Assembly: GCF_018143015.1 (NCBI RefSeq)
Contig: NC_054751.1
Location: 21,838,425-21,902,424 of the forward strand
DNA: 64,000 nt
Origin: Lytechinus variegatus
Lineage: Eukaryota > Echinodermata > Echinoidea > Temnopleuroida > Toxopneustidae
Direction: 5' to 3'
In this document: one piece after another, positions 1 through 64,000 of the stretch
Position numbering within the stretch: the stretch's first letter is position 1
Layout: every line of letters starts with the position of its first letter
The notes under the pieces: model-generated
What the model saw: only the letters and a program-made list of their open reading frames with translations
Told to the model about the DNA's origin: nothing
The model's database searches: none
Program-made: the position numbers and the translations under genes

Positions 1-23
1 AATGAAAATGTTATGTTTCACAG

Positions 24-233
24 GCTGTTGGTATCGGAGCTACATTTGTCAAGTTTGGTGCTCCAGCAAGAGGCGAGAGGATCTCCAAGTACAACCGTCT
101 CCTGCAGATCTCAGAGACCTTGAATGAGCAAGGTCAGCTTAGAGTCCATGAGGAGTTTAGCTTCCCCATCAAGAGACCACCTACTCCATCCCCATCAGAG
201 GGACAGGGAAGTGAACAGGATGGTAGCAAATAA
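24..233 (+). CDS. ENO4: Enolase 4 (ENO4), last coding exon, 5' part outside window
   Basis: A CAG acceptor at 21-23 opens a 69-codon exon that ends in TAA at 231-233. The translation begins [20 protein letters not shown] and continues with SKYNRLLQI. This is the C-terminal enolase pattern, in which the barrel ends with a G-A-P/S-x-R-x-E-R-x-x-K-Y-N motif. The G-x-x-F-x-K-x-G-x-x-x-R-G-E-R-x-x-K-Y-N-R-L-L form, followed by a polar tail of about 35 residues, fits the divergent ENO4 branch (testis/sperm-type enolase in vertebrates) better than the glycolytic enolases, which end soon after KYN. The tail is rich in P, S, E, Q and G. The upstream exons that carry the Mg-binding and catalytic residues lie outside the window, so activity cannot be judged. 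The assignment to the enolase family is firm and the ENO4 branch is likely. Confidence 0.85.
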
Positions 234-532
234 TCGAGAGGAATTGAGAGGAAGGGTCATACCAACATGTTTATAAGCTGTGTTCCAGGACGTTTATTGA
301 TCATGCCCCTTCACATATTTTGCTTAAAGGTATAATGTGACATTTGTTTATTTCAAAACTTTTTTTTATATTTCACTCTCCGCTTTTCGTAATATTCATA
401 AACAAGTTCTGAGTCCATACAATGTATTGCATTGGTCAGAAAGAACTGTTTTTGTTCTTAAAAAATATATAAAGAAGAGAAGTTTTGCCGAGTGAGCTTT
501 CATTTGATTCATATATTAGAATTGACATAAAA

Positions 533-538
533 AATAAA
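533..538 (+). terminator. Candidate polyadenylation signal of ENO4
   Basis: AATAAA lies about 300 bp after the ENO4 stop codon, and a GT/T-rich stretch follows within 100 bp. It is the first canonical hexamer after the stop, so a 3' UTR of about 300-330 nt is inferred. Another hexamer at about 1254 would be an alternative. Confidence 0.45.
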
Positions 539-1311
539 GAGCGCCACCTCGAGACCAAATGACATCAATACCTCCTCATGAATATTCATATCTATCGCCT
601 TCGCTCGAGTCTCGCGTGCCGATCTGTGTGTATAGTTGTATACCGGCTATGTACAGACGGTATACCGATTGAACGGCGGTCTTATGCGACGTTTTCATTC
701 ATTTTCCGTAGAAGCATGTACAATCGTGCAGTCCATGAGTCCCTCGAATGCACATACAAATTACTTGGAAACAACCAATTCCAAGGAACTTCTTCAAATG
801 ACCATCATGAATATTGGGATGTTATGCACGTTTGTTTTTCAAATCGCGGAGATTGACATCTGGATATCTGGCAGAGTGCCGAAAGACGGCTTTCCTTCCC
901 TTTCCTTGCTTTCATCTTTGCTTCGTTTATCTGTATTTTCTGGAGGGAGGGAGAATTATGGTTGCTTGTGAAAGGGCTATTATTTTTTTTCATATTTTCC
1001 CCCCTATTTTTGTTTCGTTTCCGATTCACTGAATTGTTATCAATTTCTTCAGGTTCTGTATTTTGATTTGTTCATCATTATCACGTGTTGTGATAAAAAT
1101 AAGATATAGTACATTTTTTAAAGGAAAGGAAAATCACTTTGTATTGAACTAGCTTGGCCGCCATTTTCTTCATTTTGCTTTCTGCGTACTATACTAGGCC
1201 TATAAGATCTATTCCACTAATTATTTGTCAATATACTGCCTCAATGTATTTATCAATAAAAAAGGACAAATACAGCGTGGCCTAGTGTTTTCCCCATTTT
1301 TAAACAATATT

Positions 1312-1719
1312 CTGGGGCGGATCCAGGTTTCATTATAGGGGGGCCGGGGGTGAACAATACTTTCATCCACATTTTCCCCGATCGATCTGCAGCTCAAAGC
1401 TAATTTTTGTTGGTATCTATAGTCGTAACAGTACTATAGCCCTACAAAAAATGCAAGCGTGAGGTATTATTTTCGGAAATCGTGTGTTGTGTCCTGAAAA
1501 TTGATCAGAGAAATATCATTATGATCATTAACAAGATGCACACTGAAGGATCCGGCAGGGACCGGCTGTGCCCCCCCCCTTTAGAGTCACAATCAATATT
1601 TTTAATGTAAAAAATACCGTTATAACACGTGTGCCCCCTTTTAAAAGGACCATATTTTCGCTTGTCAAATTTGTCCTAGGAAAAATGTGCCCCCTTGGAA
1701 AATCCTAGATCTGCCTCTG
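1312..1719. mobile_element. Short element with GGCGGATCCAGG / CCTAGATCTGCC inverted ends
   Basis: The left end is CTGGGGCGGATCCAGG. The right end reads, on the other strand, CAGAGGCAGATCTAGG. The interior has C and G runs and the phrase 'cttgtcaaatttgtcc'. The same ends and phrase recur at 37662-38205, and in part at 22797-23122 and 34832-35129. No coding sequence is seen, so it is a non-autonomous DNA element. The ends resemble those of hAT/Zaphod-type elements, but I see no clear 8-bp duplication. Confidence 0.55.
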
Positions 1720-1749
1720 AATATATAGAAATGGTAAAACAAAATATTC

Positions 1750-2120
1750 ATAACGGTGTGGCCTACATAGTGCATCGCGAAGCCACTTCAGTTTCGTGTT
1801 CCCCAGCGGGCCTTGCTAATATTATTACCCCGGCTTTAGCGTGGCATGTGAATTACATGTAGTAAATGCTTATTTAGTTCCCTTGTTCGTTTTACTGTTA
1901 GGGCAAGGCCTTCAACAATATTTCTGTGTTTTCTACTGTTTTGATATGAATTGTACCTTGTTATTGTAACTGTTATATGTTTTTACATACAAGGACCAAT
2001 TAAGATGAAAAAAGTAATTGATTACTAAAAACTCTGATCTTTTGAACCTGTTTAACTATGACTGAATGAATGAATTAATAAATGAATTGGTATAGATAAA
2101 TATATATTCCATCGAACAGG
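1750..2120. repeat. Diverged SINE-like fragment plus AT-rich tail
   Basis: The stretch near 1820-1845 carries TTATTACCCCGGCTTTAGC. The same string occurs in the SINE-like sequence at 50752-51040, also preceded by a 'gccacttcagtt' phrase. The remainder is AT-rich with TGAA/TAAA runs and is not recognised. Confidence 0.4.
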
Positions 2121-2989
2121 CAATGCGAACACAAAGCGCGAGCTAAATTGTTTTTATTATAGTGACATATGATTCCCCCTTCCCAAGTCTGAATTCCCCT
2201 CACCTTATTTTATTCATTCTTCCTCCTCTTATATTTGCCCCCCCCCCTCTGCTTTCGTTTCTATTACTTGTTTCCCTTTCTTTTCCCCTACGTCGCGCCG
2301 TCAATATGGGGGTGGGGGGCGTACAATTGGTGTTTATCTTTGTAAGTTTCTCTTTGTAATTTTCTTTTGAACTTGTAATGGTAGTATATAATGAAGAAGT
2401 ATCATGTGTGACTTTATCCCCCTTTGGGTCATTGCGGGGGTTATTGAAATTGATGATGACGTCTCCTGGGTGCCTCTCCCTCCACCCCACTCCTCCATGG
2501 TCCTCTGGGCTTGGAGAATAAAATTACGTACTTATCATGGAGACATATATACTGTAAATACATATTCGAGGACATACAGCAAGTTGGAACTATATGGGGA
2601 AGGGTCTTCCATTTCTGTGTGATTCCGAAGTTCCGATGATGGTTCAGCGAATGTGCTTCATGCAAAATCTCGTTTTGGCATGACTTCTCAGCGCTGGGCA
2701 TGTCAACGGACACGCAAACATGTGAGGGAAAGAAATTGTAAAAAATTTGAACCAGTTTGAAGTTAGATAAAATTTGTAACCCTATGTTATATTACAACCA
2801 GTGCGGCGAAACCGGGGTTAGATATTTTTTTCCTACTGGGATTTTCTGGGGGGGGGGGCAAGTGCCCCTGCTCCCCCCAAGGAAATCCTAGTAGGAAAAT
2901 GTTTTTTTTTATGGAAAGTGCCCTTCTTTCAAAGTGATGTATGTCCCTTTTCAAAATAAAATACTTTTTTTGAAGTCAAACAATACATT

Positions 2990-4760
2990 TTAGGATGGAA
3001 ATCACAAATTTTTTGGCTCGCGCTTCGCGCTCGCATCATTTATTATTGAGTAAGGCACTCATTCTGTTTTGGTTACATATTGTGCTTACAATGTTCAATA
3101 TTCAGGTTGGAATGTCACAAATTTTCAGCTCGCATCAAAGGTACACATTATGTTTTTGGTTTCAAACTGCTTAGAAATATCCAGTTTTCAGATTAAAATA
3201 TCACAAATTCTCGCCCGCCCCCCCCCCCCCCAGGTAGGCAAAAGGGGCGCCAAAATAGGGAGAAAAGGAAGGGAAAGAAATAGGGAGGAAAGGGGGAATG
3301 AAGAAAAAGAGAAAGGGGACAAGAAAGAGAGGAGGGGGAAAAAGGAGAGGGAAAGGTAAGCGCCGAATTGATGTTCGACCTAGGGAGGGGGATAGGGAGG
3401 GGCCGAATTGATAATCGACCTAGGTTCAACAAAGAAAGGGGAGACGTATAGATGTTCGACATAGGAGGGCGCCGAATCGAAGTTCGACATAGGGGCACCG
3501 AGGGGGCGCCGAATCGATATTTTTTCGTAGGGTTGCAAAATTGCTGTTTGACATGGGGGGAGGGAGGTGCGCCAATTTTTTTTTCACCCTAGGGGGTGCT
3601 GAAATTATGTTTTGCTTAGGGCGCCGAATCGATGTTCGACCTAGGGGGTGCCAAATTGCTCTTAAATCTAGGGGGAGGGGGCGAATTGATGTTTTACTTC
3701 TGGGCGCCGTATGAGGCGCCGAAAAAAATGTTCAACTTAGGGGCTGGGGAGCCGAATCAATGTTTTTCCTCGGGTTGCCGAGTTGATGTTTGACATAGGG
3801 GCGCCGAATTGATGTTCAACCTAGGGGTGCCGAATGGATGTTCACCAAGCGCCAATTTGAGTTTTGTCCCGGTGCGCCAAATTCAGGTTCAATTAACCTA
3901 GGGAGGGGTGGGGGTGCCAAACTCATGTTTGCTCACATCAATTACCAATCCTGTTCATGATTACCAAAAGTGCCTAGAAAGTCCTAATTTTAGATCAGAA
4001 TATAAAAAAAAATCATCCTTCTCTTCGCGATTGCATTGTTTAGTAAGGTGGCGATCCTGTTCATGGTCATGCAGATAAGTGCTTATAATGTCTGTCTTTG
4101 TATCGAAATTAATATATTTTCAAATGAGCTCGTGCTTCGCGCTCGCATAAATTGTTTTGTTACTGCTCATCCTGTTCATGATAATCGAAAATGCCACTCA
4201 AATGTCAGGTAAGAATATGAAAAATTTTCATCTCGCTCTTTGCGGTCGCATCAATGTTGTTTAGTTAGATGACAATCCTGTTCATGATTACCACAATTTT
4301 TAAATAGATACCCATCGTTTCCATGGTTACAAAATATGCTTATAAGAATGTCCAGTTTTGGGTCGGAATATCGCGCCTCGCTTTAAATGATTGGTTAGAT
4401 ACACATCCTGTTCATGATTACTAATAATACTTATAATGTGCAAATTTTAGGTCAGAATATCAAAAAATTTGAACTCGCGCTTAGCGGTCGCATTAATTAA
4501 ATTATTTAGATAAATACTCTATACCCATCCTGTTCATGGTTATAAAAAGTGCTTATGATATCCAGTGTTGGATTAGAAATTCAAAAATTGGTAGCTCGCA
4601 CTTCGTGATCACATAAAATGTTGATAGGTACCCATTTTGTTCTTGATTACCAAAAGCCAAGTGCTCATAGATTTTTTCCAAATTTGAGGTCAGAATAAAA
4701 AAAATGTCAGCTCACGTTTCGCTTTCGCATCAATAATAATTGTTTAAATAATTCATATAC
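2990..4760 (+). repeat. Tandem array, unit about 105-120 bp, core CTCGCGCTTCGCGCTCGCAT
   Basis: The near-palindromic core recurs near 3016, 3125, 4021, 4128, 4231, 4369, 4472, 4590 and 4708, with spacings of about 105-140 bp. Each unit also carries variants of 'atcctgttcatgattacc' and 'ttaggtcagaatatcaaaaa'. The copies are well diverged, so the array is old. It is interrupted at about 3200-3930 by a different minisatellite. The same core in the opposite orientation forms the array at 41090-41990. Confidence 0.8.
3205..3930. repeat. GC-rich minisatellite built on GCCGAATTGATGTTCGACC
   Basis: About a dozen degenerate units of roughly 35-55 bp contain 'gcgccgaat(t/c)gatgttcgacctaggg'. A C run and then a purine-rich stretch (3240-3355) open the block. 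It sits within the GCGCTTCGCGC array. Open frames here are by-products of the repeat. Confidence 0.7.
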
Positions 4761-4984
4761 ATATTATGCTCAGGTTGCAAAAAAATGTAGAATGTTTGAT
4801 CGGAAAACAGATGCCTGGCTGGGCGGATCGGGGTGTCATTTCCCGAAAAGTTCACAGGGGCGCAAAAATAGTCGCCCCCCCCCTCGTAGTGCAAAATCCT
4901 GGATACGCGCATGTCTGTTGGGCATCGTTTCCAACATTGTACCTAGCTCTTTATCTATACCGGCGTGACACTATATAAGTGCAT

Positions 4985-5300
4985 GGTTTCCATTTCGTCT
5001 GATGCCAAATCGTCAAATTGCCAACTCGCCTACTATCATTTAGTCTATCATTAGTCCATCCATTATCGTCCAGCAACCAGTTGGTCCAATAGCCATTTAG
5101 TCCACATACCATTTGGTCTAATTGGACAACGTGCTATTGTGCAAAATGAATGAAAATGAATTGGATACTGGACCAAATAGTTGTTCGAAGAAATATTGAT
5201 GGACGGAATGGCTATAGACTAAATGAAATTAGACCATGTGGTGAGTGGACGAGTTGGCACTTGGAAGACGACGAATTGGCAATTTACCAATGGAGCTACT
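4985..5300. repeat. Inverted block of short TTGGTCTAATTGCCATTTAG repeats
   Basis: The left half repeats 'ccatttagtccac' and 'ccatttggtctaatt' phrases. The right half carries their complements ('ggacgagttggc', 'aaattagaccatgtgg'), with the turn near 5150. The same kind of inverted block occurs at 46980-47350, and half of one at 63560-63680. It is probably a non-autonomous fold-back element. Confidence 0.55.
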
Positions 5301-5429
5301 AGGCCACTGAATTGAACTTGTCCGAGTGTGCCATAACACCTAACTGCATTCTTCCTCATATCCAATACACCCCCCCCCCATCATCCGCCGCCCCAAGAAA
5401 GGGAAGGGGGATCACATGGAGGAGATAAG

Positions 5430-6990
5430 AAAGGAAGAAAGAACGATCAAACATGTCAAAAGGGAATACGCAATATTATAATACTCTGTTTGAATCGCTT
5501 CTCTTTCATGGAATTTATAGTATGAATAGATCGTTTCAGTCTCTCATTATTTTATTTTCAACCCTCTATTTAACCACATTACTATCAAAAACCTGCGTAG
5601 CGAATTACAAACGTCCCATCCTCTTTTCACCACCCATGACATTACGTAAGTATCATTTTATTATTATCATGTAATGAAATTCATGCTGTATTCACACGCT
5701 GCATCGTCTGTCAGCGTGACTAAGTATACCTCGTAAATATTTATTTACAAGGTAAAGCTTATTTCCAAGGTAATATCTATTTACAAGTTAAATCCTACAA
5801 TTCCCATTGGGAATAAGCTTTCGAGCTTTTGTGGGTCATCCTGTGTAAGCCTGTTGTTTTTATGGTGACTTGCCAAAAAATCAATCAATCAATCAATCAA
5901 TATAATGTTTGACGATATTCAGTTGAAATCAGTGACGTTCAACATAATGGGGAAGGATTGGGGCTATATGGATTCCCAAATTTGTCACGGCCAAGACAAA
6001 AAGAAAGCGAGAATTGGGAACTATTATCTGAATATTATGTCAAAATCTATCACCGATAAAAAAAATGATTTGTGTCCGATACGTATATCTAGCCCCTTCA
6101 TATTTTTACGTTCATTATTTACACCACTGGTTGAAATTATACGTTCATGCATGGTTCCTAACATCTTTCTGCATTTTTCGATGTTTATACAATTCCTAGC
6201 CTTGGGTTGCGTGTATTCCTTATGTTCGCGTTTTCAATGTTATTTTTCTCTATATTTCAATATTATTCTCTCAGCTCTCCAACTTTATTATGGTATGACT
6301 ATTCAAGGAAGTATAATTACTCGTTTGCTTGCATGCCCCATCATGCTATATGGCCGCTTTGCCTTCACTTCAGAATTATAACTGCATCCTCATTGATCCT
6401 CCTGGAGTTGTAAAACACCCATAAAGGCAAAATATTATATTTTTATCGGCAGCATAATTATGTGCATTACATCACCATAAATTAAGTACATCAGAACATA
6501 GCGTCCATGACCAGAAAAATCGTATACCAATTAAAACTCTCCAGAATGGGCTTGCCAAAAAATTTCAAAAAAAAATATTTTTGTTTTGTTTCGAAAGTCA
6601 CATCACCACATAGTTTAACCATTTCAACACTTTCTACGATCAATACGACCGCCTCGACTGATCTGATACGATTAATTATTCCGCGATTATATGGCCCTTG
6701 GAACGGGGGGGGGGGGGTGCAAAGCACCCCAAGCTCTTACAAGGGGATGCGGCGTGTATTGTTTTCCATATAGGCAGCACCCCTGGAATTCTGGTAGGTG
6801 TCGAAATTGATAAATGAAGGAAAATTACCAACATTTGTATTGGAACCATTTTTTTTATATTTTTCTTTTGCTTTGTCAAATTATCTCAGCACCGCCACCA
6901 AAAAAAAATCGTGACAGTGTGAACATTGGAACTTCTTTTTCAATCATCAAAAATGATTATTATATCATTTTCCCGCATGAGTTTCGAAAT
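5430..6990. other. No recognisable gene; SINE/LINE-like tail and C/G runs
   Basis: A (CAAT)n stretch at 5879-5900 ends a sequence that could be the 3' tail of a retroelement (about 5700-5900). A 158-codon open frame at 5905-6381 (+) resembles no family I know. It is hydrophobic in its second half and has no recognisable splice context or homologous partner in the window, so it is probably chance. A G run with 'gcaaagcacccc' at 6700-6730 looks like an element end. Confidence 0.35.
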
Positions 6991-7446
6991 GTTGACACGC
7001 CGGGATATCTTTTGTCCCAATATGAAAAATAAATTTCCACTCTATAAAACAACAGTTATCATTCTTTTTTTCCTATAGTTATAAAAGGGAAATGGGAGTT
7101 ACACTTCCATTGCTAAATAAGTCTAAAATGTTATGGCAATCATGATGCAAGTATAAATGTCTTTGTCCTGCTCATGTACGTCACACGTTCATTCACAGTT
7201 TTTCAGTGTGTTCTCTGGAAATGTACACATTTCAATGCAGACGTACTTGAACAATTCCCTTGGACAAGTTGTACATTGCCATGATTGCTGCTTCTCTAAG
7301 TTTGCTTAGTCTTCTTTCACATACGTTATTGCACTTTGTCCCACGGTGTGTCTTGTAAAGTTCTGTTGAAAAACTCTTACATGCATGGTCGGCCCTGGAA
7401 ATCACAACTCTGGATACGTAGAGCGGTTCTAGACCATATAGCACCT

Positions 7447-8005
7447 CCCGGGGGGGGGGGGGGCAATTGACAAGTGGATACCATGCGCGACCAAAAAACA
7501 CGTAAAAGGATGTCTTTTTTTACGATAGGGCACGTTACGTACGTATCGTTATAAGGGTGTCAAAAACACAAAAATAATGAAAAAAGGGTATCTATTTCGC
7601 TAGGAAAATTACGTGTTTAGGGTCGAATTTGCGGGGATGATAAAACAAATTTAAAATGTTTTATAAAGAATGTCCTTTTTGCCCCAACACTTCGTGTGTA
7701 GAGTCCGATTTGCGCGAGGTGTAGAAGGTGGGGTCGTACTAAACCAAATAAAGTAAAGCCGACGACCGAAGGACCCGTAACAATGAATATTCCTGTACTT
7801 GTTTAGGGTTCATTTCAGGGAATATTTGCCAAGAGTATCGTTTTGTTTCCAATACTTGTTAAGGGTAGGGTTTCACTCGCCAATACTTGTTAAGGGGTGC
7901 ATTTTCATAATATGGAAATTACGTGTTTAGGGTGCTTTTCGAGACCCCATGGTCGCGCATGGTATCCACTCTGAATGGAAGTGCCCCCCCCCCCCCACCG
8001 CGCAA
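7447..8005. mobile_element. Inverted-end element with GGATACCATGCGCGACC ends
   Basis: The left end is a G run followed by CAATTGACAAGTGGATACC and ATGCGCGACC. The right end carries the complement (GGTCGCGCATGGTATCCACT) followed by a C run. The interior has several 'acttgtttaggg' / 'acgtgtttaggg' phrases. A second copy in the opposite orientation, matching only part of it, lies at 44890-45258. No transposase is visible, so it is non-autonomous. Confidence 0.65.
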
Positions 8006-8269
8006 TACTCAACTTCTCATTAATTTTACCATATCTCGATGCAAGCTTTCTGTGGCTGCAAAAACAATACTTTTCCAAGAAAACTTGTCCCTGGCGTCAT
8101 GTCTGCCACCTCTTTTTTTTTTGGAGGGGGGGAGGCTCATGACGCCTCTACTCTGCTTGCTCGAAATTTGCAACTTGCAATTTGCGTTGGTCACATTCAC
8201 ACTATCACGGTCTACACAATGTAGACTACACGTACGTACTTCGCATCAACAGGTTTCTCAGCTCACCTT

Positions 8270-9560
8270 TTGACCTCTAAAGTTCAATCTAAACAAACGA
8301 AAAGTGGTCAAGTGTTGCATTGGGGTTGCATTTTCGTTTTGTGTTGGTTTTATCATGTAGAGCTTTCTGTAATAGCTCTATGGTTTTACTATAGGCCTCT
8401 ATGTAACCCCGTGTTAGACAAGCCCTGCTTTATATCGCAGAACCCAACCCGCCCTGAAAATAATCGTTTTTTTCTCTTCGCCCTTTCCCTTTCTTCATGC
8501 TTGGCTCTAGACAGAATGGTGGTGGCCGTCTGTTTAGAGTTTTAAAATAGTTTTGTTTTAATTTTTTTTCCAATTTCTCCTCTGTACTTTGTGAGTGGAG
8601 ACAAATAATATCTGAAACTGACTGAAACATTCAGGAAAGAAAAAAAAAACACCAAAATATTATATTAGGAAGCTCCTTGGTTGTGTTCAGATCCCTTTAT
8701 GATCGCTCTCCTGATTCTCTTTTTACATGGGTGTCGATCGATCGGTATTCTTGGTTGGGGGGGGGGGGGATGATTGACACAAATGTTCTTGTGGATGGGG
8801 ATCTTTCAACATTGACATTTGGGAGTGGAGATATGCACGGTGTTCTTGGAAATTCCTTCATTGTTGCAGTGTACTGTACTTATTTATTTTTTTGGAAAAT
8901 TCGATTTGTGTTACAAGTAAGCCTATTTTAAACTCATACGAAAGAAAAATTACAAAAATTGTCTGGGACATTTTGATTGAGCATGATGTATGCAACTCCT
9001 ATCTGTGAAAAGTTATTTGTACTTTTTCAAGATCTACCCCTCTGGGATTTACGTCCATGGGGTTTTCCCCGTTTATCACCCTTTTACTCCCGTTTATTTT
9101 TCACCCTTTTAAATTAATTGATTTATTAAAATTCATTTATTCACCACTAGAGGATGGAACACCTTTTCAACAAAAGTTGTTTTTCGTTGAGGTCCTTTCA
9201 TGTCATGTGTTAAAATATCATATAGGACCTACATACATTTCATTCTTTTTCATCCTGAACCTCCACCCATCTGTTTAAAAGTCCTGGAAAAGAATGTTTT
9301 TATTTAATAACAATACACACAAATTGCGAGAGAAACAAATTGACTGATGGCATACTATAATCATCACTATAATCATCATGATCAAATTTTTCATTTTTTC
9401 ATCATTATAATTTTTCTACCCTAAATTATTTGGGGGGTGATAATACAGGCCAGTGAGGCCACCCCCTTGAAATATTGGGAAATATATCCCCTCCCGTGAT
9501 CGACACCCATGCTCTTTTACCAATCCACTTCTTTCTTTCTTCTCTCAGTCTCCTCCTTCC
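8270..9560. other. Intergenic, nothing recognised
   Basis: Unique-looking AT-rich sequence with one long G run at 8757-8770. Open frames are short, with no family resemblance, and no RNA gene was seen. Confidence 0.4.
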
Positions 9561-10073
9561 CCTTTCCTTTGGGGAGGGCCAATGAGTCAGTATACAGTAA
9601 GCTGCGCTAGCGCCTCGCTCCTAGTTCCCGTATAAAGCACCCCAAGCTATGAAGGGAAAATATGCCTATAAGAGCTACAATCCACATGAATAAAAATCAA
9701 ACTCGGCCCTAATTGCCCTTCTCTGGGATTCTCGTATCTCTTTTAGTCCTGGAGTACTTTCAGATCCATGACATTATAGATTCCGAAAGTAAGCAGTATT
9801 GAGCAATCCTTTGCTTCCTCATTCACGTCAGATAGTCAACGTGTCTGAATCCTTATGATCACGTATACGATACAATCATAGCTCAATGTAATATTCTCGT
9901 CCTGTGTGTGCTATCGCTAACAGTGGATTATGTGTGAAACCAAGGCAGAGAGCATGCATATCGCTAGCCGGCTAGCATCGGCTCATTGAGCTTGCACGCA
10001 CCGTTCGATGTTTGCGTTCTACTCAGCTTCACATACAGTACTGCACTTAGTTGATACGGGGATTTCTTGATAC

Positions 10074-10085
10074 TGCGCATGCGCC
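10074..10085. promoter_or_regulatory. NRF1-type palindrome in a promoter-like stretch
   Basis: TGCGCATGCGCC matches the NRF1 consensus (YGCGCAYGCGCR). It is followed by a CRE-like TGACGTA and by AATGAATATGCATG at about 10120-10133. The same order of motifs occurs at 21944-22017. The surrounding 9780-10200 is less AT-rich and has more CpG than its neighbours. No transcription unit can be tied to it, so a promoter is only a possibility, and the module may be part of a repeat. Confidence 0.35.
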
Positions 10086-11264
10086 ATGACGTATTTCATC
10101 AATATGCATGAGGTTGTAATGAATATGCATGATTCGAACGGTGTTCTTATCTCAATTTATTTTGTAACTCGAGAGGGCGTCAACAATTAAGCTAGGTTAA
10201 CCGAGACGAGGTATAATTATGTTTCACCCCTCAATATCATGAAAATAGAAAAGTTATGCAAGTTTCTTTTCCGTGATAAAATAGAGTAATAACATAGGTA
10301 TTTAATGAATGCAATAATTTCAAAATTGATTCATTGCCCTTGTCTGAGATCAACCAATCATACACTATACCTTTAACTTGAAATAATTGATAACCTAGTT
10401 AAAGGTATTGTTTAACTTTGTGAGCAGCCGATTTAAAAAATTATCAAACCAAGATGGAACATGTGTACAAGTGCATGTATTAGAACTAATAAACCCTGAA
10501 AACAACCATTATTGAGAATAAAGAGCTAAAGCTGCAAGGCAAACCCTGATTTTGTAAATAGGCGTCTTCTAGACACCTAAATAGTACACATAAGTGTATG
10601 GGATGAAATTAAGATGTTGTTTCCGGTCACTTTATATTTCAATTTTTGAAGCACTAAATAATCATTTTCGAACGCAATTTTTTCTGGGCTTCATTTTTGG
10701 AACATATCACAGACACAGGTGACAAGTGTGACCTTCTAGCCCAGATATTTTAAAAGTCAAACCAATGTTAACCCATCACTTTAAGGTCGGCACACAAACT
10801 GACCTTTAATGAAGACTAATCCATCTTTCACATTAGTTTATCTCTGGGTGACGGTGCCCATTTGGATGTCTACAATAATTGATTTACTCAATAGTTAATA
10901 AGTATAACAATGAGTTTGTGTAGCATGGTATAGGTCAGTCAAAGTATTGCAGTCTGCCTAACCTTGCAGCAGTAAATGCATTTATTCTTGCAAGGTCACA
11001 ACTTGGATGCAGTAGTTAATACATGTATATGTGTAACAGTATTTGGTTCGTGGACCAACGGATGAAATGCTATTGTAAATCTGAAATTTGAAAGCTCAAA
11101 CTGCTAGAATGAAAAGTTTCCCCCCCCCCCCAAAAGTGAAGTGTTCTTTCACATGCACATAGGTCCCTTGTGTACTTAGATTAAAAAGAGATATTGATGT
11201 GCATGTGTTACTGGACCACACATCACTTTTCCTTTTTTGTATATAGACTGGGTCATTTTGATCC

Positions 11265-11993
11265 ATTAACCCTATCTAGGCCGGGGTATTTTGGGAGTTC
11301 ATATGCCGGGGGGGGGGGGCCTCCCAGGCCCCCCTAAGAGCCCGTCAACCGCACGATCGCGCCGAAAATTGGCACGTGGGTTGCCTGGGACATAATCTAC
11401 AAGATTGTATATTAATTTATTTCATGTGAATCACTATTAAGCGATTATGCTAATTTATGCGTAATTAGTATGCGAAATCATACTTTTTCCTCTAACTCCC
11501 TAAATAAAGCTCCAAATGTAATAATTTTTGGTATAGAAACTCTTTGCAGTGTTCTTAGCAAGTGTACATGAAAAAAATTGTGATATCAATTTCTTATGTA
11601 TTACTTTTTTTTTGACCTTTTGTTTTTTCAATGAAATTTGTTGGGGACTCTTTTGTGATCATAAAAAGCATAAAATAAATACATTTAGACCAGCAAAACT
11701 AAAAATAATCATACATTATGAATTTTGGTTGAAAACACAATTTACATTGACTTTGTACACGAAATCACGTTTTTGAGCAATTTTCGGTCTGACATGCACT
11801 TACACAATGTTGCGTGATTTCCGAACCACGTACCCGGGTAACGCAAAGTTGGTCTCAAAAGTTGCGCAATACTTGAAAGTAAAAATTCAGCGAGCGGCGT
11901 GGTCAAAAAATTTCGCACGGCGAAAATATTGCGGGATTCGTTGAGGGGGGCCTCCGAGACCCCCTCCTCCCCCCCCCCGCCTCTAGGGTTAAT
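11265..11993. mobile_element. Element with ATTAACCCTA inverted ends
   Basis: The left end is ATTAACCCTATCTAGGCCGG. The right end on the other strand is ATTAACCCTAGAGGCGGGGG. The first ~10 bases match exactly, and both ends are followed by G/C runs and 'cctcc(c/g)agg' phrases. The AT-rich interior has a 75-codon chance open frame. It is a non-autonomous DNA element of about 730 bp, family not assigned. Confidence 0.6.
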
Positions 11994-11999
11994 GGGTGG

Positions 12000-13260
12000 G
12001 TGTTACCAAAACATCTGTTTAACATGATGAAATATGCAAATATTTGTATGTTGAAAGAAATGTAATGATTTTGGAGACCATAGCCATTTATTCTGAAAAT
12101 TATTTTTATCTTTTTATCTTTGTCAATAACAAATTTTGAAAGCTTTTTTGGTTGGAAGTGTGCAAATTCATGCCCTTGGTCCAAGGCACAAGTCAAAATG
12201 CACAATCAAAAGCAAATGGTTTATTCAATTTTGACCAATGTAGCAAGTTAAATAAGATATAATTTTCAAAATATTGGCCATGTTTGTTTGTTCTTTATTG
12301 TCTCATCCTAAATGAAATAATAATAGATTTGAGTTACCTCAAAAAGCTTTTATATTGATTGGACTTGTTGGCTGTTCATTTACAAGTAGCAAGTTGGAAG
12401 TATTTGCAAGAATGAATTAATAATTGAATGAATTCAATAATTTGCATTAAAATGCATTTTTCTCATGAGATGTATCAATAACTAAAATAATTTGATCTCA
12501 ATTTTGTGTAAATTTTATCTAAATTCTGTCCGAGTGGTGAAATTTCATCACACATTTTTAACCATGTAACATATTGTACATATGATTATATATGGCTACA
12601 ACTTTTTGTAAATTTATATATTAAAAAATGTGACATGTATATATGTACATTTCATTAAATTATGTTTGAAGAATAAAATATACATTATGTGCTGTTGTCC
12701 ATTTTATTTACATTTTCAGAGAACCGTTTTCATCAACAACCCCCAAAAATGCCACCAACCATGGTGGTAAAATGGATTTGGCAAAGCAAAGTGAACATTC
12801 ACAAATAGGCTGTGGAACAGGGGAGGTTAGGGGTGCTTCAGCTTCCCACTTTTTTCATTGTGTTCAATAACATGAAAATTGCCCTCTATTTTGTGATTTT
12901 TGATGCATATTCAGCCCCCACCCCCCATTTTAAATGCCCAACTTTATAATTTGTGCAGTTTTTTGACAAGGCACATATTCCCCCCCCCCCCCCCCCCATT
13001 TTAAGATAAGGGCTAACTCCGTTCAGGAGGCTTTGAATTGAACTTTAAAAAATCTCCAAGGTGAGACTTGAAATTGCATCAATGATCTTGACTGCGGTCA
13101 AATCACAATAGCGCATCGTTTTACTAATTGCACCACACCAGCTGTCGAGCTGATTGATAATCGGAAATTACACTACATTCTGTTCTCATGAATATTCACA
13201 AGGTGTAGTCCGATTATATTAACCCAATTGGATACCATTTAGGTGAATTAGCCCTTATAT
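12000..13260. other. Intergenic, AT-rich, C runs only
   Basis: No open frame, RNA gene or repeat family was recognised. Two C runs (about 12915 and 12980-12997) are the only marked features. Confidence 0.4.
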
Positions 13261-13315
13261 CAAGTGGAGAAAAAACGCTTACAGGGCATGGAATTCATAA
13301 ACATTTCATTAATGA

Positions 13316-13788
13316 AGGGTGTGTTTATGCTTCCATTGCGAGGACAGAATCAGCGATTTCAAACGCCGATCGTAAACGTAGTTCTGGGAGTGCTGTTTAT
13401 GCTTCACTTTTCAGAGCAAATCATGATCTCCAGCTGGCTTCGCATCGTAAAGCGAGGTCAAATTGGGCGGGCCTTTTTTCGAAAGTTTTTTTTCCGATTG
13501 TTGTTATTACGTAGAGATAACATGGAGCAATACGACTGTATTTGCCCGCGGATTTTCATCTCACCGGAAGCATGTACCTAATGACGTCATTTAAACACGT
13601 TTACGATCATGGTTCTGTTTATGCTTCCCAAGAAAGCCTGATTCTGGTCAAACGCACCTTTTTGTGAGTTTACAATCGGCGTTTTGAAACAGCGTTTAAA
13701 TAAAAGCATGGACGCAACCGTGTTTTCGACTAACCACGTTTGGAAACGCTGATTCTGGCCTGAAAAGTGGAAGCATAAACACGGCCTT
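13316..13788. mobile_element. MITE with TGTTTATGCTTCC inverted ends
   Basis: The left end is AGGGTGTGTTTATGCTTCCA. The right end, complemented, is AAGGCCGTGTTTATGCTTCC. Both are followed inward by CAGAATCAGCG. The TGTTTATGCTTCC motif occurs twice more inside, at about 13398 and 13617 (variant), giving nested inverted arms. The open frames on both strands here mirror each other because of the inverted structure and are not genes. Confidence 0.65.
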
Positions 13789-14282
13789 AGATTCACATAA
13801 ATTACATCAAGCTTTAGAGTCAATATACAAAATCTACTGAGACCATGGTTTCACTTTCAGATTTAAAGCGTCTTGCCTGTAACTTTGACTGATTTGCTGA
13901 GGATTTTAGCTATCATCATCAGTGAAAATATCAGACATTTTAAAATATCCCCCAAGATGCATTTCATCAACATTTGTCATCTGCCAAGAGGTCAGGGGAG
14001 TGATAAGTCATTTTTAAAATTTTTTTGTCTGCAAAGGTTGTTTTATCCAATGGTTTCCATAGTAACAGTCAGACACTTGCGTTTCTTATCCAATCAGAAT
14101 TGATGAAACTTACATGAAAGTTGTCTGATCGGACAAATTTTCTTGACTTTGATTGGCTTAGAAGCAAAGGTGTTTTAACTGTGGCAACAGTTTACAGACA
14201 ACAGTCGTAAAACTTTCCCCAATCTCCAGATACAAAGAATTCTCAGTGAAGAACATTTCTTTGAGAAAATGTACAAGCAGGA

Positions 14283-14288
14283 TTTATT
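14283..14288 (-). terminator. Candidate polyadenylation signal of SNRPG
   Basis: TTTATT on the + strand reads AATAAA on the - strand, about 770 bp downstream of the SNRPG stop codon. The sequence between 14290 and 15058 has no inverted-repeat element and is plausible 3' UTR. A nearer variant signal cannot be excluded. Confidence 0.4.
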
Positions 14289-15058
14289 GAACACAATGAA
14301 AATACAAAACCAGTAACAACCGTTTAGTACAATTACTCCTTTAGATGATCCCCAAAACACATCTGTGATGAAGGTTTGTGCACATGAACGATTCAGAAAC
14401 TGATCAGATACAGAACATGAATCACCAAGACTTATGAATAAAAAAAATACTGTATACCCCGACCTACTGGGAATTTCACAGAATACATTCACGGTATGAT
14501 TTACCATTATTTCTGGTTAGATAAATAATTCAAACATTGTTGTTACTGATTTGCAATGCAGAAACCATTAACATCTAAAACAGTATAACTGTATATTTGC
14601 ATTGTATAAAAAAAAAGAAAATTACCCACTAGCATGTAAATACAGAAAGTGAAAATTGGGCATATTCTCTAAAGGAATGATAAAAATATCTGTGGTTTTC
14701 TTCCTCATTATTTCCACTCTCCAAAATGTATTGATGTTGACCCCCCCCCCTCCCCCTTCAACAAAATTCTTTTAAAATTACATTTTCCAACAAGACACAA
14801 ATATATTTACAGGATTATTTACAGTTGGACTTAAGTTGTGATATCTTTTTTTCATAATTTTGAAAAGATAAATTACATGATTATGAGATGATATCTCTGT
14901 AAATCAAGCGTTTCGGAACTTGACAATATTGATATGATGATTCTACCAATTGTGTTAATTGTGTTAAGTTATTGAGTGTCCAGGTGATTTCTCCTCCAGC
15001 TTTCACAATGGATACAAGGCATTAGAACAGATGAATAGTCATGACTGGATGGCTATTG

Positions 15059-15112
15059 CTATAATACTCTGTCCAGGGCTTCAAGAAGGATGATGCTATT
15101 TCCTCTCACCAC
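15059..15112 (-). CDS. SNRPG: SNRPG coding exon 4 (Sm2 motif)
   Basis: Acceptor CAACAG, then [17 protein letters not shown] and TAG at 15061-15059. It holds the Sm2 R-G-N motif. The final leucine is one residue longer than human SmG. Confidence 0.95.
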   Translation of the reverse strand: MVRGNSIILLEALDRVL

Positions 15113-18100
15113 CTGTTGGAAGTAAACACACAAAAATGGGAATATAATTAGATTCTACATTTTAACCTAAAAGTCTCATGATATAACTTCTTATAATCCT
15201 AAACCCAAAGTCAAATTCTGACAAGGCTCACAATTTTTTATACTAAGGTTTTGTTTTACAAAGGATGCTGATGTAAAAATTGGCGAAGTCTAACATTCAC
15301 ATTTTATGTGGCATACGTGTGCCAAACTTGCACTTGGTTGTACTTGCATTGTTCCTGGGAGCCACCTTTTGTTCTCAACAGTTTTACATTTTGTTTTTAC
15401 TTCTTAACTGAAAAGATGGGTAAATAGAATAATTCAATAAATTTGTTTTTATGTGCATTCTTGGACTGGCAGTTTCACCTTCAAAGTTTTTTTTTTAATA
15501 GTTTTTTTTAAATAGTAATCTATTCAACACTCATATTCACATATCAAAATCAATGAAATGAAAATATATACTAATATTTCATGTGCATACTTGTGAAGAA
15601 CATTAAAGCTGAGCTCTTTTTAGCTATTCTATATCCGAGCAACAGATTCCACCCCCTATGAGATCTCTGCTGCTGACCCCAGGGATTCCACCAAAAATCA
15701 ACCAGCATTTACAGATTTCCATTTCAATTTGTAAAAACAATTCATCACGTAATCATAATGCATGACTCTCAGAATCACTAAAGCTCAAAATATTTTTTGT
15801 AGTAAATACTCTTTACAATGTTCATTACAAGTATACACAAAAAAATTGATATCAATTTCACTGTTCTTAAAATTTGAATATAAATGCTGAATATGCTCCA
15901 TATTTGAAGAGAGATACACTGCCAAGCTGGAAGTCTTAGAATGCACATGAAAACAGATCTATTGAATTATTCCATTCAACCATCTTAGTATTTCAGAAAT
16001 TGCATCTTGAATTCACATCACAGCATTAGGTAAAGGAAACTACAATGAGTACCCACTCTGGCAATCACAATGAAGTCAGTTGTATCATTATCAATGACTG
16101 TAATAGCTTATCACGTTAGAAAGACGAAATTTGATGACATGTTCAACAACGTACCACCATGCCGATGTCATTTTTCTGTGTAGCCGAAATATCTTCTGTT
16201 GCTTCATCAATTACAAGGTTCATGAAAGGGTCAAATCCTCTAAGAACTCCAGTCACTCTACGGTTGCCATTCAGCTTCACTGTTTATCCAAAAATGAAGA
16301 CACAAGACACTTATCCACCAAGCAATCAACATGTAAATACAAGCAAATGTATGTAGCAGTCTTGACTTTAAAGGGATGCTCCGGGCTTAAAATATTTATA
16401 TCTTTATGGAGTAAAATTAAAAATTCACGGAGCAAAATGCAGTTCATCAAAATAAAAAATAATGAAGTTATTGAATCTTAAAGTTTAGCAATATTTTGTG
16501 AAAACAGTTATATGCACATTGTCATGAATATTCATTAGGTGGGCTGATGATGTCACATCTCCAGTCTCCTTTTTCTTATGTTATTACATGAAATCATTTT
16601 TTTCCACCTTTTCATACACCAAGGCAATAAATAACTAATGCACTTAATCAGTTGTCAATCCAATTGTTTTAGTTCTTGGTAGGAATTTTTGAATGAACCT
16701 AATTTCATATAACAAGTGGGGATACGACATCATCAGCCCACCCAATGAATATTCATGAAGACATGCCAAGAACGGTTTCACCGGAACAATGCAAATCTTT
16801 AAAATTCAATAACTTTGTTATTTGTTACCCGATTTTGATCAAATTTTCAGCATTTTGCTAGGGCTCCACACTAACCCTTCTATTCTATTGGTCCAACCTG
16901 TTCATGTCGGACCAGCAGATACCCATTTTTTTCAATTTTTCACTGGTCCACACCTAATATTTACTGGTCCCCAAAATAAAGAAAATAAAGAAAAACATTA
17001 AAAAAAGAGTTTATTTTGCTGTCTTTTATTGCTTATCGTTACCCCTCACCCCCCCCCCCCCTCCAAAAAACAAAAACTATGGCAAAGGTACACACTCACA
17101 CACACAACATAATTTGTGAGAGTCATATTTTTGAGACTCCAGAGCCATTATTATTAATTTACAAAAGATAAGATATCACTTGTATTCAGTTTGATATATA
17201 TCTTTTTTTTAATGGTCATGTCAGACCAGTAAATCTGGCTATTTCTGAAAAGTTACAGGCCCGTCAACAATTTCAACTGGTCTGGGACTGTCGGAAAAGT
17301 GTGGGCGTCATGCGCTGATTTTGCTCTGTGAATTTTACTATATTTATTGAGAAATACACATTTCCAGCCTGGAGTATCCATTTAAGTGTATGTGACACTG
17401 AACCGTCACACAAATTTATATGTTGTCATGAAAATCATTTTTTGATATTTGAAACTAAATTTTCAATGAAAATGAGAGTGCATAGATCAAACGAACAGCT
17501 GTTTTCTTCTTAACTTCAATCATGACTCAACTAGATGTAGAAACACAAGACATAATGCATCTCTTCGTAAGCTTCATCCAAACTTTTTTTTTCCGCCATC
17601 TAGCTGGAGAATATGAATTATATTAAGGTATTTTGTACTTACATGACAATCTCTTGTCCATGAACCTACAAGAAAGAAAAAGACAAAGACAGGGATTAAA
17701 TTTATTTATTGCTTCTGGCATGTCCTTTCTTTCACACAACAGTCATGGACATATCTTTTTTTTCTCTTTTTTTTTGTATAGATAGTGCGGGCAGATGATC
17801 AATTTGAACGCCTACATTGTATACGAATTCTATTTGTAAAACAGCAATAATACTACAGGATTACCCACTCATTCAATGAACAAGGTTATAAGATAACCTC
17901 ATCCTCTTTTTTTACTCCATGTGTGGCAAAATAAGGTTGGCAATGTTTGGCTTATTTTCTCTTTTTCTTTGGAACAAATACTTAATTGTTTGACAGAATA
18001 TTCATTTGACTCTGTCAGATTCCATTGCAGCTAATCAGTAAATTCGATTCTTTTAATATTTTTTTCTAAATTAAAAAAGAGATTGAAAAATGAAAATTTT

Positions 18101-21100
18101 CTTGCCATATTACTTTCCACCAATAGAGGGCATGCACAAAAATATGCCCAAGATTCAAGTTTTTGAGCGCTCTGGTGAATACCAAAATTATTCCCATGTT
18201 ACTAATGAAAAATAAATTGCAACTGTATGGAAATTAATATTTTGGGTCAGAAAAGTGTTATTTTAATGATTACATGTATCTTTAAAGTGTGTGTTGTGTA
18301 CTGCATTGGCATACCATAGTCCTACCTGTAGATTCACCACAGGCAGGATAGTTGCATTAAACTGTCTGATTTTTTTTATCTTGATGAAAATAGTGCAAAA
18401 TTGAAGTCTACAAAATTTCATAGTATAATGCCTGAATCAGTATTTGAGTAATAATCAAATGAATTTCGAATGAAATTCAGCCAAATGCTCCCAATAGGCT
18501 CTGTAGTATAATTTTTCACAACACACTTAGAGTGCAGATATTTTGTGTGCAGTTTTACATTGGCTTTCTAGAGTAGTGGGGGAAGGGTATTTACAAGACT
18601 TTGAACTTCTTTTAAATTGATGCCACATAAAGCATTTTATTCTCTTTGATTTGATACCAAAATCATTAAAATTGGATATTAAACGGGATCATATATGTCA
18701 GAAATGCAATGAACATGATTTTTCCCTCAAAACCATGACCATTTTTAGCTGCGTGAATGCGGTGAAAAGGGCAAAACTTTTAACTCTGGTGAAGTCACCA
18801 AAGTACTACTAGTAGCTGCAGTGAGCAAGCCAAGTGGGATTACCATTAGCGTGACCAGACATCCTGTATTTCCCAGGATAGTCCCGTATTTTGCTCTTTT
18901 GTCCCGGCGTCCCGACAAACCCTTACCGGGACGCCTATTTGTCCCGTATTTTAAAATATTGAACAAAATATAGTTAATACATTTAAAAGTGACAAATCAA
19001 TTTTCTTCAAATAATCAACAATAAAATTGATAACTAAACTTTTGCAAGTTCTGCAGTGATTTTCTTGCTAACCTAATACCATGAACTACATTGGAAACGA
19101 ACTGGCCTCCTGCCTGTGTGTGGCACGCTACTAGCTAGGCATGTAGGATCTGAGCAGATTCTCAATGGTGCAAACAATCTCACATGATAAACAGTTTTTC
19201 CACCAAAATAATCACAAAATCAGCAGTAATTTTTTTATATAATGGATTCTCAGAGAACTGATTTGGAGATGAAATCGGAGGAACAAGTTATTGAGTTTTC
19301 ATAATTAGAACTAGTTGTTTCAGCTTTGGTTTTTGGTTTTGAGTCTTGTTAACGGTGCGAACTTGTAATGGGATGAGAGATGCCTGTATATGATGCTGCA
19401 ATGTTTCATCTTGTTTTTAGGTTTGATAATGTTTCACTTTAAAATTTTATTCATTTCTAGAAGATTTTATTTTTTACACTTTTAAAAATATATTTAAAAA
19501 CACCAAATATCATTATGATTTTTGGTATACAATTGAATTTTTTTTATTGCTTAAAGTTTGAAGTTTTTCCTTTCTTTCTTTTCTAACTCTATCATTGTTC
19601 TATCCTTCCTGCTTGCTCTTTTTTTGTTCCATCTATCTTATTTTTAAGTTTGAAAATGTTTCACATTAAAATTTTATTCATTTCTAATTTTTTTTAGATT
19701 TTTAAACTTTTAAAAATATATTTAAAAAACACCAAATATCAAAAGATTTTTGTTATATGATTGGATTTTTTTTGGCTTAAATTTTGAAATTTTTCCTCTT
19801 TCTTTCTTTTCTATCCTTCTTTATTCTATCCTTCCTGCTTGCCCTTTTTTGTTCAATCTATTCTTTATTTCCTATCTTTCTTCCCTGAACCTTTCTCTTT
19901 CTCTCACTTTCCTTCTTTATTAAATTTCTTTTTTTATTTCCTTCATATTTCTTTCCTTAAACTTTATTTGTTTCCTTCTCCCTTCCGCTCCTTTTTTTTT
20001 CATTCTTCCATCATTTTCTTTTTTCATGATCTCCTCCATTCTTTCCTCCCTCTTTCTTTCATTATTTTGTCCTTCTTTTTCCCTTATTCTTTTTTTCCTT
20101 CCCTTCCTGTTTTTTTTTTCTTTCCTCTTCCTTTTTTCTTTCTTTTTTCCTTTCTGTTTCCAGACATTTATTCATCTTTCTTTTCTTTTCTTCCTTTCTT
20201 TTTTTTCTTTCTATTATTCGTTTCAAAGAATAATGGAATCCTTTTTTCTCTTTTATTTTCTTTCATCCTTCTTTTATTCTATCTTTCTTTGGATTTTTTT
20301 CCTTCATTTCCCCTTCATTTTTTTCTTTCTTCTCAATTCATCTCTTTTCGTTCATCTTTACTTTCTCTCCTTCATTCTTTTGTTCACCCTCCCTTCCAAT
20401 TTTTATATTCTTTTTCACAAGTCTAACACTGTAGCCTTCTTTGTTGATCCGCTCGTGCAGCATGCTTTGTCAATTGTCACGTAGATTCTAGATCATTTTG
20501 TGAAATCTGGTCACCCTGTCCCCGATTTTTGAAGACTTGCCATCTATTATTTCTAGGCCCTGGCCTAAGGCTAAGTTGACTTGTTTTGAATCAACATGTT
20601 TACATTAATGACTGACTGGCATGCTCAATTGCATTGGTGCTGGCACATCTAGTCTTGAGGACGCAATGATGATGATTTTTTTAAATATGTCATATATTTC
20701 TTCATCATTGACGTCTTGACACTCTCTCCATAGTGCCTTCAGCGAACGACCAAAACAAAGATGGATTCCCCAAAAAATCCATCCTTTTAAACCGAATTAA
20801 AGAGCATTCATTTAATTTTATTAATTCTTACACCTTCCTACGCCTAATGCGTAGGAAGGTTTTAAATATTACTATTTAAAAATGTAAAAAAATGAAGATT
20901 TCTTACCTAACTGATGCCGCGTAGACCCCTCGTTCCGCATGTAAACAACGGAAATACAATAGCGTCGACCCTTGAACCGCTTATGTATGACGTACTTCCG
21001 GAAAGCAATGCCGTCTTAACGAACAATTTAGAGATAAAAAATCTTATTTAACAAATATTAAAATTTATTTTGTGATCATAAATAATTCATATCAATATAT

Positions 21101-24100
21101 ATAAATTATTTATGATCACAAAATAAATTTTTATATTTGTTAAATAAGATTTTTTATCTCTAAATTGTTCGTTAAGACGGCATTGCTTTCCGGAAGTACG
21201 TCATACATAAGCGGTTCAAGGGTCGACGCTATTGTATTTCCGTTGTTTACATGTGGAACGAGGGGTCTACGCGGCATCAGTTAGGTAAGAAATCTTCATT
21301 TTTTTACATTTTTAAATAGTAATATTTAAAACCTTCCTACGCATTAGGCGTAGGAAGGTGTAAGAATTAATAAAATTAAATGAATGCTCTTTAATTCGGT
21401 TTAAAAGGATGGATTTTTGGGGGGAATCCATCTTTGTTTTGGTCGTTCGCTGAAGGCACTATGGAGAGTGTCAAGACGTCAATGATGAAGAAATATATGA
21501 CATATTTAAAAAAATCATCATCATTGCGTCCTCAAGACTAGGCACATCTTACGGTTCAAATTTCTGGGATTTCTAGTAAGTTGTGTGGAGAAAGCTGCGA
21601 AACTGCATTTAGGCAGCGCCAATGTCCGGACAATAGACCCCCCCCCCTTGCCCCGGGGACCCCGACACGTCTTCAGACAGTGTCGGGGTCCCGAGTCCCT
21701 CCATGCATTCTCACCGGAGTACAAAACTTCGCGATGTTTGGCATTAGAAAACCGGTGATAATAATGAATTAAAAATCTAACGATGAATATCGATCTTACC
21801 TAAACAAATTGTTCCTAAATCAGCTTAACTTTCAATTAAAACTGATGTATACAATTCCAAGAAATCCTTCGAAAGAACGTCAATTTTCGGACTTTTGTTC
21901 CAATCGCGAGATCGCCATGTTTGAAGAACGTGAAAATAGTTTCTGCGCATGCGTATATAAATATTCATAAGATGACGTCTCTGCCTTTACAAAACAGTTT
22001 AATGAATATGCATGTAGTCAAAACTTTCGGCAAGTCGCCTCGATTCAGTTACATCGTGATTTAGGCATGTTCAATACCATTTTTTCATTTTAATTTGAAA
22101 AAAAATCTGTATTAATGAAAAAATAATTTATTTCATATATATTTCTATTTTGTTACATTCTGTGTTTTTATAATACATGTTTATATTTTTTTTATTTGTC
22201 ATTTGTTATAAACTTATATTTCTTTCTCCTTTTCATTCTTTTTATGCTTTGCTTATGGGAAGGGGGGAGCATGACTGTTCTCTTGGTGTGTGTGTGTTTT
22301 ATATACTGAACAAAATAAAATTTACGAAATAGCATGATTGTGTATTATATTTATATTAAGAGATATCTAGATCATGTAGAAACTTTTAGTCTGTATTATG
22401 ATTATTCCCTTTGTGAGTATTAGATATTAAAGAAATAGTTACAGATTCTAATTTTACATTTAGAATAACGATTTTCTTAATATGAATCCTGATTTTATTG
22501 ATGTTATTCATCTTTTTCACTTGTTATAGCAATTAGGAAGGAATGAATATGATTTTAAATGAAAGGACATACTTAAAAACAACTTTGCCTCCTTTTAAAA
22601 TAAATATCAAGATATTGTAAAGAATAAATAATTATGATTAAAAAAAAAATTCTGCCGCTTTGATAATCTCTAATCACCATGGCAGTAGCATAGGTTTTTT
22701 TAATCGCCCCCCTTCTAAAGAAAATTGATACGAAACGACCTCCAATTTTATGTTGAAGACCTTTTTTTGCTTGTCAAATTCACATTAAAAACATCGAACT
22801 CACTGCCGGATCCGGGGGGGAGGGGCAAAGCCGGCTCGCCCCCCCCTTGAGAAGCATAATGAAAATTTGTGATGTTAAAAATGGTGTTAAAGCTGAACTG
22901 TGCCCCCTCCCCTTTTTTTCTTGTCAAATTTTTTTCAGGCCAAATAATTTTTTTTTGTTAAAAAGATTTCTTTCATTTTGTTTTTTTGGCTTAGCAATTT
23001 TTTTTTCCTGGACGAAATTTCCTTAATTTTGGTTGGAAAACCTTTCTTCTTTTTTTTTGCTCGTCAGATTTTTCACTGGAAAAATTTGCCCCCCTTTTGA
23101 AAATCATGGTTCCGCCCCTAATTGAGCTCATTTATATGAAGTGCTTACACTGTCAAAAATAATTTAAACAACACTATTTATTGTGTGATTTGCGCAGTAG
23201 TTGTTTAAACATTTTAAATAAGTGTTTAAAATCTTAAACAATCAAGCTTTAATTATTGATAATTTGATATTTGAATTTAATTATTGATAATCAAATTTTG
23301 AATTTAAACTGTGTTGTTTAAGATTTTAAATATTTGTTTGAACAATTGTGTGATTCGTGTCGTAAACAGCGTTTTTTCAATCATTTTTAACAGTGTATTT
23401 GAATGATTAGGAACAAAAAGTGACATGCAAAATATCAAATTAATGGCGCAAAATAGGCGACAGGAGATTGATGACATATGAACTTCCATCATCTAGTAAT
23501 ATTGTACTTTTTTCACAATTTTTATAACTGCCCCTTTACATGCTCATGATAAGGCCGTCTGCGGCCCCAAATAAATTCACTAGTAAAGAGCTGAAAAGCG
23601 GAAGAAGTAGCCTTTGTGGGTAATTGACATCATTGTTATAAAGTTTACCGCCCTTACCTAGGGATCGGAAAGTTGGTATTGATCAATTTGAAGAAATATA
23701 TTACTTTGACCTGTAATCTTAATAAAAGTTCCGTTCCCAAATATTATTTTTTAAAACTTGATGCCGCAACGAAACAAAATAGAATTAAGCCGAGATGGGA
23801 AAACGGGGAAAGGTAAACAAAGGAGAAAACTATATTTTCATGATTTCCTCGCAAACTTGCGAGGAAGCAAATATTTATAGAGAAAGAAAATCCCGCAAAG
23901 CTATCTTTTTCGCCATTGCTTACCCTTCGCTCTCACCATTTCTCATGTTCTTTTTTTTGGGGGGGGGTGGCGTTAGGATGGGGTAGGCCACCCCACCGCC
24001 TCCTTGCGACGCACTTGTTATAGAAAAATGGAAAAGGTTCATGACAAAGGCCTGACTTTTATTGGGATGTTATGACAAAATCTATCACAAAATTTGATTT

Positions 24101-27100
24101 CTGCATCAATACTTCAGTGGTACTGCAGTAGAAATATAGATAAGCTGATTTAGTGTCATCATTATTATTCATTAATTCTTATAAGCAAAACAATTAAGAT
24201 ATATAAAGAACGGGACGTATTCGAAAAAAAGCGCCTCTTGGATGCCAGGAAAACAATCAGATAAGCAAGATTCCCGGCGAATTTATGCATCCTATATGTA
24301 ATGAGCAATTCAATTCTTTGTAATTACAGGCCTATACTTATCCCGCAGCAGCGTTCTCGCCAGGATTTTTCTTACGCGTGTCGCAAACCCGCCGATTCGG
24401 TGGTGGCCGATTTTACACGTGATGTTTTGATTTTCACATGTGCTTTGATGATTTGATGCTGGTAAAGTCAAGTTTCATTGCCAATCCGCGAAGTTCACTG
24501 TAATATTGTTCTAATCGGCGGCGCACACCAATACCTAACTTAGAGTTGACATCGGCAAAATGTTGAAATGTTAAGTTGCTGTTTATCTAAAAATGTATGG
24601 GTCTTTTTGTCTGGAAATGTTTTAGTGTTTTGAGCTGTATTGACTTAAAATATATTTGAAATACCTTTCGTTGTGGACTCCCGTTCTCCGAGAAGAAATA
24701 TAAATCACGCATCTATCAGGACATGTTTTAACATTGTTTTGAGGCTCAGGTGCTTGAGTTGAAATATATTTGATATGCCTTTCGTTACGGACTCCCGTTC
24801 TCCAAGAGTAAATATAAATCACGCATTTTTCTGACAACCGCGGGAAAGAAAAATAAAAGAAAATAGAAGTCACAAATATCTCAGATTAATGAACGATCTA
24901 TGAGGAATGTTTTAAAATTGTTTTGAGGTCCTAACGAGTTAAAATATATTTTATATACCTTTCGCTATGAACTCTCTAAGAATAAAAATCACACATTTAT
25001 TCTGACAACAGCGGAATTGAAAATAAAAGAACAGAAGTCACAAACATTAAGTTTAATGAACGATCTATCGGGACATGTTTTAACATTGTTTTGAGGTGTT
25101 AATGAATTAAAATATATTTGATATATCTTTCAGTACGGACTCCCGTTCTCCGAGAGGAAATATAAATCACGCATCTATCAGAACATGTTTTAACATTGTT
25201 TTGAGGTGTTTGAGATGCCTTTTGTTATATATGGACTCCCGTTCTCCAAAAATAAATATAAATCACGCATTTTTCTGACAACCGCGGGAAAGAAAATAAG
25301 ACAAATTAGAAGTCACAAACATCTCAGATTAATGAACGATCGATTAGGTATGTTGTAAAATTGTTTTGAGGTCCTAACGAGTTTAAATATATTTTATATA
25401 CCTTTCGCTTTGAACTCTCTCAGAAATAAAATTCACACATTTATTCTGACAACAGCAGAAATGAAAATAAAAGAACAGAAGTCACAAACATCTAAGATTA
25501 ATGAACGATCTATCTCAGGACATGTTTTAACATTGTTTTGAGGTGTTGATGAATCAAAATATATTTATTATATCTTTCAGTACGGACTCCCGTTCCCCGA
25601 AAGGCAATATAAATCACGCATCAGGACGTGTTTTAACATTTTTTTTTGAGGTGTTTGAGTTGAAATATATTTGATATGCCTTTTGTTATGTACTCCCGTT
25701 TTCCAAAAATAAATATAAATCACGCATTTTTCTGACAACCGCGGGAAGGAAAATAAAACAAAATAGAAGTCACAAAAATCTCAGATTAATGAACGATCGA
25801 TAAGGTATGTTTTTTAAAATTGTTTTGAGGTCCTAACGAGTTTAAATATATTTTATATACCTTTCGCTTTGAACTCTCTCAGAAATAAAATTCACACATT
25901 TATTCTGACAACAGCGGAAATGAAAATAAAAGAATAGAAGTCACAAACATCTAAGATTAATGAACGATCTATCTCAGGACATGTTTTAACATTGTTTTAA
26001 GGTGTTGATGAATCAAAATATATTTGATATATCTTTCAGTACGGACTCCCGTTCCCCGAAAAGAAATATAAATCACGCATCTATCAGGACATGTTTTAAC
26101 ATTGTTTTGAGGTGTTTGAGTTAAAATATATTTGATATGCCTTTTGTTATGTACTCCCGTTTTCCAAAAATAAATATAAATCACGCATTTTTCTGACAAC
26201 CGCGGGAAAGAAAATAAAACAAAATAGAAGTCACAAAAGCTCAGATTAATGAACGATCGATTAGGTATGTTTTAAAATTGTTTTGATGTCCTTACGAGTT
26301 ACATGTAAGATATATGTTATATACCTTTCGTTTTGAACTCTCTAAGAAATAAAAATCACACATTTATTCTGACAACAGCGGAATTGAAAATAAAAGAACA
26401 GAAGTCACAAACATCTAAGTTTAATGAACGATCTATCGGGACATGTTTTAACATTGTTTTGAGGTGTTAATGAATTAAAATATATTTGATATATCTTTCA
26501 GTACGGACTCCCGTTCTCCGAGAGGAAATATAAATCACGCATCTATCAGAACATGTTTTAACATTGTTTTGAGGTGTTTGAGATGCCTTTCGTTATATAT
26601 GGACTCCCGTTCTCCAAAAATAAATATAAATCACGCATTTTTCTGACAACCGCGGGAAAGAAAATAAGACAAATTAGAAGTCACAAACATCTCAGATTAA
26701 CGAACGATCGATTAGGTATGTTGTAAAATTGTTTTGAGGTCCTAACGAGTTTATATATATTTTATATAGCCCAGTCATTTTAGCCCAAATTTTGACCAAA
26801 CTTGGAACAAATTGCAACAGAATTTTTTCTATCACAATGCATTTCTGTGAGGTCTCTAGTACAACATACTAAAAGTCCCAAACTTTCCGAATAGGGGAAA
26901 GGGAGCTAATTTGCATAAATCCAAGATGGCTGCCAAAATTAATTGATATGCCTTATCCTTAATATTTTTTGTACAGATAATGGAAAAATCTTGAAATGAA
27001 TACGCAATTCACTATGATTAAGATATCATAAATCGATTGCAATCGTTTCCGGGACTGCCCGGTTCATATTTTTCGAAAAATGTGAGAAATTATGTCAAAA

Positions 27101-30100
27101 TTTCCATGTTTTCGGTCAAAAATTGCATGTGCGTTGATATCTTTCTGTTTTATCATTAGCATCAACAACTAATGCAAAATATCAGCATTCGACAAGAAAG
27201 GGGATATATCAACGAGAAAATTGATATGCTTCATAACAGTATTAATGTCTTAACTTGCTTAGATTAAGCGCAAATACATCCGAATGTATTATGCGATATT
27301 GCGACAAAGTGACACCAAAAACCAACCTCCGTGTCCCAGTCAGTCTTTTATATCGACTACAACGCGATCGCTGGCATGCCTTTGAAGATAGTACAATATA
27401 TTAAATCGGTCTAGCCTCTCCTTTGTTGGTGTGACTAACACGCGTAAATACAATGACGTATAGCGATACAAAGATGTATATTACTTAAATTGATGAGTGA
27501 ACAAAGGGCTTTTTCTGCATATTAAAGTAACTTTTATGTTAATGAAATCTCTTAGAAAAAGTTAGAGGATGCATTGCTCTGCATCCTGCATTTAATTACG
27601 TTCAAGAACATAACAGCATAGCCCCGCAATAGCTTGTCAAAGTTTCCGTAGCTCAACTATTAAAAATATCATGCTTTTTGGAGCCCCCAATGTGACAAAG
27701 CGGTATTTTGCTACAAAGAAAAACACTTTTATTGTCTTGAAATCACTTGGAGGCAAAAGAGTAGGCTTTTCTCTATCAGTTACATATAAAGAAGTGATGG
27801 CACAGCAAGTCCTACCCTTTCTGGGGTCTTCCGAAGTCACGAAACCCCTTTATGTATTTTGCTCATTTCTTGGAAAATTCGCACAATTTTTAGCCCCATT
27901 GAGACAAAAGGTGTTTCCCCTTTGCAGTAAAGTGATTTAATTGTTTTGTAAGCACTTGGGGATGACAAAATAGATTTTCTATTATCAGATAAGTCTGGCA
28001 CAGCAATTAAAGTCTATCCCTTACGGGGTTTGCTAAAGTCAATCACCCCTTTCCATATTTTGCCAATTTATGGAAAAATCTATAAATCCGGAGCCCTCAT
28101 TGAGGCAAAAAGATGTTTCTGCTACAGTGTAAACCACTTTTATTGTTTTAAAACCACTTGGAAACAAAAAAGTAGCCTTTCTTCTATGTGCTACGTATAA
28201 AGAAGTGCTGGCACATCAAAGCCTACATCCTTTAGGGGGCTGCTAAAATCACCCCACCCCTTTTGCGTATTTTGCCCATTTCTTGTAAAACTTTGGAGCC
28301 CCATTGAGGTAAAAGGCGTTTCCCCCTTTGCAGTAGACCACTTTTATTCTTTGGAACCACCTGGAGATAACAAAATTAGATTTTCCTCCATCAGCTACAT
28401 ACAAAGAAGTGCTGGCACAGCAAACCCAACCTCTCAGGGGTTTGCCAAACTCACCCATCCCTTTTCCATAGTTTGCCTATTTATGGAAAATCTATCAATT
28501 CGGAGCCCTCACTGATGCAAAAAATTTGTATATATATGTGTATATAGCAAACCACTTTCATTGTTTCGTAACCACTTGGAGATAAAAAAAATCCTTTATC
28601 AGCTTTATATAAAGAAGTGCTGGCTCAGCAAAGCCTACCCCCTCAGAGGTTCCCTAAGTCTCCCCACGCTTTTTGCAAATTTTCCCCTCCTTATTTTATT
28701 TATAATTTATGGGGAAAATCTGCCAATTTGGAGCCCCTATTGGGGCAAAACGTTGTTTCTGCTCTATAGCAAATTTCTTTCATTGTTTCGTAACCACTTG
28801 GAGATAAAAAAGTAGATTTTCCTCTATCAACTACAATAAAGAAGTGTTGGCTCAGCAAAGCCTACCCCCCTTAGAGGTTCCGAAGTCTCTCCACCCTTTT
28901 GTGCTTATTTTTCCTCTTTCTTAAAACAAAATTGCAGTGTTTGACCCCCCCTATTCAGGCAAAAGGCATTTCTGCTATATGGTTAAGTCACTTTTATTAT
29001 TTGAAACTTAGAGATGAGTAGGTTTGGTTTATCAGCGCATCGACCCTTCCATCTTCAGGGACTCCAAAGTGACAGATTTCCCCATAAATTGGCAAAATAC
29101 GGCGCATCGACCCCTTCCCTCTTCAGGGGCTCAAAATTGACAGATTTTCCTATAAATTGGCAAAATACGGAAAAAGTGTGACTTCGGTATATAGTTTAAT
29201 AGTAGTATGATAGGATGTGGCAGGTCTAATAGCTACATCTTATTTTTCTCTTGAACAAGCAAGCAGTAAATGTCATTATTTTGGTGTACAATGTCACGTG
29301 ACTAGCATATGATAGTTTCCGTGCCTAGACCCTTTCATGTTAAACAATTGATAGAGTCCAAACAGAATCGAATTTATGTATTTAATGTTAATGGTAACAA
29401 TGTTCTTGTAGTATAAATTTTTGCTTTCTGATATTTATGATATAGCGATAGTTTGAAGAAGTCGATGTTTATAGTATATCGAGGCCGGAATTGATATGAT
29501 TTGTAATCGGGTCTGAGTACATAATATACACTAGCGTCGTCTGCTACGTAAACTTAATGAGCGAATATGGCCAAAATTAACCATTATGTTTATGCAAATT
29601 AGAACACTTTCCCCTATTCGGATTTTTGGGGACTTTTAGTATGGTCTTCTATGGACATCAAAGAAATGTTCTGCATTGGAATAAATTCTGTTGCAATTTG
29701 TTCCAAGTGAAAAGTTAAAATGACTGGACTAATATACCTTTCGCTTTGAACTCTCTCAGAAATAAAATTCACACATTTATTCTGACAACAGCGGAAATGA
29801 AAATAAAAGAACAGAAGTCACAAACATCTAAGATTAATGAACGATCTATCTCAGGACATGTTTTAACATTGTTTTAAGGTGTTAATGATTTAAAATATAT
29901 TTGATATACATTTCGTTACAGACTCCCGTTCACCGAGAAGAAATATAAAGCACGCAATTTTCTGACAACAGCGGAAATGAAAATAAAAGAACAAAAGTCA
30001 CAAACATTTTAGATTAATGAACGATCTATCAGGACATGTTTTAACATTGTTTTGATGTGTTGATGAATTAAAATATATTTAATATACCTTTCGGTACGGA

Positions 30101-33100
30101 CTCCCGTTCTCCAAAAATAAATATAAATCACGCATTTTCTGACAACCGCGGGAAAGAAAATAAAACGAAATAGAAGTCACAAAAATGTCAGATTAATGAA
30201 CGATCCATTAGGAATGTTTTAAAAAATTTTGAGGTCCTAACGAGTTAAAATATATTTTATATACCTTTAGGCTTTTGCTATGAACTCTTTAAGAAATAAA
30301 AAAAAATGAAGCTACAGCCAAAGCAAGTGATACCTCCTTCGTCATATAAGGTACATTGCGTAATACCTTGGGTGAAGCAGCTGGGCTAGATCTGTCATCA
30401 GGACACTCGACAACAAATTTAGATAATCTGCCAAGATTTGCTGAACCATTAAATCAGGTAAACATGAGATGAAAATCGTTTCTCTTGGGTATCATTTGGG
30501 CAGCCACTGAGGTCATTTTAAAACATGAGCCATGAGAGCGATTGCTTTGGGTGGTGACGGACATTTCATTGATTTTTTTTTCAATCAGCGACTATACAAA
30601 TAAAAAAAATTATACAAATTCTAATAACTTTTAAAGTCTTTGATGGATTTTCGTAAAACTTTCATCAATGCTTATCATTATGTTTAAGTTCTGCTATGTT
30701 TACAATAAACTTTTTGTCAGGGTGAACTCCCGCTTTAATGTTTGGTCACTTGAAAATGACACCTACGTATCACGAACGTGTGTTTTCAGTAAGTTAATTT
30801 TCAGTTGGGAAATATTGGAAATATACAAAATCACTTATTCATTTTTACCATGCTTTATTTTTTTTCAGGTTGAGACTTCGAAAATGTGTTGACCATTTTC
30901 ATCATTTTGCAATTCAAATTCCCTTTAGAGAGATGTTGCAAAGTCTTAGGCATATTTCTGATCTGTACGATGCAGGATCTAGGGGCGGGGGAGTTGGCAT
31001 GACATATCGATTAAAAATACCTAAACATCGATCTCACGCCACCCCCCCCCCTAGAACATCAATCAATAGAACTGTACACACATGTGAAAAACAATACAAG
31101 AAATTATAGTCTGTTTTAGATGAAAGAATGAAAAATAAATGGTGAATCCAGCAATTAGCTGTCATACAAATAACATTAACATCTCGCTCCTGGGATCTCG
31201 CTTTTTTCCTTTCACAAAATCATCCACATGTATATCGCAAACCGTTTTAACATTCATTCACATTTTCTAATATCAAGAATTAATTTCTTGATGTCAAGTA
31301 TTAATTTCTTGATATTAAGAATTCATTTCTGATTTCGAGGGTCAATGTATTGCAAGAAATCATTCTGATTTTCAATCAGAAATTCTTGATATCAAGAAAT
31401 TAATTCTTGATATCAAGATCTTCATTTTCATTTCTGATTTTGTGCATGCATCAATATATTGCAAGAAATCATTCTGATTTTTATTCACAAATGAATTATT
31501 GATATCAAGAAATTAATTCTTGATATCAAGGTCTTCATTTTCATTTCTGATTTCGTGCATCAATATATTGCAAGAAATAATTCTGATTTTTATTCAGAAA
31601 TTAATTCTTGATATCAAGAAATGAATTCTTGATATCAAGAAAATCATTCTGATATTTATTCAGGAATCAATTCTTGATATCAAGAATTCATTTTCATTTC
31701 TGATTTCGAGCGTCAATGTATTGCAAAAAATCAATCTGATTTTTTTAAAGAAATGAATTCTTGATATCCAGAAATTATTTTTTTATATCAAGAAATGAAT
31801 TCTTGATATCACAAGAAATGAATCTTTGATATCAAGAATTCATTTCTGAATTCGATCGTCAATTTATTGCAAAAAAATCATTCTGATTATTAATCAGTAA
31901 TGAATTCTTGATATCAAGTTAGAAATTAATTCTTGATATAAAAATAAATGTTTTTTGGTATCAAGAATTAATTTCTTGATATCAAGAAATCGTTTTATGA
32001 TATCAAGAAATGAGTTCTTGATATCAAGAAATGAATTTAAGAAATTAATTCTTGATATCAATAAATCTAATAATTTTTGATATCAGAAAATGTTAAAATA
32101 GCTTGCCATACGCACGTCGCTGGCCGGCCAGCACGTTTCCGTTTTACACCCTGGCGAAGGCATTTTCCGGAAAAGTAGCCAAAAAGCGACTAGTGAAGAG
32201 TCTACGTCTACGTTTGTTTACATTATCTGCTGGGCGCGCGATCCAAAGTCCGCACCGAAGTTATCCGCAGAACATAATGCAGCTGAGCTTATACTTTCCA
32301 GGTTCAATACGGATGTTCGGCCTTGATCATTTGCCTTGCCGATTTGCTGATGTCTGTCTTTCTCTCTATCTGTCTATATATCTATCTCTCAAATTCTATC
32401 TCTATCTATCTATCTATCTATCTATGTAACTGCAGTATCTATCTATCTAATAATCTTCTCTGTCTCTCTCATTCGATCTTTATCTAACATCTATCTATCT
32501 CAAATTCTCTATCTCTCTCTATCTATCCATCCATCTGTCTGTCTTTCTGTATTTCTCTCTCTCTACCTACCTATGTAACTACAGTATCTATCTCTTAATT
32601 TGTCGCTCTTCTCTCTCATTCTTGATCTATCTGACATCTATCTATCTCTCAAATTCTCTATCTATCTCTCTCAGATCCATCTATCTATCCATCTGTTAAT
32701 TTGTTAATAATCTTCTCTGTCTCTCTCATTCTTTAATTATCTATTTAATCTCTATCTATCTATCCATCTGTCTGTCTTTTATTCTCTCTATTTTTTTAAC
32801 TTATCTATCTGTTAATTTGTTAATATTCTTTGTCTCTCTCCCTCTTTATCTGTCTAACATCTATCTATCTCTCATCTATCTATCTCTATCTATCCATCTG
32901 TCTGTCTTTCTCTATTTCTCTCTATCTATCTATCTGTTAATTTGTCTATCTTCTCTGTCTCTCTTTCTTTATCTTTCTATCTATCTAACATCTATCTATC
33001 TGTCTCTCAAATTCTCTATCTCTCTCCTTCTCTAGCATCTGTCTGTCTTTTTTTCTCTCTTACTCTTTGTCCGTCCATATTTCTATCTATAACATCTCTC

Positions 33101-36100
33101 CCTCTCTATCGGCTATCTATCCTTCTCTCTCTCTTTCTCTCTCTCCCCCTCTCCCTCTATATGTCGACCTCTCATGTCTCTCCCCCCTCTCTATTTATCT
33201 ATCTATCCATCCATATCTCCCTCTTTCTCTCTCTTTCTATCTATCTATTCACCTCTCTCTCTATTTCTATCTATTTATCTTGTCTCTATCTATTTATCAG
33301 TCTTCTATATCTATCTTTCGGCAGCTTCTAAGTGTATCAATCCATCAAACTTCAATTTGTCTTTCCATTATAAGTATCTGTTTATTTTGATTTTGTCTGT
33401 CATTCTATTCATTCAGTTAATAATTTATTTTTAGAAGAAAAAAACTATCATAAACAACGCGACTGCCGGCAAAAGCATGTTCGATTTCACTCCTGACTGC
33501 CGCTCTCTCTATATATGAAGTGCCGAGGAACTCTGTGCTCTGATATGATCAGTAACTGTGCAAATTGCATGCGGTGGTGGACTCGCCTGTGTCGCACGCT
33601 GCATGCAACCAGCGACGTGTGTAGACTCTTCACTAGTCGCTTTTTGGCTACTTTTCCGGAAAATGCCTTCGCCAGGGTGTAAAACGGAAACGCGCGGCCG
33701 GCCAAGCCTATTATATTAGAGTTCAGAATTTCAACAATTATTTCGTTGTTACATGACAGCAGAAATTGAGAATGAACGTTAAGAATATACTTAGCAAGTA
33801 ATTACTAGGAAAATTATATGGAACAATTCATTTTAAAATCAAAATTACTTGAAAGTTATCAGAATACGGTATCATGTAAAAATGAAAAGTTACGTCGCAT
33901 CGCGGACAATTCAGTTCCAAACATTGCGTGCAGGTCCGGCTCTGGCTCAGCTAGCTACCCGCGCCAGCGGGCTGGCAAAGCTAGCGTGGCTGGGTGGCTG
34001 GCTAGCCGGCTGGAAGTGGAAATGCGCCAGTGTATATGCATGGATATTATCCGGTCAAGTGATAAGATCGTAGTTTGTCTGTTGCCGAAATGATTCTGAA
34101 ACATTCTATATTTTTGAGGATTGATGATGAATGATGCAACAATTATTTTCGATGATTTTCCCTCACTTTTTATAATTTTTTTTTTTTGCCCGTGTCGCTC
34201 ACTTTTTGCGCGTGACGCACCAGGAGCTTGTGGAATTTGCGTGTGTCGCATGCGACGCGAGTGTTCTACACTGGCGAGAACGTTGTGGGAATCCCCGCAG
34301 AGATTTATATACTCAATGATTGAGGCTTAAAGAATGTCAACAAGATGAAAGATTACATAGTAATCTAGAAACAAACATATGAATTTTAATCATATTTCAT
34401 GATCATCTTATAATCTCCGTTCAAACAAATTACAAATTGATATTGATATAAGCATCAAGAGTATATGAAAATGGTTGTTGGATGATAATGAGATTTGCAT
34501 ATATTTTCATTTCATTTATTTATTTTAAATTCTCATTAAAACATACAACATACAATTCAAACTGACAGAATGATTCATGCATGCACAGTATACAAAATAA
34601 ATAAAATGGAAAACATAACAAGAGAGAAAGAACAAAATTAAAATATGTGGGAGCCAGCATTGGACTCCGTGATAATGTCTTTAAAATCATTTCACATCAC
34701 AGAGTCCTCTAGATTCTAGGCTGAGTCAGCGCAGACCTTTCAGTTGCTGGGTTCCAGAAAATGGGCATCAATATCTTAAAGAGATGATTTGCTGATCACT
34801 CAATAATTTTGATCAACGAATATTTTCACAAGCGTACCTCAGAGAGAGAGAGGGGGGGGGGGGTAGACTGCCCCCCCCTCTGACGAGTCATAACTCATGC
34901 AATGGACGTACCCCTGCCCCCATGACGAATCACAACTGATCCCGACGAGCCACAAGTGCCCCCTCTTTTGAACTTGTAGACCTTTTTTTTTCTTATTTGC
35001 TTGTCAATTTTTTTCTGGTACGAAATCATTTATTTCTGGTTGAAGACAATTTCTTTTCTTTTTTTTTGCTTGTCAAATTTTTGGGCAGACGAATTTGCCC
35101 CCCCACGGAAAATTTTGGGTACGCCCCTGAAAATATCCTTTAATATATGAGTATTAATTTATTTCTTCGCTTGTTTATTTACCTATATCTGTAGATTTCT
35201 ATAATAATAATGATAAAAATTTGTAGTACGACACCATGAGTATTATCTCTCGAAGACAAAGAAGACAAGAAGAAAATTAGAGACAAAAAAAGAGAAGAAA
35301 AAAAAGAATAAAAAAAAAACAAATGCGAAAACTAAAAAAAAGGAAGAAAAAAAACCGACCCAAAAATGAAGAGAAGGTAGGGGAACAAAATAACGAGAAT
35401 AAAAAAAAGGGCAAAGGAAAATAAAATAGAACAGAAGAAAAGAAAAAAATGAAGGAGAAAGAAAAAACAAATAATTCAAAAGAAAATATGTTATTTCTTT
35501 CAAAGAAAAAACCAAAGCCGTATGTTGACTTGTTATCAGGCAAAGGGAAAAGCAAGAATTTACGGAACTAGACTCATGAATATTCATGTATCTTTCTCCG
35601 ACGCATCGAATGATAGCCTTTTGTCGGGGCCTTAAGTTATATTTTCTATATGGACTTTAGTGCTATTGGCAAATCTGATGAACATGCATGCGAACTTACT
35701 AAAATTCACAAGGCAGTGTATACAGCCACACGCGTGTGTCTTTACCATCCAGCCACACGCGTGTGGTTATATCCAGAACACATATCTGTGGATACCGCCA
35801 CACGCCGCCAGTAATAACAGTAAAACACGTACGGTATGTCTGACCGTCTATATCACGATCAAAATAACCTCATTTCTTCATTAAATTCTTACATTCTAAA
35901 CCCCTTTGATATCCTTAGATCGTTTCAATTTCATTCTCACCGTCTTCTCTCCTTGCTTTTCTTGTCTTGTTACAAACGGTCGTCTGTTTAACAGCAAATT
36001 CTCTTTTTCTACTTGTGTCGATTCTGGCTTCCTTCGCGGTGGCAGACCCATACAGCGTTAGCGCAGCGCAGTAGTAGACATACACAGTTTGGGTTTCGTA

Positions 36101-37285
36101 CGTACGCGCACATAGCCTAGATTCAGTAGAGTCAACACAAGTAGAAAAAGTGTGGAAATTTGCTATTTAACAGGCGGCCTTTTGTAACAAGACAAGAAAA
36201 GCAAGGAAAGAAGACGGTGAGAATGAAATTGAAACGATTTAAAGAAATCAAAGGAGTTTAGAATGTAAGAATTTAATGAAGAAATGAGGTTATTTTGATC
36301 GTGATATAGACGGTCAGACCTACATACCGCGGTACGAGTTTTACTGTTATTACTGGCGGCGTGTGGCGGTATCCACAGATAGGTGTTCTGGATATAACCA
36401 CACGCGTGTGGCTGGATGGTAAAGACACACGCGTGTGGCTGTATACACTGCCAATTCACAAATATTACGCATATTCAATTATCATTTTATTTTTAAGTAT
36501 ATTTTTCCTTTATTGTTTGTTTTTGTTTTTTTCGCCTGTTTGCTGACAAAAATCAAATTTATCTCGTTGCCTCGTCAAAAGGCTATATCGATCCTCCATT
36601 GGTTCCTGTACAAACGACTTTTAATGCACATCGGAAAAACATCCCTCCATTTTTGCCTAGTTTTGGGACATTACTTCTTCGTTTTGAGGATTGTGAATAT
36701 TGCGGCTTAAGTTGTAAGTATGTATTGATTCCTTCTTTCCAATGTCTTACAATATAACAAATAATCATTAAATTCCCGAATCTCTTTTGGCCGATCCGGT
36801 CCGGATCCGGTGAGCTTGGGTGAAGCTATTCGCAGCCCGAACACAGTACGTGTTCGGGCTGCCGCAGTAAACCCCCCCCCCTGCACGCTCGTTACCCATC
36901 GCACCACATCAAAATAAATGAATGGGACTGTCCGTCAACTCAAATGCAAATGCCCCACACATGATCAAGACGCGTAGGTGAAAGGAGGAAAACATCACAT
37001 TCACGGTAGATAAAACGAATGAGGACGAATTTCGGAGTAGCATCTAGACTCTATCACTACTTACAAGGATTATTCCATGCAATATTACAAATCATTACCA
37101 ATGAAAACTAGTAACTTATCATCAAACTCAAAGCAAGCGCACGAAAATTCGCCAAATTCTAAAGCAAGCTATCCTAGCGCAAAGATTTAACAGTCAACAC
37201 AATGGGCTATCGTTTAAAATACTCCTTGAAAACGAGAATATATATAAACATACTTCTTGAGTTCTGGTGGATGTGCTTTACTCAT
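15059..37285 (-). CDS. SNRPG: Small nuclear ribonucleoprotein G (SmG), four coding exons
   Basis: Joining 37285-37254, 17665-17643, 16279-16155 and 15112-15059 gives 234 nt, or 77 residues (human SmG has 76). The start [11 protein letters not shown] matches the invariant SmG N-terminus. Sm1 is seen in [14 protein letters not shown] (residues 31-44; D35, M38, N39). Sm2 is seen in [14 protein letters not shown] (60-73, with the R-G-N at 63-65). SmG joins the seven-member Sm ring on U1, U2, U4 and U5 snRNAs, made in the cytoplasm and used in the nucleus. All introns are GT-AG with phases that keep frame: K11 and L19 are split by introns, and the last junction falls between codons after V60. Every diagnostic residue is present, so the gene looks functional. 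The first intron is 19,588 nt and packed with repeats. A processed copy is ruled out by the introns. Confidence 0.96.
16155..16279 (-). CDS. SNRPG: SNRPG coding exon 3 (Sm1 motif)
   Basis: Acceptor AACAG, then 125 nt encoding residues 19-60, from [19 protein letters not shown] to KNDIGMV, then donor GTACGT. It holds the Sm1 motif and the variable linker ([10 protein letters not shown]). Confidence 0.95.
16367..17385. mobile_element. TTTAAAGGGATGCTCC-ended MITE split by a hAT-like insert
   Basis: Left end TTTAAAGGGATGCTCCGGGC. Right end, complemented, CTTAAATGGATACTCCAGGC. The arms match inward for about 100 bp ('aaattcac(g/a)gagcaaaat', 'ttcaataac'), and ATGAATATTCAT occurs in both arms. The element lies in SNRPG intron 2 (16280-17642) and is itself interrupted at 16860-17317. 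Confidence 0.75.
16860..17317. mobile_element. 458-bp hAT-like non-autonomous element with 8-bp target duplication
   Basis: The 8-bp string ATTTTGCT flanks the insert on both sides (16852-16859 and 17318-17325), and the matching site in the other arm of the host MITE has it once. Its ends share a CCACACT/AGTGTGG inverted motif. Eight-base duplications are typical of the hAT superfamily. The interior repeats 'ggtcc' and 'ggacca' phrases and has no coding potential. Confidence 0.75.
17643..17665 (-). CDS. SNRPG: SNRPG coding exon 2 (23-nt micro-exon)
   Basis: Acceptor TTGTAG, then 23 nt that complete K11 and encode FMDKRLS plus one base of L19, then donor GTAAGT. The residues match SmG 12-18 exactly in order. 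At 23 nt it is short enough to be missed by gene finders. Confidence 0.95.
19420..19865. repeat. Two-copy tandem duplication, period about 227 bp
   Basis: 'gtttgataatgtttcac' near 19421 recurs as 'gtttgaaaatgtttcac' near 19647. The same order then follows in both copies: 'aaatatatttaaaaa', 'caccaaatatca', 'tttctttcttttct' and 'atccttcctgcttg'. Confidence 0.75.
19560..20430 (+). repeat. C/T-rich low-complexity tract
   Basis: About 870 bp of TTCC/TTTC repeats. The 195- and 152-codon open frames on the + strand are almost pure F, S, L and P and follow from base composition, not from selection for protein. On the transcribed - strand of SNRPG this is a long purine tract. Confidence 0.85.
20651..21540. 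mobile_element. 890-bp fold-back element with 9-bp target duplication
   Basis: Two arms of about 440 bp are nearly perfect inverted copies meeting near 21095. The arms begin AGTCTTGAGG and end CCTCAAGACTA. GGCACATCT flanks both sides (20642-20650 and 21541-21549). Each arm contains its own smaller hairpin (CCTTCCTACGC / GCGTAGGAAGG) and a GATGGATT...AATCCATC hairpin. There is no coding sequence. Long inverted arms with a 9-bp duplication resemble Mutator-like or fold-back transposons. The near identity of the arms suggests a recent insertion or arm conversion. A diverged partial relative lies at 45275-45650. Confidence 0.88.
21656..21692. other. Strong 13-bp GC-rich hairpin
   Basis: GGGACCCCGACAC (21656-21668) pairs with GTGTCGGGGTCCC (21680-21692) around an 11-nt loop GTCTTCAGACA, which can itself close further. 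It follows a C run. The role is unknown. It is not a tRNA, and on an animal intron it is not a bacterial-type terminator. Confidence 0.7.
21944..22017. promoter_or_regulatory. NRF1-like / TATA / CRE-like motif cluster
   Basis: TGCGCATGCG at 21944-21953 is followed at once by TATATAA, then TGACGTC at about 21974 and AATGAATATGCATG near 22002-22015. Motif order parallels the module near 10074. It could be a promoter fossil of a mobile element; no exon was found downstream. Confidence 0.3.
22797..23122. mobile_element. GGCGGATCC-family element fragment
   Basis: It carries 'gccggatccgggggg' at the left and 'ggttccgcccct' at the right, with 'cttgtcaaattttttt' and 'gcccccctttt' phrases between them, as in the related copies at 1312 and 37662. 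It is diverged, and its boundaries are approximate. Confidence 0.45.
23148..23395. mobile_element. 248-bp palindromic MITE, TA target, Tc1/mariner-like
   Basis: Left end CACTGTCAAAAATAATTTAA. Right end, complemented, CACTGTTAAAAATGATTGAA. TA lies directly outside both ends (23146-23147, 23396-23397). The interior pairs further through 'ttaaacaac' and 'aaatcttaaacaa' and their complements. TA duplication and a CACTGT-type end fit a Tc1/mariner-derived MITE. Confidence 0.75.
24600..26766. repeat. Satellite with three-monomer, ~457-bp higher-order unit (left part)
   Basis: Monomers recognised by 'catgttttaacattgttttg' or 'ttttaaaattgttttgaggt' start near 24721, 24908, 25073, 25183, 25346, 25520, 25630, 25803, 25980, 26090, 26263, 26443, 26553 and 26717. 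Spacing cycles through about 174, 110 and 170 bp, giving a 454-460 bp repeat of three distinct monomers. Monomers share 'aatatattt(g/t)atat', 'gactcccgttctcc', 'ataaatcacgcat' and 'tctgacaac(c/a)gcgg'. The array continues at 29732-30300 after an insertion. The repeated short open frames on the - strand are products of the array. Confidence 0.92.
26767..29731. mobile_element. 2.97-kb inverted-end element inserted in the satellite
   Basis: Left end TAGCCCAGTCATTTTA. Right end, complemented, TAGTCCAGTCATTTTA. Inverted similarity extends about 180 bp ('ggaacaaattgcaacagaat', 'ccgaataggggaaag', 'aatttgcataaa'). Outside it, one satellite monomer is interrupted and then resumes in register. The AT-rich target makes the length of the duplication ambiguous. 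The interior holds a separate 205-bp tandem repeat. No transposase open frame was found; the longest frame is 89 codons. Confidence 0.85.
27640..28970. repeat. Tandem repeat, period about 205 bp, inside the inserted element
   Basis: Landmark 'gaagtgctggcacagcaaa' and variants recur near 27791, 27990, 28201, 28405, 28614 and 28841. Each is followed by a 'ctacccc...gggg' phrase and preceded by 'accacttggagataaaa'. About six to seven units, 10-25% diverged by eye. Confidence 0.85.
29732..30300. repeat. Satellite array, right part
   Basis: The monomer broken at 26766 resumes here with 'atatacctttcgctttgaac'. Three to four further monomers follow (about 29860, 30037 and 30215), and the array decays after 30300. 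Confidence 0.88.
31255..32095. repeat. Array of 16-bp palindromes TTCTTGATATCAAGAA
   Basis: About 20 exact or near-exact copies of the self-complementary 16-mer, separated by 'atgaa' or 'attaa' spacers. They are grouped into units of about 105-150 bp by a 'gatttcgagcgtcaatgta' / 'ttgcaagaaatcattctg' phrase (near 31331, 31435, 31549, 31701 and 31849). In single strand it would fold into many alternative hairpins. Confidence 0.88.
32103..33710. mobile_element. Fold-back-like element: inverted arms around a CTAT/CTCT block
   Basis: The left arm (about 32103-32205) and right arm (about 33618-33710) share an essentially perfect inverted stretch of about 70 bp. It runs from GTTTCCGTTTTACACCCTGG to 'gtgaagagtctac' and carries GGCCGGCC outside it. 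The arms diverge inward. Between them, 32340-33330 is (CTAT)n and (CTCT)n. No target duplication was found. Confidence 0.7.
32345..33330. repeat. CTAT/CTCT microsatellite, about 1 kb
   Basis: Imperfect TCTA, TCTC and CCAT repeats, with a longer repeat of 'tgtaact(g/a)cagtatctatc' near 32425 and 32577 and 'tctgttaatttgt' several times. Open frames of S, L, I and Y residues on the + strand are composition artefacts. Confidence 0.92.
34500..34720 (-). repeat. Possible LINE 3' tail, minus strand
   Basis: On the - strand the stretch ends in 'aataaataaatg', and its composition resembles the 3' end of the LINE fragment at 46310-46978. There is no coding remnant, so the call is weak. Confidence 0.25.
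34832..35129. mobile_element. GGCGTACC-ended short element
   Basis: 'AGCGTACCTC' at the left and 'GGGTACGCCCCTG' at the right are inverted. The interior has G and C runs and 'cttgtcaa(a)ttttt' phrases, as in the GGCGGATCC family. CAGTGGCGTACC at 41045 begins another relative. Confidence 0.45.
35712..36452. mobile_element. 741-bp fold-back element with 9-bp target duplication
   Basis: The ends GGCAGTGTATACAG and CTGTATACACTGCC are exact inverted copies. AATTCACAA flanks both sides (35703-35711 and 36453-36461). Arms of about 310 bp are highly similar around a loop of about 100 bp near 36026-36130. Each arm carries two CACACGCGTGTG-type palindromes near its tip and a third degenerate one, which could be transposase-binding sites. 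No coding sequence. It has the same 9-bp duplication class as the elements at 20651 and 39242, but the end sequences are unrelated. Confidence 0.9.
37254..37285 (-). CDS. SNRPG: SNRPG coding exon 1
   Basis: The ATG is at 37285-37283. The exon encodes [10 protein letters not shown] plus two bases of K11, then donor GTATGT. The in-frame context upstream has stops, and the N-terminus is identical to that of known SmG proteins, which fixes the start. Confidence 0.95.
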
Positions 37286-37435
37286 GATTTGGTGAGAAGA
37301 TCGCGAAGATTTCTGAAGATTTAAATCAGATTCAGTTTGGATTCCGAAAAGGCGAAGCAGAAACGATCGGTAAATTTGTGAAGTTAGACGACTATTTTTT
37401 TTTCTTTCGTTGTATGGTATCGGCAATCAATCATG

Positions 37436-37620
37436 TTTGACTGGGCGTTGTGGCGTGCGCCTGTAATCGAAGTTAATAATTGATGCATAGGTTCGAGGTT
37501 CTAGCCCTGATCACGACTTTCGGATGGTGACGTTAAAGGTCGGTCCCAGACGTAAATAATCATACCTGATTGATACACGTCTGACAAGACTCAAATACAC
37601 ACACACACACACATAGTTGT
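37436..37620 (+). mobile_element. SINE-like element with pol III-type head, upstream of SNRPG
   Basis: The head 'ctgggcgttgtggcgtgcg' continues 'cctgtaatc', resembling the A-box region of 7SL RNA (GGGCGCGGTGGCGCG..CCTGTA). GGTTCGAGGTTC near 37492 is a close match to a B box. The body has 'gatggtgacgttaaaggtc' and the end is a (CA)n tract near 37598-37612. It starts only about 150 bp from the SNRPG ATG, on the opposite strand. Whether the head comes from 7SL or a tRNA is unresolved. Confidence 0.6.
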
Positions 37621-37661
37621 CCATTTTGCCTACATGTACCGTATATCTCTCTCTCTCGTTC

Positions 37662-38205
37662 CACTGGCGGATCCAGTGGGGGGGGGGGGGGGCGCAGCCG
37701 GGGACAGTCAAATATATTGCTGTACACACGCGTGGCCAAATTATTTCCAAACACCCCCAAATGAGTTTTTCTCTGTGTGCAGAATAACCCCCTAAACAAG
37801 TTTTTTTTCGAGGGCTTTATTTACACATTTTGGCCCCTAAACAAGTTGTCGCCAGATTATGATCCCAGGAAAAGGCTTGGGGAAAAAAACACATACCCTA
37901 AACACGTTTGGCTAGTCTTTTGAAAAAAAAACTTTGGAAAAAAATGCCCCAAATACATTTGACCCTGCAATTGATCATTGAAGGTTGACCAGTCTATCAA
38001 AACTAATATATCCATTTGATACTAGACCGTGGAAGAAATTTCCGTAATATTTGTTTATAAATCCTTTTTTTTTCTTGCTTGTCAAATTTTGCGTGGACGA
38101 AATGTCCTTAATTACGGTTGAATTTTTTTTTTTTGCTTGTCAATTTTTTTTCTTCGGGAAAAGTGTGCTCTCCCCTTTGGAAAATCCTAGGTCCGCCCCG
38201 CTCTG
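37662..38205. mobile_element. GGCGGATCCAG-ended element
   Basis: The left end is CACTGGCGGATCCAGTGG and a G run. The right end is CCTAGGTCCGCCCCGCTCTG. The interior repeats 'ccctaaacaagtt' / 'taaacacgttt' and 'cttgcttgtcaa' phrases, linking it to the elements at 1312 and 7447. No gene is present. Confidence 0.55.
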
Positions 38206-38534
38206 TTCAATTTAATATTTTGATGCCAGGTATATTTTTGAACTTATTATTTGTACAATGTAAGGAAGATGAGTAAAGAACAGCATAATAGTCGTACATG
38301 CATGCAGATTCAGAATGCATTGTGCTGGTCGTTTTTGTTTGTGTGCGTCTGCATACTAGCTCAAGATTATCCTCTGCAATGCTCAAACGGAGTTTTATAA
38401 GCGTCGAATTTACCACCAAAGAAAAAATATTGAATTGAATAAATAAACAAAATAAAAAGCATAATGCTGAAAATGTCATTGAACCCAATATAAAACAAGA
38501 AGATAGTTGTGACATGTTGAAGATTCACCTATCT

Positions 38535-38905
38535 TTCACAAAACAGTTCTTGCACATTATTTTCCTATTCAAATAAAAGATTCGATAATGTCCCTCGCTC
38601 ACCATTTCTTTTATTTTTTGTATTGTTTATTGTACAATATTTCAATTGGTACAGATTTAAGGACCAACTTGACTTAACCACATTAATATTAACGAGAGGA
38701 TTAAACATTGCTTCGCAACGGATGATGAGAGTAATATTATATATTTCATATATTGAAATACAAAAAAATAATTAAAGTGAGTGGACCGTGATGTCATCAG
38801 TCCCCTCATTTATACATATAACTATTTTGTGCAGAGCGGAAGTTTGGAATGTCATAACTTATTTATTTTACATCCGATTTGATGAAACTTTCAGTGTAAA
38901 ATGTT
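38535..38905. mobile_element. TTAAAGG-family MITE, partial copy
   Basis: It carries the family phrases 'gacatcatcagtcccctc', 'atataactattttgtg', 'gaatgtcataactt' and 'tccgatttgatgaaactttc', and the inverted partners on its left. Ends are degraded. Confidence 0.6.
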
Positions 38906-39084
38906 TGCCCGGGGGGCAGCCAACTGCTGTACACATGCGTGACCCCCCAAAACGCGTATTGTCACTATGTTGTACTAATTCCAAATAGTAGATCATTATG
39001 TCCACCAAACATAAATGATGACAATGCCCAACAAGAATATCTCGAGAAATCCGAGAACAAGCGGAGATCCACTCAAACAAAAAA

Positions 39085-40953
39085 AAATGAAAAAAAAGAG
39101 AAAAATCCAACAAGCATATAACACTAAAAAAATTCTTCGAAATTGGATTTAAAATAAGGAAGTTATGACATTTCTAAGTTTCGCTTAATTTCACGAATAA
39201 AACAGTTATATGCATACATCCTGTTTGGTATGCAAATGAGGGGCTTATTTCGAAAGGGTGGGTGCTGTCGCGTTAGGGTGCGTCAACGCGAACGCGAAGA
39301 TTCGTCCAAAGCCCCCCCCCCCCGGTTTGGCCGAAAGGGTGCGTTGGGAGCGCCATGTCGCGTCGCGTTCACTGGAACGCGCCCTTTCGTCCAAAGCCCC
39401 CCCCCCCCCGGTTTGGACGAAAGGGTGTGTTTAATAATAATGAATAAATAAATACAAATATTTATAAGAAAGCTGAACAAACAAAAAAGACGAGTGATAT
39501 GTGAAATTTGCATAGGAACATAAATCATCATATGGCACAAACATTCTTTTAAGGTAAAAAAAAAAAAACAATGACGGCATGCTGCATGAGGATTTTTCGG
39601 TGGAAATGTTTTATGGTGTAATATTGATACATGTAAAAATTATGACTGATTTCAAGGTTCTTTCAAATAAAAAAAAGTAACTTACCTTCAATTTTATACT
39701 TTGCATGTGTGTATTTATTACAAAGGAAAACATTCGTATACCTGGAGATATATTTGGTGTCCCCCAAATTATAAAACTTACGGCAGATGTGTCCTGGAAG
39801 GGCAAGGCCAAAATTGATGTCGGGTCAGCATTCACAACGTTTAACTCTTCAGACCCTACCTTACTATATTTTACACTTGAGACCCTGCCTCAGTATATTT
39901 TGTGAGATGTATCTGTTGTGTATGTGTGCGTGTTGTGTGTATAATAATAATATGTGCGTGTTGTTTGTATAATAATAATAATAATAATACTTATAATAAT
40001 AAAAATAATAACAATAATAATAATAATACTTATAATAATGATAATAATAATAATTTTCACCCCAAAGAGTGAATTTATGGAAATGAATTTGGAGTGAAAA
40101 ATTGGCGCCAAGTGGCTTATTGCAAGGGTGGGTATCTGATTTTATTATCATTATTATTATTATTATTATTATCATTATTATTCTTAGTTGAACTTTTCTT
40201 TCTTTTCCTCAAATTGTCAATGCTTTAAATGATTGAAAATCCACTATTTTACGTGCAAATTGGAAATGTTTGACAAAATACCTTATATTCAGCTTTCTTA
40301 TAAATATTTGTATTTATTTATTCATTATTATTAAACACACCCTTTCGTCCAAACCGGGGGGGGGGGGCTTTGGACGAAAGGGCGCGTTCCAGTGAACGCG
40401 ACGCGACGTGGCGCTCCCAACGCACCCTTTCGGCCAAACCGGGGGGGGGGGGGCTTTGGACGAATCTTCGCGTTCGCGTTGACGCACCCTAACGCGACAG
40501 CACCCACCCTTTCGACATAAGCCCAAATGAGGAGACTGATGACGTCATCCACTCACTATTTCTTTTATATTTTATTATATGAAATATGAAACATTCTCAT
40601 TTTCTCCTCATTGTCCAGTACAAAAATTAATTCCTCCGGTCCTCCATGAACATGTGGAATTTGTTTAATATTATATTATTCAGTCAGGTCGGTCCCTATA
40701 TGGTCAAATCTTTAAAAAATGAAATATTGTATAATTCAAACAATAAAAAACAAAAGAAATAGTAAGTGATGGACATTATCGACTGACTTATTTGCATGTC
40801 ACTGAGTTGTGCATATCACTGTTTCGTGAAAAATAAGCGAAACTGTAAAATGCCATAACTTTCTTATTTATCCGATTTTGATGAAATTTTCAGTGTTATG
40901 CTAGTGTGATTTTTGTTCTATATTCAAATCAACGTTTTGCTGGGGTGGAATTG
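39085..40953. mobile_element. TTAAAGG-family MITE, copy split by a fold-back element
   Basis: The left part (39085-39241) and right part (40533-40953) together form one copy of the family. The insertion at 39242-40523 falls at the 'tatgcaaatgagg' of its left arm. The right part ends 'ggggtggaattgacctgta'. Confidence 0.7.
39242..40523. mobile_element. 1282-bp fold-back element with 9-bp target duplication
   Basis: CAAATGAGG flanks both sides (39233-39241 and 40524-40532). The ends are GGCTTATTTCG and CGACATAAGCC. Arms of about 233 bp are nearly identical inverted copies. Each arm holds two palindromic modules in which TTCGTCCAAAGCC, a C run and GGTTTGGMCGAAAGGGTG follow one another. The central part has (TAA)n and (ATT)n tracts at about 39941-40060 and 40140-40190. 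No transposase seen. It lies inside a TTAAAGG MITE, so it is younger than that copy. Confidence 0.9.
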
Positions 40954-41044
40954 ACCTGTAACTCATAGCCGAGGGGCGGATTGTTCTTCCTGTAACATAG
41001 CCTGCATTTATAGAATAGGGGAGAGACGTTTAATACACACAACG

Positions 41045-41990
41045 CCAGTGGCGTACCGTGGGTCACGGCATTGGGGGGGGGGCACCAGCAAAAATTTTGA
41101 GTCACTCAGTGAGCGCGTAAAGCGCGCTCAATTACTAGGTATAGGCCTATTGACCTTATATAGAGACATTTTAAGGACTGTGCCATTTAACGGATATGTA
41201 ATGTATCTCACTGATCAAATTCAGACCTGAAGAGAAGCATTTTAAGGCTTGTTTGTAGGAATTTACGAAGACCATACGTATTTCACGTACAAAGTGATGC
41301 GAGCGCGAAGCGCGAGCTGAAAATTTTGTATATATTGACCCCAAACAGGGACATTTTAAGAACTATTTCTTTTTTTTTTAAATCCATTAAGAGTATACAT
41401 ATCTCACCATAGTCATCCAATGCGAGTGCCAAGCGATTGCTGATTTTGTTAGAATCACATGCATTCAAACACATGAAGAGCTTTTTGTAGTCATAGTAAT
41501 CATGATTATCATATGCATCTCAGTAGCGCAAAGTGCGAGCTGAAAATATAGGAAATTCAGATATAGGGGCATTCTAAGGCTTGTTTGTAGGAATCTACTA
41601 TGACCATACGTATTTCACTAAACAAATGATGTGAGCGCGAAGCGCGAGCTGAAAATTTTTGATATTTACACCCGGGTATTTACATTAGAAAAAGAGACAT
41701 TTTAAGGACCGATTCCAGGAATTTATGAAGAGCAGACATATCTCATCAATCCACTAATTAGAACGTAAGCACGAACAGGATTTTTTTTTAATATGCAGAC
41801 CTTAAAATGGGGCTATCACTTTAAGTAGTCATGAAAAGAAGCATATGTCACTACATAAAACAATAATAACTCGAAGTGCGATGATATTTATTTGGTGCAT
41901 ATTGACTTGAAAACAGGACGTTTTGGTCCAACATGATTGTACATGTATATCTCGTTAAACAGACAATGCTAGTGCTAGGAATAATGAACA
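41045..41990. repeat. Tandem array with GAGCGCGAAGCGCGAGCT core
   Basis: Cores near 41110, 41300, 41420, 41521 and 41630 are spaced about 105-190 bp. Units share 'gacattttaagg(a/c)', 'aatttacgaagaccatacg' and 'gctgaaaatttt'. It begins with CAGTGGCGTACCGTGGG and a G run, an element end. The core is the reverse complement of that at 2990-4760. Confidence 0.75.
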
Positions 41991-41999
41991 AATAGGCCC

Positions 42000-42780
42000 T
42001 GAGCACATTATGTTTCATAAAGTTATGAAAAAATAATTCTTATGTAACACAACATATAACATAATATAATATAACATTATAATGTACAATAAATTTTTCC
42101 CACTACGTTTCTTTCTTCTCCCTCTTTTTCTTATATTTATGCTGGGGCGCGGCAGAGGAAACATTTCTGTGAGTGCCTTTTGGTTTTCATATAAACCTAC
42201 TGAACTGAATTTAATGATTGTATTACAGATTAAAAAATGAAATTAAGTTAAACCTGGTAATAAAAAGAGAAAAAATAACATGAACATTGTGCGTTTGACC
42301 AATTTTCTTTTTCGGAATACAGTATTCACATTGTCACAGAAAATCAATTCATTCATTCTTTTAGGGGTTCCGTGACCAACGCATTTAATCATGCTCTTAT
42401 GATCTTGCTTTCAAATAAATAGAAATGCTATATGCATTACTGCATGGTAACTACGTGTGCAATAGTTTTATAAAAAAATCATCTCAATAAAATACTCTAT
42501 TTAATCACTTAATTATGCATTCTTATATGTTAGTTTTTTTAATTGTTTTTCTCGAATTTCAGGCAAGGCATGTTTTAAAAATTAGGTTTTGTAGTTTTGT
42601 TAGAATTCATATTTTAGTTTCTTCCTTATTCATACTGTTATTTTTCCTTTTTTCAGCTTATTTTGTCATTATCATATCGTTATTATAATCATTCTGTTGA
42701 TCTGCACTGACACTCAATTGTTAAAAGTCATCCTCATATTATTTTTGCTTGGCGTGTTTATTTTGTTTATTTTCCTTCAC
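42000..42780. other. Intergenic, AT-rich, nothing recognised
   Basis: No repeat family or coding region was identified between the array and the putative securin promoter. Confidence 0.4.
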
Positions 42781-42813
42781 AATCTCGAGGATACCATACA
42801 CCGTGCACTAAAC

Positions 42814-42902
42814 TATTGGTTCCAATTTCATGCACCGCTATGCACCAATCAGAATTCGACTTTAGCTGTTGTTATTTTCATTGACGCGGCGTGTTTAAAA
42901 AA
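42814..42902 (+). promoter_or_regulatory. Probable securin promoter: two CCAAT boxes and a CHR-like site
   Basis: ATTGG at 42814-42818 and CCAATCAG at 42845-42852 are about 31 bp apart, the spacing usual for paired NF-Y sites of G2/M genes. GCGGCGTGTTTAAA at about 42886-42899 resembles a CDE/CHR pair (TTTAAA or TTTGAA cores). Vertebrate securin is driven by CCAAT and CHR elements, so the motif set fits the downstream gene. The match is by eye only. Confidence 0.45.
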
Positions 42903-42989
42903 ACCTCAGACTTCTTTGCCTCTTTTGAGCCTCGATTAATTCTCGTCTGGTTTTTTAGTTTGTGAGTTATTATAACCTATCTAAATCTT

Positions 42990-43068
42990 CTACTCCAATT
43001 TTGCAGAATTTGTGGGTGATCTCCTCGTGAACACCGGTCAAAGCGATACAAAATCATTGAATTTTCAG
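42990..43068 (+). other. Putative non-coding first exon of securin
   Basis: The sequence ends CAG followed by GTAAGT at 43069-43074, a perfect donor. The next acceptor that fits is before 46133-46136, ahead of the securin ATG exon (AAATTTCAG). The transcription start is not defined. There is no ATG-started frame of note. The call is inferred from the promoter motifs and the donor. Confidence 0.4.
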
Positions 43069-43881
43069 GTAAGTACCGTACGGTGCGGTACGGCATGTAG
43101 GATGACGAGCTCTGGTTTCGGGTGTGACTGAGCTGCGGCGGGTGAGGTAACGAAATTCAGCTCAGCTCAGGAGACTGGCCTCTCCGCGGCGGCGCTGAGC
43201 TGAGCAGAGTCTTCTTCTTCTTAAATACTAGGCCTAAAGCCTATCTAGTGTAGTATATGATATGAGTCTACGCCAGTTCAAGATTGTGAACCCCCGGGGG
43301 GGGGGGGGGCACTCGACCAAAAAAGTGTTAGGCCTGGCTTAGCCTTAGCTTAGGCATGTTAGGTGCCACTCACACAACAATTGAACATGCGAGGTTAGTA
43401 ATACTAACCTCGCACAACGCATGTGGTTTCATAGTGGACTTTGACGTTTTCATTCATCACACGAATGTGAGGGAATAAAAACGTCAAACGTTTCAGTATT
43501 TCTCCACTAATGATTTCTTTGTAATAGTTTTAGTTTTAAAAAAAAAAATGAATTGGAAATTATTTATAAAACTGTTTTTATCGCTTACCTCCAAGTCTCA
43601 ACCAGGATACTCCGTTCGATCCGTCCTTAATACTGTGGTGGAAAGTACGCAAACAACAATCGAAAAGCAATTTTTCGTATCGAACATTCTCAATTCAAGT
43701 CGTCAGCGCGTAATAGGAAATTGTACCAAAAATCAACAGGTTGCATCTCATGTAGGATATATACTTATTGGTAAAGTACGCCATCTTTTGACAAGATGAT
43801 GATGAAAGTGGATTGAACGAGCAAGAAAATAATGCTGATCGCCTAGAATGCAGCTAGCTTGCAACACCGTAAACAAAGGTA

Positions 43882-44106
43882 CGGTAGGCACTTAAGAACC
43901 AAGTTTGAAAGGACACTCGTAAAATTATGTCACTCTCGCGATGAATATTCATTAGATCCTGGTCGTGCGTGTTCAATACAAACTCTCTGCATGCATGCAC
44001 TCGGTGTGTATTGAACACGCACGACCACGATCTAATGAATATTCATCGGCGAGAGTGACATAATTTTACGAGTATCCTTTCAAACTTGGTTCTTAAGTGC
44101 CTACCG
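43882..44106. mobile_element. 225-bp near-perfect palindrome
   Basis: CGGTAGGCACTTAAGAACC at the left matches GGTTCTTAAGTGCCTACCG at the right. Arms of about 100 bp pair with few mismatches around a loop with TGCATGCATGCA. Each arm includes ATGAATATTCAT and a CACGCACGAC motif. It looks like a fold-back MITE, but no target duplication was found. Confidence 0.7.
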
Positions 44107-44792
44107 GCTTGGTGAATAATATCGCGCGCCCTCTTTAGGCAAAAGTTGATATCAACGCTGATCAAGAGGCATCTACGTGAAGATCACGAAAAATGCTCTT
44201 ATTTTATTAAAACAAACAACAAAGAGAATTCAACAAACGATCCATATGGTTTGGTAAGTGTTATAGAAAAATTATAATTCATAGCTATGATGTAAAGTCA
44301 TAGTTATTTTAGTAAAAATGGTGTGAAAGATTCGCGTGCACCAGGTGCATATGAATCCTTCACACACGAGACGATTTGAAACCATGAGTGGTTAGGAGTG
44401 TGACGCGGGCAAGACAAAAAACGGGGGCCTTGGAGCGGGCTTATAAAAATGAAGGGTCCTCGGAACGGGCTTCTGAACTGCAATTTTGTGAAAACGGGGG
44501 TCCTTGGAACGGATCGCCAGCGTGTGAGTACGTGTGTATGCATGCACCCTATGGAACGGGCATGCGTGCATGTAACCCAGCCCCAGGGAACTCCTGCCCG
44601 CTACGCTTACGCGGGCAGGAGCCAAGGATCGTACGTGCAATTTGGCATACTCACCTGACAAGCGTGAAGTATGGTCAAAATAATTCTTCGAATAAAAAGT
44701 TAAAACAGAAATCAATCACCACGATTATATGGATGATGGTCTAACGAGTGGCAGTTTTTCTGACATCTGGGCACAGACTGGAACCTCAAAAA

Positions 44793-44880
44793 ACGAAGTT
44801 CTCTCCTACCCCCGTCTCGATCGGCCATTTTTGTTATGAATTGTAACAAAATGGCCGATCGAGACGGGGGTAGAAGGAGA
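44793..44880. repeat. Short inverted repeat, about 37-bp arms
   Basis: GTTCTCTCCTACCCCCGTCT with CGATCGGCCATTTT pairs with its complement ending at 44880, loop 'tgttatgaattg'. An isolated hairpin directly before the 44890 element. Confidence 0.65.
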
Positions 44881-44889
44881 GAACTCTTG

Positions 44890-45258
44890 GCAAATATTCC
44901 CCAAAATGAACCCCTAAACAAGTACAGGAATGTTTTATTGTTACGGGTCCTTCGGTCGTCGGCTTTACCTTATTTGGTTTAGTACGATCCTACCTTCTAC
45001 ACCTCGCGCAAAACGGACTCTAAACATGAAGTGTTGGGGCAAAAAGGACATCCTTTATAAAACATTTTAATTTTGTTTTATCATCCCCGCAAAATCGACC
45101 CTTAACACGTAATTTTCCTAGCGAAATAGATACCCTTTTTTTCATTATTTTTGTGTTTTTGACACCCTTATCACGTTACGTGCCCTATCGTGAAAAGGAC
45201 ATCCTTTTTACGTGTTTTTTGGTCGCGCATGGTATGCACTCGTCAATGTAAGTGGCCC
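44890..45258 (-). mobile_element. Second, partial copy of the 7447-8005 element
   Basis: It matches 7450-7830 in reverse: 'ggtcgcgcatggtatgcact', 'acgtgttttttggtcg', 'ccttcggtcgtcggcttt' and 'tctacacctcgcgca'. One end only is present. Confidence 0.65.
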
Positions 45259-45274
45259 CCCCAGGTAAGAGACA

Positions 45275-45650
45275 CATGTAAACAGATGGATTTCCCTAGG
45301 AGATCCATCTTTTAATATAGAAATCACGTAAACTGTTGTGATTTTATTAATCTCTACACCTTGGTATGCCTGATGTGTAGGAAGGTTTAAAAAATGGTCA
45401 ATTAATATGTTAATAAATGAAGGTTTCTTACCAGACTATTGTCATGGAGATCCCTCGATCCAAATGTACACAACGCAAAAACAATAGGGTCGACCCTTGA
45501 ACCGCTTATGTTTGACGTACATCCGGTTAGCGATGCCGTTTTGAAGAACAATTTATAAATAAAAATTATTTCACAAATACTAAAATTTATTACATGATTA
45601 TAAATAATTAGCAGTATTATACTAATTATTTATAATCACGTGTTAGATTT
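45275..45650. mobile_element. Diverged half copy of the 20651 fold-back family
   Basis: Shared in order with the arm at 20651: 'gatggatttccc', the CACCTT..GTAGGAAGGT hairpin, 'ggtcgacccttgaaccgctt', 'atgtttgacgtac', 'gatgccgtttt' and 'tgattataaataatta'. It is reduced and more diverged, with only the turn preserved on the far side. Confidence 0.75.
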
Positions 45651-46147
45651 TAGGTAAAATGTTGCAAATATTTTAAAGAAAAACAACCCCCCAAAATGAA
45701 AGTTTCTACTTAAATTGATTATTTACTCTATGTTCGTACCCACAATCACTCAGTGATTCCTAGTTCTTTTCTGTGAAAAAAAGGAAAATTTTCATCCAGA
45801 TATTCTAATGCAAAAAGCAGATTTAAAGTGGCATAGACGTTTGATGTGTAGAGAGCGTGCATGCATCTTTTTTTTCTTTTAGTCTATATGATTATTACTT
45901 TTTCATGCATACCTAAGAAAAAACAGAAAACTATTTACATTGGCTTTATTATGTTTTTGAGCTGCTGTCAGTACAGGTCATGCGGCGTCATAAAAGTATG
46001 CCTGATTTTCGTGAAAATGGTTTCAAAAGATGTGATTGCTCATTTTTATTCTTCCATAACCATTCATGGCAATCAACACCAATACCCTCTTAAAAAATGT
46101 CCTTGTTCCTCTTCCATATCTGAAATTTCAGCTCAGTTTTGAGGACG

Positions 46148-46244
46148 ATGGCAACTTCTATTCAGCATAATGTAGACACTGAGAACCCAGGAGGAGTGAT
46201 GGCTGGTAAACGAGGACAGATGCTATCTGCAGGACCAAGGAGAG
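46148..46244 (+). CDS. PTTG1: Securin coding exon 1
   Basis: The ATG at 46148 follows the acceptor AAATTTCAG and a short untranslated leader. The exon encodes 32 residues plus one base of G33, then donor GTAAGT. The start is fixed by the match to the human N-terminus (MAT..V-D-x-E-N). Confidence 0.88.
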
Positions 46245-49200
46245 GTAAGTCTAGCCTAGTAAGTCTTGCCAAAATGTCGTATGACCTTCTACCAAAAATC
46301 TTTCCTATTTTCAGGCTCTCTCACTTGGAACAAACTGCCTGAATATATAAGATTTTCAAGATCTGTTCATTCCTTTAAATTCCAACTTAAACACATATAG
46401 ACAAATCATATCGTTCATTTTAATCATTATACAATACACTTATCATACACTATTCTATTGTCCGTGCCGTTCCTATAGTACATTTGGTATCGATTGCTGC
46501 TCATTTGTTGTCTTTCTGTTATTACCACTTATTATCTAGACATTAAAACGTGTTGTGTTTTATCTGTTTTGTTTTTATCTTTTTTATCTTGATGTATATA
46601 AGTGATAAAATTATCAATGATGCAAGATGTCTTCTGCTTGTTTTTTTTTTTTTTTTTTTTTATTCCAAAATTAAATTTATTAGTACTGTGTAATACATTG
46701 CCTTGTGTCTTAACGATCTTTCATGTTTTTAAATGCTTATATATAATCACAGAGCCCTGGGGTAGACCAGCTTTTAATGTTAATATTTTGCATGTTTTCA
46801 TCATGTATCTTGCCATCTGTAACTCGTAACACATTTTCGTATTTTACCTTGTATTTATTCCCTTTTTCTATATCTCATAATGTCCTGTAACTATGTTTTT
46901 CGTGCATTGTATGTATTTTTATGCTGATCAGGCCACTCTGTATAAATATTCGAGAATAAATAAAAAAATAAATAAATAAAGCCTGTAAATTGCCACTTGG
47001 TCTACTTTCTATTTGGTCTCATCCCACACGGTCTAATCCTAGTTCTCCTACCAGTGTTTCATTTGCTAACCATTTGGTCTAATTGTCACTTAGCCCACTT
47101 ACCACTTTGTCTAACTTCCAGTTTGCTATATTTTCATTTGATATCCACTCAGTATTTAAGTCTCGGTATATATGTGGGAAAAGGTAGTATATGACATGGA
47201 AATTGGACCTTATGCCATGGGCATAATACTTTATTGGACAAAATGAAAATTAGACTGACTTGATGGTAGACCAAGTTGGTTTAGCCATGGTGATAGATGT
47301 TAGAAAATTAGACCATCTGCTATACACCAACTTTACCAAGTGATTATGAACCATTTATCTTTCCATCATCATTGGTTTCATAGCTTTCTTATTTTACATC
47401 TGATTTTAATGAAACTTTCAGTGTTATGCTTCTTTGATTTCTTTTTTTTTTTTTTTTTTCAAATCAAATGTTTGTTGGGGTGGAGCCAGACTTCCCCTTA
47501 AAAAAAAATTACATGCTCATTTTTTCCCAATCGCCTGATTTGCTCGTTGAACTGCTTCTTTTGAATTGCACACATTACATGAAACATTTACACTCTCCTT
47601 AAAGGTAAAAGAAAGTGGTTGCAGCAAACAATTATTTCACGAGAAAGTCTTTAAAATCAAGGTTAATTGTCACCATATTGTTATAGATCTAGTTCTACAT
47701 TGAAATAAACCTATCTTTGTGAAATCATGAAATCTTAGCTGAAAACTGATAATTCTGATGATCACTAACACAAAAAGGCATATATATGGGGGGATAGTGT
47801 GTTAATATTGCTTTGAGAAATGCACAATATTTTATGGAATCCTGTGCGTATGTTGCTTATTTCTCAGCAATTACAGTTTTCTCCAGAGCCATTTGGCACA
47901 TATGTGTTATTCATACATGCAAACACTTGGGTGGTCATTTTATTGGATTCTGTTCAAATTCATTTTGAGATCCACTACTGGCATTTATCTTTAAAGGTCA
48001 AGTACACCCCAGAATAATGTTGATTTGAATCAATCGAGAAACATCAATCTAGCATAATACTGAAAATTTCATCAAAATCGGATGTGAAATGAGAAAGTTA
48101 TGGCATTTTTAATTTTCGCTTATTTTTCACAAAAACAGTGATATGCACAACTCAAGTGACATACACATTAGTCGATGATGTCCATCACTCACATTTTTTT
48201 TTATTGTTTGAATTATACAATATGTTTTTACATATTTGACAATTAAGGACCAGCTTGACTGAACCATATAGTATTAAACAATGCTCATTTCACATTTTCA
48301 AGGAGGAATTAACTTGACAACGAGAAGAAAATTAGAATATTTCATATGATAAAATACAAAAGAAATAGTGAGTGGATGACATCGTCATTCTCCTCATTTG
48401 CATACTGACCAGGATGTACATATAACTGTTTTGTGAAATTAAGCGAAGCTTTGAAATGTCACAACTTTACATCCGATTTTGATGAAATATTCAGTGTTAT
48501 TCTTGTTGGATTTTTTTCTTTTTATTCAAGTCAACTTTTTGTTGGGTTGGACTTGTCCTTTAAAGAATCAAGCATTAGTGCTTTTTTTTTCATTGTATAT
48601 TGCCAGGTCTGGGCAAGGTCTTTTCATCCAACGAGAACTCTCTAGTGACTCCCCACCGGAAGGCTCTGGGTGACCTGAGTAACAACAAGGCCAGTCGTCA
48701 ACCTTTAGGGAGTCTAAGTAACACCATTCACAAGACTAACCAGGGTAGTGGACTCATCAAGAAACCTCTTGGAAGTCAGCTCAAGACGCCAGGGCCTGGC
48801 ATCAAGGTGTTCGGAGAAGGACCAGCTCTAAAGGTATTGATTTTTTGATCCAAAACAAATTAATAGTACAGTTGATGTTACATATATATTAACCTTCCAT
48901 AAGCATAATGAAATATATTTTTGTGGACCCAGATTCTAATGTAAATAAGTTGGAATTTTAAGAGTGATGTATATGAATTCATGGATTTCACAAGTCTTGA
49001 GTATTGTATGATTAATAGATTACTTATTAAAGACCACAATTGTCTGCATGTAGATGCCCATCCCTATACACAGCCACTTATCCCCTGTAAAACTCATTAT
49101 GAATGTGCTGAATATTAAATTATTCAATGATAGAGTAATATATGTTGGATGAAGCTAGTTTCTCTTGCTTATTTCAGACCTGCCAACCAGTACGTTTTGG

Positions 49201-52200
49201 CCGTAATGAGTACGTTTTTGCAACCAAAATACGGCAGTATGTTTTTTCTTTAAAAAATATGTTAAACTTTTTTTTTTTTTACAAAATCGTAATTTATTGA
49301 GAAAAATCGTATCTCTATTTCATAAAACTTACACCAATATGGTTATTAAATCAGTGTAATTTCAGGTAACTTTTTTTTTCAATCATTTTGTTAAAACCAG
49401 GGTGAGATATTCACATGTTTCAACGTTTTTTTTTTTGTCTGGAAGAGCAGTGAGCATTTTAGCTTGAACGCCGCGATGAGCGAGTGTGCACGGCATTTTA
49501 TTATGAGATACAGTTTTTTTTGGGAAAAGTACAGTTTTTTATCATAGGATACATTTTTCATTCCCAGAGGTTGGCAGGTTCTTTTTTTTTCTATACCGGT
49601 AGGTGGACCAAAAGTTATCAGGAATTATTTTAAACATGAACAGAATTTTAGGAAAATGTTAGTGCTCAGACATTATGTTCTATTACCAACATATGTAAAT
49701 TGTCAATTCTTCCCCATGTCTGAAAAATAAATCATTCCCTTTTGTTTTCCCTTTTCAATATTTTTTGTTGTAAAGATGTCTTTTAAAATCTATAAAGTTA
49801 ACAGCATGGATTCCTGTGCATGTAGCAATATTTGCTTAGGTACCGATATATTTCTCATTGTATTATATTATTTTAGGGCATAGAGAGCAAGAAGAGAGCC
49901 CCCAAGGTCAAACCAGAGATCAAGAAATCCTTAGCAAGTAATCCCAAACCAACCTTCACGTTCCCTGATGTAGAAAACATGAAGATCTTTAAAGATGATG
50001 GTAAGTTGATTTCTCAATGTTTTCAAAATTCTGGTGATATGAACAGGAGTGTATTCTATTTCTTCTGTATGGAGTAATATAGACCTTAAGCATGTGATTG
50101 ATATCATAATCTCATATTGCCCTCCCTCAGAGGATATAGGAATATGTGTTTAACAGAGTTGTCGGGAATGCGCCAGCTGCATATCACTATTACATGCAAG
50201 GCAATGGCACTGACCTCCAAGAAGCTGGTGCAATAATATCAAAGCATACGGTCTATTGTGATTTGTGAATTTAACTTCATTGGAGTTGACAACGGCTCAC
50301 ATCTTTTTTCAATAAAAATATAGGAAATTGGTTTAAAAATTCAGTGTCAGTTCTTTCTTAGATTCAAAGGTAAAAAAAAAACAATCACCACCATACGCTA
50401 TGTCTTCATTGCATATTGTCTTACTAGATATTTGATTTCTAGGAATACTGACCCCGTGAAAACATCACACATTATTATGATGATAATTATGATAATGATA
50501 CTTTACTTGACCATTATAGTACTGTCTCTGTCTTTCCTAGACCGGACCTTCAACCGGCTTCCTGCCGAGGATTGCTTGTCTTCACACCTAGATCGTCTTG
50601 GTACCATGAAGACCACTCTATTTAGATACCCTGTCAGAGATGTTGATGATATCAATCCAGACTTCTCACATCTCTCATTGGATAAGATCATCAGACCCAG
50701 CCAATCAGGTGATATATTACCTCCACTGGTAATCATGATTACAATGTCATATTCTACCCAGGGTAGCCACTTCAGTTACGAAAACTATCCTCCCAGTGGG
50801 CATAACATGATTGTGTTGTTATTACCCCGGCTTTAGCATGGCTACCTTAATCGGGCACTCGAGCATTCAAGGAATTTCTTCCTAACGGGTACTTACTGAC
50901 TTCACCTGGGTTTAGTGCAGCACAGTGTCAAAAATTTTGCTGAAGGAAAGCACACAATGACTGGGAATCAAACCTACCAAAAAGGGGTTTGGGTAGATCT
51001 TCAATTTGTTAGATTATTAGATGGCTCAATATGGGATACCGGACGTTCCATCGCTATTTCTCTTGTGACAAGTTGTCAGATCTGATAAATTTTCTTTTGA
51101 CTGTTGGATAAAACATACTCTTTGCATAAAACTTTACACAGATTTTTTTCATGAAATTCTCCCCAGAAGTATTCCACGAGTTAGAGAATATTGCATGAAT
51201 TGTATACGAGTGCAACAGTGGCTCTATTGAGTTGAATTTTTCTGGCCTCATGTAGATAATATATATTATCTTTATTATATATGTAGATAATATATTTTAC
51301 ATGTATTAATATCATTTATTCTTACTTTGGGGCCTATTATATGTAAGCAGTTGTGCTTTCTTTGACCCCTCCATGTGTAATATATCTCTTAATATCAATG
51401 ATTTGTATGTATGTATATTTTACTTGAGGAAATAAATTTGAATAAGCCAGTTGGTAGTTCCTTTCTGTACATGATCAAAAGATTCTGCGCATGATCAGAG
51501 GAAGGTCATTTGTACTAAAGTGACAAAGTGGTTTAAAATCTAATGAGATAAGCACCAACTTTGATGCCTTGATTATGCATATATTCTTTTGAATTGTGTT
51601 TTTTCATGTACATCCACAAAAAACAACTACCTATGCGTCCACGAACGACTGGTATTTCACAGTTTTCCAAGTACATTTTGCAACATGCTATGATATGCAT
51701 TAAAAATAGGAATGCAACAAATACCTTCATATAGTGTTCATTGGTGTGCTATTCTAGTCACTTGGTCCATTCAATTTCTTCATGTTGCTATGTAAGGCAT
51801 GCTTACGTAATATCTTGCTTTCAAATCTGCCTATCATAATGAAAGAAATGAAAGGTCATTTTACCAAAATTGTCCCTGAAGTAAAACGATCTGGTCTATT
51901 GAATTGAATATAGCAGGTACAAGGTTTTGGTGTTGAGAGAGAAAAAAATCTGGATTTCTGTACAGGAAACATCTTTCCTCTCTCTTATTATTCTATTTAT
52001 GGAAGCTATTTAGACATATATAAATAAGTTTTTGGTTTTTCAGGTTTGTGTAGTCATAGACGAAATACAAATGACACCTCAAAGAATCATGCCTTGATTT
52101 GGTATTGATTTTTTTTATTGCCTCCTTTACGTTAGATTTTCACCCAAATTGCATACTTTGTGAGATTATTGAATGGTGATTAGTTGTGTAGATGCAATTT

Positions 52201-52340
52201 AATTGTCCATCCTTCTCTTATCATGTGTTACAGATGATGATCTGCTGATTCCACCTTCATCAACTCCAATGGAGTGCTTAGATCTTCCACCTGTAGAATC
52301 CATCGACTTCCTGGATATCAATAATCTTATCTTTGATTAA
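46148..52340 (+). CDS. PTTG1: Securin (PTTG1-like), five coding exons
   Basis: Exons 46148-46244, 48607-48833, 49877-50000, 50541-50708 and 52234-52340 join in frame to 240 residues (human securin has 202). All introns are GT-AG. Securin inhibits and chaperones separase until APC/C destroys it at anaphase onset. The N-terminus MATSIQHNVDTENPGG aligns with human MATLIYVDKENGEPG. Residues 50-58 (RKALGDLSN) and 63-71 (RQPLGSLSN) are exact RxxLxxLxN destruction boxes. A basic linker (K113-K125) follows. PDVENMKIF (138-146) corresponds to the separase pseudosubstrate region (PEIEKFF in human). The acidic C-terminus, with LDLPPVESIDFLDI, matches human LDVELPPVCCDIDI. The KEN lysine is T11. Overall order and ends fit securin well although identity is low, as usual for this protein. 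Confidence 0.9.
46310..46978 (+). mobile_element. 5'-truncated LINE (3' end of reverse transcriptase ORF plus tail)
   Basis: From 46315 the frame GSLTWNKLPEYIRFSRSVHS followed by FKFQLKHI and a stop (TAG at 46397-46399) is the usual C-terminus of CR1/Jockey/I-type LINE polymerases (W-N-x-L-P, then F-K). An untranslated region of about 580 bp follows, with an AATAAATAAATAAA tail to 46978. Only the last ~28 codons remain, so family assignment is open. It lies in securin intron 1. Confidence 0.7.
46980..47350. repeat. Inverted block of TTGGTCTAATTGCCA-type repeats
   Basis: The left half has 'ccacttggtcta', 'atttggtct' and 'ccatttggtctaattgt'. The right half has 'aaattagaccatctg' and 'tagaccaagttgg'. 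It is the same family as 4985-5300, and follows directly after the LINE tail. Confidence 0.55.
47360..47495. mobile_element. TTAAAGG-family MITE fragment
   Basis: Only the right-hand phrases are present: 'tttcttattttacatctg', 'gaaactttcagtgttatgc' and 'ttgttggggtgga'. Confidence 0.6.
47991..48563. mobile_element. TTAAAGG-family MITE, complete copy next to securin exon 2
   Basis: The ends TTAAAGGTCAAGTACACCCC and GGTTGGACTTGTCCTTTAA are inverted. The interior arms pair along most of their length ('aaaatttcatcaaaatcgga' with its complement). TTAA at both ends may be the target. It ends 43 bp before the first base of securin exon 2. Confidence 0.8.
48607..48833 (+). CDS. PTTG1: Securin coding exon 2 (tandem destruction boxes)
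   Basis: Acceptor TTGCCAG, then residues 33-108, then donor GTATTG. GLGKVFSS corresponds to the human RFGKTFDA stretch. It carries the two RxxLxxLxN boxes and a third, related KKPLGSQLK. Confidence 0.88.
48834..49876 (+). other. Securin intron 2, no gene inside
   Basis: 49190-49580 has 'cctgccaaccagtacgttttgg' at the left and 'gaggttggcaggtt' at the right, an inverted pair that marks a small element. The rest is AT-rich. Confidence 0.5.
49877..50000 (+). CDS. PTTG1: Securin coding exon 3 (basic linker, pseudosubstrate region)
   Basis: Acceptor TTTTAG, then GIESKKRAPKVKPEIKKSL through PDVENMKIFKDD, then donor GTAAGT after one base of D150. Confidence 0.88.
50541..50708 (+). CDS. PTTG1: Securin coding exon 4
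   Basis: Acceptor TTTCCTAG; encodes DRTFNRLPAEDCLSSHLDRL to IIRPSQS, donor GTGATA. The F-x-x-LP-x-E-D segment parallels human FESFDLPEEH. Confidence 0.85.
50752..51040 (-). mobile_element. tRNA-type SINE, minus strand
   Basis: On the - strand GGTTTGATTCCC (50974-50963) is a good B box, in a tRNA-like context. The body includes GCTAAAGCCGGGGTAATAA (also near 1830) and ends near 50752. The A box is degenerate. It lies about 45 bp after securin exon 4, in intron 4. Confidence 0.55.
52234..52340 (+). CDS. PTTG1: Securin coding exon 5 (acidic C-terminus)
   Basis: Acceptor GTTACAG; encodes DDLLIPPSSTPMECLDLPPV, ESIDFLDINNLIFD and TAA at 52338-52340. The motif LDLPPV is the best-preserved C-terminal securin feature. 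Confidence 0.88.
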
Positions 52341-52550
52341 ACACTTCTCCAGTGGACAGGGAGCGGACATCATCCAGGAACTTCTGTCCTCTGAAAGCAC
52401 TCCTGAAACAGATATTGACTGTTGTTGTAAAAGTAAAGTAATCTATCCAACCTTGTTGTTGTGTGTAAATGCTGTCCCATTGCTGCGTTATGTCAAGCCA
52501 AAACCTGGAGCTGTGATGCCAGTAGAGAATTTGTCATACAGGTATTGAAA

Positions 52551-52556
52551 AATAAA
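52551..52556 (+). terminator. Candidate polyadenylation signal of securin
   Basis: AATAAA 210 bp after the securin stop, followed by a GT-rich stretch. A second hexamer near 53067 would extend the 3' UTR. Confidence 0.5.
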
Positions 52557-52569
52557 CTGGACTATTTGT

Positions 52570-54350
52570 GATTTTGATACCTGTCTGGCAGGGATTGTTT
52601 GAATCAATGAAAGATGTTCATATGGATATCTTCAGTGTGCTGCAGGATCTATGGAAGACACTTTTAAGATCATTCCTCGAGATGATGACCTTGACAGCAT
52701 CATTGGCCGTGCCAACAACATCATCAGGTGATTCTACAATGTTTGCTCCCGTGACAGCTGCCCCATGGGAAACCTACATATCAAATTCAACCTCAAACCT
52801 AACAACAACCTTAATTCCTTATGTTATTTTGACCCCAAACCCTATTGAAACCCTAATCCAATGGCCTATTCTAAAGTCCAATTTAAGTTGAACCATGAAC
52901 AAACTATGTGCTTAAATTATGGAAAACTCAAATTGCCAAAGCCTTATTTACGTTACTGGTTTCTCATATTCAATTTGTTCTCCATGTTTTAATGATGACA
53001 AAACAATTCAGATAAGTAAATCATTCCCAGACAGTTATGAATTACTGGGGTACCAAAAGTACTGAAAAATAAAATGAACATCTCGTGGCTATCAATAACT
53101 TTAAACCAGAGTTTGAATCCAACAAGATTTCAGATTACATCCCGTGGACTTGAAGAAATTGTCATAGGAGAAAATGTCCGCTAACATTACCAGGTAGCCC
53201 TGTCATGTGGAGCTTTTCATATCAAGAACAGGTGACAAATCTAGTGAGTGCCATCATACCATTACATCTCTTTAACACCATACTGTCTGACTTCATTTAT
53301 CATGAAGCAATGTACTTGTTAATGCCACTTAGTTATATCAATGTACTGAAATATGAGTCGATGATACCCAAGGTGATAACCACAGCAGAGAAGGGCTGCA
53401 TTCATGGTTTCTAAAGCCAAAAAGGAACATAAACTCTTTAAAGTTAATTAATAACTGTAATACTGTATATATCATAATCATGTACATGTATTTACTATCA
53501 AGATGTCTTTTTTAAAATGTCTTTTAAGATGATAGCAAAAAAAAAGATCATACTAGTCCCTGGAACACAAATATGAGGGAACAATTCTGAATGGTCAATA
53601 TTCAGTCTGTTTAGCTAACAGTGCATGCAACAATGATCTTAATTAGCCATTACCACTCAGTGAGCAATTGACAAAATTCTGTGTCACATAAATGATGTCA
53701 AAGATCCAGGTTTTCCAGCTTCTTCATTTCAATTTGAACACATGTAAAGTGCTGCTTTTTTTAATCAGAAATTTTAGAATTTTCAAGCATTCATCCATTT
53801 TTTTTTTTAGGAATCACCCATAGTTGATCATTTTTCTGGTGTAGGTGATGTGACTATCCTTTGTAATTTTTTGTCCAAAAATTTGTTAAAAATTGAAGAA
53901 TTTCCATCTCACAACTTGATAAACTTCAGTAAGCCATCGCAAATAAAAGCAGAAAAAAAAAACCATTTATGGTATTCCTCTCATACAGGTTAATTAAACA
54001 AAAAAGATTTTGGGGGGGGTCTAATAAGTGACTAAATCTGTTCTCAATGCATTAACTTTCATTGCACTGCTAAAGCACATTTGAAAAGGTTCAATATTGC
54101 ATCATGTCTGATAAATTGGGTAATATTCCAGGACTGCTGTCAAAAAACAGAACAGGATATGATAACTGTTCTTTGATTTTTTTTTATTGGTGATGTAGAG
54201 ATAGATAATGGATCTTTTGGACAGAACATTGCATCTGCAAGCAGGGCAAGTCAGTTCAGTTTGAAAAGTTTGCCCACTCCAAGATTGAAAACGATCATGA
54301 TGCCATGTGCAAAGTTATCAAACTCAAGTCTCCCTCAACCATAAGTTGTT
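52570..54350. other. No recognisable gene
   Basis: It may include alternative 3' UTR of securin up to about 53070. Beyond that no family, RNA gene or inverted element was recognised. Confidence 0.4.
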
Positions 54351-54354
54351 TTGA

Positions 54355-54935
54355 ATGAATAAAGAAAACTAAAAAAAAGTATCAATCTCAATCTGGATGT
54401 AAAATTGTGAAATAAGAGAGTTATGTGATTTCAAAGTCTTGCTTCATTTTACAACACATTTTAATGCACAGCACAACACATATGATATCCAAATGAAAGA
54501 GCCGATGATGTTGCATGCACAAACACTAATTCTGAGAGTCAAATCAATTTTCTTCTTTTTGCAAATTTGAGAGTAAGTTGGTTTTTGTGGGGGTTGAATC
54601 ATGGAATATATATTGATGGTGATCCCATATATTCCATTGCAGCAAAACTTTGTTTTGAATTACAAGAGGGAAAAATGTAAATATTTAATTATTGTAATAA
54701 AACCCACGATAGTGAGTGTGTGATGCCAATAGTTGCCTCATTTGCATAGTGCCCCATGTTGTTCATTAACTTGTGAATTCTTTGCAAAAATAAAAGAATA
54801 TGCCATAAACTTTCATATTTTTCCTCCAATTTTGATGAAATTATCAGTGCTTTGCTTGTTTGACATTTTCCATTTAATACAACTTGATGTTGAGTCGGAT
54901 TTGACGTTTCACAATCGTTAAGCTTGATATGGAAG
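54355..54935. mobile_element. Diverged TTAAAGG-family MITE copy
   Basis: 'atctggatgtaaaattgtga', 'aagagagttatg' and 'gccgatgatgttgcatgc' at the left, 'ccaattttgatgaaattatc' and 'gagtcggatttgacg' at the right. Old copy with lost ends. Confidence 0.5.
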
Positions 54936-54959
54936 CAGTAGTTGGTGTTGATTGTCCTC

Positions 54960-57450
54960 ATATTATATGTGAAGTATTACTAAATTCATTTTGTTTGCTT
55001 TATTTTATTTTCTTGCTTTAAATATGGATAGTTTCATTTATTTGCTAGTACGAAGGACATTACCAATTGCTTGCTGGAGACAGGTGGTCCCATTAAAAAA
55101 AAGAGAATGATGAATTTTGGTAGTTGACATAAAATCAAACTTCTATTATCTATCATTGTCACATTGCTTTAAAAATGACAGGAACTAAGTGCCGAAAGAG
55201 TATTATGGCAGTGACTCTCTATCACAAACAAATGATTGATTTCCAGTTGCTGTTTGTAATAACAGCATAAAATTGTATTTGGTGGTCTTTACACGTGGTA
55301 ATATCCTTTTAAAATAACTTAAACTGAATTTCATTGATCAGCTACTAGTTTAGATTGCTGTAATTATTCAGTATGCACTGTTAAAATTTGAAAGAAAAAT
55401 CAAATAAAGGTTGAAAAAAATAGTTAATCATGTGGGCATCTGCCACAAAGTTAGATTCAGAGTTTAATCCGAGAACAAAACTTATACATACAGCAGTTTT
55501 GCTTTGCTGAACCAGGAGCCTGTTTCACAAAACTTGGTGTAGCAACAAATTTGCAAAAGGTCAGAGCTACTGGAATCACTCAATTCTGATTGGCTGATAA
55601 TGATAATCTTGTTATAGACATTGTGCATTTGTTATTAAAACAAGACTCTATGAAGTAGGACCCATGTGTAAAGAATGGTAATGAAGATTTTGTTTAGGGC
55701 TTTGATGAACCAATGCTATAATACTGTACAGATGAAATCAAGATGCCTGTATATGACTATTTATGTGACATGAGAATAACAGCATCATTCTATAAGTGAG
55801 TAAGTCATTTTTGTTGTTTTTGTTTTAGTTTTGTAATAAATTTCTTTATATATATATATGATATATTTGTCTATTTGTTTTTTCATTTTTTGAAATTATT
55901 TGTAAATAAGTATTTTGTTAATGGTACATTCTCCCTTCTAGAATTCTTGGTTCAAATTTAAAAGTCTTATTTGATAAAGAATGATAATAAGCCATTAAAG
56001 GTCTCATGACTGTCATAAGTCTGCAATTATATAATATTAACCGGCTTTTAGGGAGATACCATATATACTTCTCTATAAAGTCAAAAGTAGTCTCATATTG
56101 CCCTGAGTAATAATGAGGACACTATGGGTCTACTGAGGGAAATACATGTATAATGACTGTATCTCCTGAAAATTAAAGCAAGTCAATATTACCTGTAAGC
56201 CCACAGCTGTATGATGTGTACTTGAAGGAATTATTTGTAGCCACTGGTCCAATTGCCAATAACACATTCATAAGGGATACAGCGGACAAGCAAAATTTCG
56301 GGGTGGCTCCATCCGTTTTCATCCGCTCCAGACAATGGACAAAATGGGCAAACAATAAAATCAGTGGATGGATGCTTGATGGATATAGAGAGGACGAAAC
56401 ATGTGTGCAAAGAGCAAACATCGGATACATAACTTTTTCCAACGGATGGCAAGATTCTTTTCCATATTACATCCTCTGCATCCGTAAGTGCAGTGGGACC
56501 AAGCCTTCATATCTACTTATTGGTACTTCTGATTTCACGTTATTCGTAAAATTGATGAAGTAATCCTAGTCAAGTAATTGTGACATAAGTGTACACAACG
56601 CAGACGCTCCCCATGCATGGTGCTCACACATACTATTGAGCTGATAGCTCCATGCATATACTGAACACGTTCACAAGAAAGGGTTTGATCATGGAGCTGT
56701 TACAGCTCCATGGTTCGATGAATGGGAATACGGATATGAACCCATAATTTGTTACAGAAGCGCACTAGAAAAATGACAAATTCGCGTAGGAGGGGTGTAT
56801 GAATATTATGGTCCCTAGTTGAGCAGTTGATCCCTGGCTGGGCCATTGTGATGTATTTTGTGTCAAATCAATCAATTAGACGGACAAAATACGTGTTTAT
56901 ACCCGTCTCCGAAATGCTTCGTTCAGGTAATAATCCAATTTAACAAATTGCATTTTGTATATATATTTTGAAAAATATTAAAGTAAACTGTGATTGGGAT
57001 TTGGAATACACTCAAGCATTAAAGACCTCTGTACACCTTAAGACTGGTCAATGATCTTATGAAACAAATCACATTTTTACTTGTTTTGAAAATATGTATG
57101 AAGTGTCATGTTCGAGGATGAAATTACCTTTTAAGAATAAAAGAACAATTTTAGATGATCAGAAGCCCTTATTTTGGAGTAAAGGTCAAATTGCACTCAC
57201 TAGTATGATTGCTATGACGTCATTAAGACTAAATATTTAATTCGCTTTTATTCCATTAAGGATGGTAGCATGGTCACAGATTTGAACATGATTCCATAAA
57301 ATCATTTTGCATTCCTACTCCAAATTTTGACTCCTTTCTTTAAGTTATGAACTGCTCAGGCCAATAACTGAGACCATTACCATGTGAACTAGAAAATGGA
57401 TAATTAATTTCAATATTTGCGGAATTATCCTTCATTATATTCTAGAATTG
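54960..57450. other. No recognised gene; one short MITE and one unknown open frame
   Basis: 55515-55663 has the ends GGAGCCTGTTTCACAAAAC and, complemented, GGGTCCTACTTCATAGAG, a likely 150-bp MITE. A 115-codon frame at 56216-56563 (+) lacks homology I know, and frames on the other strand overlap it. 'atccgttttcatccgctcc' and 'atggatgcttgatggata' suggest a repeat. 56640-56930 is less AT-rich and ends in CAGGTAATAA, which could be an unplaced exon end. Confidence 0.35.
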
Positions 57451-57458
57451 CCCAATTT

Positions 57459-57685
57459 GAAGGACAAGTACCCCCCCCCCCCTGCAACAAAGAGTTAATT
57501 TTCATACAAAGAGAATAATCAAACAAGCATAACACTGAAAATTTCATCAAAATCGGATGTAAAATAAGAGAGTTACATTTCAAAATTTTCGTTTACTTTC
57601 ACAAATTAGATATATGCACATCCCGGTCTGTATGCAAATCAGGGGATGGATGACATTCACTATTTAATTTTATAAAATAGGTGTA
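57459..57685. mobile_element. TTAAAGG-family MITE, left half
   Basis: 'gaaggacaagtac', a C run, then 'aacactgaaaatttcatcaa' and 'tatgcaaatcagggg'. The right half is missing. Confidence 0.6.
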
Positions 57686-57899
57686 TTATTTCAAGCATCG
57701 CGATTGGCCTTTACGCGTCACATGACATCCAACTTTTCTTGTGCACTGCATGGCAGTGCAAAAGGTGCGCAACGAAAATTGACATTGCACGCTCAAGCAA
57801 ACCAGTGCGGTAGAAGTCCAACAAAACTGTACTGTAACTTTTTAAGAATTTCTTTCTTTTTATAAAACAAATAATGCACTTGCTCTCTCGTGCGTTATA

Positions 57900-58509
57900 T
57901 TAAAGGACAAGTCCACCCCAACAAAAACTTGATTTGAATAAAAAGAGAAAAATTTAACAAGCATAACATTGAAAATTTCATCAAAATCAGATGTAAGATA
58001 AGAAAGTTATGGCATTTTAAAGTTTCGCTATTTTCAACAAAATAGTTTTATGAACGAGCCAGTTTCATCCTAATGAGAGAGTTGATGACATCACTCACTC
58101 ACTATTTCTTTTGTATTTTATTATATGAAATATGAAATATTTTTATTTTCTCGTCATTGTCATGTGAAATGAAGTTTCATTCCTCCCTGAACACGTGGCA
58201 TTCTATTATTCTAACATTTTGTGCTTCAGGCAAGGAGGTCCTAATCATCAAATTCGTAAAAATTGAAATATTGTATAATTCAAACAATAAAAAACAAAAG
58301 AAATAGTGAGTGAGTGACATCATCGACTCTCTCATTTGGATATAACTGGCTCGTTCATATAACTATTTTGTTGAAAATAAGCGAAACTTTGAAATGTCAT
58401 AACTTTCTTATTTTACATCCGATTTTGATGAAATTTTCAGCATTGTGCTTGTCTGATTTTTCTCTATTGATTCAAATCAACATTTTTCTGAGGTGGACTT
58501 GACCTTTAA
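57900..58509. mobile_element. TTAAAGG-family MITE, best complete copy
   Basis: 610 bp. The ends TTAAAGGACAAGTCCACCCC and GAGGTGGACTTGACCTTTAA are inverted. The arms of about 190 bp pair closely ('catcaactctctcat' versus its complement, 'aaaatttcatcaaaatc'). The centre has 'ctccctgaacacgtggcatt'. Flanks fit a TA or TTAA target. It can serve as the reference copy for the family in this window. Confidence 0.85.
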
Positions 58510-58654
58510 TTGCAGAAAAAGCTTGGTTCCTTCAGATGGTGCACACTGGACACTCGCCGCAAGCGGCTCATGCACAGTGCGGCACCTATCTGAAGAAACC
58601 TCGCGTGCTCTGCATTTCCACTAATGCACTCAGCTGCATGCATTATTTGTATAT

Positions 58655-59002
58655 GACATATTCAAATTTCCTTATTGTCCTGCGAAAAGAAATTTTATTC
58701 CTCCCTGAACATGTGGAATTACCAATGTTTTAACATTTTATGGTTCAGTCAAGTAGGTCCTTATTGTAAAATCTGGAAAAATTGAAATATGGTACATTTC
58801 AAAAAAAACAAAAAAAACAGAAGAAATAGTGAGCAACATCACTGAATCTCCCATTTGCATGTCACTGAATTGTCCATATGACTGTTTCGCGAAATTTTAA
58901 AGTATCACAACTTTCTAATTTTTTCCATCCGATTTCAATGAAATTTTGATTTTTCTCTATTGATTCAAATGGACATTATTCTGGGGTGTACTTGACCTTT
59001 AA
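58655..59002. mobile_element. TTAAAGG-family MITE, right half
   Basis: It begins inside the family centre ('cctccctgaacatgtggaat') and ends with 'ggggtgtacttgacctttaa'. The left half is absent. Confidence 0.7.
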
Positions 59003-59009
59003 GTATTTA

Positions 59010-62000
59010 AATTTCACTTCTCACGATCCCAAACAGAAACTTTATAAGATGACACATCTCCTTTGAATTTCTTTTTTTGCACTTCCTTTCCAGTATATCA
59101 AATGTCATAATTTTCCCTCATAGATCCACTTTAATTCCTCCTCCATTTGCTCTCTCTATGATTCTTGTCCTTCTATTTTCATTTCTCTTTTATTTCTTTT
59201 TGATCTTCACTATCATCTCCTAAACACTTCCACATTCTATTCAAATTTCTCTCAATATTCTGTTGTCTATCTTCCACATTTCCCTATTTCCCTCTATCTC
59301 TGTTGATTTTGCTCACATACAATCTTGTTCCGTTAATCATGCAGACAGAACGAGTATCCGACAAATCCCTTTCATTTTCACACAAATAAAAGAACATCAC
59401 AAAATTGGAAGTTATATTTTATGTTTTTGTATTATTTGTTTTAGTCAACTGTATAACAAGATTTTCTTCATTTTCTTCACTTTTTTTAGCAAGCCAAGCC
59501 ATGCACAAGTCAACTGATTTCATAAAATAAGAATGTCATATTCACAAGAATTTACAGATAAACACAATTTTCCTTTTGACTATAAATTCTATTTCCAACC
59601 GAAATACATTTCATCGTCTTCTGTCAACTAAAAAGGTCATCAAAGTGATTTCGATTACAAACTCATAAAAGAGAGATAAGGAGACAGGAATCCCTATCCA
59701 TACAAAAATATCACTATGACCCTAAGTATATACATTACCACACAACAAACACAACTACAAAGAAATCAATCTTTGTTGTTTCTTGTAAAAATCAATTTCA
59801 TATAAATGGGTTTTATCAACAGAAAATATCACAATCAAGGTGCATTTTTGTAATTGTGTTAAAAAAAAAAAGATATCACAGCTTTTCTAAGAGAAAAGTC
59901 CATTTTGCTGCGAGACAAGAATTAAGATATAAAGTACATAGATGCTATATATCTATCTCTCACATATTTACAATGATCATATGATTTTTGCCATAATGAC
60001 AAACATTTGATTCCGTGCTACATATATTGTTCTCTACATCGCTGTACAAATGACACTCACCAATCCATTTCATCACAGAAATGACATAATTTCTATAAAT
60101 GAGGACAAGATTCAACTATTACATATACAACCATAACCTACAAACATCTGGAAAGTTTTCAACTACATGATGCTGACCTATCCAAGCTGAAAAGAACCCT
60201 TAATGTGCTTGACATAAAATGGAAAAGGCAGTTTAATCAATGAATGCAAAAAAAAGAGTCCTCTGAACTATTATGAACACACACTTATAAAATTGTATGG
60301 ACATAATTTTAACATAAAGTTATTCCTCCTTATTCTAAAATCAATCATGAATCAACAAGATCTCATATTTCAATATTTCCTTATGCCAGTAACATCCTAT
60401 ACCCATTTCTACAATAAATCGCCCAATTTCATTCGTTTATTTATCAGGCACATTTAGTTTTGGTCAAATGATTTTCTGAGGTTTTTACAAATCTTGATAT
60501 AAACAAGAAGAAAAAAAAATCACTACAAATAAAAAAATTCATATGGAATGTTTGAAAGAATTGTAATGAAATCAACAATGCTGCATGCCATGCAACCAAC
60601 ATGATAGTTATACATACAACACAATGGACTGCCAATTATAGGAAAAAACATTAATTAGTTATCCAATCCTTATCACGACCTTGTACTTATAAACATTTCT
60701 AACCATAATGCATCGCACTTCTCTGCAACTCATTGATACAAAAACAGAAGTGATCATTTGCTCAATTTGATGGTTAATTTCATTCAAACTGTCCATTTCA
60801 CAATTTGGACAAGTCAGGGTAATAAAATACTTAATAAACATAGGGAAATGAGAGCTTAAATCATGCATATCACAGTTCAGTCCTATATGAATGGGAACTC
60901 CTGATGCCCTTCGATATTAGACAGCCAAAATACATTTCCCATTGCTTTTTGTTGATATCTTCATTCAGAACATCTTACTGCAATGTAAAAAAAAATAAAT
61001 AAAAAATTATGATCTTAAAAAGTTTGGTTTCCTTTTCCTTCTCAAAATAAGACAGTGACTAATCGAAAATGGTTCCTAAAAACAATGGATTTGCAAGTGA
61101 TTATGTCTTTCTTGACATCCACACCTCTGCCACTGCTGCTGTTCCAAACACAAAGCAATGAAGCATTTCAAACCCTGTTCTGGGCACCTAGCCTTGACTA
61201 CACGTACCGAACAGGATGCTCTCTCCTGCTTTCATTCACTAACTTTGTACATGTACAGACACCTCGTCATATAAAATCAATTTCAAAATTCCATTGGAAA
61301 ACGCATAAATATATCTCATCCATTTATGAATTCATTGAAAGTTAGAAATAAAATATTTGAAATTTCATTTCCTCCACCTTTTTCAAAATCTTCCAATCCA
61401 TCTCTCTTTCTCTTCATATTCCAATTGAGGTCATTCGATATAGCTCTAATATAATCTTCATTTCTTGCTCCATGTCTAAATTAAATTTGCTATAGAATCA
61501 GAGCACCTTATCTCCATGATTGCTGAGGTATTTGGACATTTAACATGTAAATCAGTGAGTCTTCTATATACTCTGCTTCAAGTACATGTATATAGTGGAA
61601 GAGACAAAAAAAAGAGACAAACCACGATCATCAAGCCAACCACTAAATGCCTTTATTTCATTTACAAGTGTATTTTACTTTCAAAAGATTTGCTCCGAGT
61701 GGTAAGCAATATGCATTATGACATCCCATATTTTGAATATCTGATTGGCATACTATGTTGGAAGAATCAAAACCCATGTAGGGATCTTCTTTCTGTAAAT
61801 CTACAGGTTCCTGGCACTTTACATACCTCATGGCAAAATCTGTACCCCAATGCTTCTCACTCCAGTCCCCAGTGAGTTTGTTGGTTTTGACAGACATTTC
61901 TACCTCTACCTAAATAGAATATATTGGTTCTTTGGAGTTTCCTAGACTATTACACATTGTAATTATGTCAGATTGAACAATGACCAACATCTAGTTTACT

Positions 62001-62050
62001 TGACACCCTATCCTCTCGAGTTGAAACGCCCGTTTTTCATTGGCTAATTG
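59010..62050 (-). other. Non-coding; probable long 3' UTR of the KDM3 gene
   Basis: About 3 kb free of the repeats that fill the rest of the window, AT-rich, with only short open frames. AATAAA on the - strand is read from TTTATT at about 61651-61656 and again near 60438. Absence of repeats downstream of the KDM3 stop is why I infer 3' UTR; its end is not fixed. Confidence 0.35.
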
Positions 62051-62503
62051 TCACGAGCTGCTGCAGGTGTTGTTGCTTGTGACTGGTGGCGTTGACGCAG
62101 GAGAGGGCTTAGACTGCGGTGATTTCGCAACCAGTTGCTGGGGGACCTGTTGTTGTTGTTGTAGCTGTTGTTGATGTTGTGGCTGCTGATGATGTTGTGA
62201 TGTTGCAGTAGTCTGTGGCTGCTGCAGCAGAAGTTGCTGCTGTTGTTGTTGCTGCAGTGCTTCAACCACCTTACCAGCTCCAATGGGGTCGGTCAACTCC
62301 CCGGGCGGTGTCTTGGTCACCAGTAGCCCAATGGTGTCCTTAATGGCATGGTAGATGATGTTCTTTACTTGAAGTTTGTCTTCATGGTTGGAGTGGGTGG
62401 CGCTGAGCTGACGGAACTCCTGCGTCAACCAGAAACATTCACTGATGTGCTCTGGAGAGACAAAGTCCTCTGCAACCTTGATGGACGAGTGGACATTCCT
62501 CAC
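62051..62503 (-). CDS. KDM3: KDM3 last exon with Q-rich tail
   Basis: Acceptor TTTCAG, 150 codons, TGA at 62053-62051. The first 80 residues are the conserved JmjC end ([20 protein letters not shown] onward). The rest has several glutamine runs mixed with H, P, L, S and T. CAA and CAG codons are mixed. Confidence 0.92.
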
Positions 62504-64000
62504 CTGAAATGAAATCAAAGTACAGACATGGTCACTACAGCATCGTGAAAATCACAAGTATCAAAAAACCAAAGATTAAAATCATTTTAGATGGATCACA
62601 AATCAAACATCCAACATAGTTCTAAATGAATGGGTTCATAGAAAAGAATTATTGGGAGAATGATTCAGGACAATATGCTGCATGCTTAGTAAGATCACAT
62701 TATCCACTCCTTGTGTAGCTTATCATAATTTAACAAAAATTGAATCTAGCTTATGCTTCTGAGGGTATACACACAAAGCAGGGCAAACAACTTGTTCCAT
62801 ATGCTGATATGTGATAAGAGAGTCTATTAAAGATTAACCCCATAATGATAGTTAAAAATCACTCAGTAGACCAGTAAACAGACTTTGGAATAATGCAGGA
62901 TCATTTCTCAGAGCAACATATACCAGTCCCTTCCATGGGTGTTGAAACTTGTGTATAAAAGCATGTTATATACATGTTTTTATCATCATAATCACAACTC
63001 TTCACAATGATATGGGTACGGTAAGCTTACCTGATGCGGAGCACCAGCAGGAATGAATATAGCATCACCCCAGCACTGAGCGATGGCCCATCCCTGTACC
63101 CCATACTCCTTATAGAGACGATCCAGCAGCTCATTGTCCAGATACCAGCTCTGGTCATGGATGGGGTCGTGGTCGGTGGGCACATCCTCGCCCTTCTCTT
63201 CAGACAGCTGTATGCAAATGAGATCAGATGGGATGTGTTGGTTAGAAAGGAAATTCAGTTTGTTCCCAAATATGGTATATAGTTGCTAATGACCTACTTA
63301 TTACTATCTTTTGGTGACAAAATATTCAGGACCAGCTGGTACCCAACTGAGAATTTGGAATTATAAGCTGGAAGAATCAGACTTCTGTATGTCACTTATA
63401 TGTTTACATTTACCAACACAGTATTCCTTCATTTCTTCATCTGAAGATTCTGCATCTTGATGATTTAGTCTCCTTGAATTGTTTGATATTTATATACAAA
63501 TCACAATCCTCTCAATCCAGTCAAATGCTGCCTATGTCAAATTGACCCCCCCCCCTTAGATCAGCTAAGACCATCATGGCTAAAAACCCACTTGGTCTAA
63601 CCATCACATATTCTAAATTTGTTTAGTCTAAAGCTTTGATGTCTAATTTCCACTATCGTCACCGAAAGATTGTCATACTTAGCATGTTGTCAAATGAAAA
63701 TTTGATTCATGAATGTTACATACTGACACAAAAAAAGACACCTATAAATTGTAATGAATGAATGGATTATACTGAACAGGAAGTCGCCATAGTGGGTGTG
63801 GGCCAGGAGTGTCCCAAAACCATTGTAGTCTTGAAGGGTGGAAAGGCAGACTCACCTTGCAAAGAAACTGTCTAATCTTGTTAGTATCAGCAGCCCTGAA
63901 GAGATGCCAGATGGCTCCGGGCCTCTCTTCCTTCTCTCTGACTCTCTGTTTGGTCTGCTCATCCATACACATGTGATTCACAGCCTCGATTGCTTCTAAA
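62051..64000 (-). CDS. KDM3: KDM3-family JmjC histone H3K9 demethylase, C-terminal three exons
   Basis: Exons 64000-63856 (open at the window edge), 63207-63031 and 62503-62051 join in frame with GT-AG introns. Conserved stretches typical of KDM3A/B/JMJD1C are [69 protein letters not shown] and [18 protein letters not shown]. This is the second half of the JmjC domain. The H of GAPHQ is probably the third Fe(II) ligand; the HxD pair lies outside the window. The enzyme removes mono- and dimethyl groups from histone H3 lysine 9 using 2-oxoglutarate and Fe(II) in the nucleus. After the domain comes a Q-rich tail of about 68 residues absent from vertebrate members, which stop soon after the IIYHA-KD helix. 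Which vertebrate paralogue is closest cannot be told here. Confidence 0.93.
63031..63207 (-). CDS. KDM3: KDM3 penultimate exon
   Basis: Acceptor CATACAG, 59 codons from [18 protein letters not shown] to [10 protein letters not shown], donor GTAAGC. It carries the likely iron-binding His of PHQ. Confidence 0.92.
63530..63690. repeat. Half block of TTGGTCTAA-type repeats in KDM3 intron
   Basis: After a C run at 63545-63555, 'gctaagaccatcatggct', 'ccacttggtctaacc' and 'tttagtctaaag' recur. Related to 4985-5300 and 46980-47350. Confidence 0.45.
63856..64000 (-). CDS. KDM3: KDM3 exon, partial at window edge
   Basis: Encodes [19 protein letters not shown] through [15 protein letters not shown], then donor GTGAGT. 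Its acceptor is beyond 64000. Confidence 0.9.

Follow-up and report, generated by a model that had tools for sequence, protein, structure and literature searches.

Fold-back elements that make 8-10 bp target duplications, have numerous non-autonomous members and are linked to a Mutator-type enzyme have been published, the Phantom and Rehavkus groups among them (PMC6446971). As described there, MULE/Phantom target duplications are 8-11 bp long and mostly 9 bp, and Phantom MULEs, with duplications of 8-10 bp, either lack TIRs or have TIRs of 18-613 bp (PMC6446971). The three elements analysed here, which we call E1, E2 and E3, have a close described counterpart in the Tm1 Mutator/Foldback elements of root-knot nematodes, which by description share with them the long composite inverted repeats of variable length, the 9-bp duplications and the many non-autonomous members, and whose two ends carry slightly different motifs, as in E3 (PMC3169594). 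In contrast to E1-E3, for which no autonomous member was found, Tm1 is described as having one of Phantom type (PMC3169594). Muta1 of Aedes aegypti, a MULE of the Phantom clade, is likewise reported to have a fold-back TIR that contains sub-terminal repeats, to duplicate 8 or 9 bp of its target and to have given rise to hundreds of non-autonomous derivatives (PMC5225508, PMC6446971). It is classed as a fold-back MULE, and its duplications were 8 or 9 bp long in a yeast assay (PMC5225508). Its TIR is given as 145 bp long and contains tandem 12-mers, and the element is described as showing little preference among targets, whereas E2 has arms of about 310 bp and favours A/T targets (PMC5225508, PMC6446971). 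Tetris of Drosophila virilis is described as a non-autonomous fold-back element with 8-10 bp duplications for which no transposase was found, as is the case for E1-E3, and it was assigned to Mutator by the length of its duplications (PMC4079207). Unlike E1-E3, its arms contain 220-bp tandem repeats, and three structurally complete copies are reported, compared with hundreds of exact ends for each family here (PMC4079207).

In the titles and abstracts of the few papers listed on foldback and sea urchin elements we found no description of E1-E3. The TU elements of the sea urchin Strongylocentrotus purpuratus, attributed to Liebermann (1983), are said to resemble them in their long inverted repeats and to differ from them in that they duplicate 8 bp and contain tandem units of 15 bp. 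Likened through published descriptions alone, E1-E3 would be further members of the known Mutator/Foldback kind, and the analogy that they work like the published Mutator/Foldback elements is well supported. The initial annotation of this DNA had suggested that such families would be new if absent from repeat libraries; as to kind they are not, since elements of fold-back type that make 9-bp duplications and are linked to Mutator were already published, and the general picture of transposition is unchanged by them. What had been a visual impression is now a measurement, namely three unrelated fold-back families with the same 9-bp duplication and hundreds of exact ends each.

Structure of the three elements in the window

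The window, by which we mean the whole stretch of 64,000 nucleotides that was analysed, covers 21838425-21902424 on contig C12 of an 869.6-Mb genome of 33 contigs. Element boundaries were set by direct reading of the sequence and self-alignment of the window, and they confirm the positions first given for the three elements, E1 beginning at 20650 when its ends are read symmetrically. No strand is assigned to a feature unless one is stated. E1 is an 891-bp fold-back element at 20650..21540 with the TIR TAGTCTTGAGGACGCAATG and, in the symmetric reading, the termini TAGTCTTGAGG...CCTCAAGACTA; it lies between 8-bp copies of GGCACATC at 20642..20649 and 21541..21548. E2 (741 bp, TIR GGCAGTGTATACAGCCACACGCGTGTG, terminal sequence GGCAGTGTATAC) occupies 35712..36452 between 9-bp copies of AATTCACAA at 35703..35711 and 36453..36461. 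E3 (1282 bp), whose ends GGCTTATTTCG and GGCTTATGTCG carry slightly different motifs, occupies 39242..40523 between 9-bp copies of CAAATGAGG at 39233..39241 and 40524..40532. Perfect 9-bp flanking repeats had been claimed for all three, which holds for E2 and E3 but not for the window copy of E1, where the supposed ninth flanking base, a T, already belongs to the element and opens its left end.

The arms are nearly identical, as had been stated, in E1 (434 of 442 columns over 440 bp, 98%) and in E3 (233 of 237 columns, 98%, in arms of about 236 bp), but not in E2, where 286 of 321 columns agree (89%) over about 310 bp; by zone, self-alignment of E2 gives 98% identity in the outer 121 bp and 93% in the inner 167 bp. 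About 6-11 nt separate the arms of E1, and the centre of E3 is about 810 bp long and contains simple repeats. If a fold-back element is one in which the arms make up most of the length, the centre is small or simple and no transposase is encoded, E1 and E2 are of this type, and E3, with arms of 2 x 236 in 1282 bp, is so only partly. Short palindromes, which we read without a shuffle control, occur in the arms of all three elements as originally noticed: TTCCGGAA together with an imperfect hairpin in E1, CACACGCGTGTG and CCACACGCGTGTGG in E2, and TTTCGAAA in E3. The longest ATG open frames are 45 aa in E1, 51 aa in E2 and 103 aa in E3, and the absence of transposase coding sequence from the three window copies was borne out. 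Comparison of the elements with one another gave short matches only (best E 0.28) and none between E2 and E3, in keeping with their description as unrelated-looking elements with differing ends.

E3 is inserted in an older inverted-repeat element at 39088..40961 (aligned parts 39088-39241 and 40533-40961), and an uninterrupted copy of this host repeat at 47988..48566 constitutes a paralogous empty site in which CAAATGAGG is present once. The flanks of E3, joined with one 9-mer, align to 47988-48566 at 78% over 595 columns with no gap at the junction. No empty site for E1 was found among the genome matches, its left flank matching only itself and its right flank entering another repeat. At 45284..45653 on the + strand lies a degenerate sequence related to part of E1 (about 76% identity), in which E1 ends are not recognisable.

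Copies of the families and their target duplications

Exact genome-wide matches to the end words numbered 292 + 260 = 552 for the 23-mers of E1, 299 + 283 = 582 for the 21-mers of E2 and 212 + 217 = 429 for the 26-mers of E3, while the reversed words had none. For each family we surveyed 20 further loci from the 40-42 best matches listed, giving 63 loci with the window copies included, a choice by which young copies are over-represented. Both ends were located in 57 of the 63 (E1 20/21, E2 18/21, E3 19/21); the duplication counts do not include the six loci with no second end in the sequence retrieved for them (L028, which has a single E1 arm only, and L047, L051, L054, L061 and L069). In all three families the inverted ends are precise and common to many copies, and the flanks differ.

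Arm identity within elements averaged 99.3% in E1 (17 elements), 95.7% in E2 (16 elements) and 97.0% in E3 (18 elements). Between elements, the left-left, right-right and left-right values were 98.8%, 99.1% and 98.9% for E1, 99.0%, 98.2% and 95.6% for E2, and 98.6%, 96.1% and 97.0% for E3. Because the two arms of one E2 element are less alike (95.7%) than arms of the same side in different elements (99.0%, 98.2%), the E2 arms descend separately and are not generally homogenised; the E1 arms may be slightly homogenised. With 1-4% divergence among the best copies measured, E1-E3 would be usable as markers of recent transposition.

An exact 9-bp duplication flanks 45 of the 57 paired copies (E1 16/20, E2 15/18, E3 14/19), and the number that match at 8 or more of the 9 positions is 18, 15 and 16, respectively. 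The exact duplications comprise 16 distinct 9-mers in E1, 14 in E2 and 12 in E3. When left flanks were paired with right flanks of different elements, exact 9-mers were obtained in 0 of 380 comparisons for E1, 2 of 306 for E2 and 4 of 342 for E3 (0 to 1.2%), and these few are explained by 9-mers repeated in the locus pairs L041/L042, L057/L058 and L072/L073, presumably duplicated loci. The chance of a match at 9/9 positions calculated from base composition is 7.5e-6. Since the 9-mers differ between copies and the cross-element controls are near zero, the 9-mers are target duplications and not element sequence. The check that had been proposed, a search for the ends and a comparison of the flanks, finds 9-bp duplications predominating in all three families among the 57 paired copies; 8-bp, TA or missing duplications do not prevail, and the 9-mers, exact in 45 of 57 copies and varied, do not belong to the elements. 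Precise shared ends, a duplication of fixed length outside the element and the empty site of E3 together show that these are cut-and-paste DNA transposons with TIRs.

Exceptions in E2 are L038 (7/9), L039 (3/9) and L049 (6/9), and in E3 they are L064 (exact 8 bp), L076 (7/9) and L074 (2/9). In E1 two copies match at 8/9 and two others, the window copy (L001) and L023, show symmetric TAGTC ends flanked by duplications of exactly 8 bp. Target duplications of hAT elements are 8 bp long, and from the window copy, with its 8-bp duplication and an end that begins TAG, E1 could be taken for a hAT-type element, to which L023 would conform as well. The family survey largely rules out this identity, the duplication being exactly 9 bp in 16 of the 20 paired copies, matched at 8/9 in 2 more and 8 bp long in only 2, and we consider a hAT origin of E1 highly improbable.

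The targets chosen by the families differ in composition. A/T makes up 66 of 144 bases in the exact duplications of E1 (46%), 124 of 135 in those of E2 (92%) and 80 of 126 in those of E3. A Fisher test of E1 against E2, run on slightly larger sets (68/153 vs 124/135), gives p ~1e-18, a value that is too small because bases within one site are not independent. These differences bear on the proposal that one single transposase moves E1, E2 and E3, for which one can cite the common duplication length, the similar architecture, the residence in one genome and a similar divergence, same-side arms being 96-99% identical when the best 16-18 copies of each family were measured. As the targets differ in A/T content and the ends of the three families are unrelated, a single shared enzyme is quite unlikely.

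Candidate mobilising enzymes

We consider it probable that E1-E3 are non-autonomous fold-back DNA transposons of three unrelated families moved in trans by DDE transposases of the MULE (Mutator/Phantom) kind, with more than one enzyme involved. A DDE transposase supplied in trans would bind the long inverted repeats, the sub-terminal palindromes being its predicted binding sites, and would excise the element and insert it where the target has been cut in staggered fashion. Once the gaps were repaired, a direct repeat of 9 bp, or occasionally of 8 bp, would be left. The MULE kind of the enzyme is suggested by duplication length and architecture, which make membership of the MULE superfamily the likeliest, though unproven, assignment; the duplications of E1-E3, 9 bp in most copies, fit the range of MULE and Phantom. 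That more than one enzyme would be at work is suggested by target composition, since it differs between the families.

The MULE domain (PF10551) occurs at 31 places in the genome, nine of which were read: L077 (with L092/L093, 7.0 kb), L078 and L079 (3.3 kb each), L080 (with L101, 4.5 kb), L081 (5.5 kb), L090/L091 (5.2 kb, the middle of the gene lying outside the reading), L098 (5.8 kb), L099 (5.6 kb) and L100 (5.8 kb). L077, L078 and L079 are near-identical, and so are L080 and L100; over about 4.57 kb, L100 agrees at 97% with L080 and L101 taken together. FLYWCH and MULE domains occur together in one frame at L081 and in two overlapping frames at L080, a pairing that is described for Phantom transposases (PMC3169594), and some of the MULE genes of this genome may, from their domains, be Phantom-like. 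L077 scores highest as a protein of ZSWIM type and could represent a domesticated gene. The full-length MULE carrier with the same ends that the initial annotation had envisaged was looked for, and at none of the nine of 31 places were the ends of E1-E3 the own ends of the MULE gene. Apart from a complete E2 next to the L081 MULE frame, a separate insertion flanked by its own duplication, matches to E1-E3 at the nine places were weak (best E ~0.01) or simple repeats. A MULE domain at C6:17306731, about 600 bp from an E2 arm, was considered as an autonomous E2 and rejected; the adjoining E2 is complete with its own duplication TTTTATAAA and is a separate insertion. Boundaries of a MULE element could be placed at none of the nine loci, and at L080, L099 and L100 the gene is not enclosed by the self-palindromes present there.

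Target duplications of Merlin elements are 8 to 9 bp long, and E2 and E3, whose ends begin GGC, might accordingly be read as non-autonomous Merlin elements. The Merlin domain (PF12762) is found at 51 places, as common as that of MULEs, the two best having open frames of 528 and 531 aa. The homology boundary common to the Merlin loci L088 and L089 begins GGCATTCTC, sharing GGCA with E2 and three bases with E3, which shifts the odds slightly toward Merlin, but the likeness is too short to carry much weight. At these two of the 51 places nothing matches E1-E3 at E 0.01, and the long fold-back arms with 9-bp duplications in the published descriptions are tied to MULEs. We regard a Merlin origin of E2 and E3 as unlikely and prefer enzymes of the MULE kind. 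The suggestion that the elements are probably Mutator-like agrees with the published Mutator/Foldback elements in the dominance of 9 bp and the type of element, and it lacks the counterpart of a MULE gene with E1-E3 ends at the nine of 31 places. The further claim of one active transposase class mobilising several families is not borne out by these results: in addition to that negative result, Merlin genes are present, and E1 and E2 insert into targets of strongly different composition.

Long copies and a possible growth of arms

Six long end pairs, nine of 31 MULE places and two of 51 Merlin places yielded no autonomous copy bearing the ends of E1, E2 or E3. The six widely spaced end pairs (L082-L087) have exact 9-bp outer duplications in five cases, with 6/9 at L084. 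In L082 a high-copy repeat occupies the centre of an E2, the inner piece matching at 97% or more in the 40 scored of 511 candidates. L083 and L087 read as an E2 and an E1, respectively, with other DNA inserted, and L084 is an E2 that carries an inserted retroelement. L085 (8880 bp) and L086 (8700 bp), whose main blocks are 95-97% alike, represent a long form with E3 ends and without a recognisable gene. An inner 601-bp piece of L085 had 36 near-full-length matches of at least 94% among 40 scored of 297 candidates, and among the end pairs listed, a match of this type lies inside five of the six E3 end pairs that are 8-18 kb apart. In this long form, 12 of 39 stop-to-stop frames were scanned and gave no Pfam match above the curated cut-off, and no similarity to the MULE proteins compared with it was detected.

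A more speculative proposal, possible rather than likely in our judgment, is that a number of independent transposases, alike in their 9-bp cut and unlike in target preference (A/T-rich in E2, richer in G/C in E1), each gave rise to a fold-back family in this one genome that retains no coding parent, and that hairpin-primed copying lengthens the arms. For TIR elements, repair by template switching has already been published (PMC8277862). In an E1 variant, L096, the left side carries 33 bp of the E1 end and, next to them, 156 bp that repeat in inverted orientation the DNA lying to the right of the variant. Such a copy of the flank is what would be expected if repair synthesis had run round the hairpin, past its tip and into the neighbouring DNA, and this variant would then be a concrete fossil of how fold-back arms may lengthen.

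A composite of E1 and E2

Among the end places listed on contigs C1 and C2 (157 Mb), those of the fold-back families E1 and E2 lie no more than 5 kb apart at nine places, against 0.26 expected; the same count gave one place for E2 with the third family, E3 (0.20 expected), and none for E1 with E3 (0.19 expected). Four of the nine E1-E2 places were fetched (L094, L095, L096 and L097, at C1:3945700, 23757850, 56465200 and 2336050, respectively), and one composite is common to them, consisting of E2, then about 475 bp, then an E1 variant of 765-770 bp, and is 96-99% alike among the four. The piece between E2 and the E1 variant is longer than this in L096.

In L096 (533-723), a 33-bp piece of E1 end leads into an inverted copy of the DNA to the right of the E1 variant; this copy is identical to that DNA in L094 (2216-2375) at 154 of 160 columns. 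This looks like the product of repair that copied round the hairpin and on into the flank.

E2 and E3 copies elsewhere in the genome

A complete E2 at 3686-5411 of L081 was inserted about 90 bp past the end of a FLYWCH+MULE frame. In L084 an E2 copy is itself interrupted by a retroelement (2170-5817) with an open frame of 1216 aa, Gypsy-like when inspected by eye. L085 and L086 are elements of 8.7-8.9 kb with E3 ends and 9-bp duplications, and no recognisable gene was found in either. An inner piece of L085 has matches at 36 places at 94% identity or more, among 40 scored candidates out of 297.

Other repeats in the window

The right flank of E1 enters another repeat, partly G/C-rich, at 21637-21748, and for this reason the E1 flank search listed 39 other matches. 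Several arrays of repeated sequence lie between E1 and E2 (24610-26768, 27680-28927, 29732-30302, 31256-32092 and 32351-33319), the first and third being related to each other. A near-palindrome of 225 bp at 43882-44106 has outer 58-bp arms that are 98% complementary, and no obvious target duplication was seen there. Inverted-repeat elements at 47988-48566 and 57899-58510, with ends like TTAAAGGACAAGTCCACCCC, are copies of the repeat in which E3 sits; they may be Kolobok-like, with TTAA targets.
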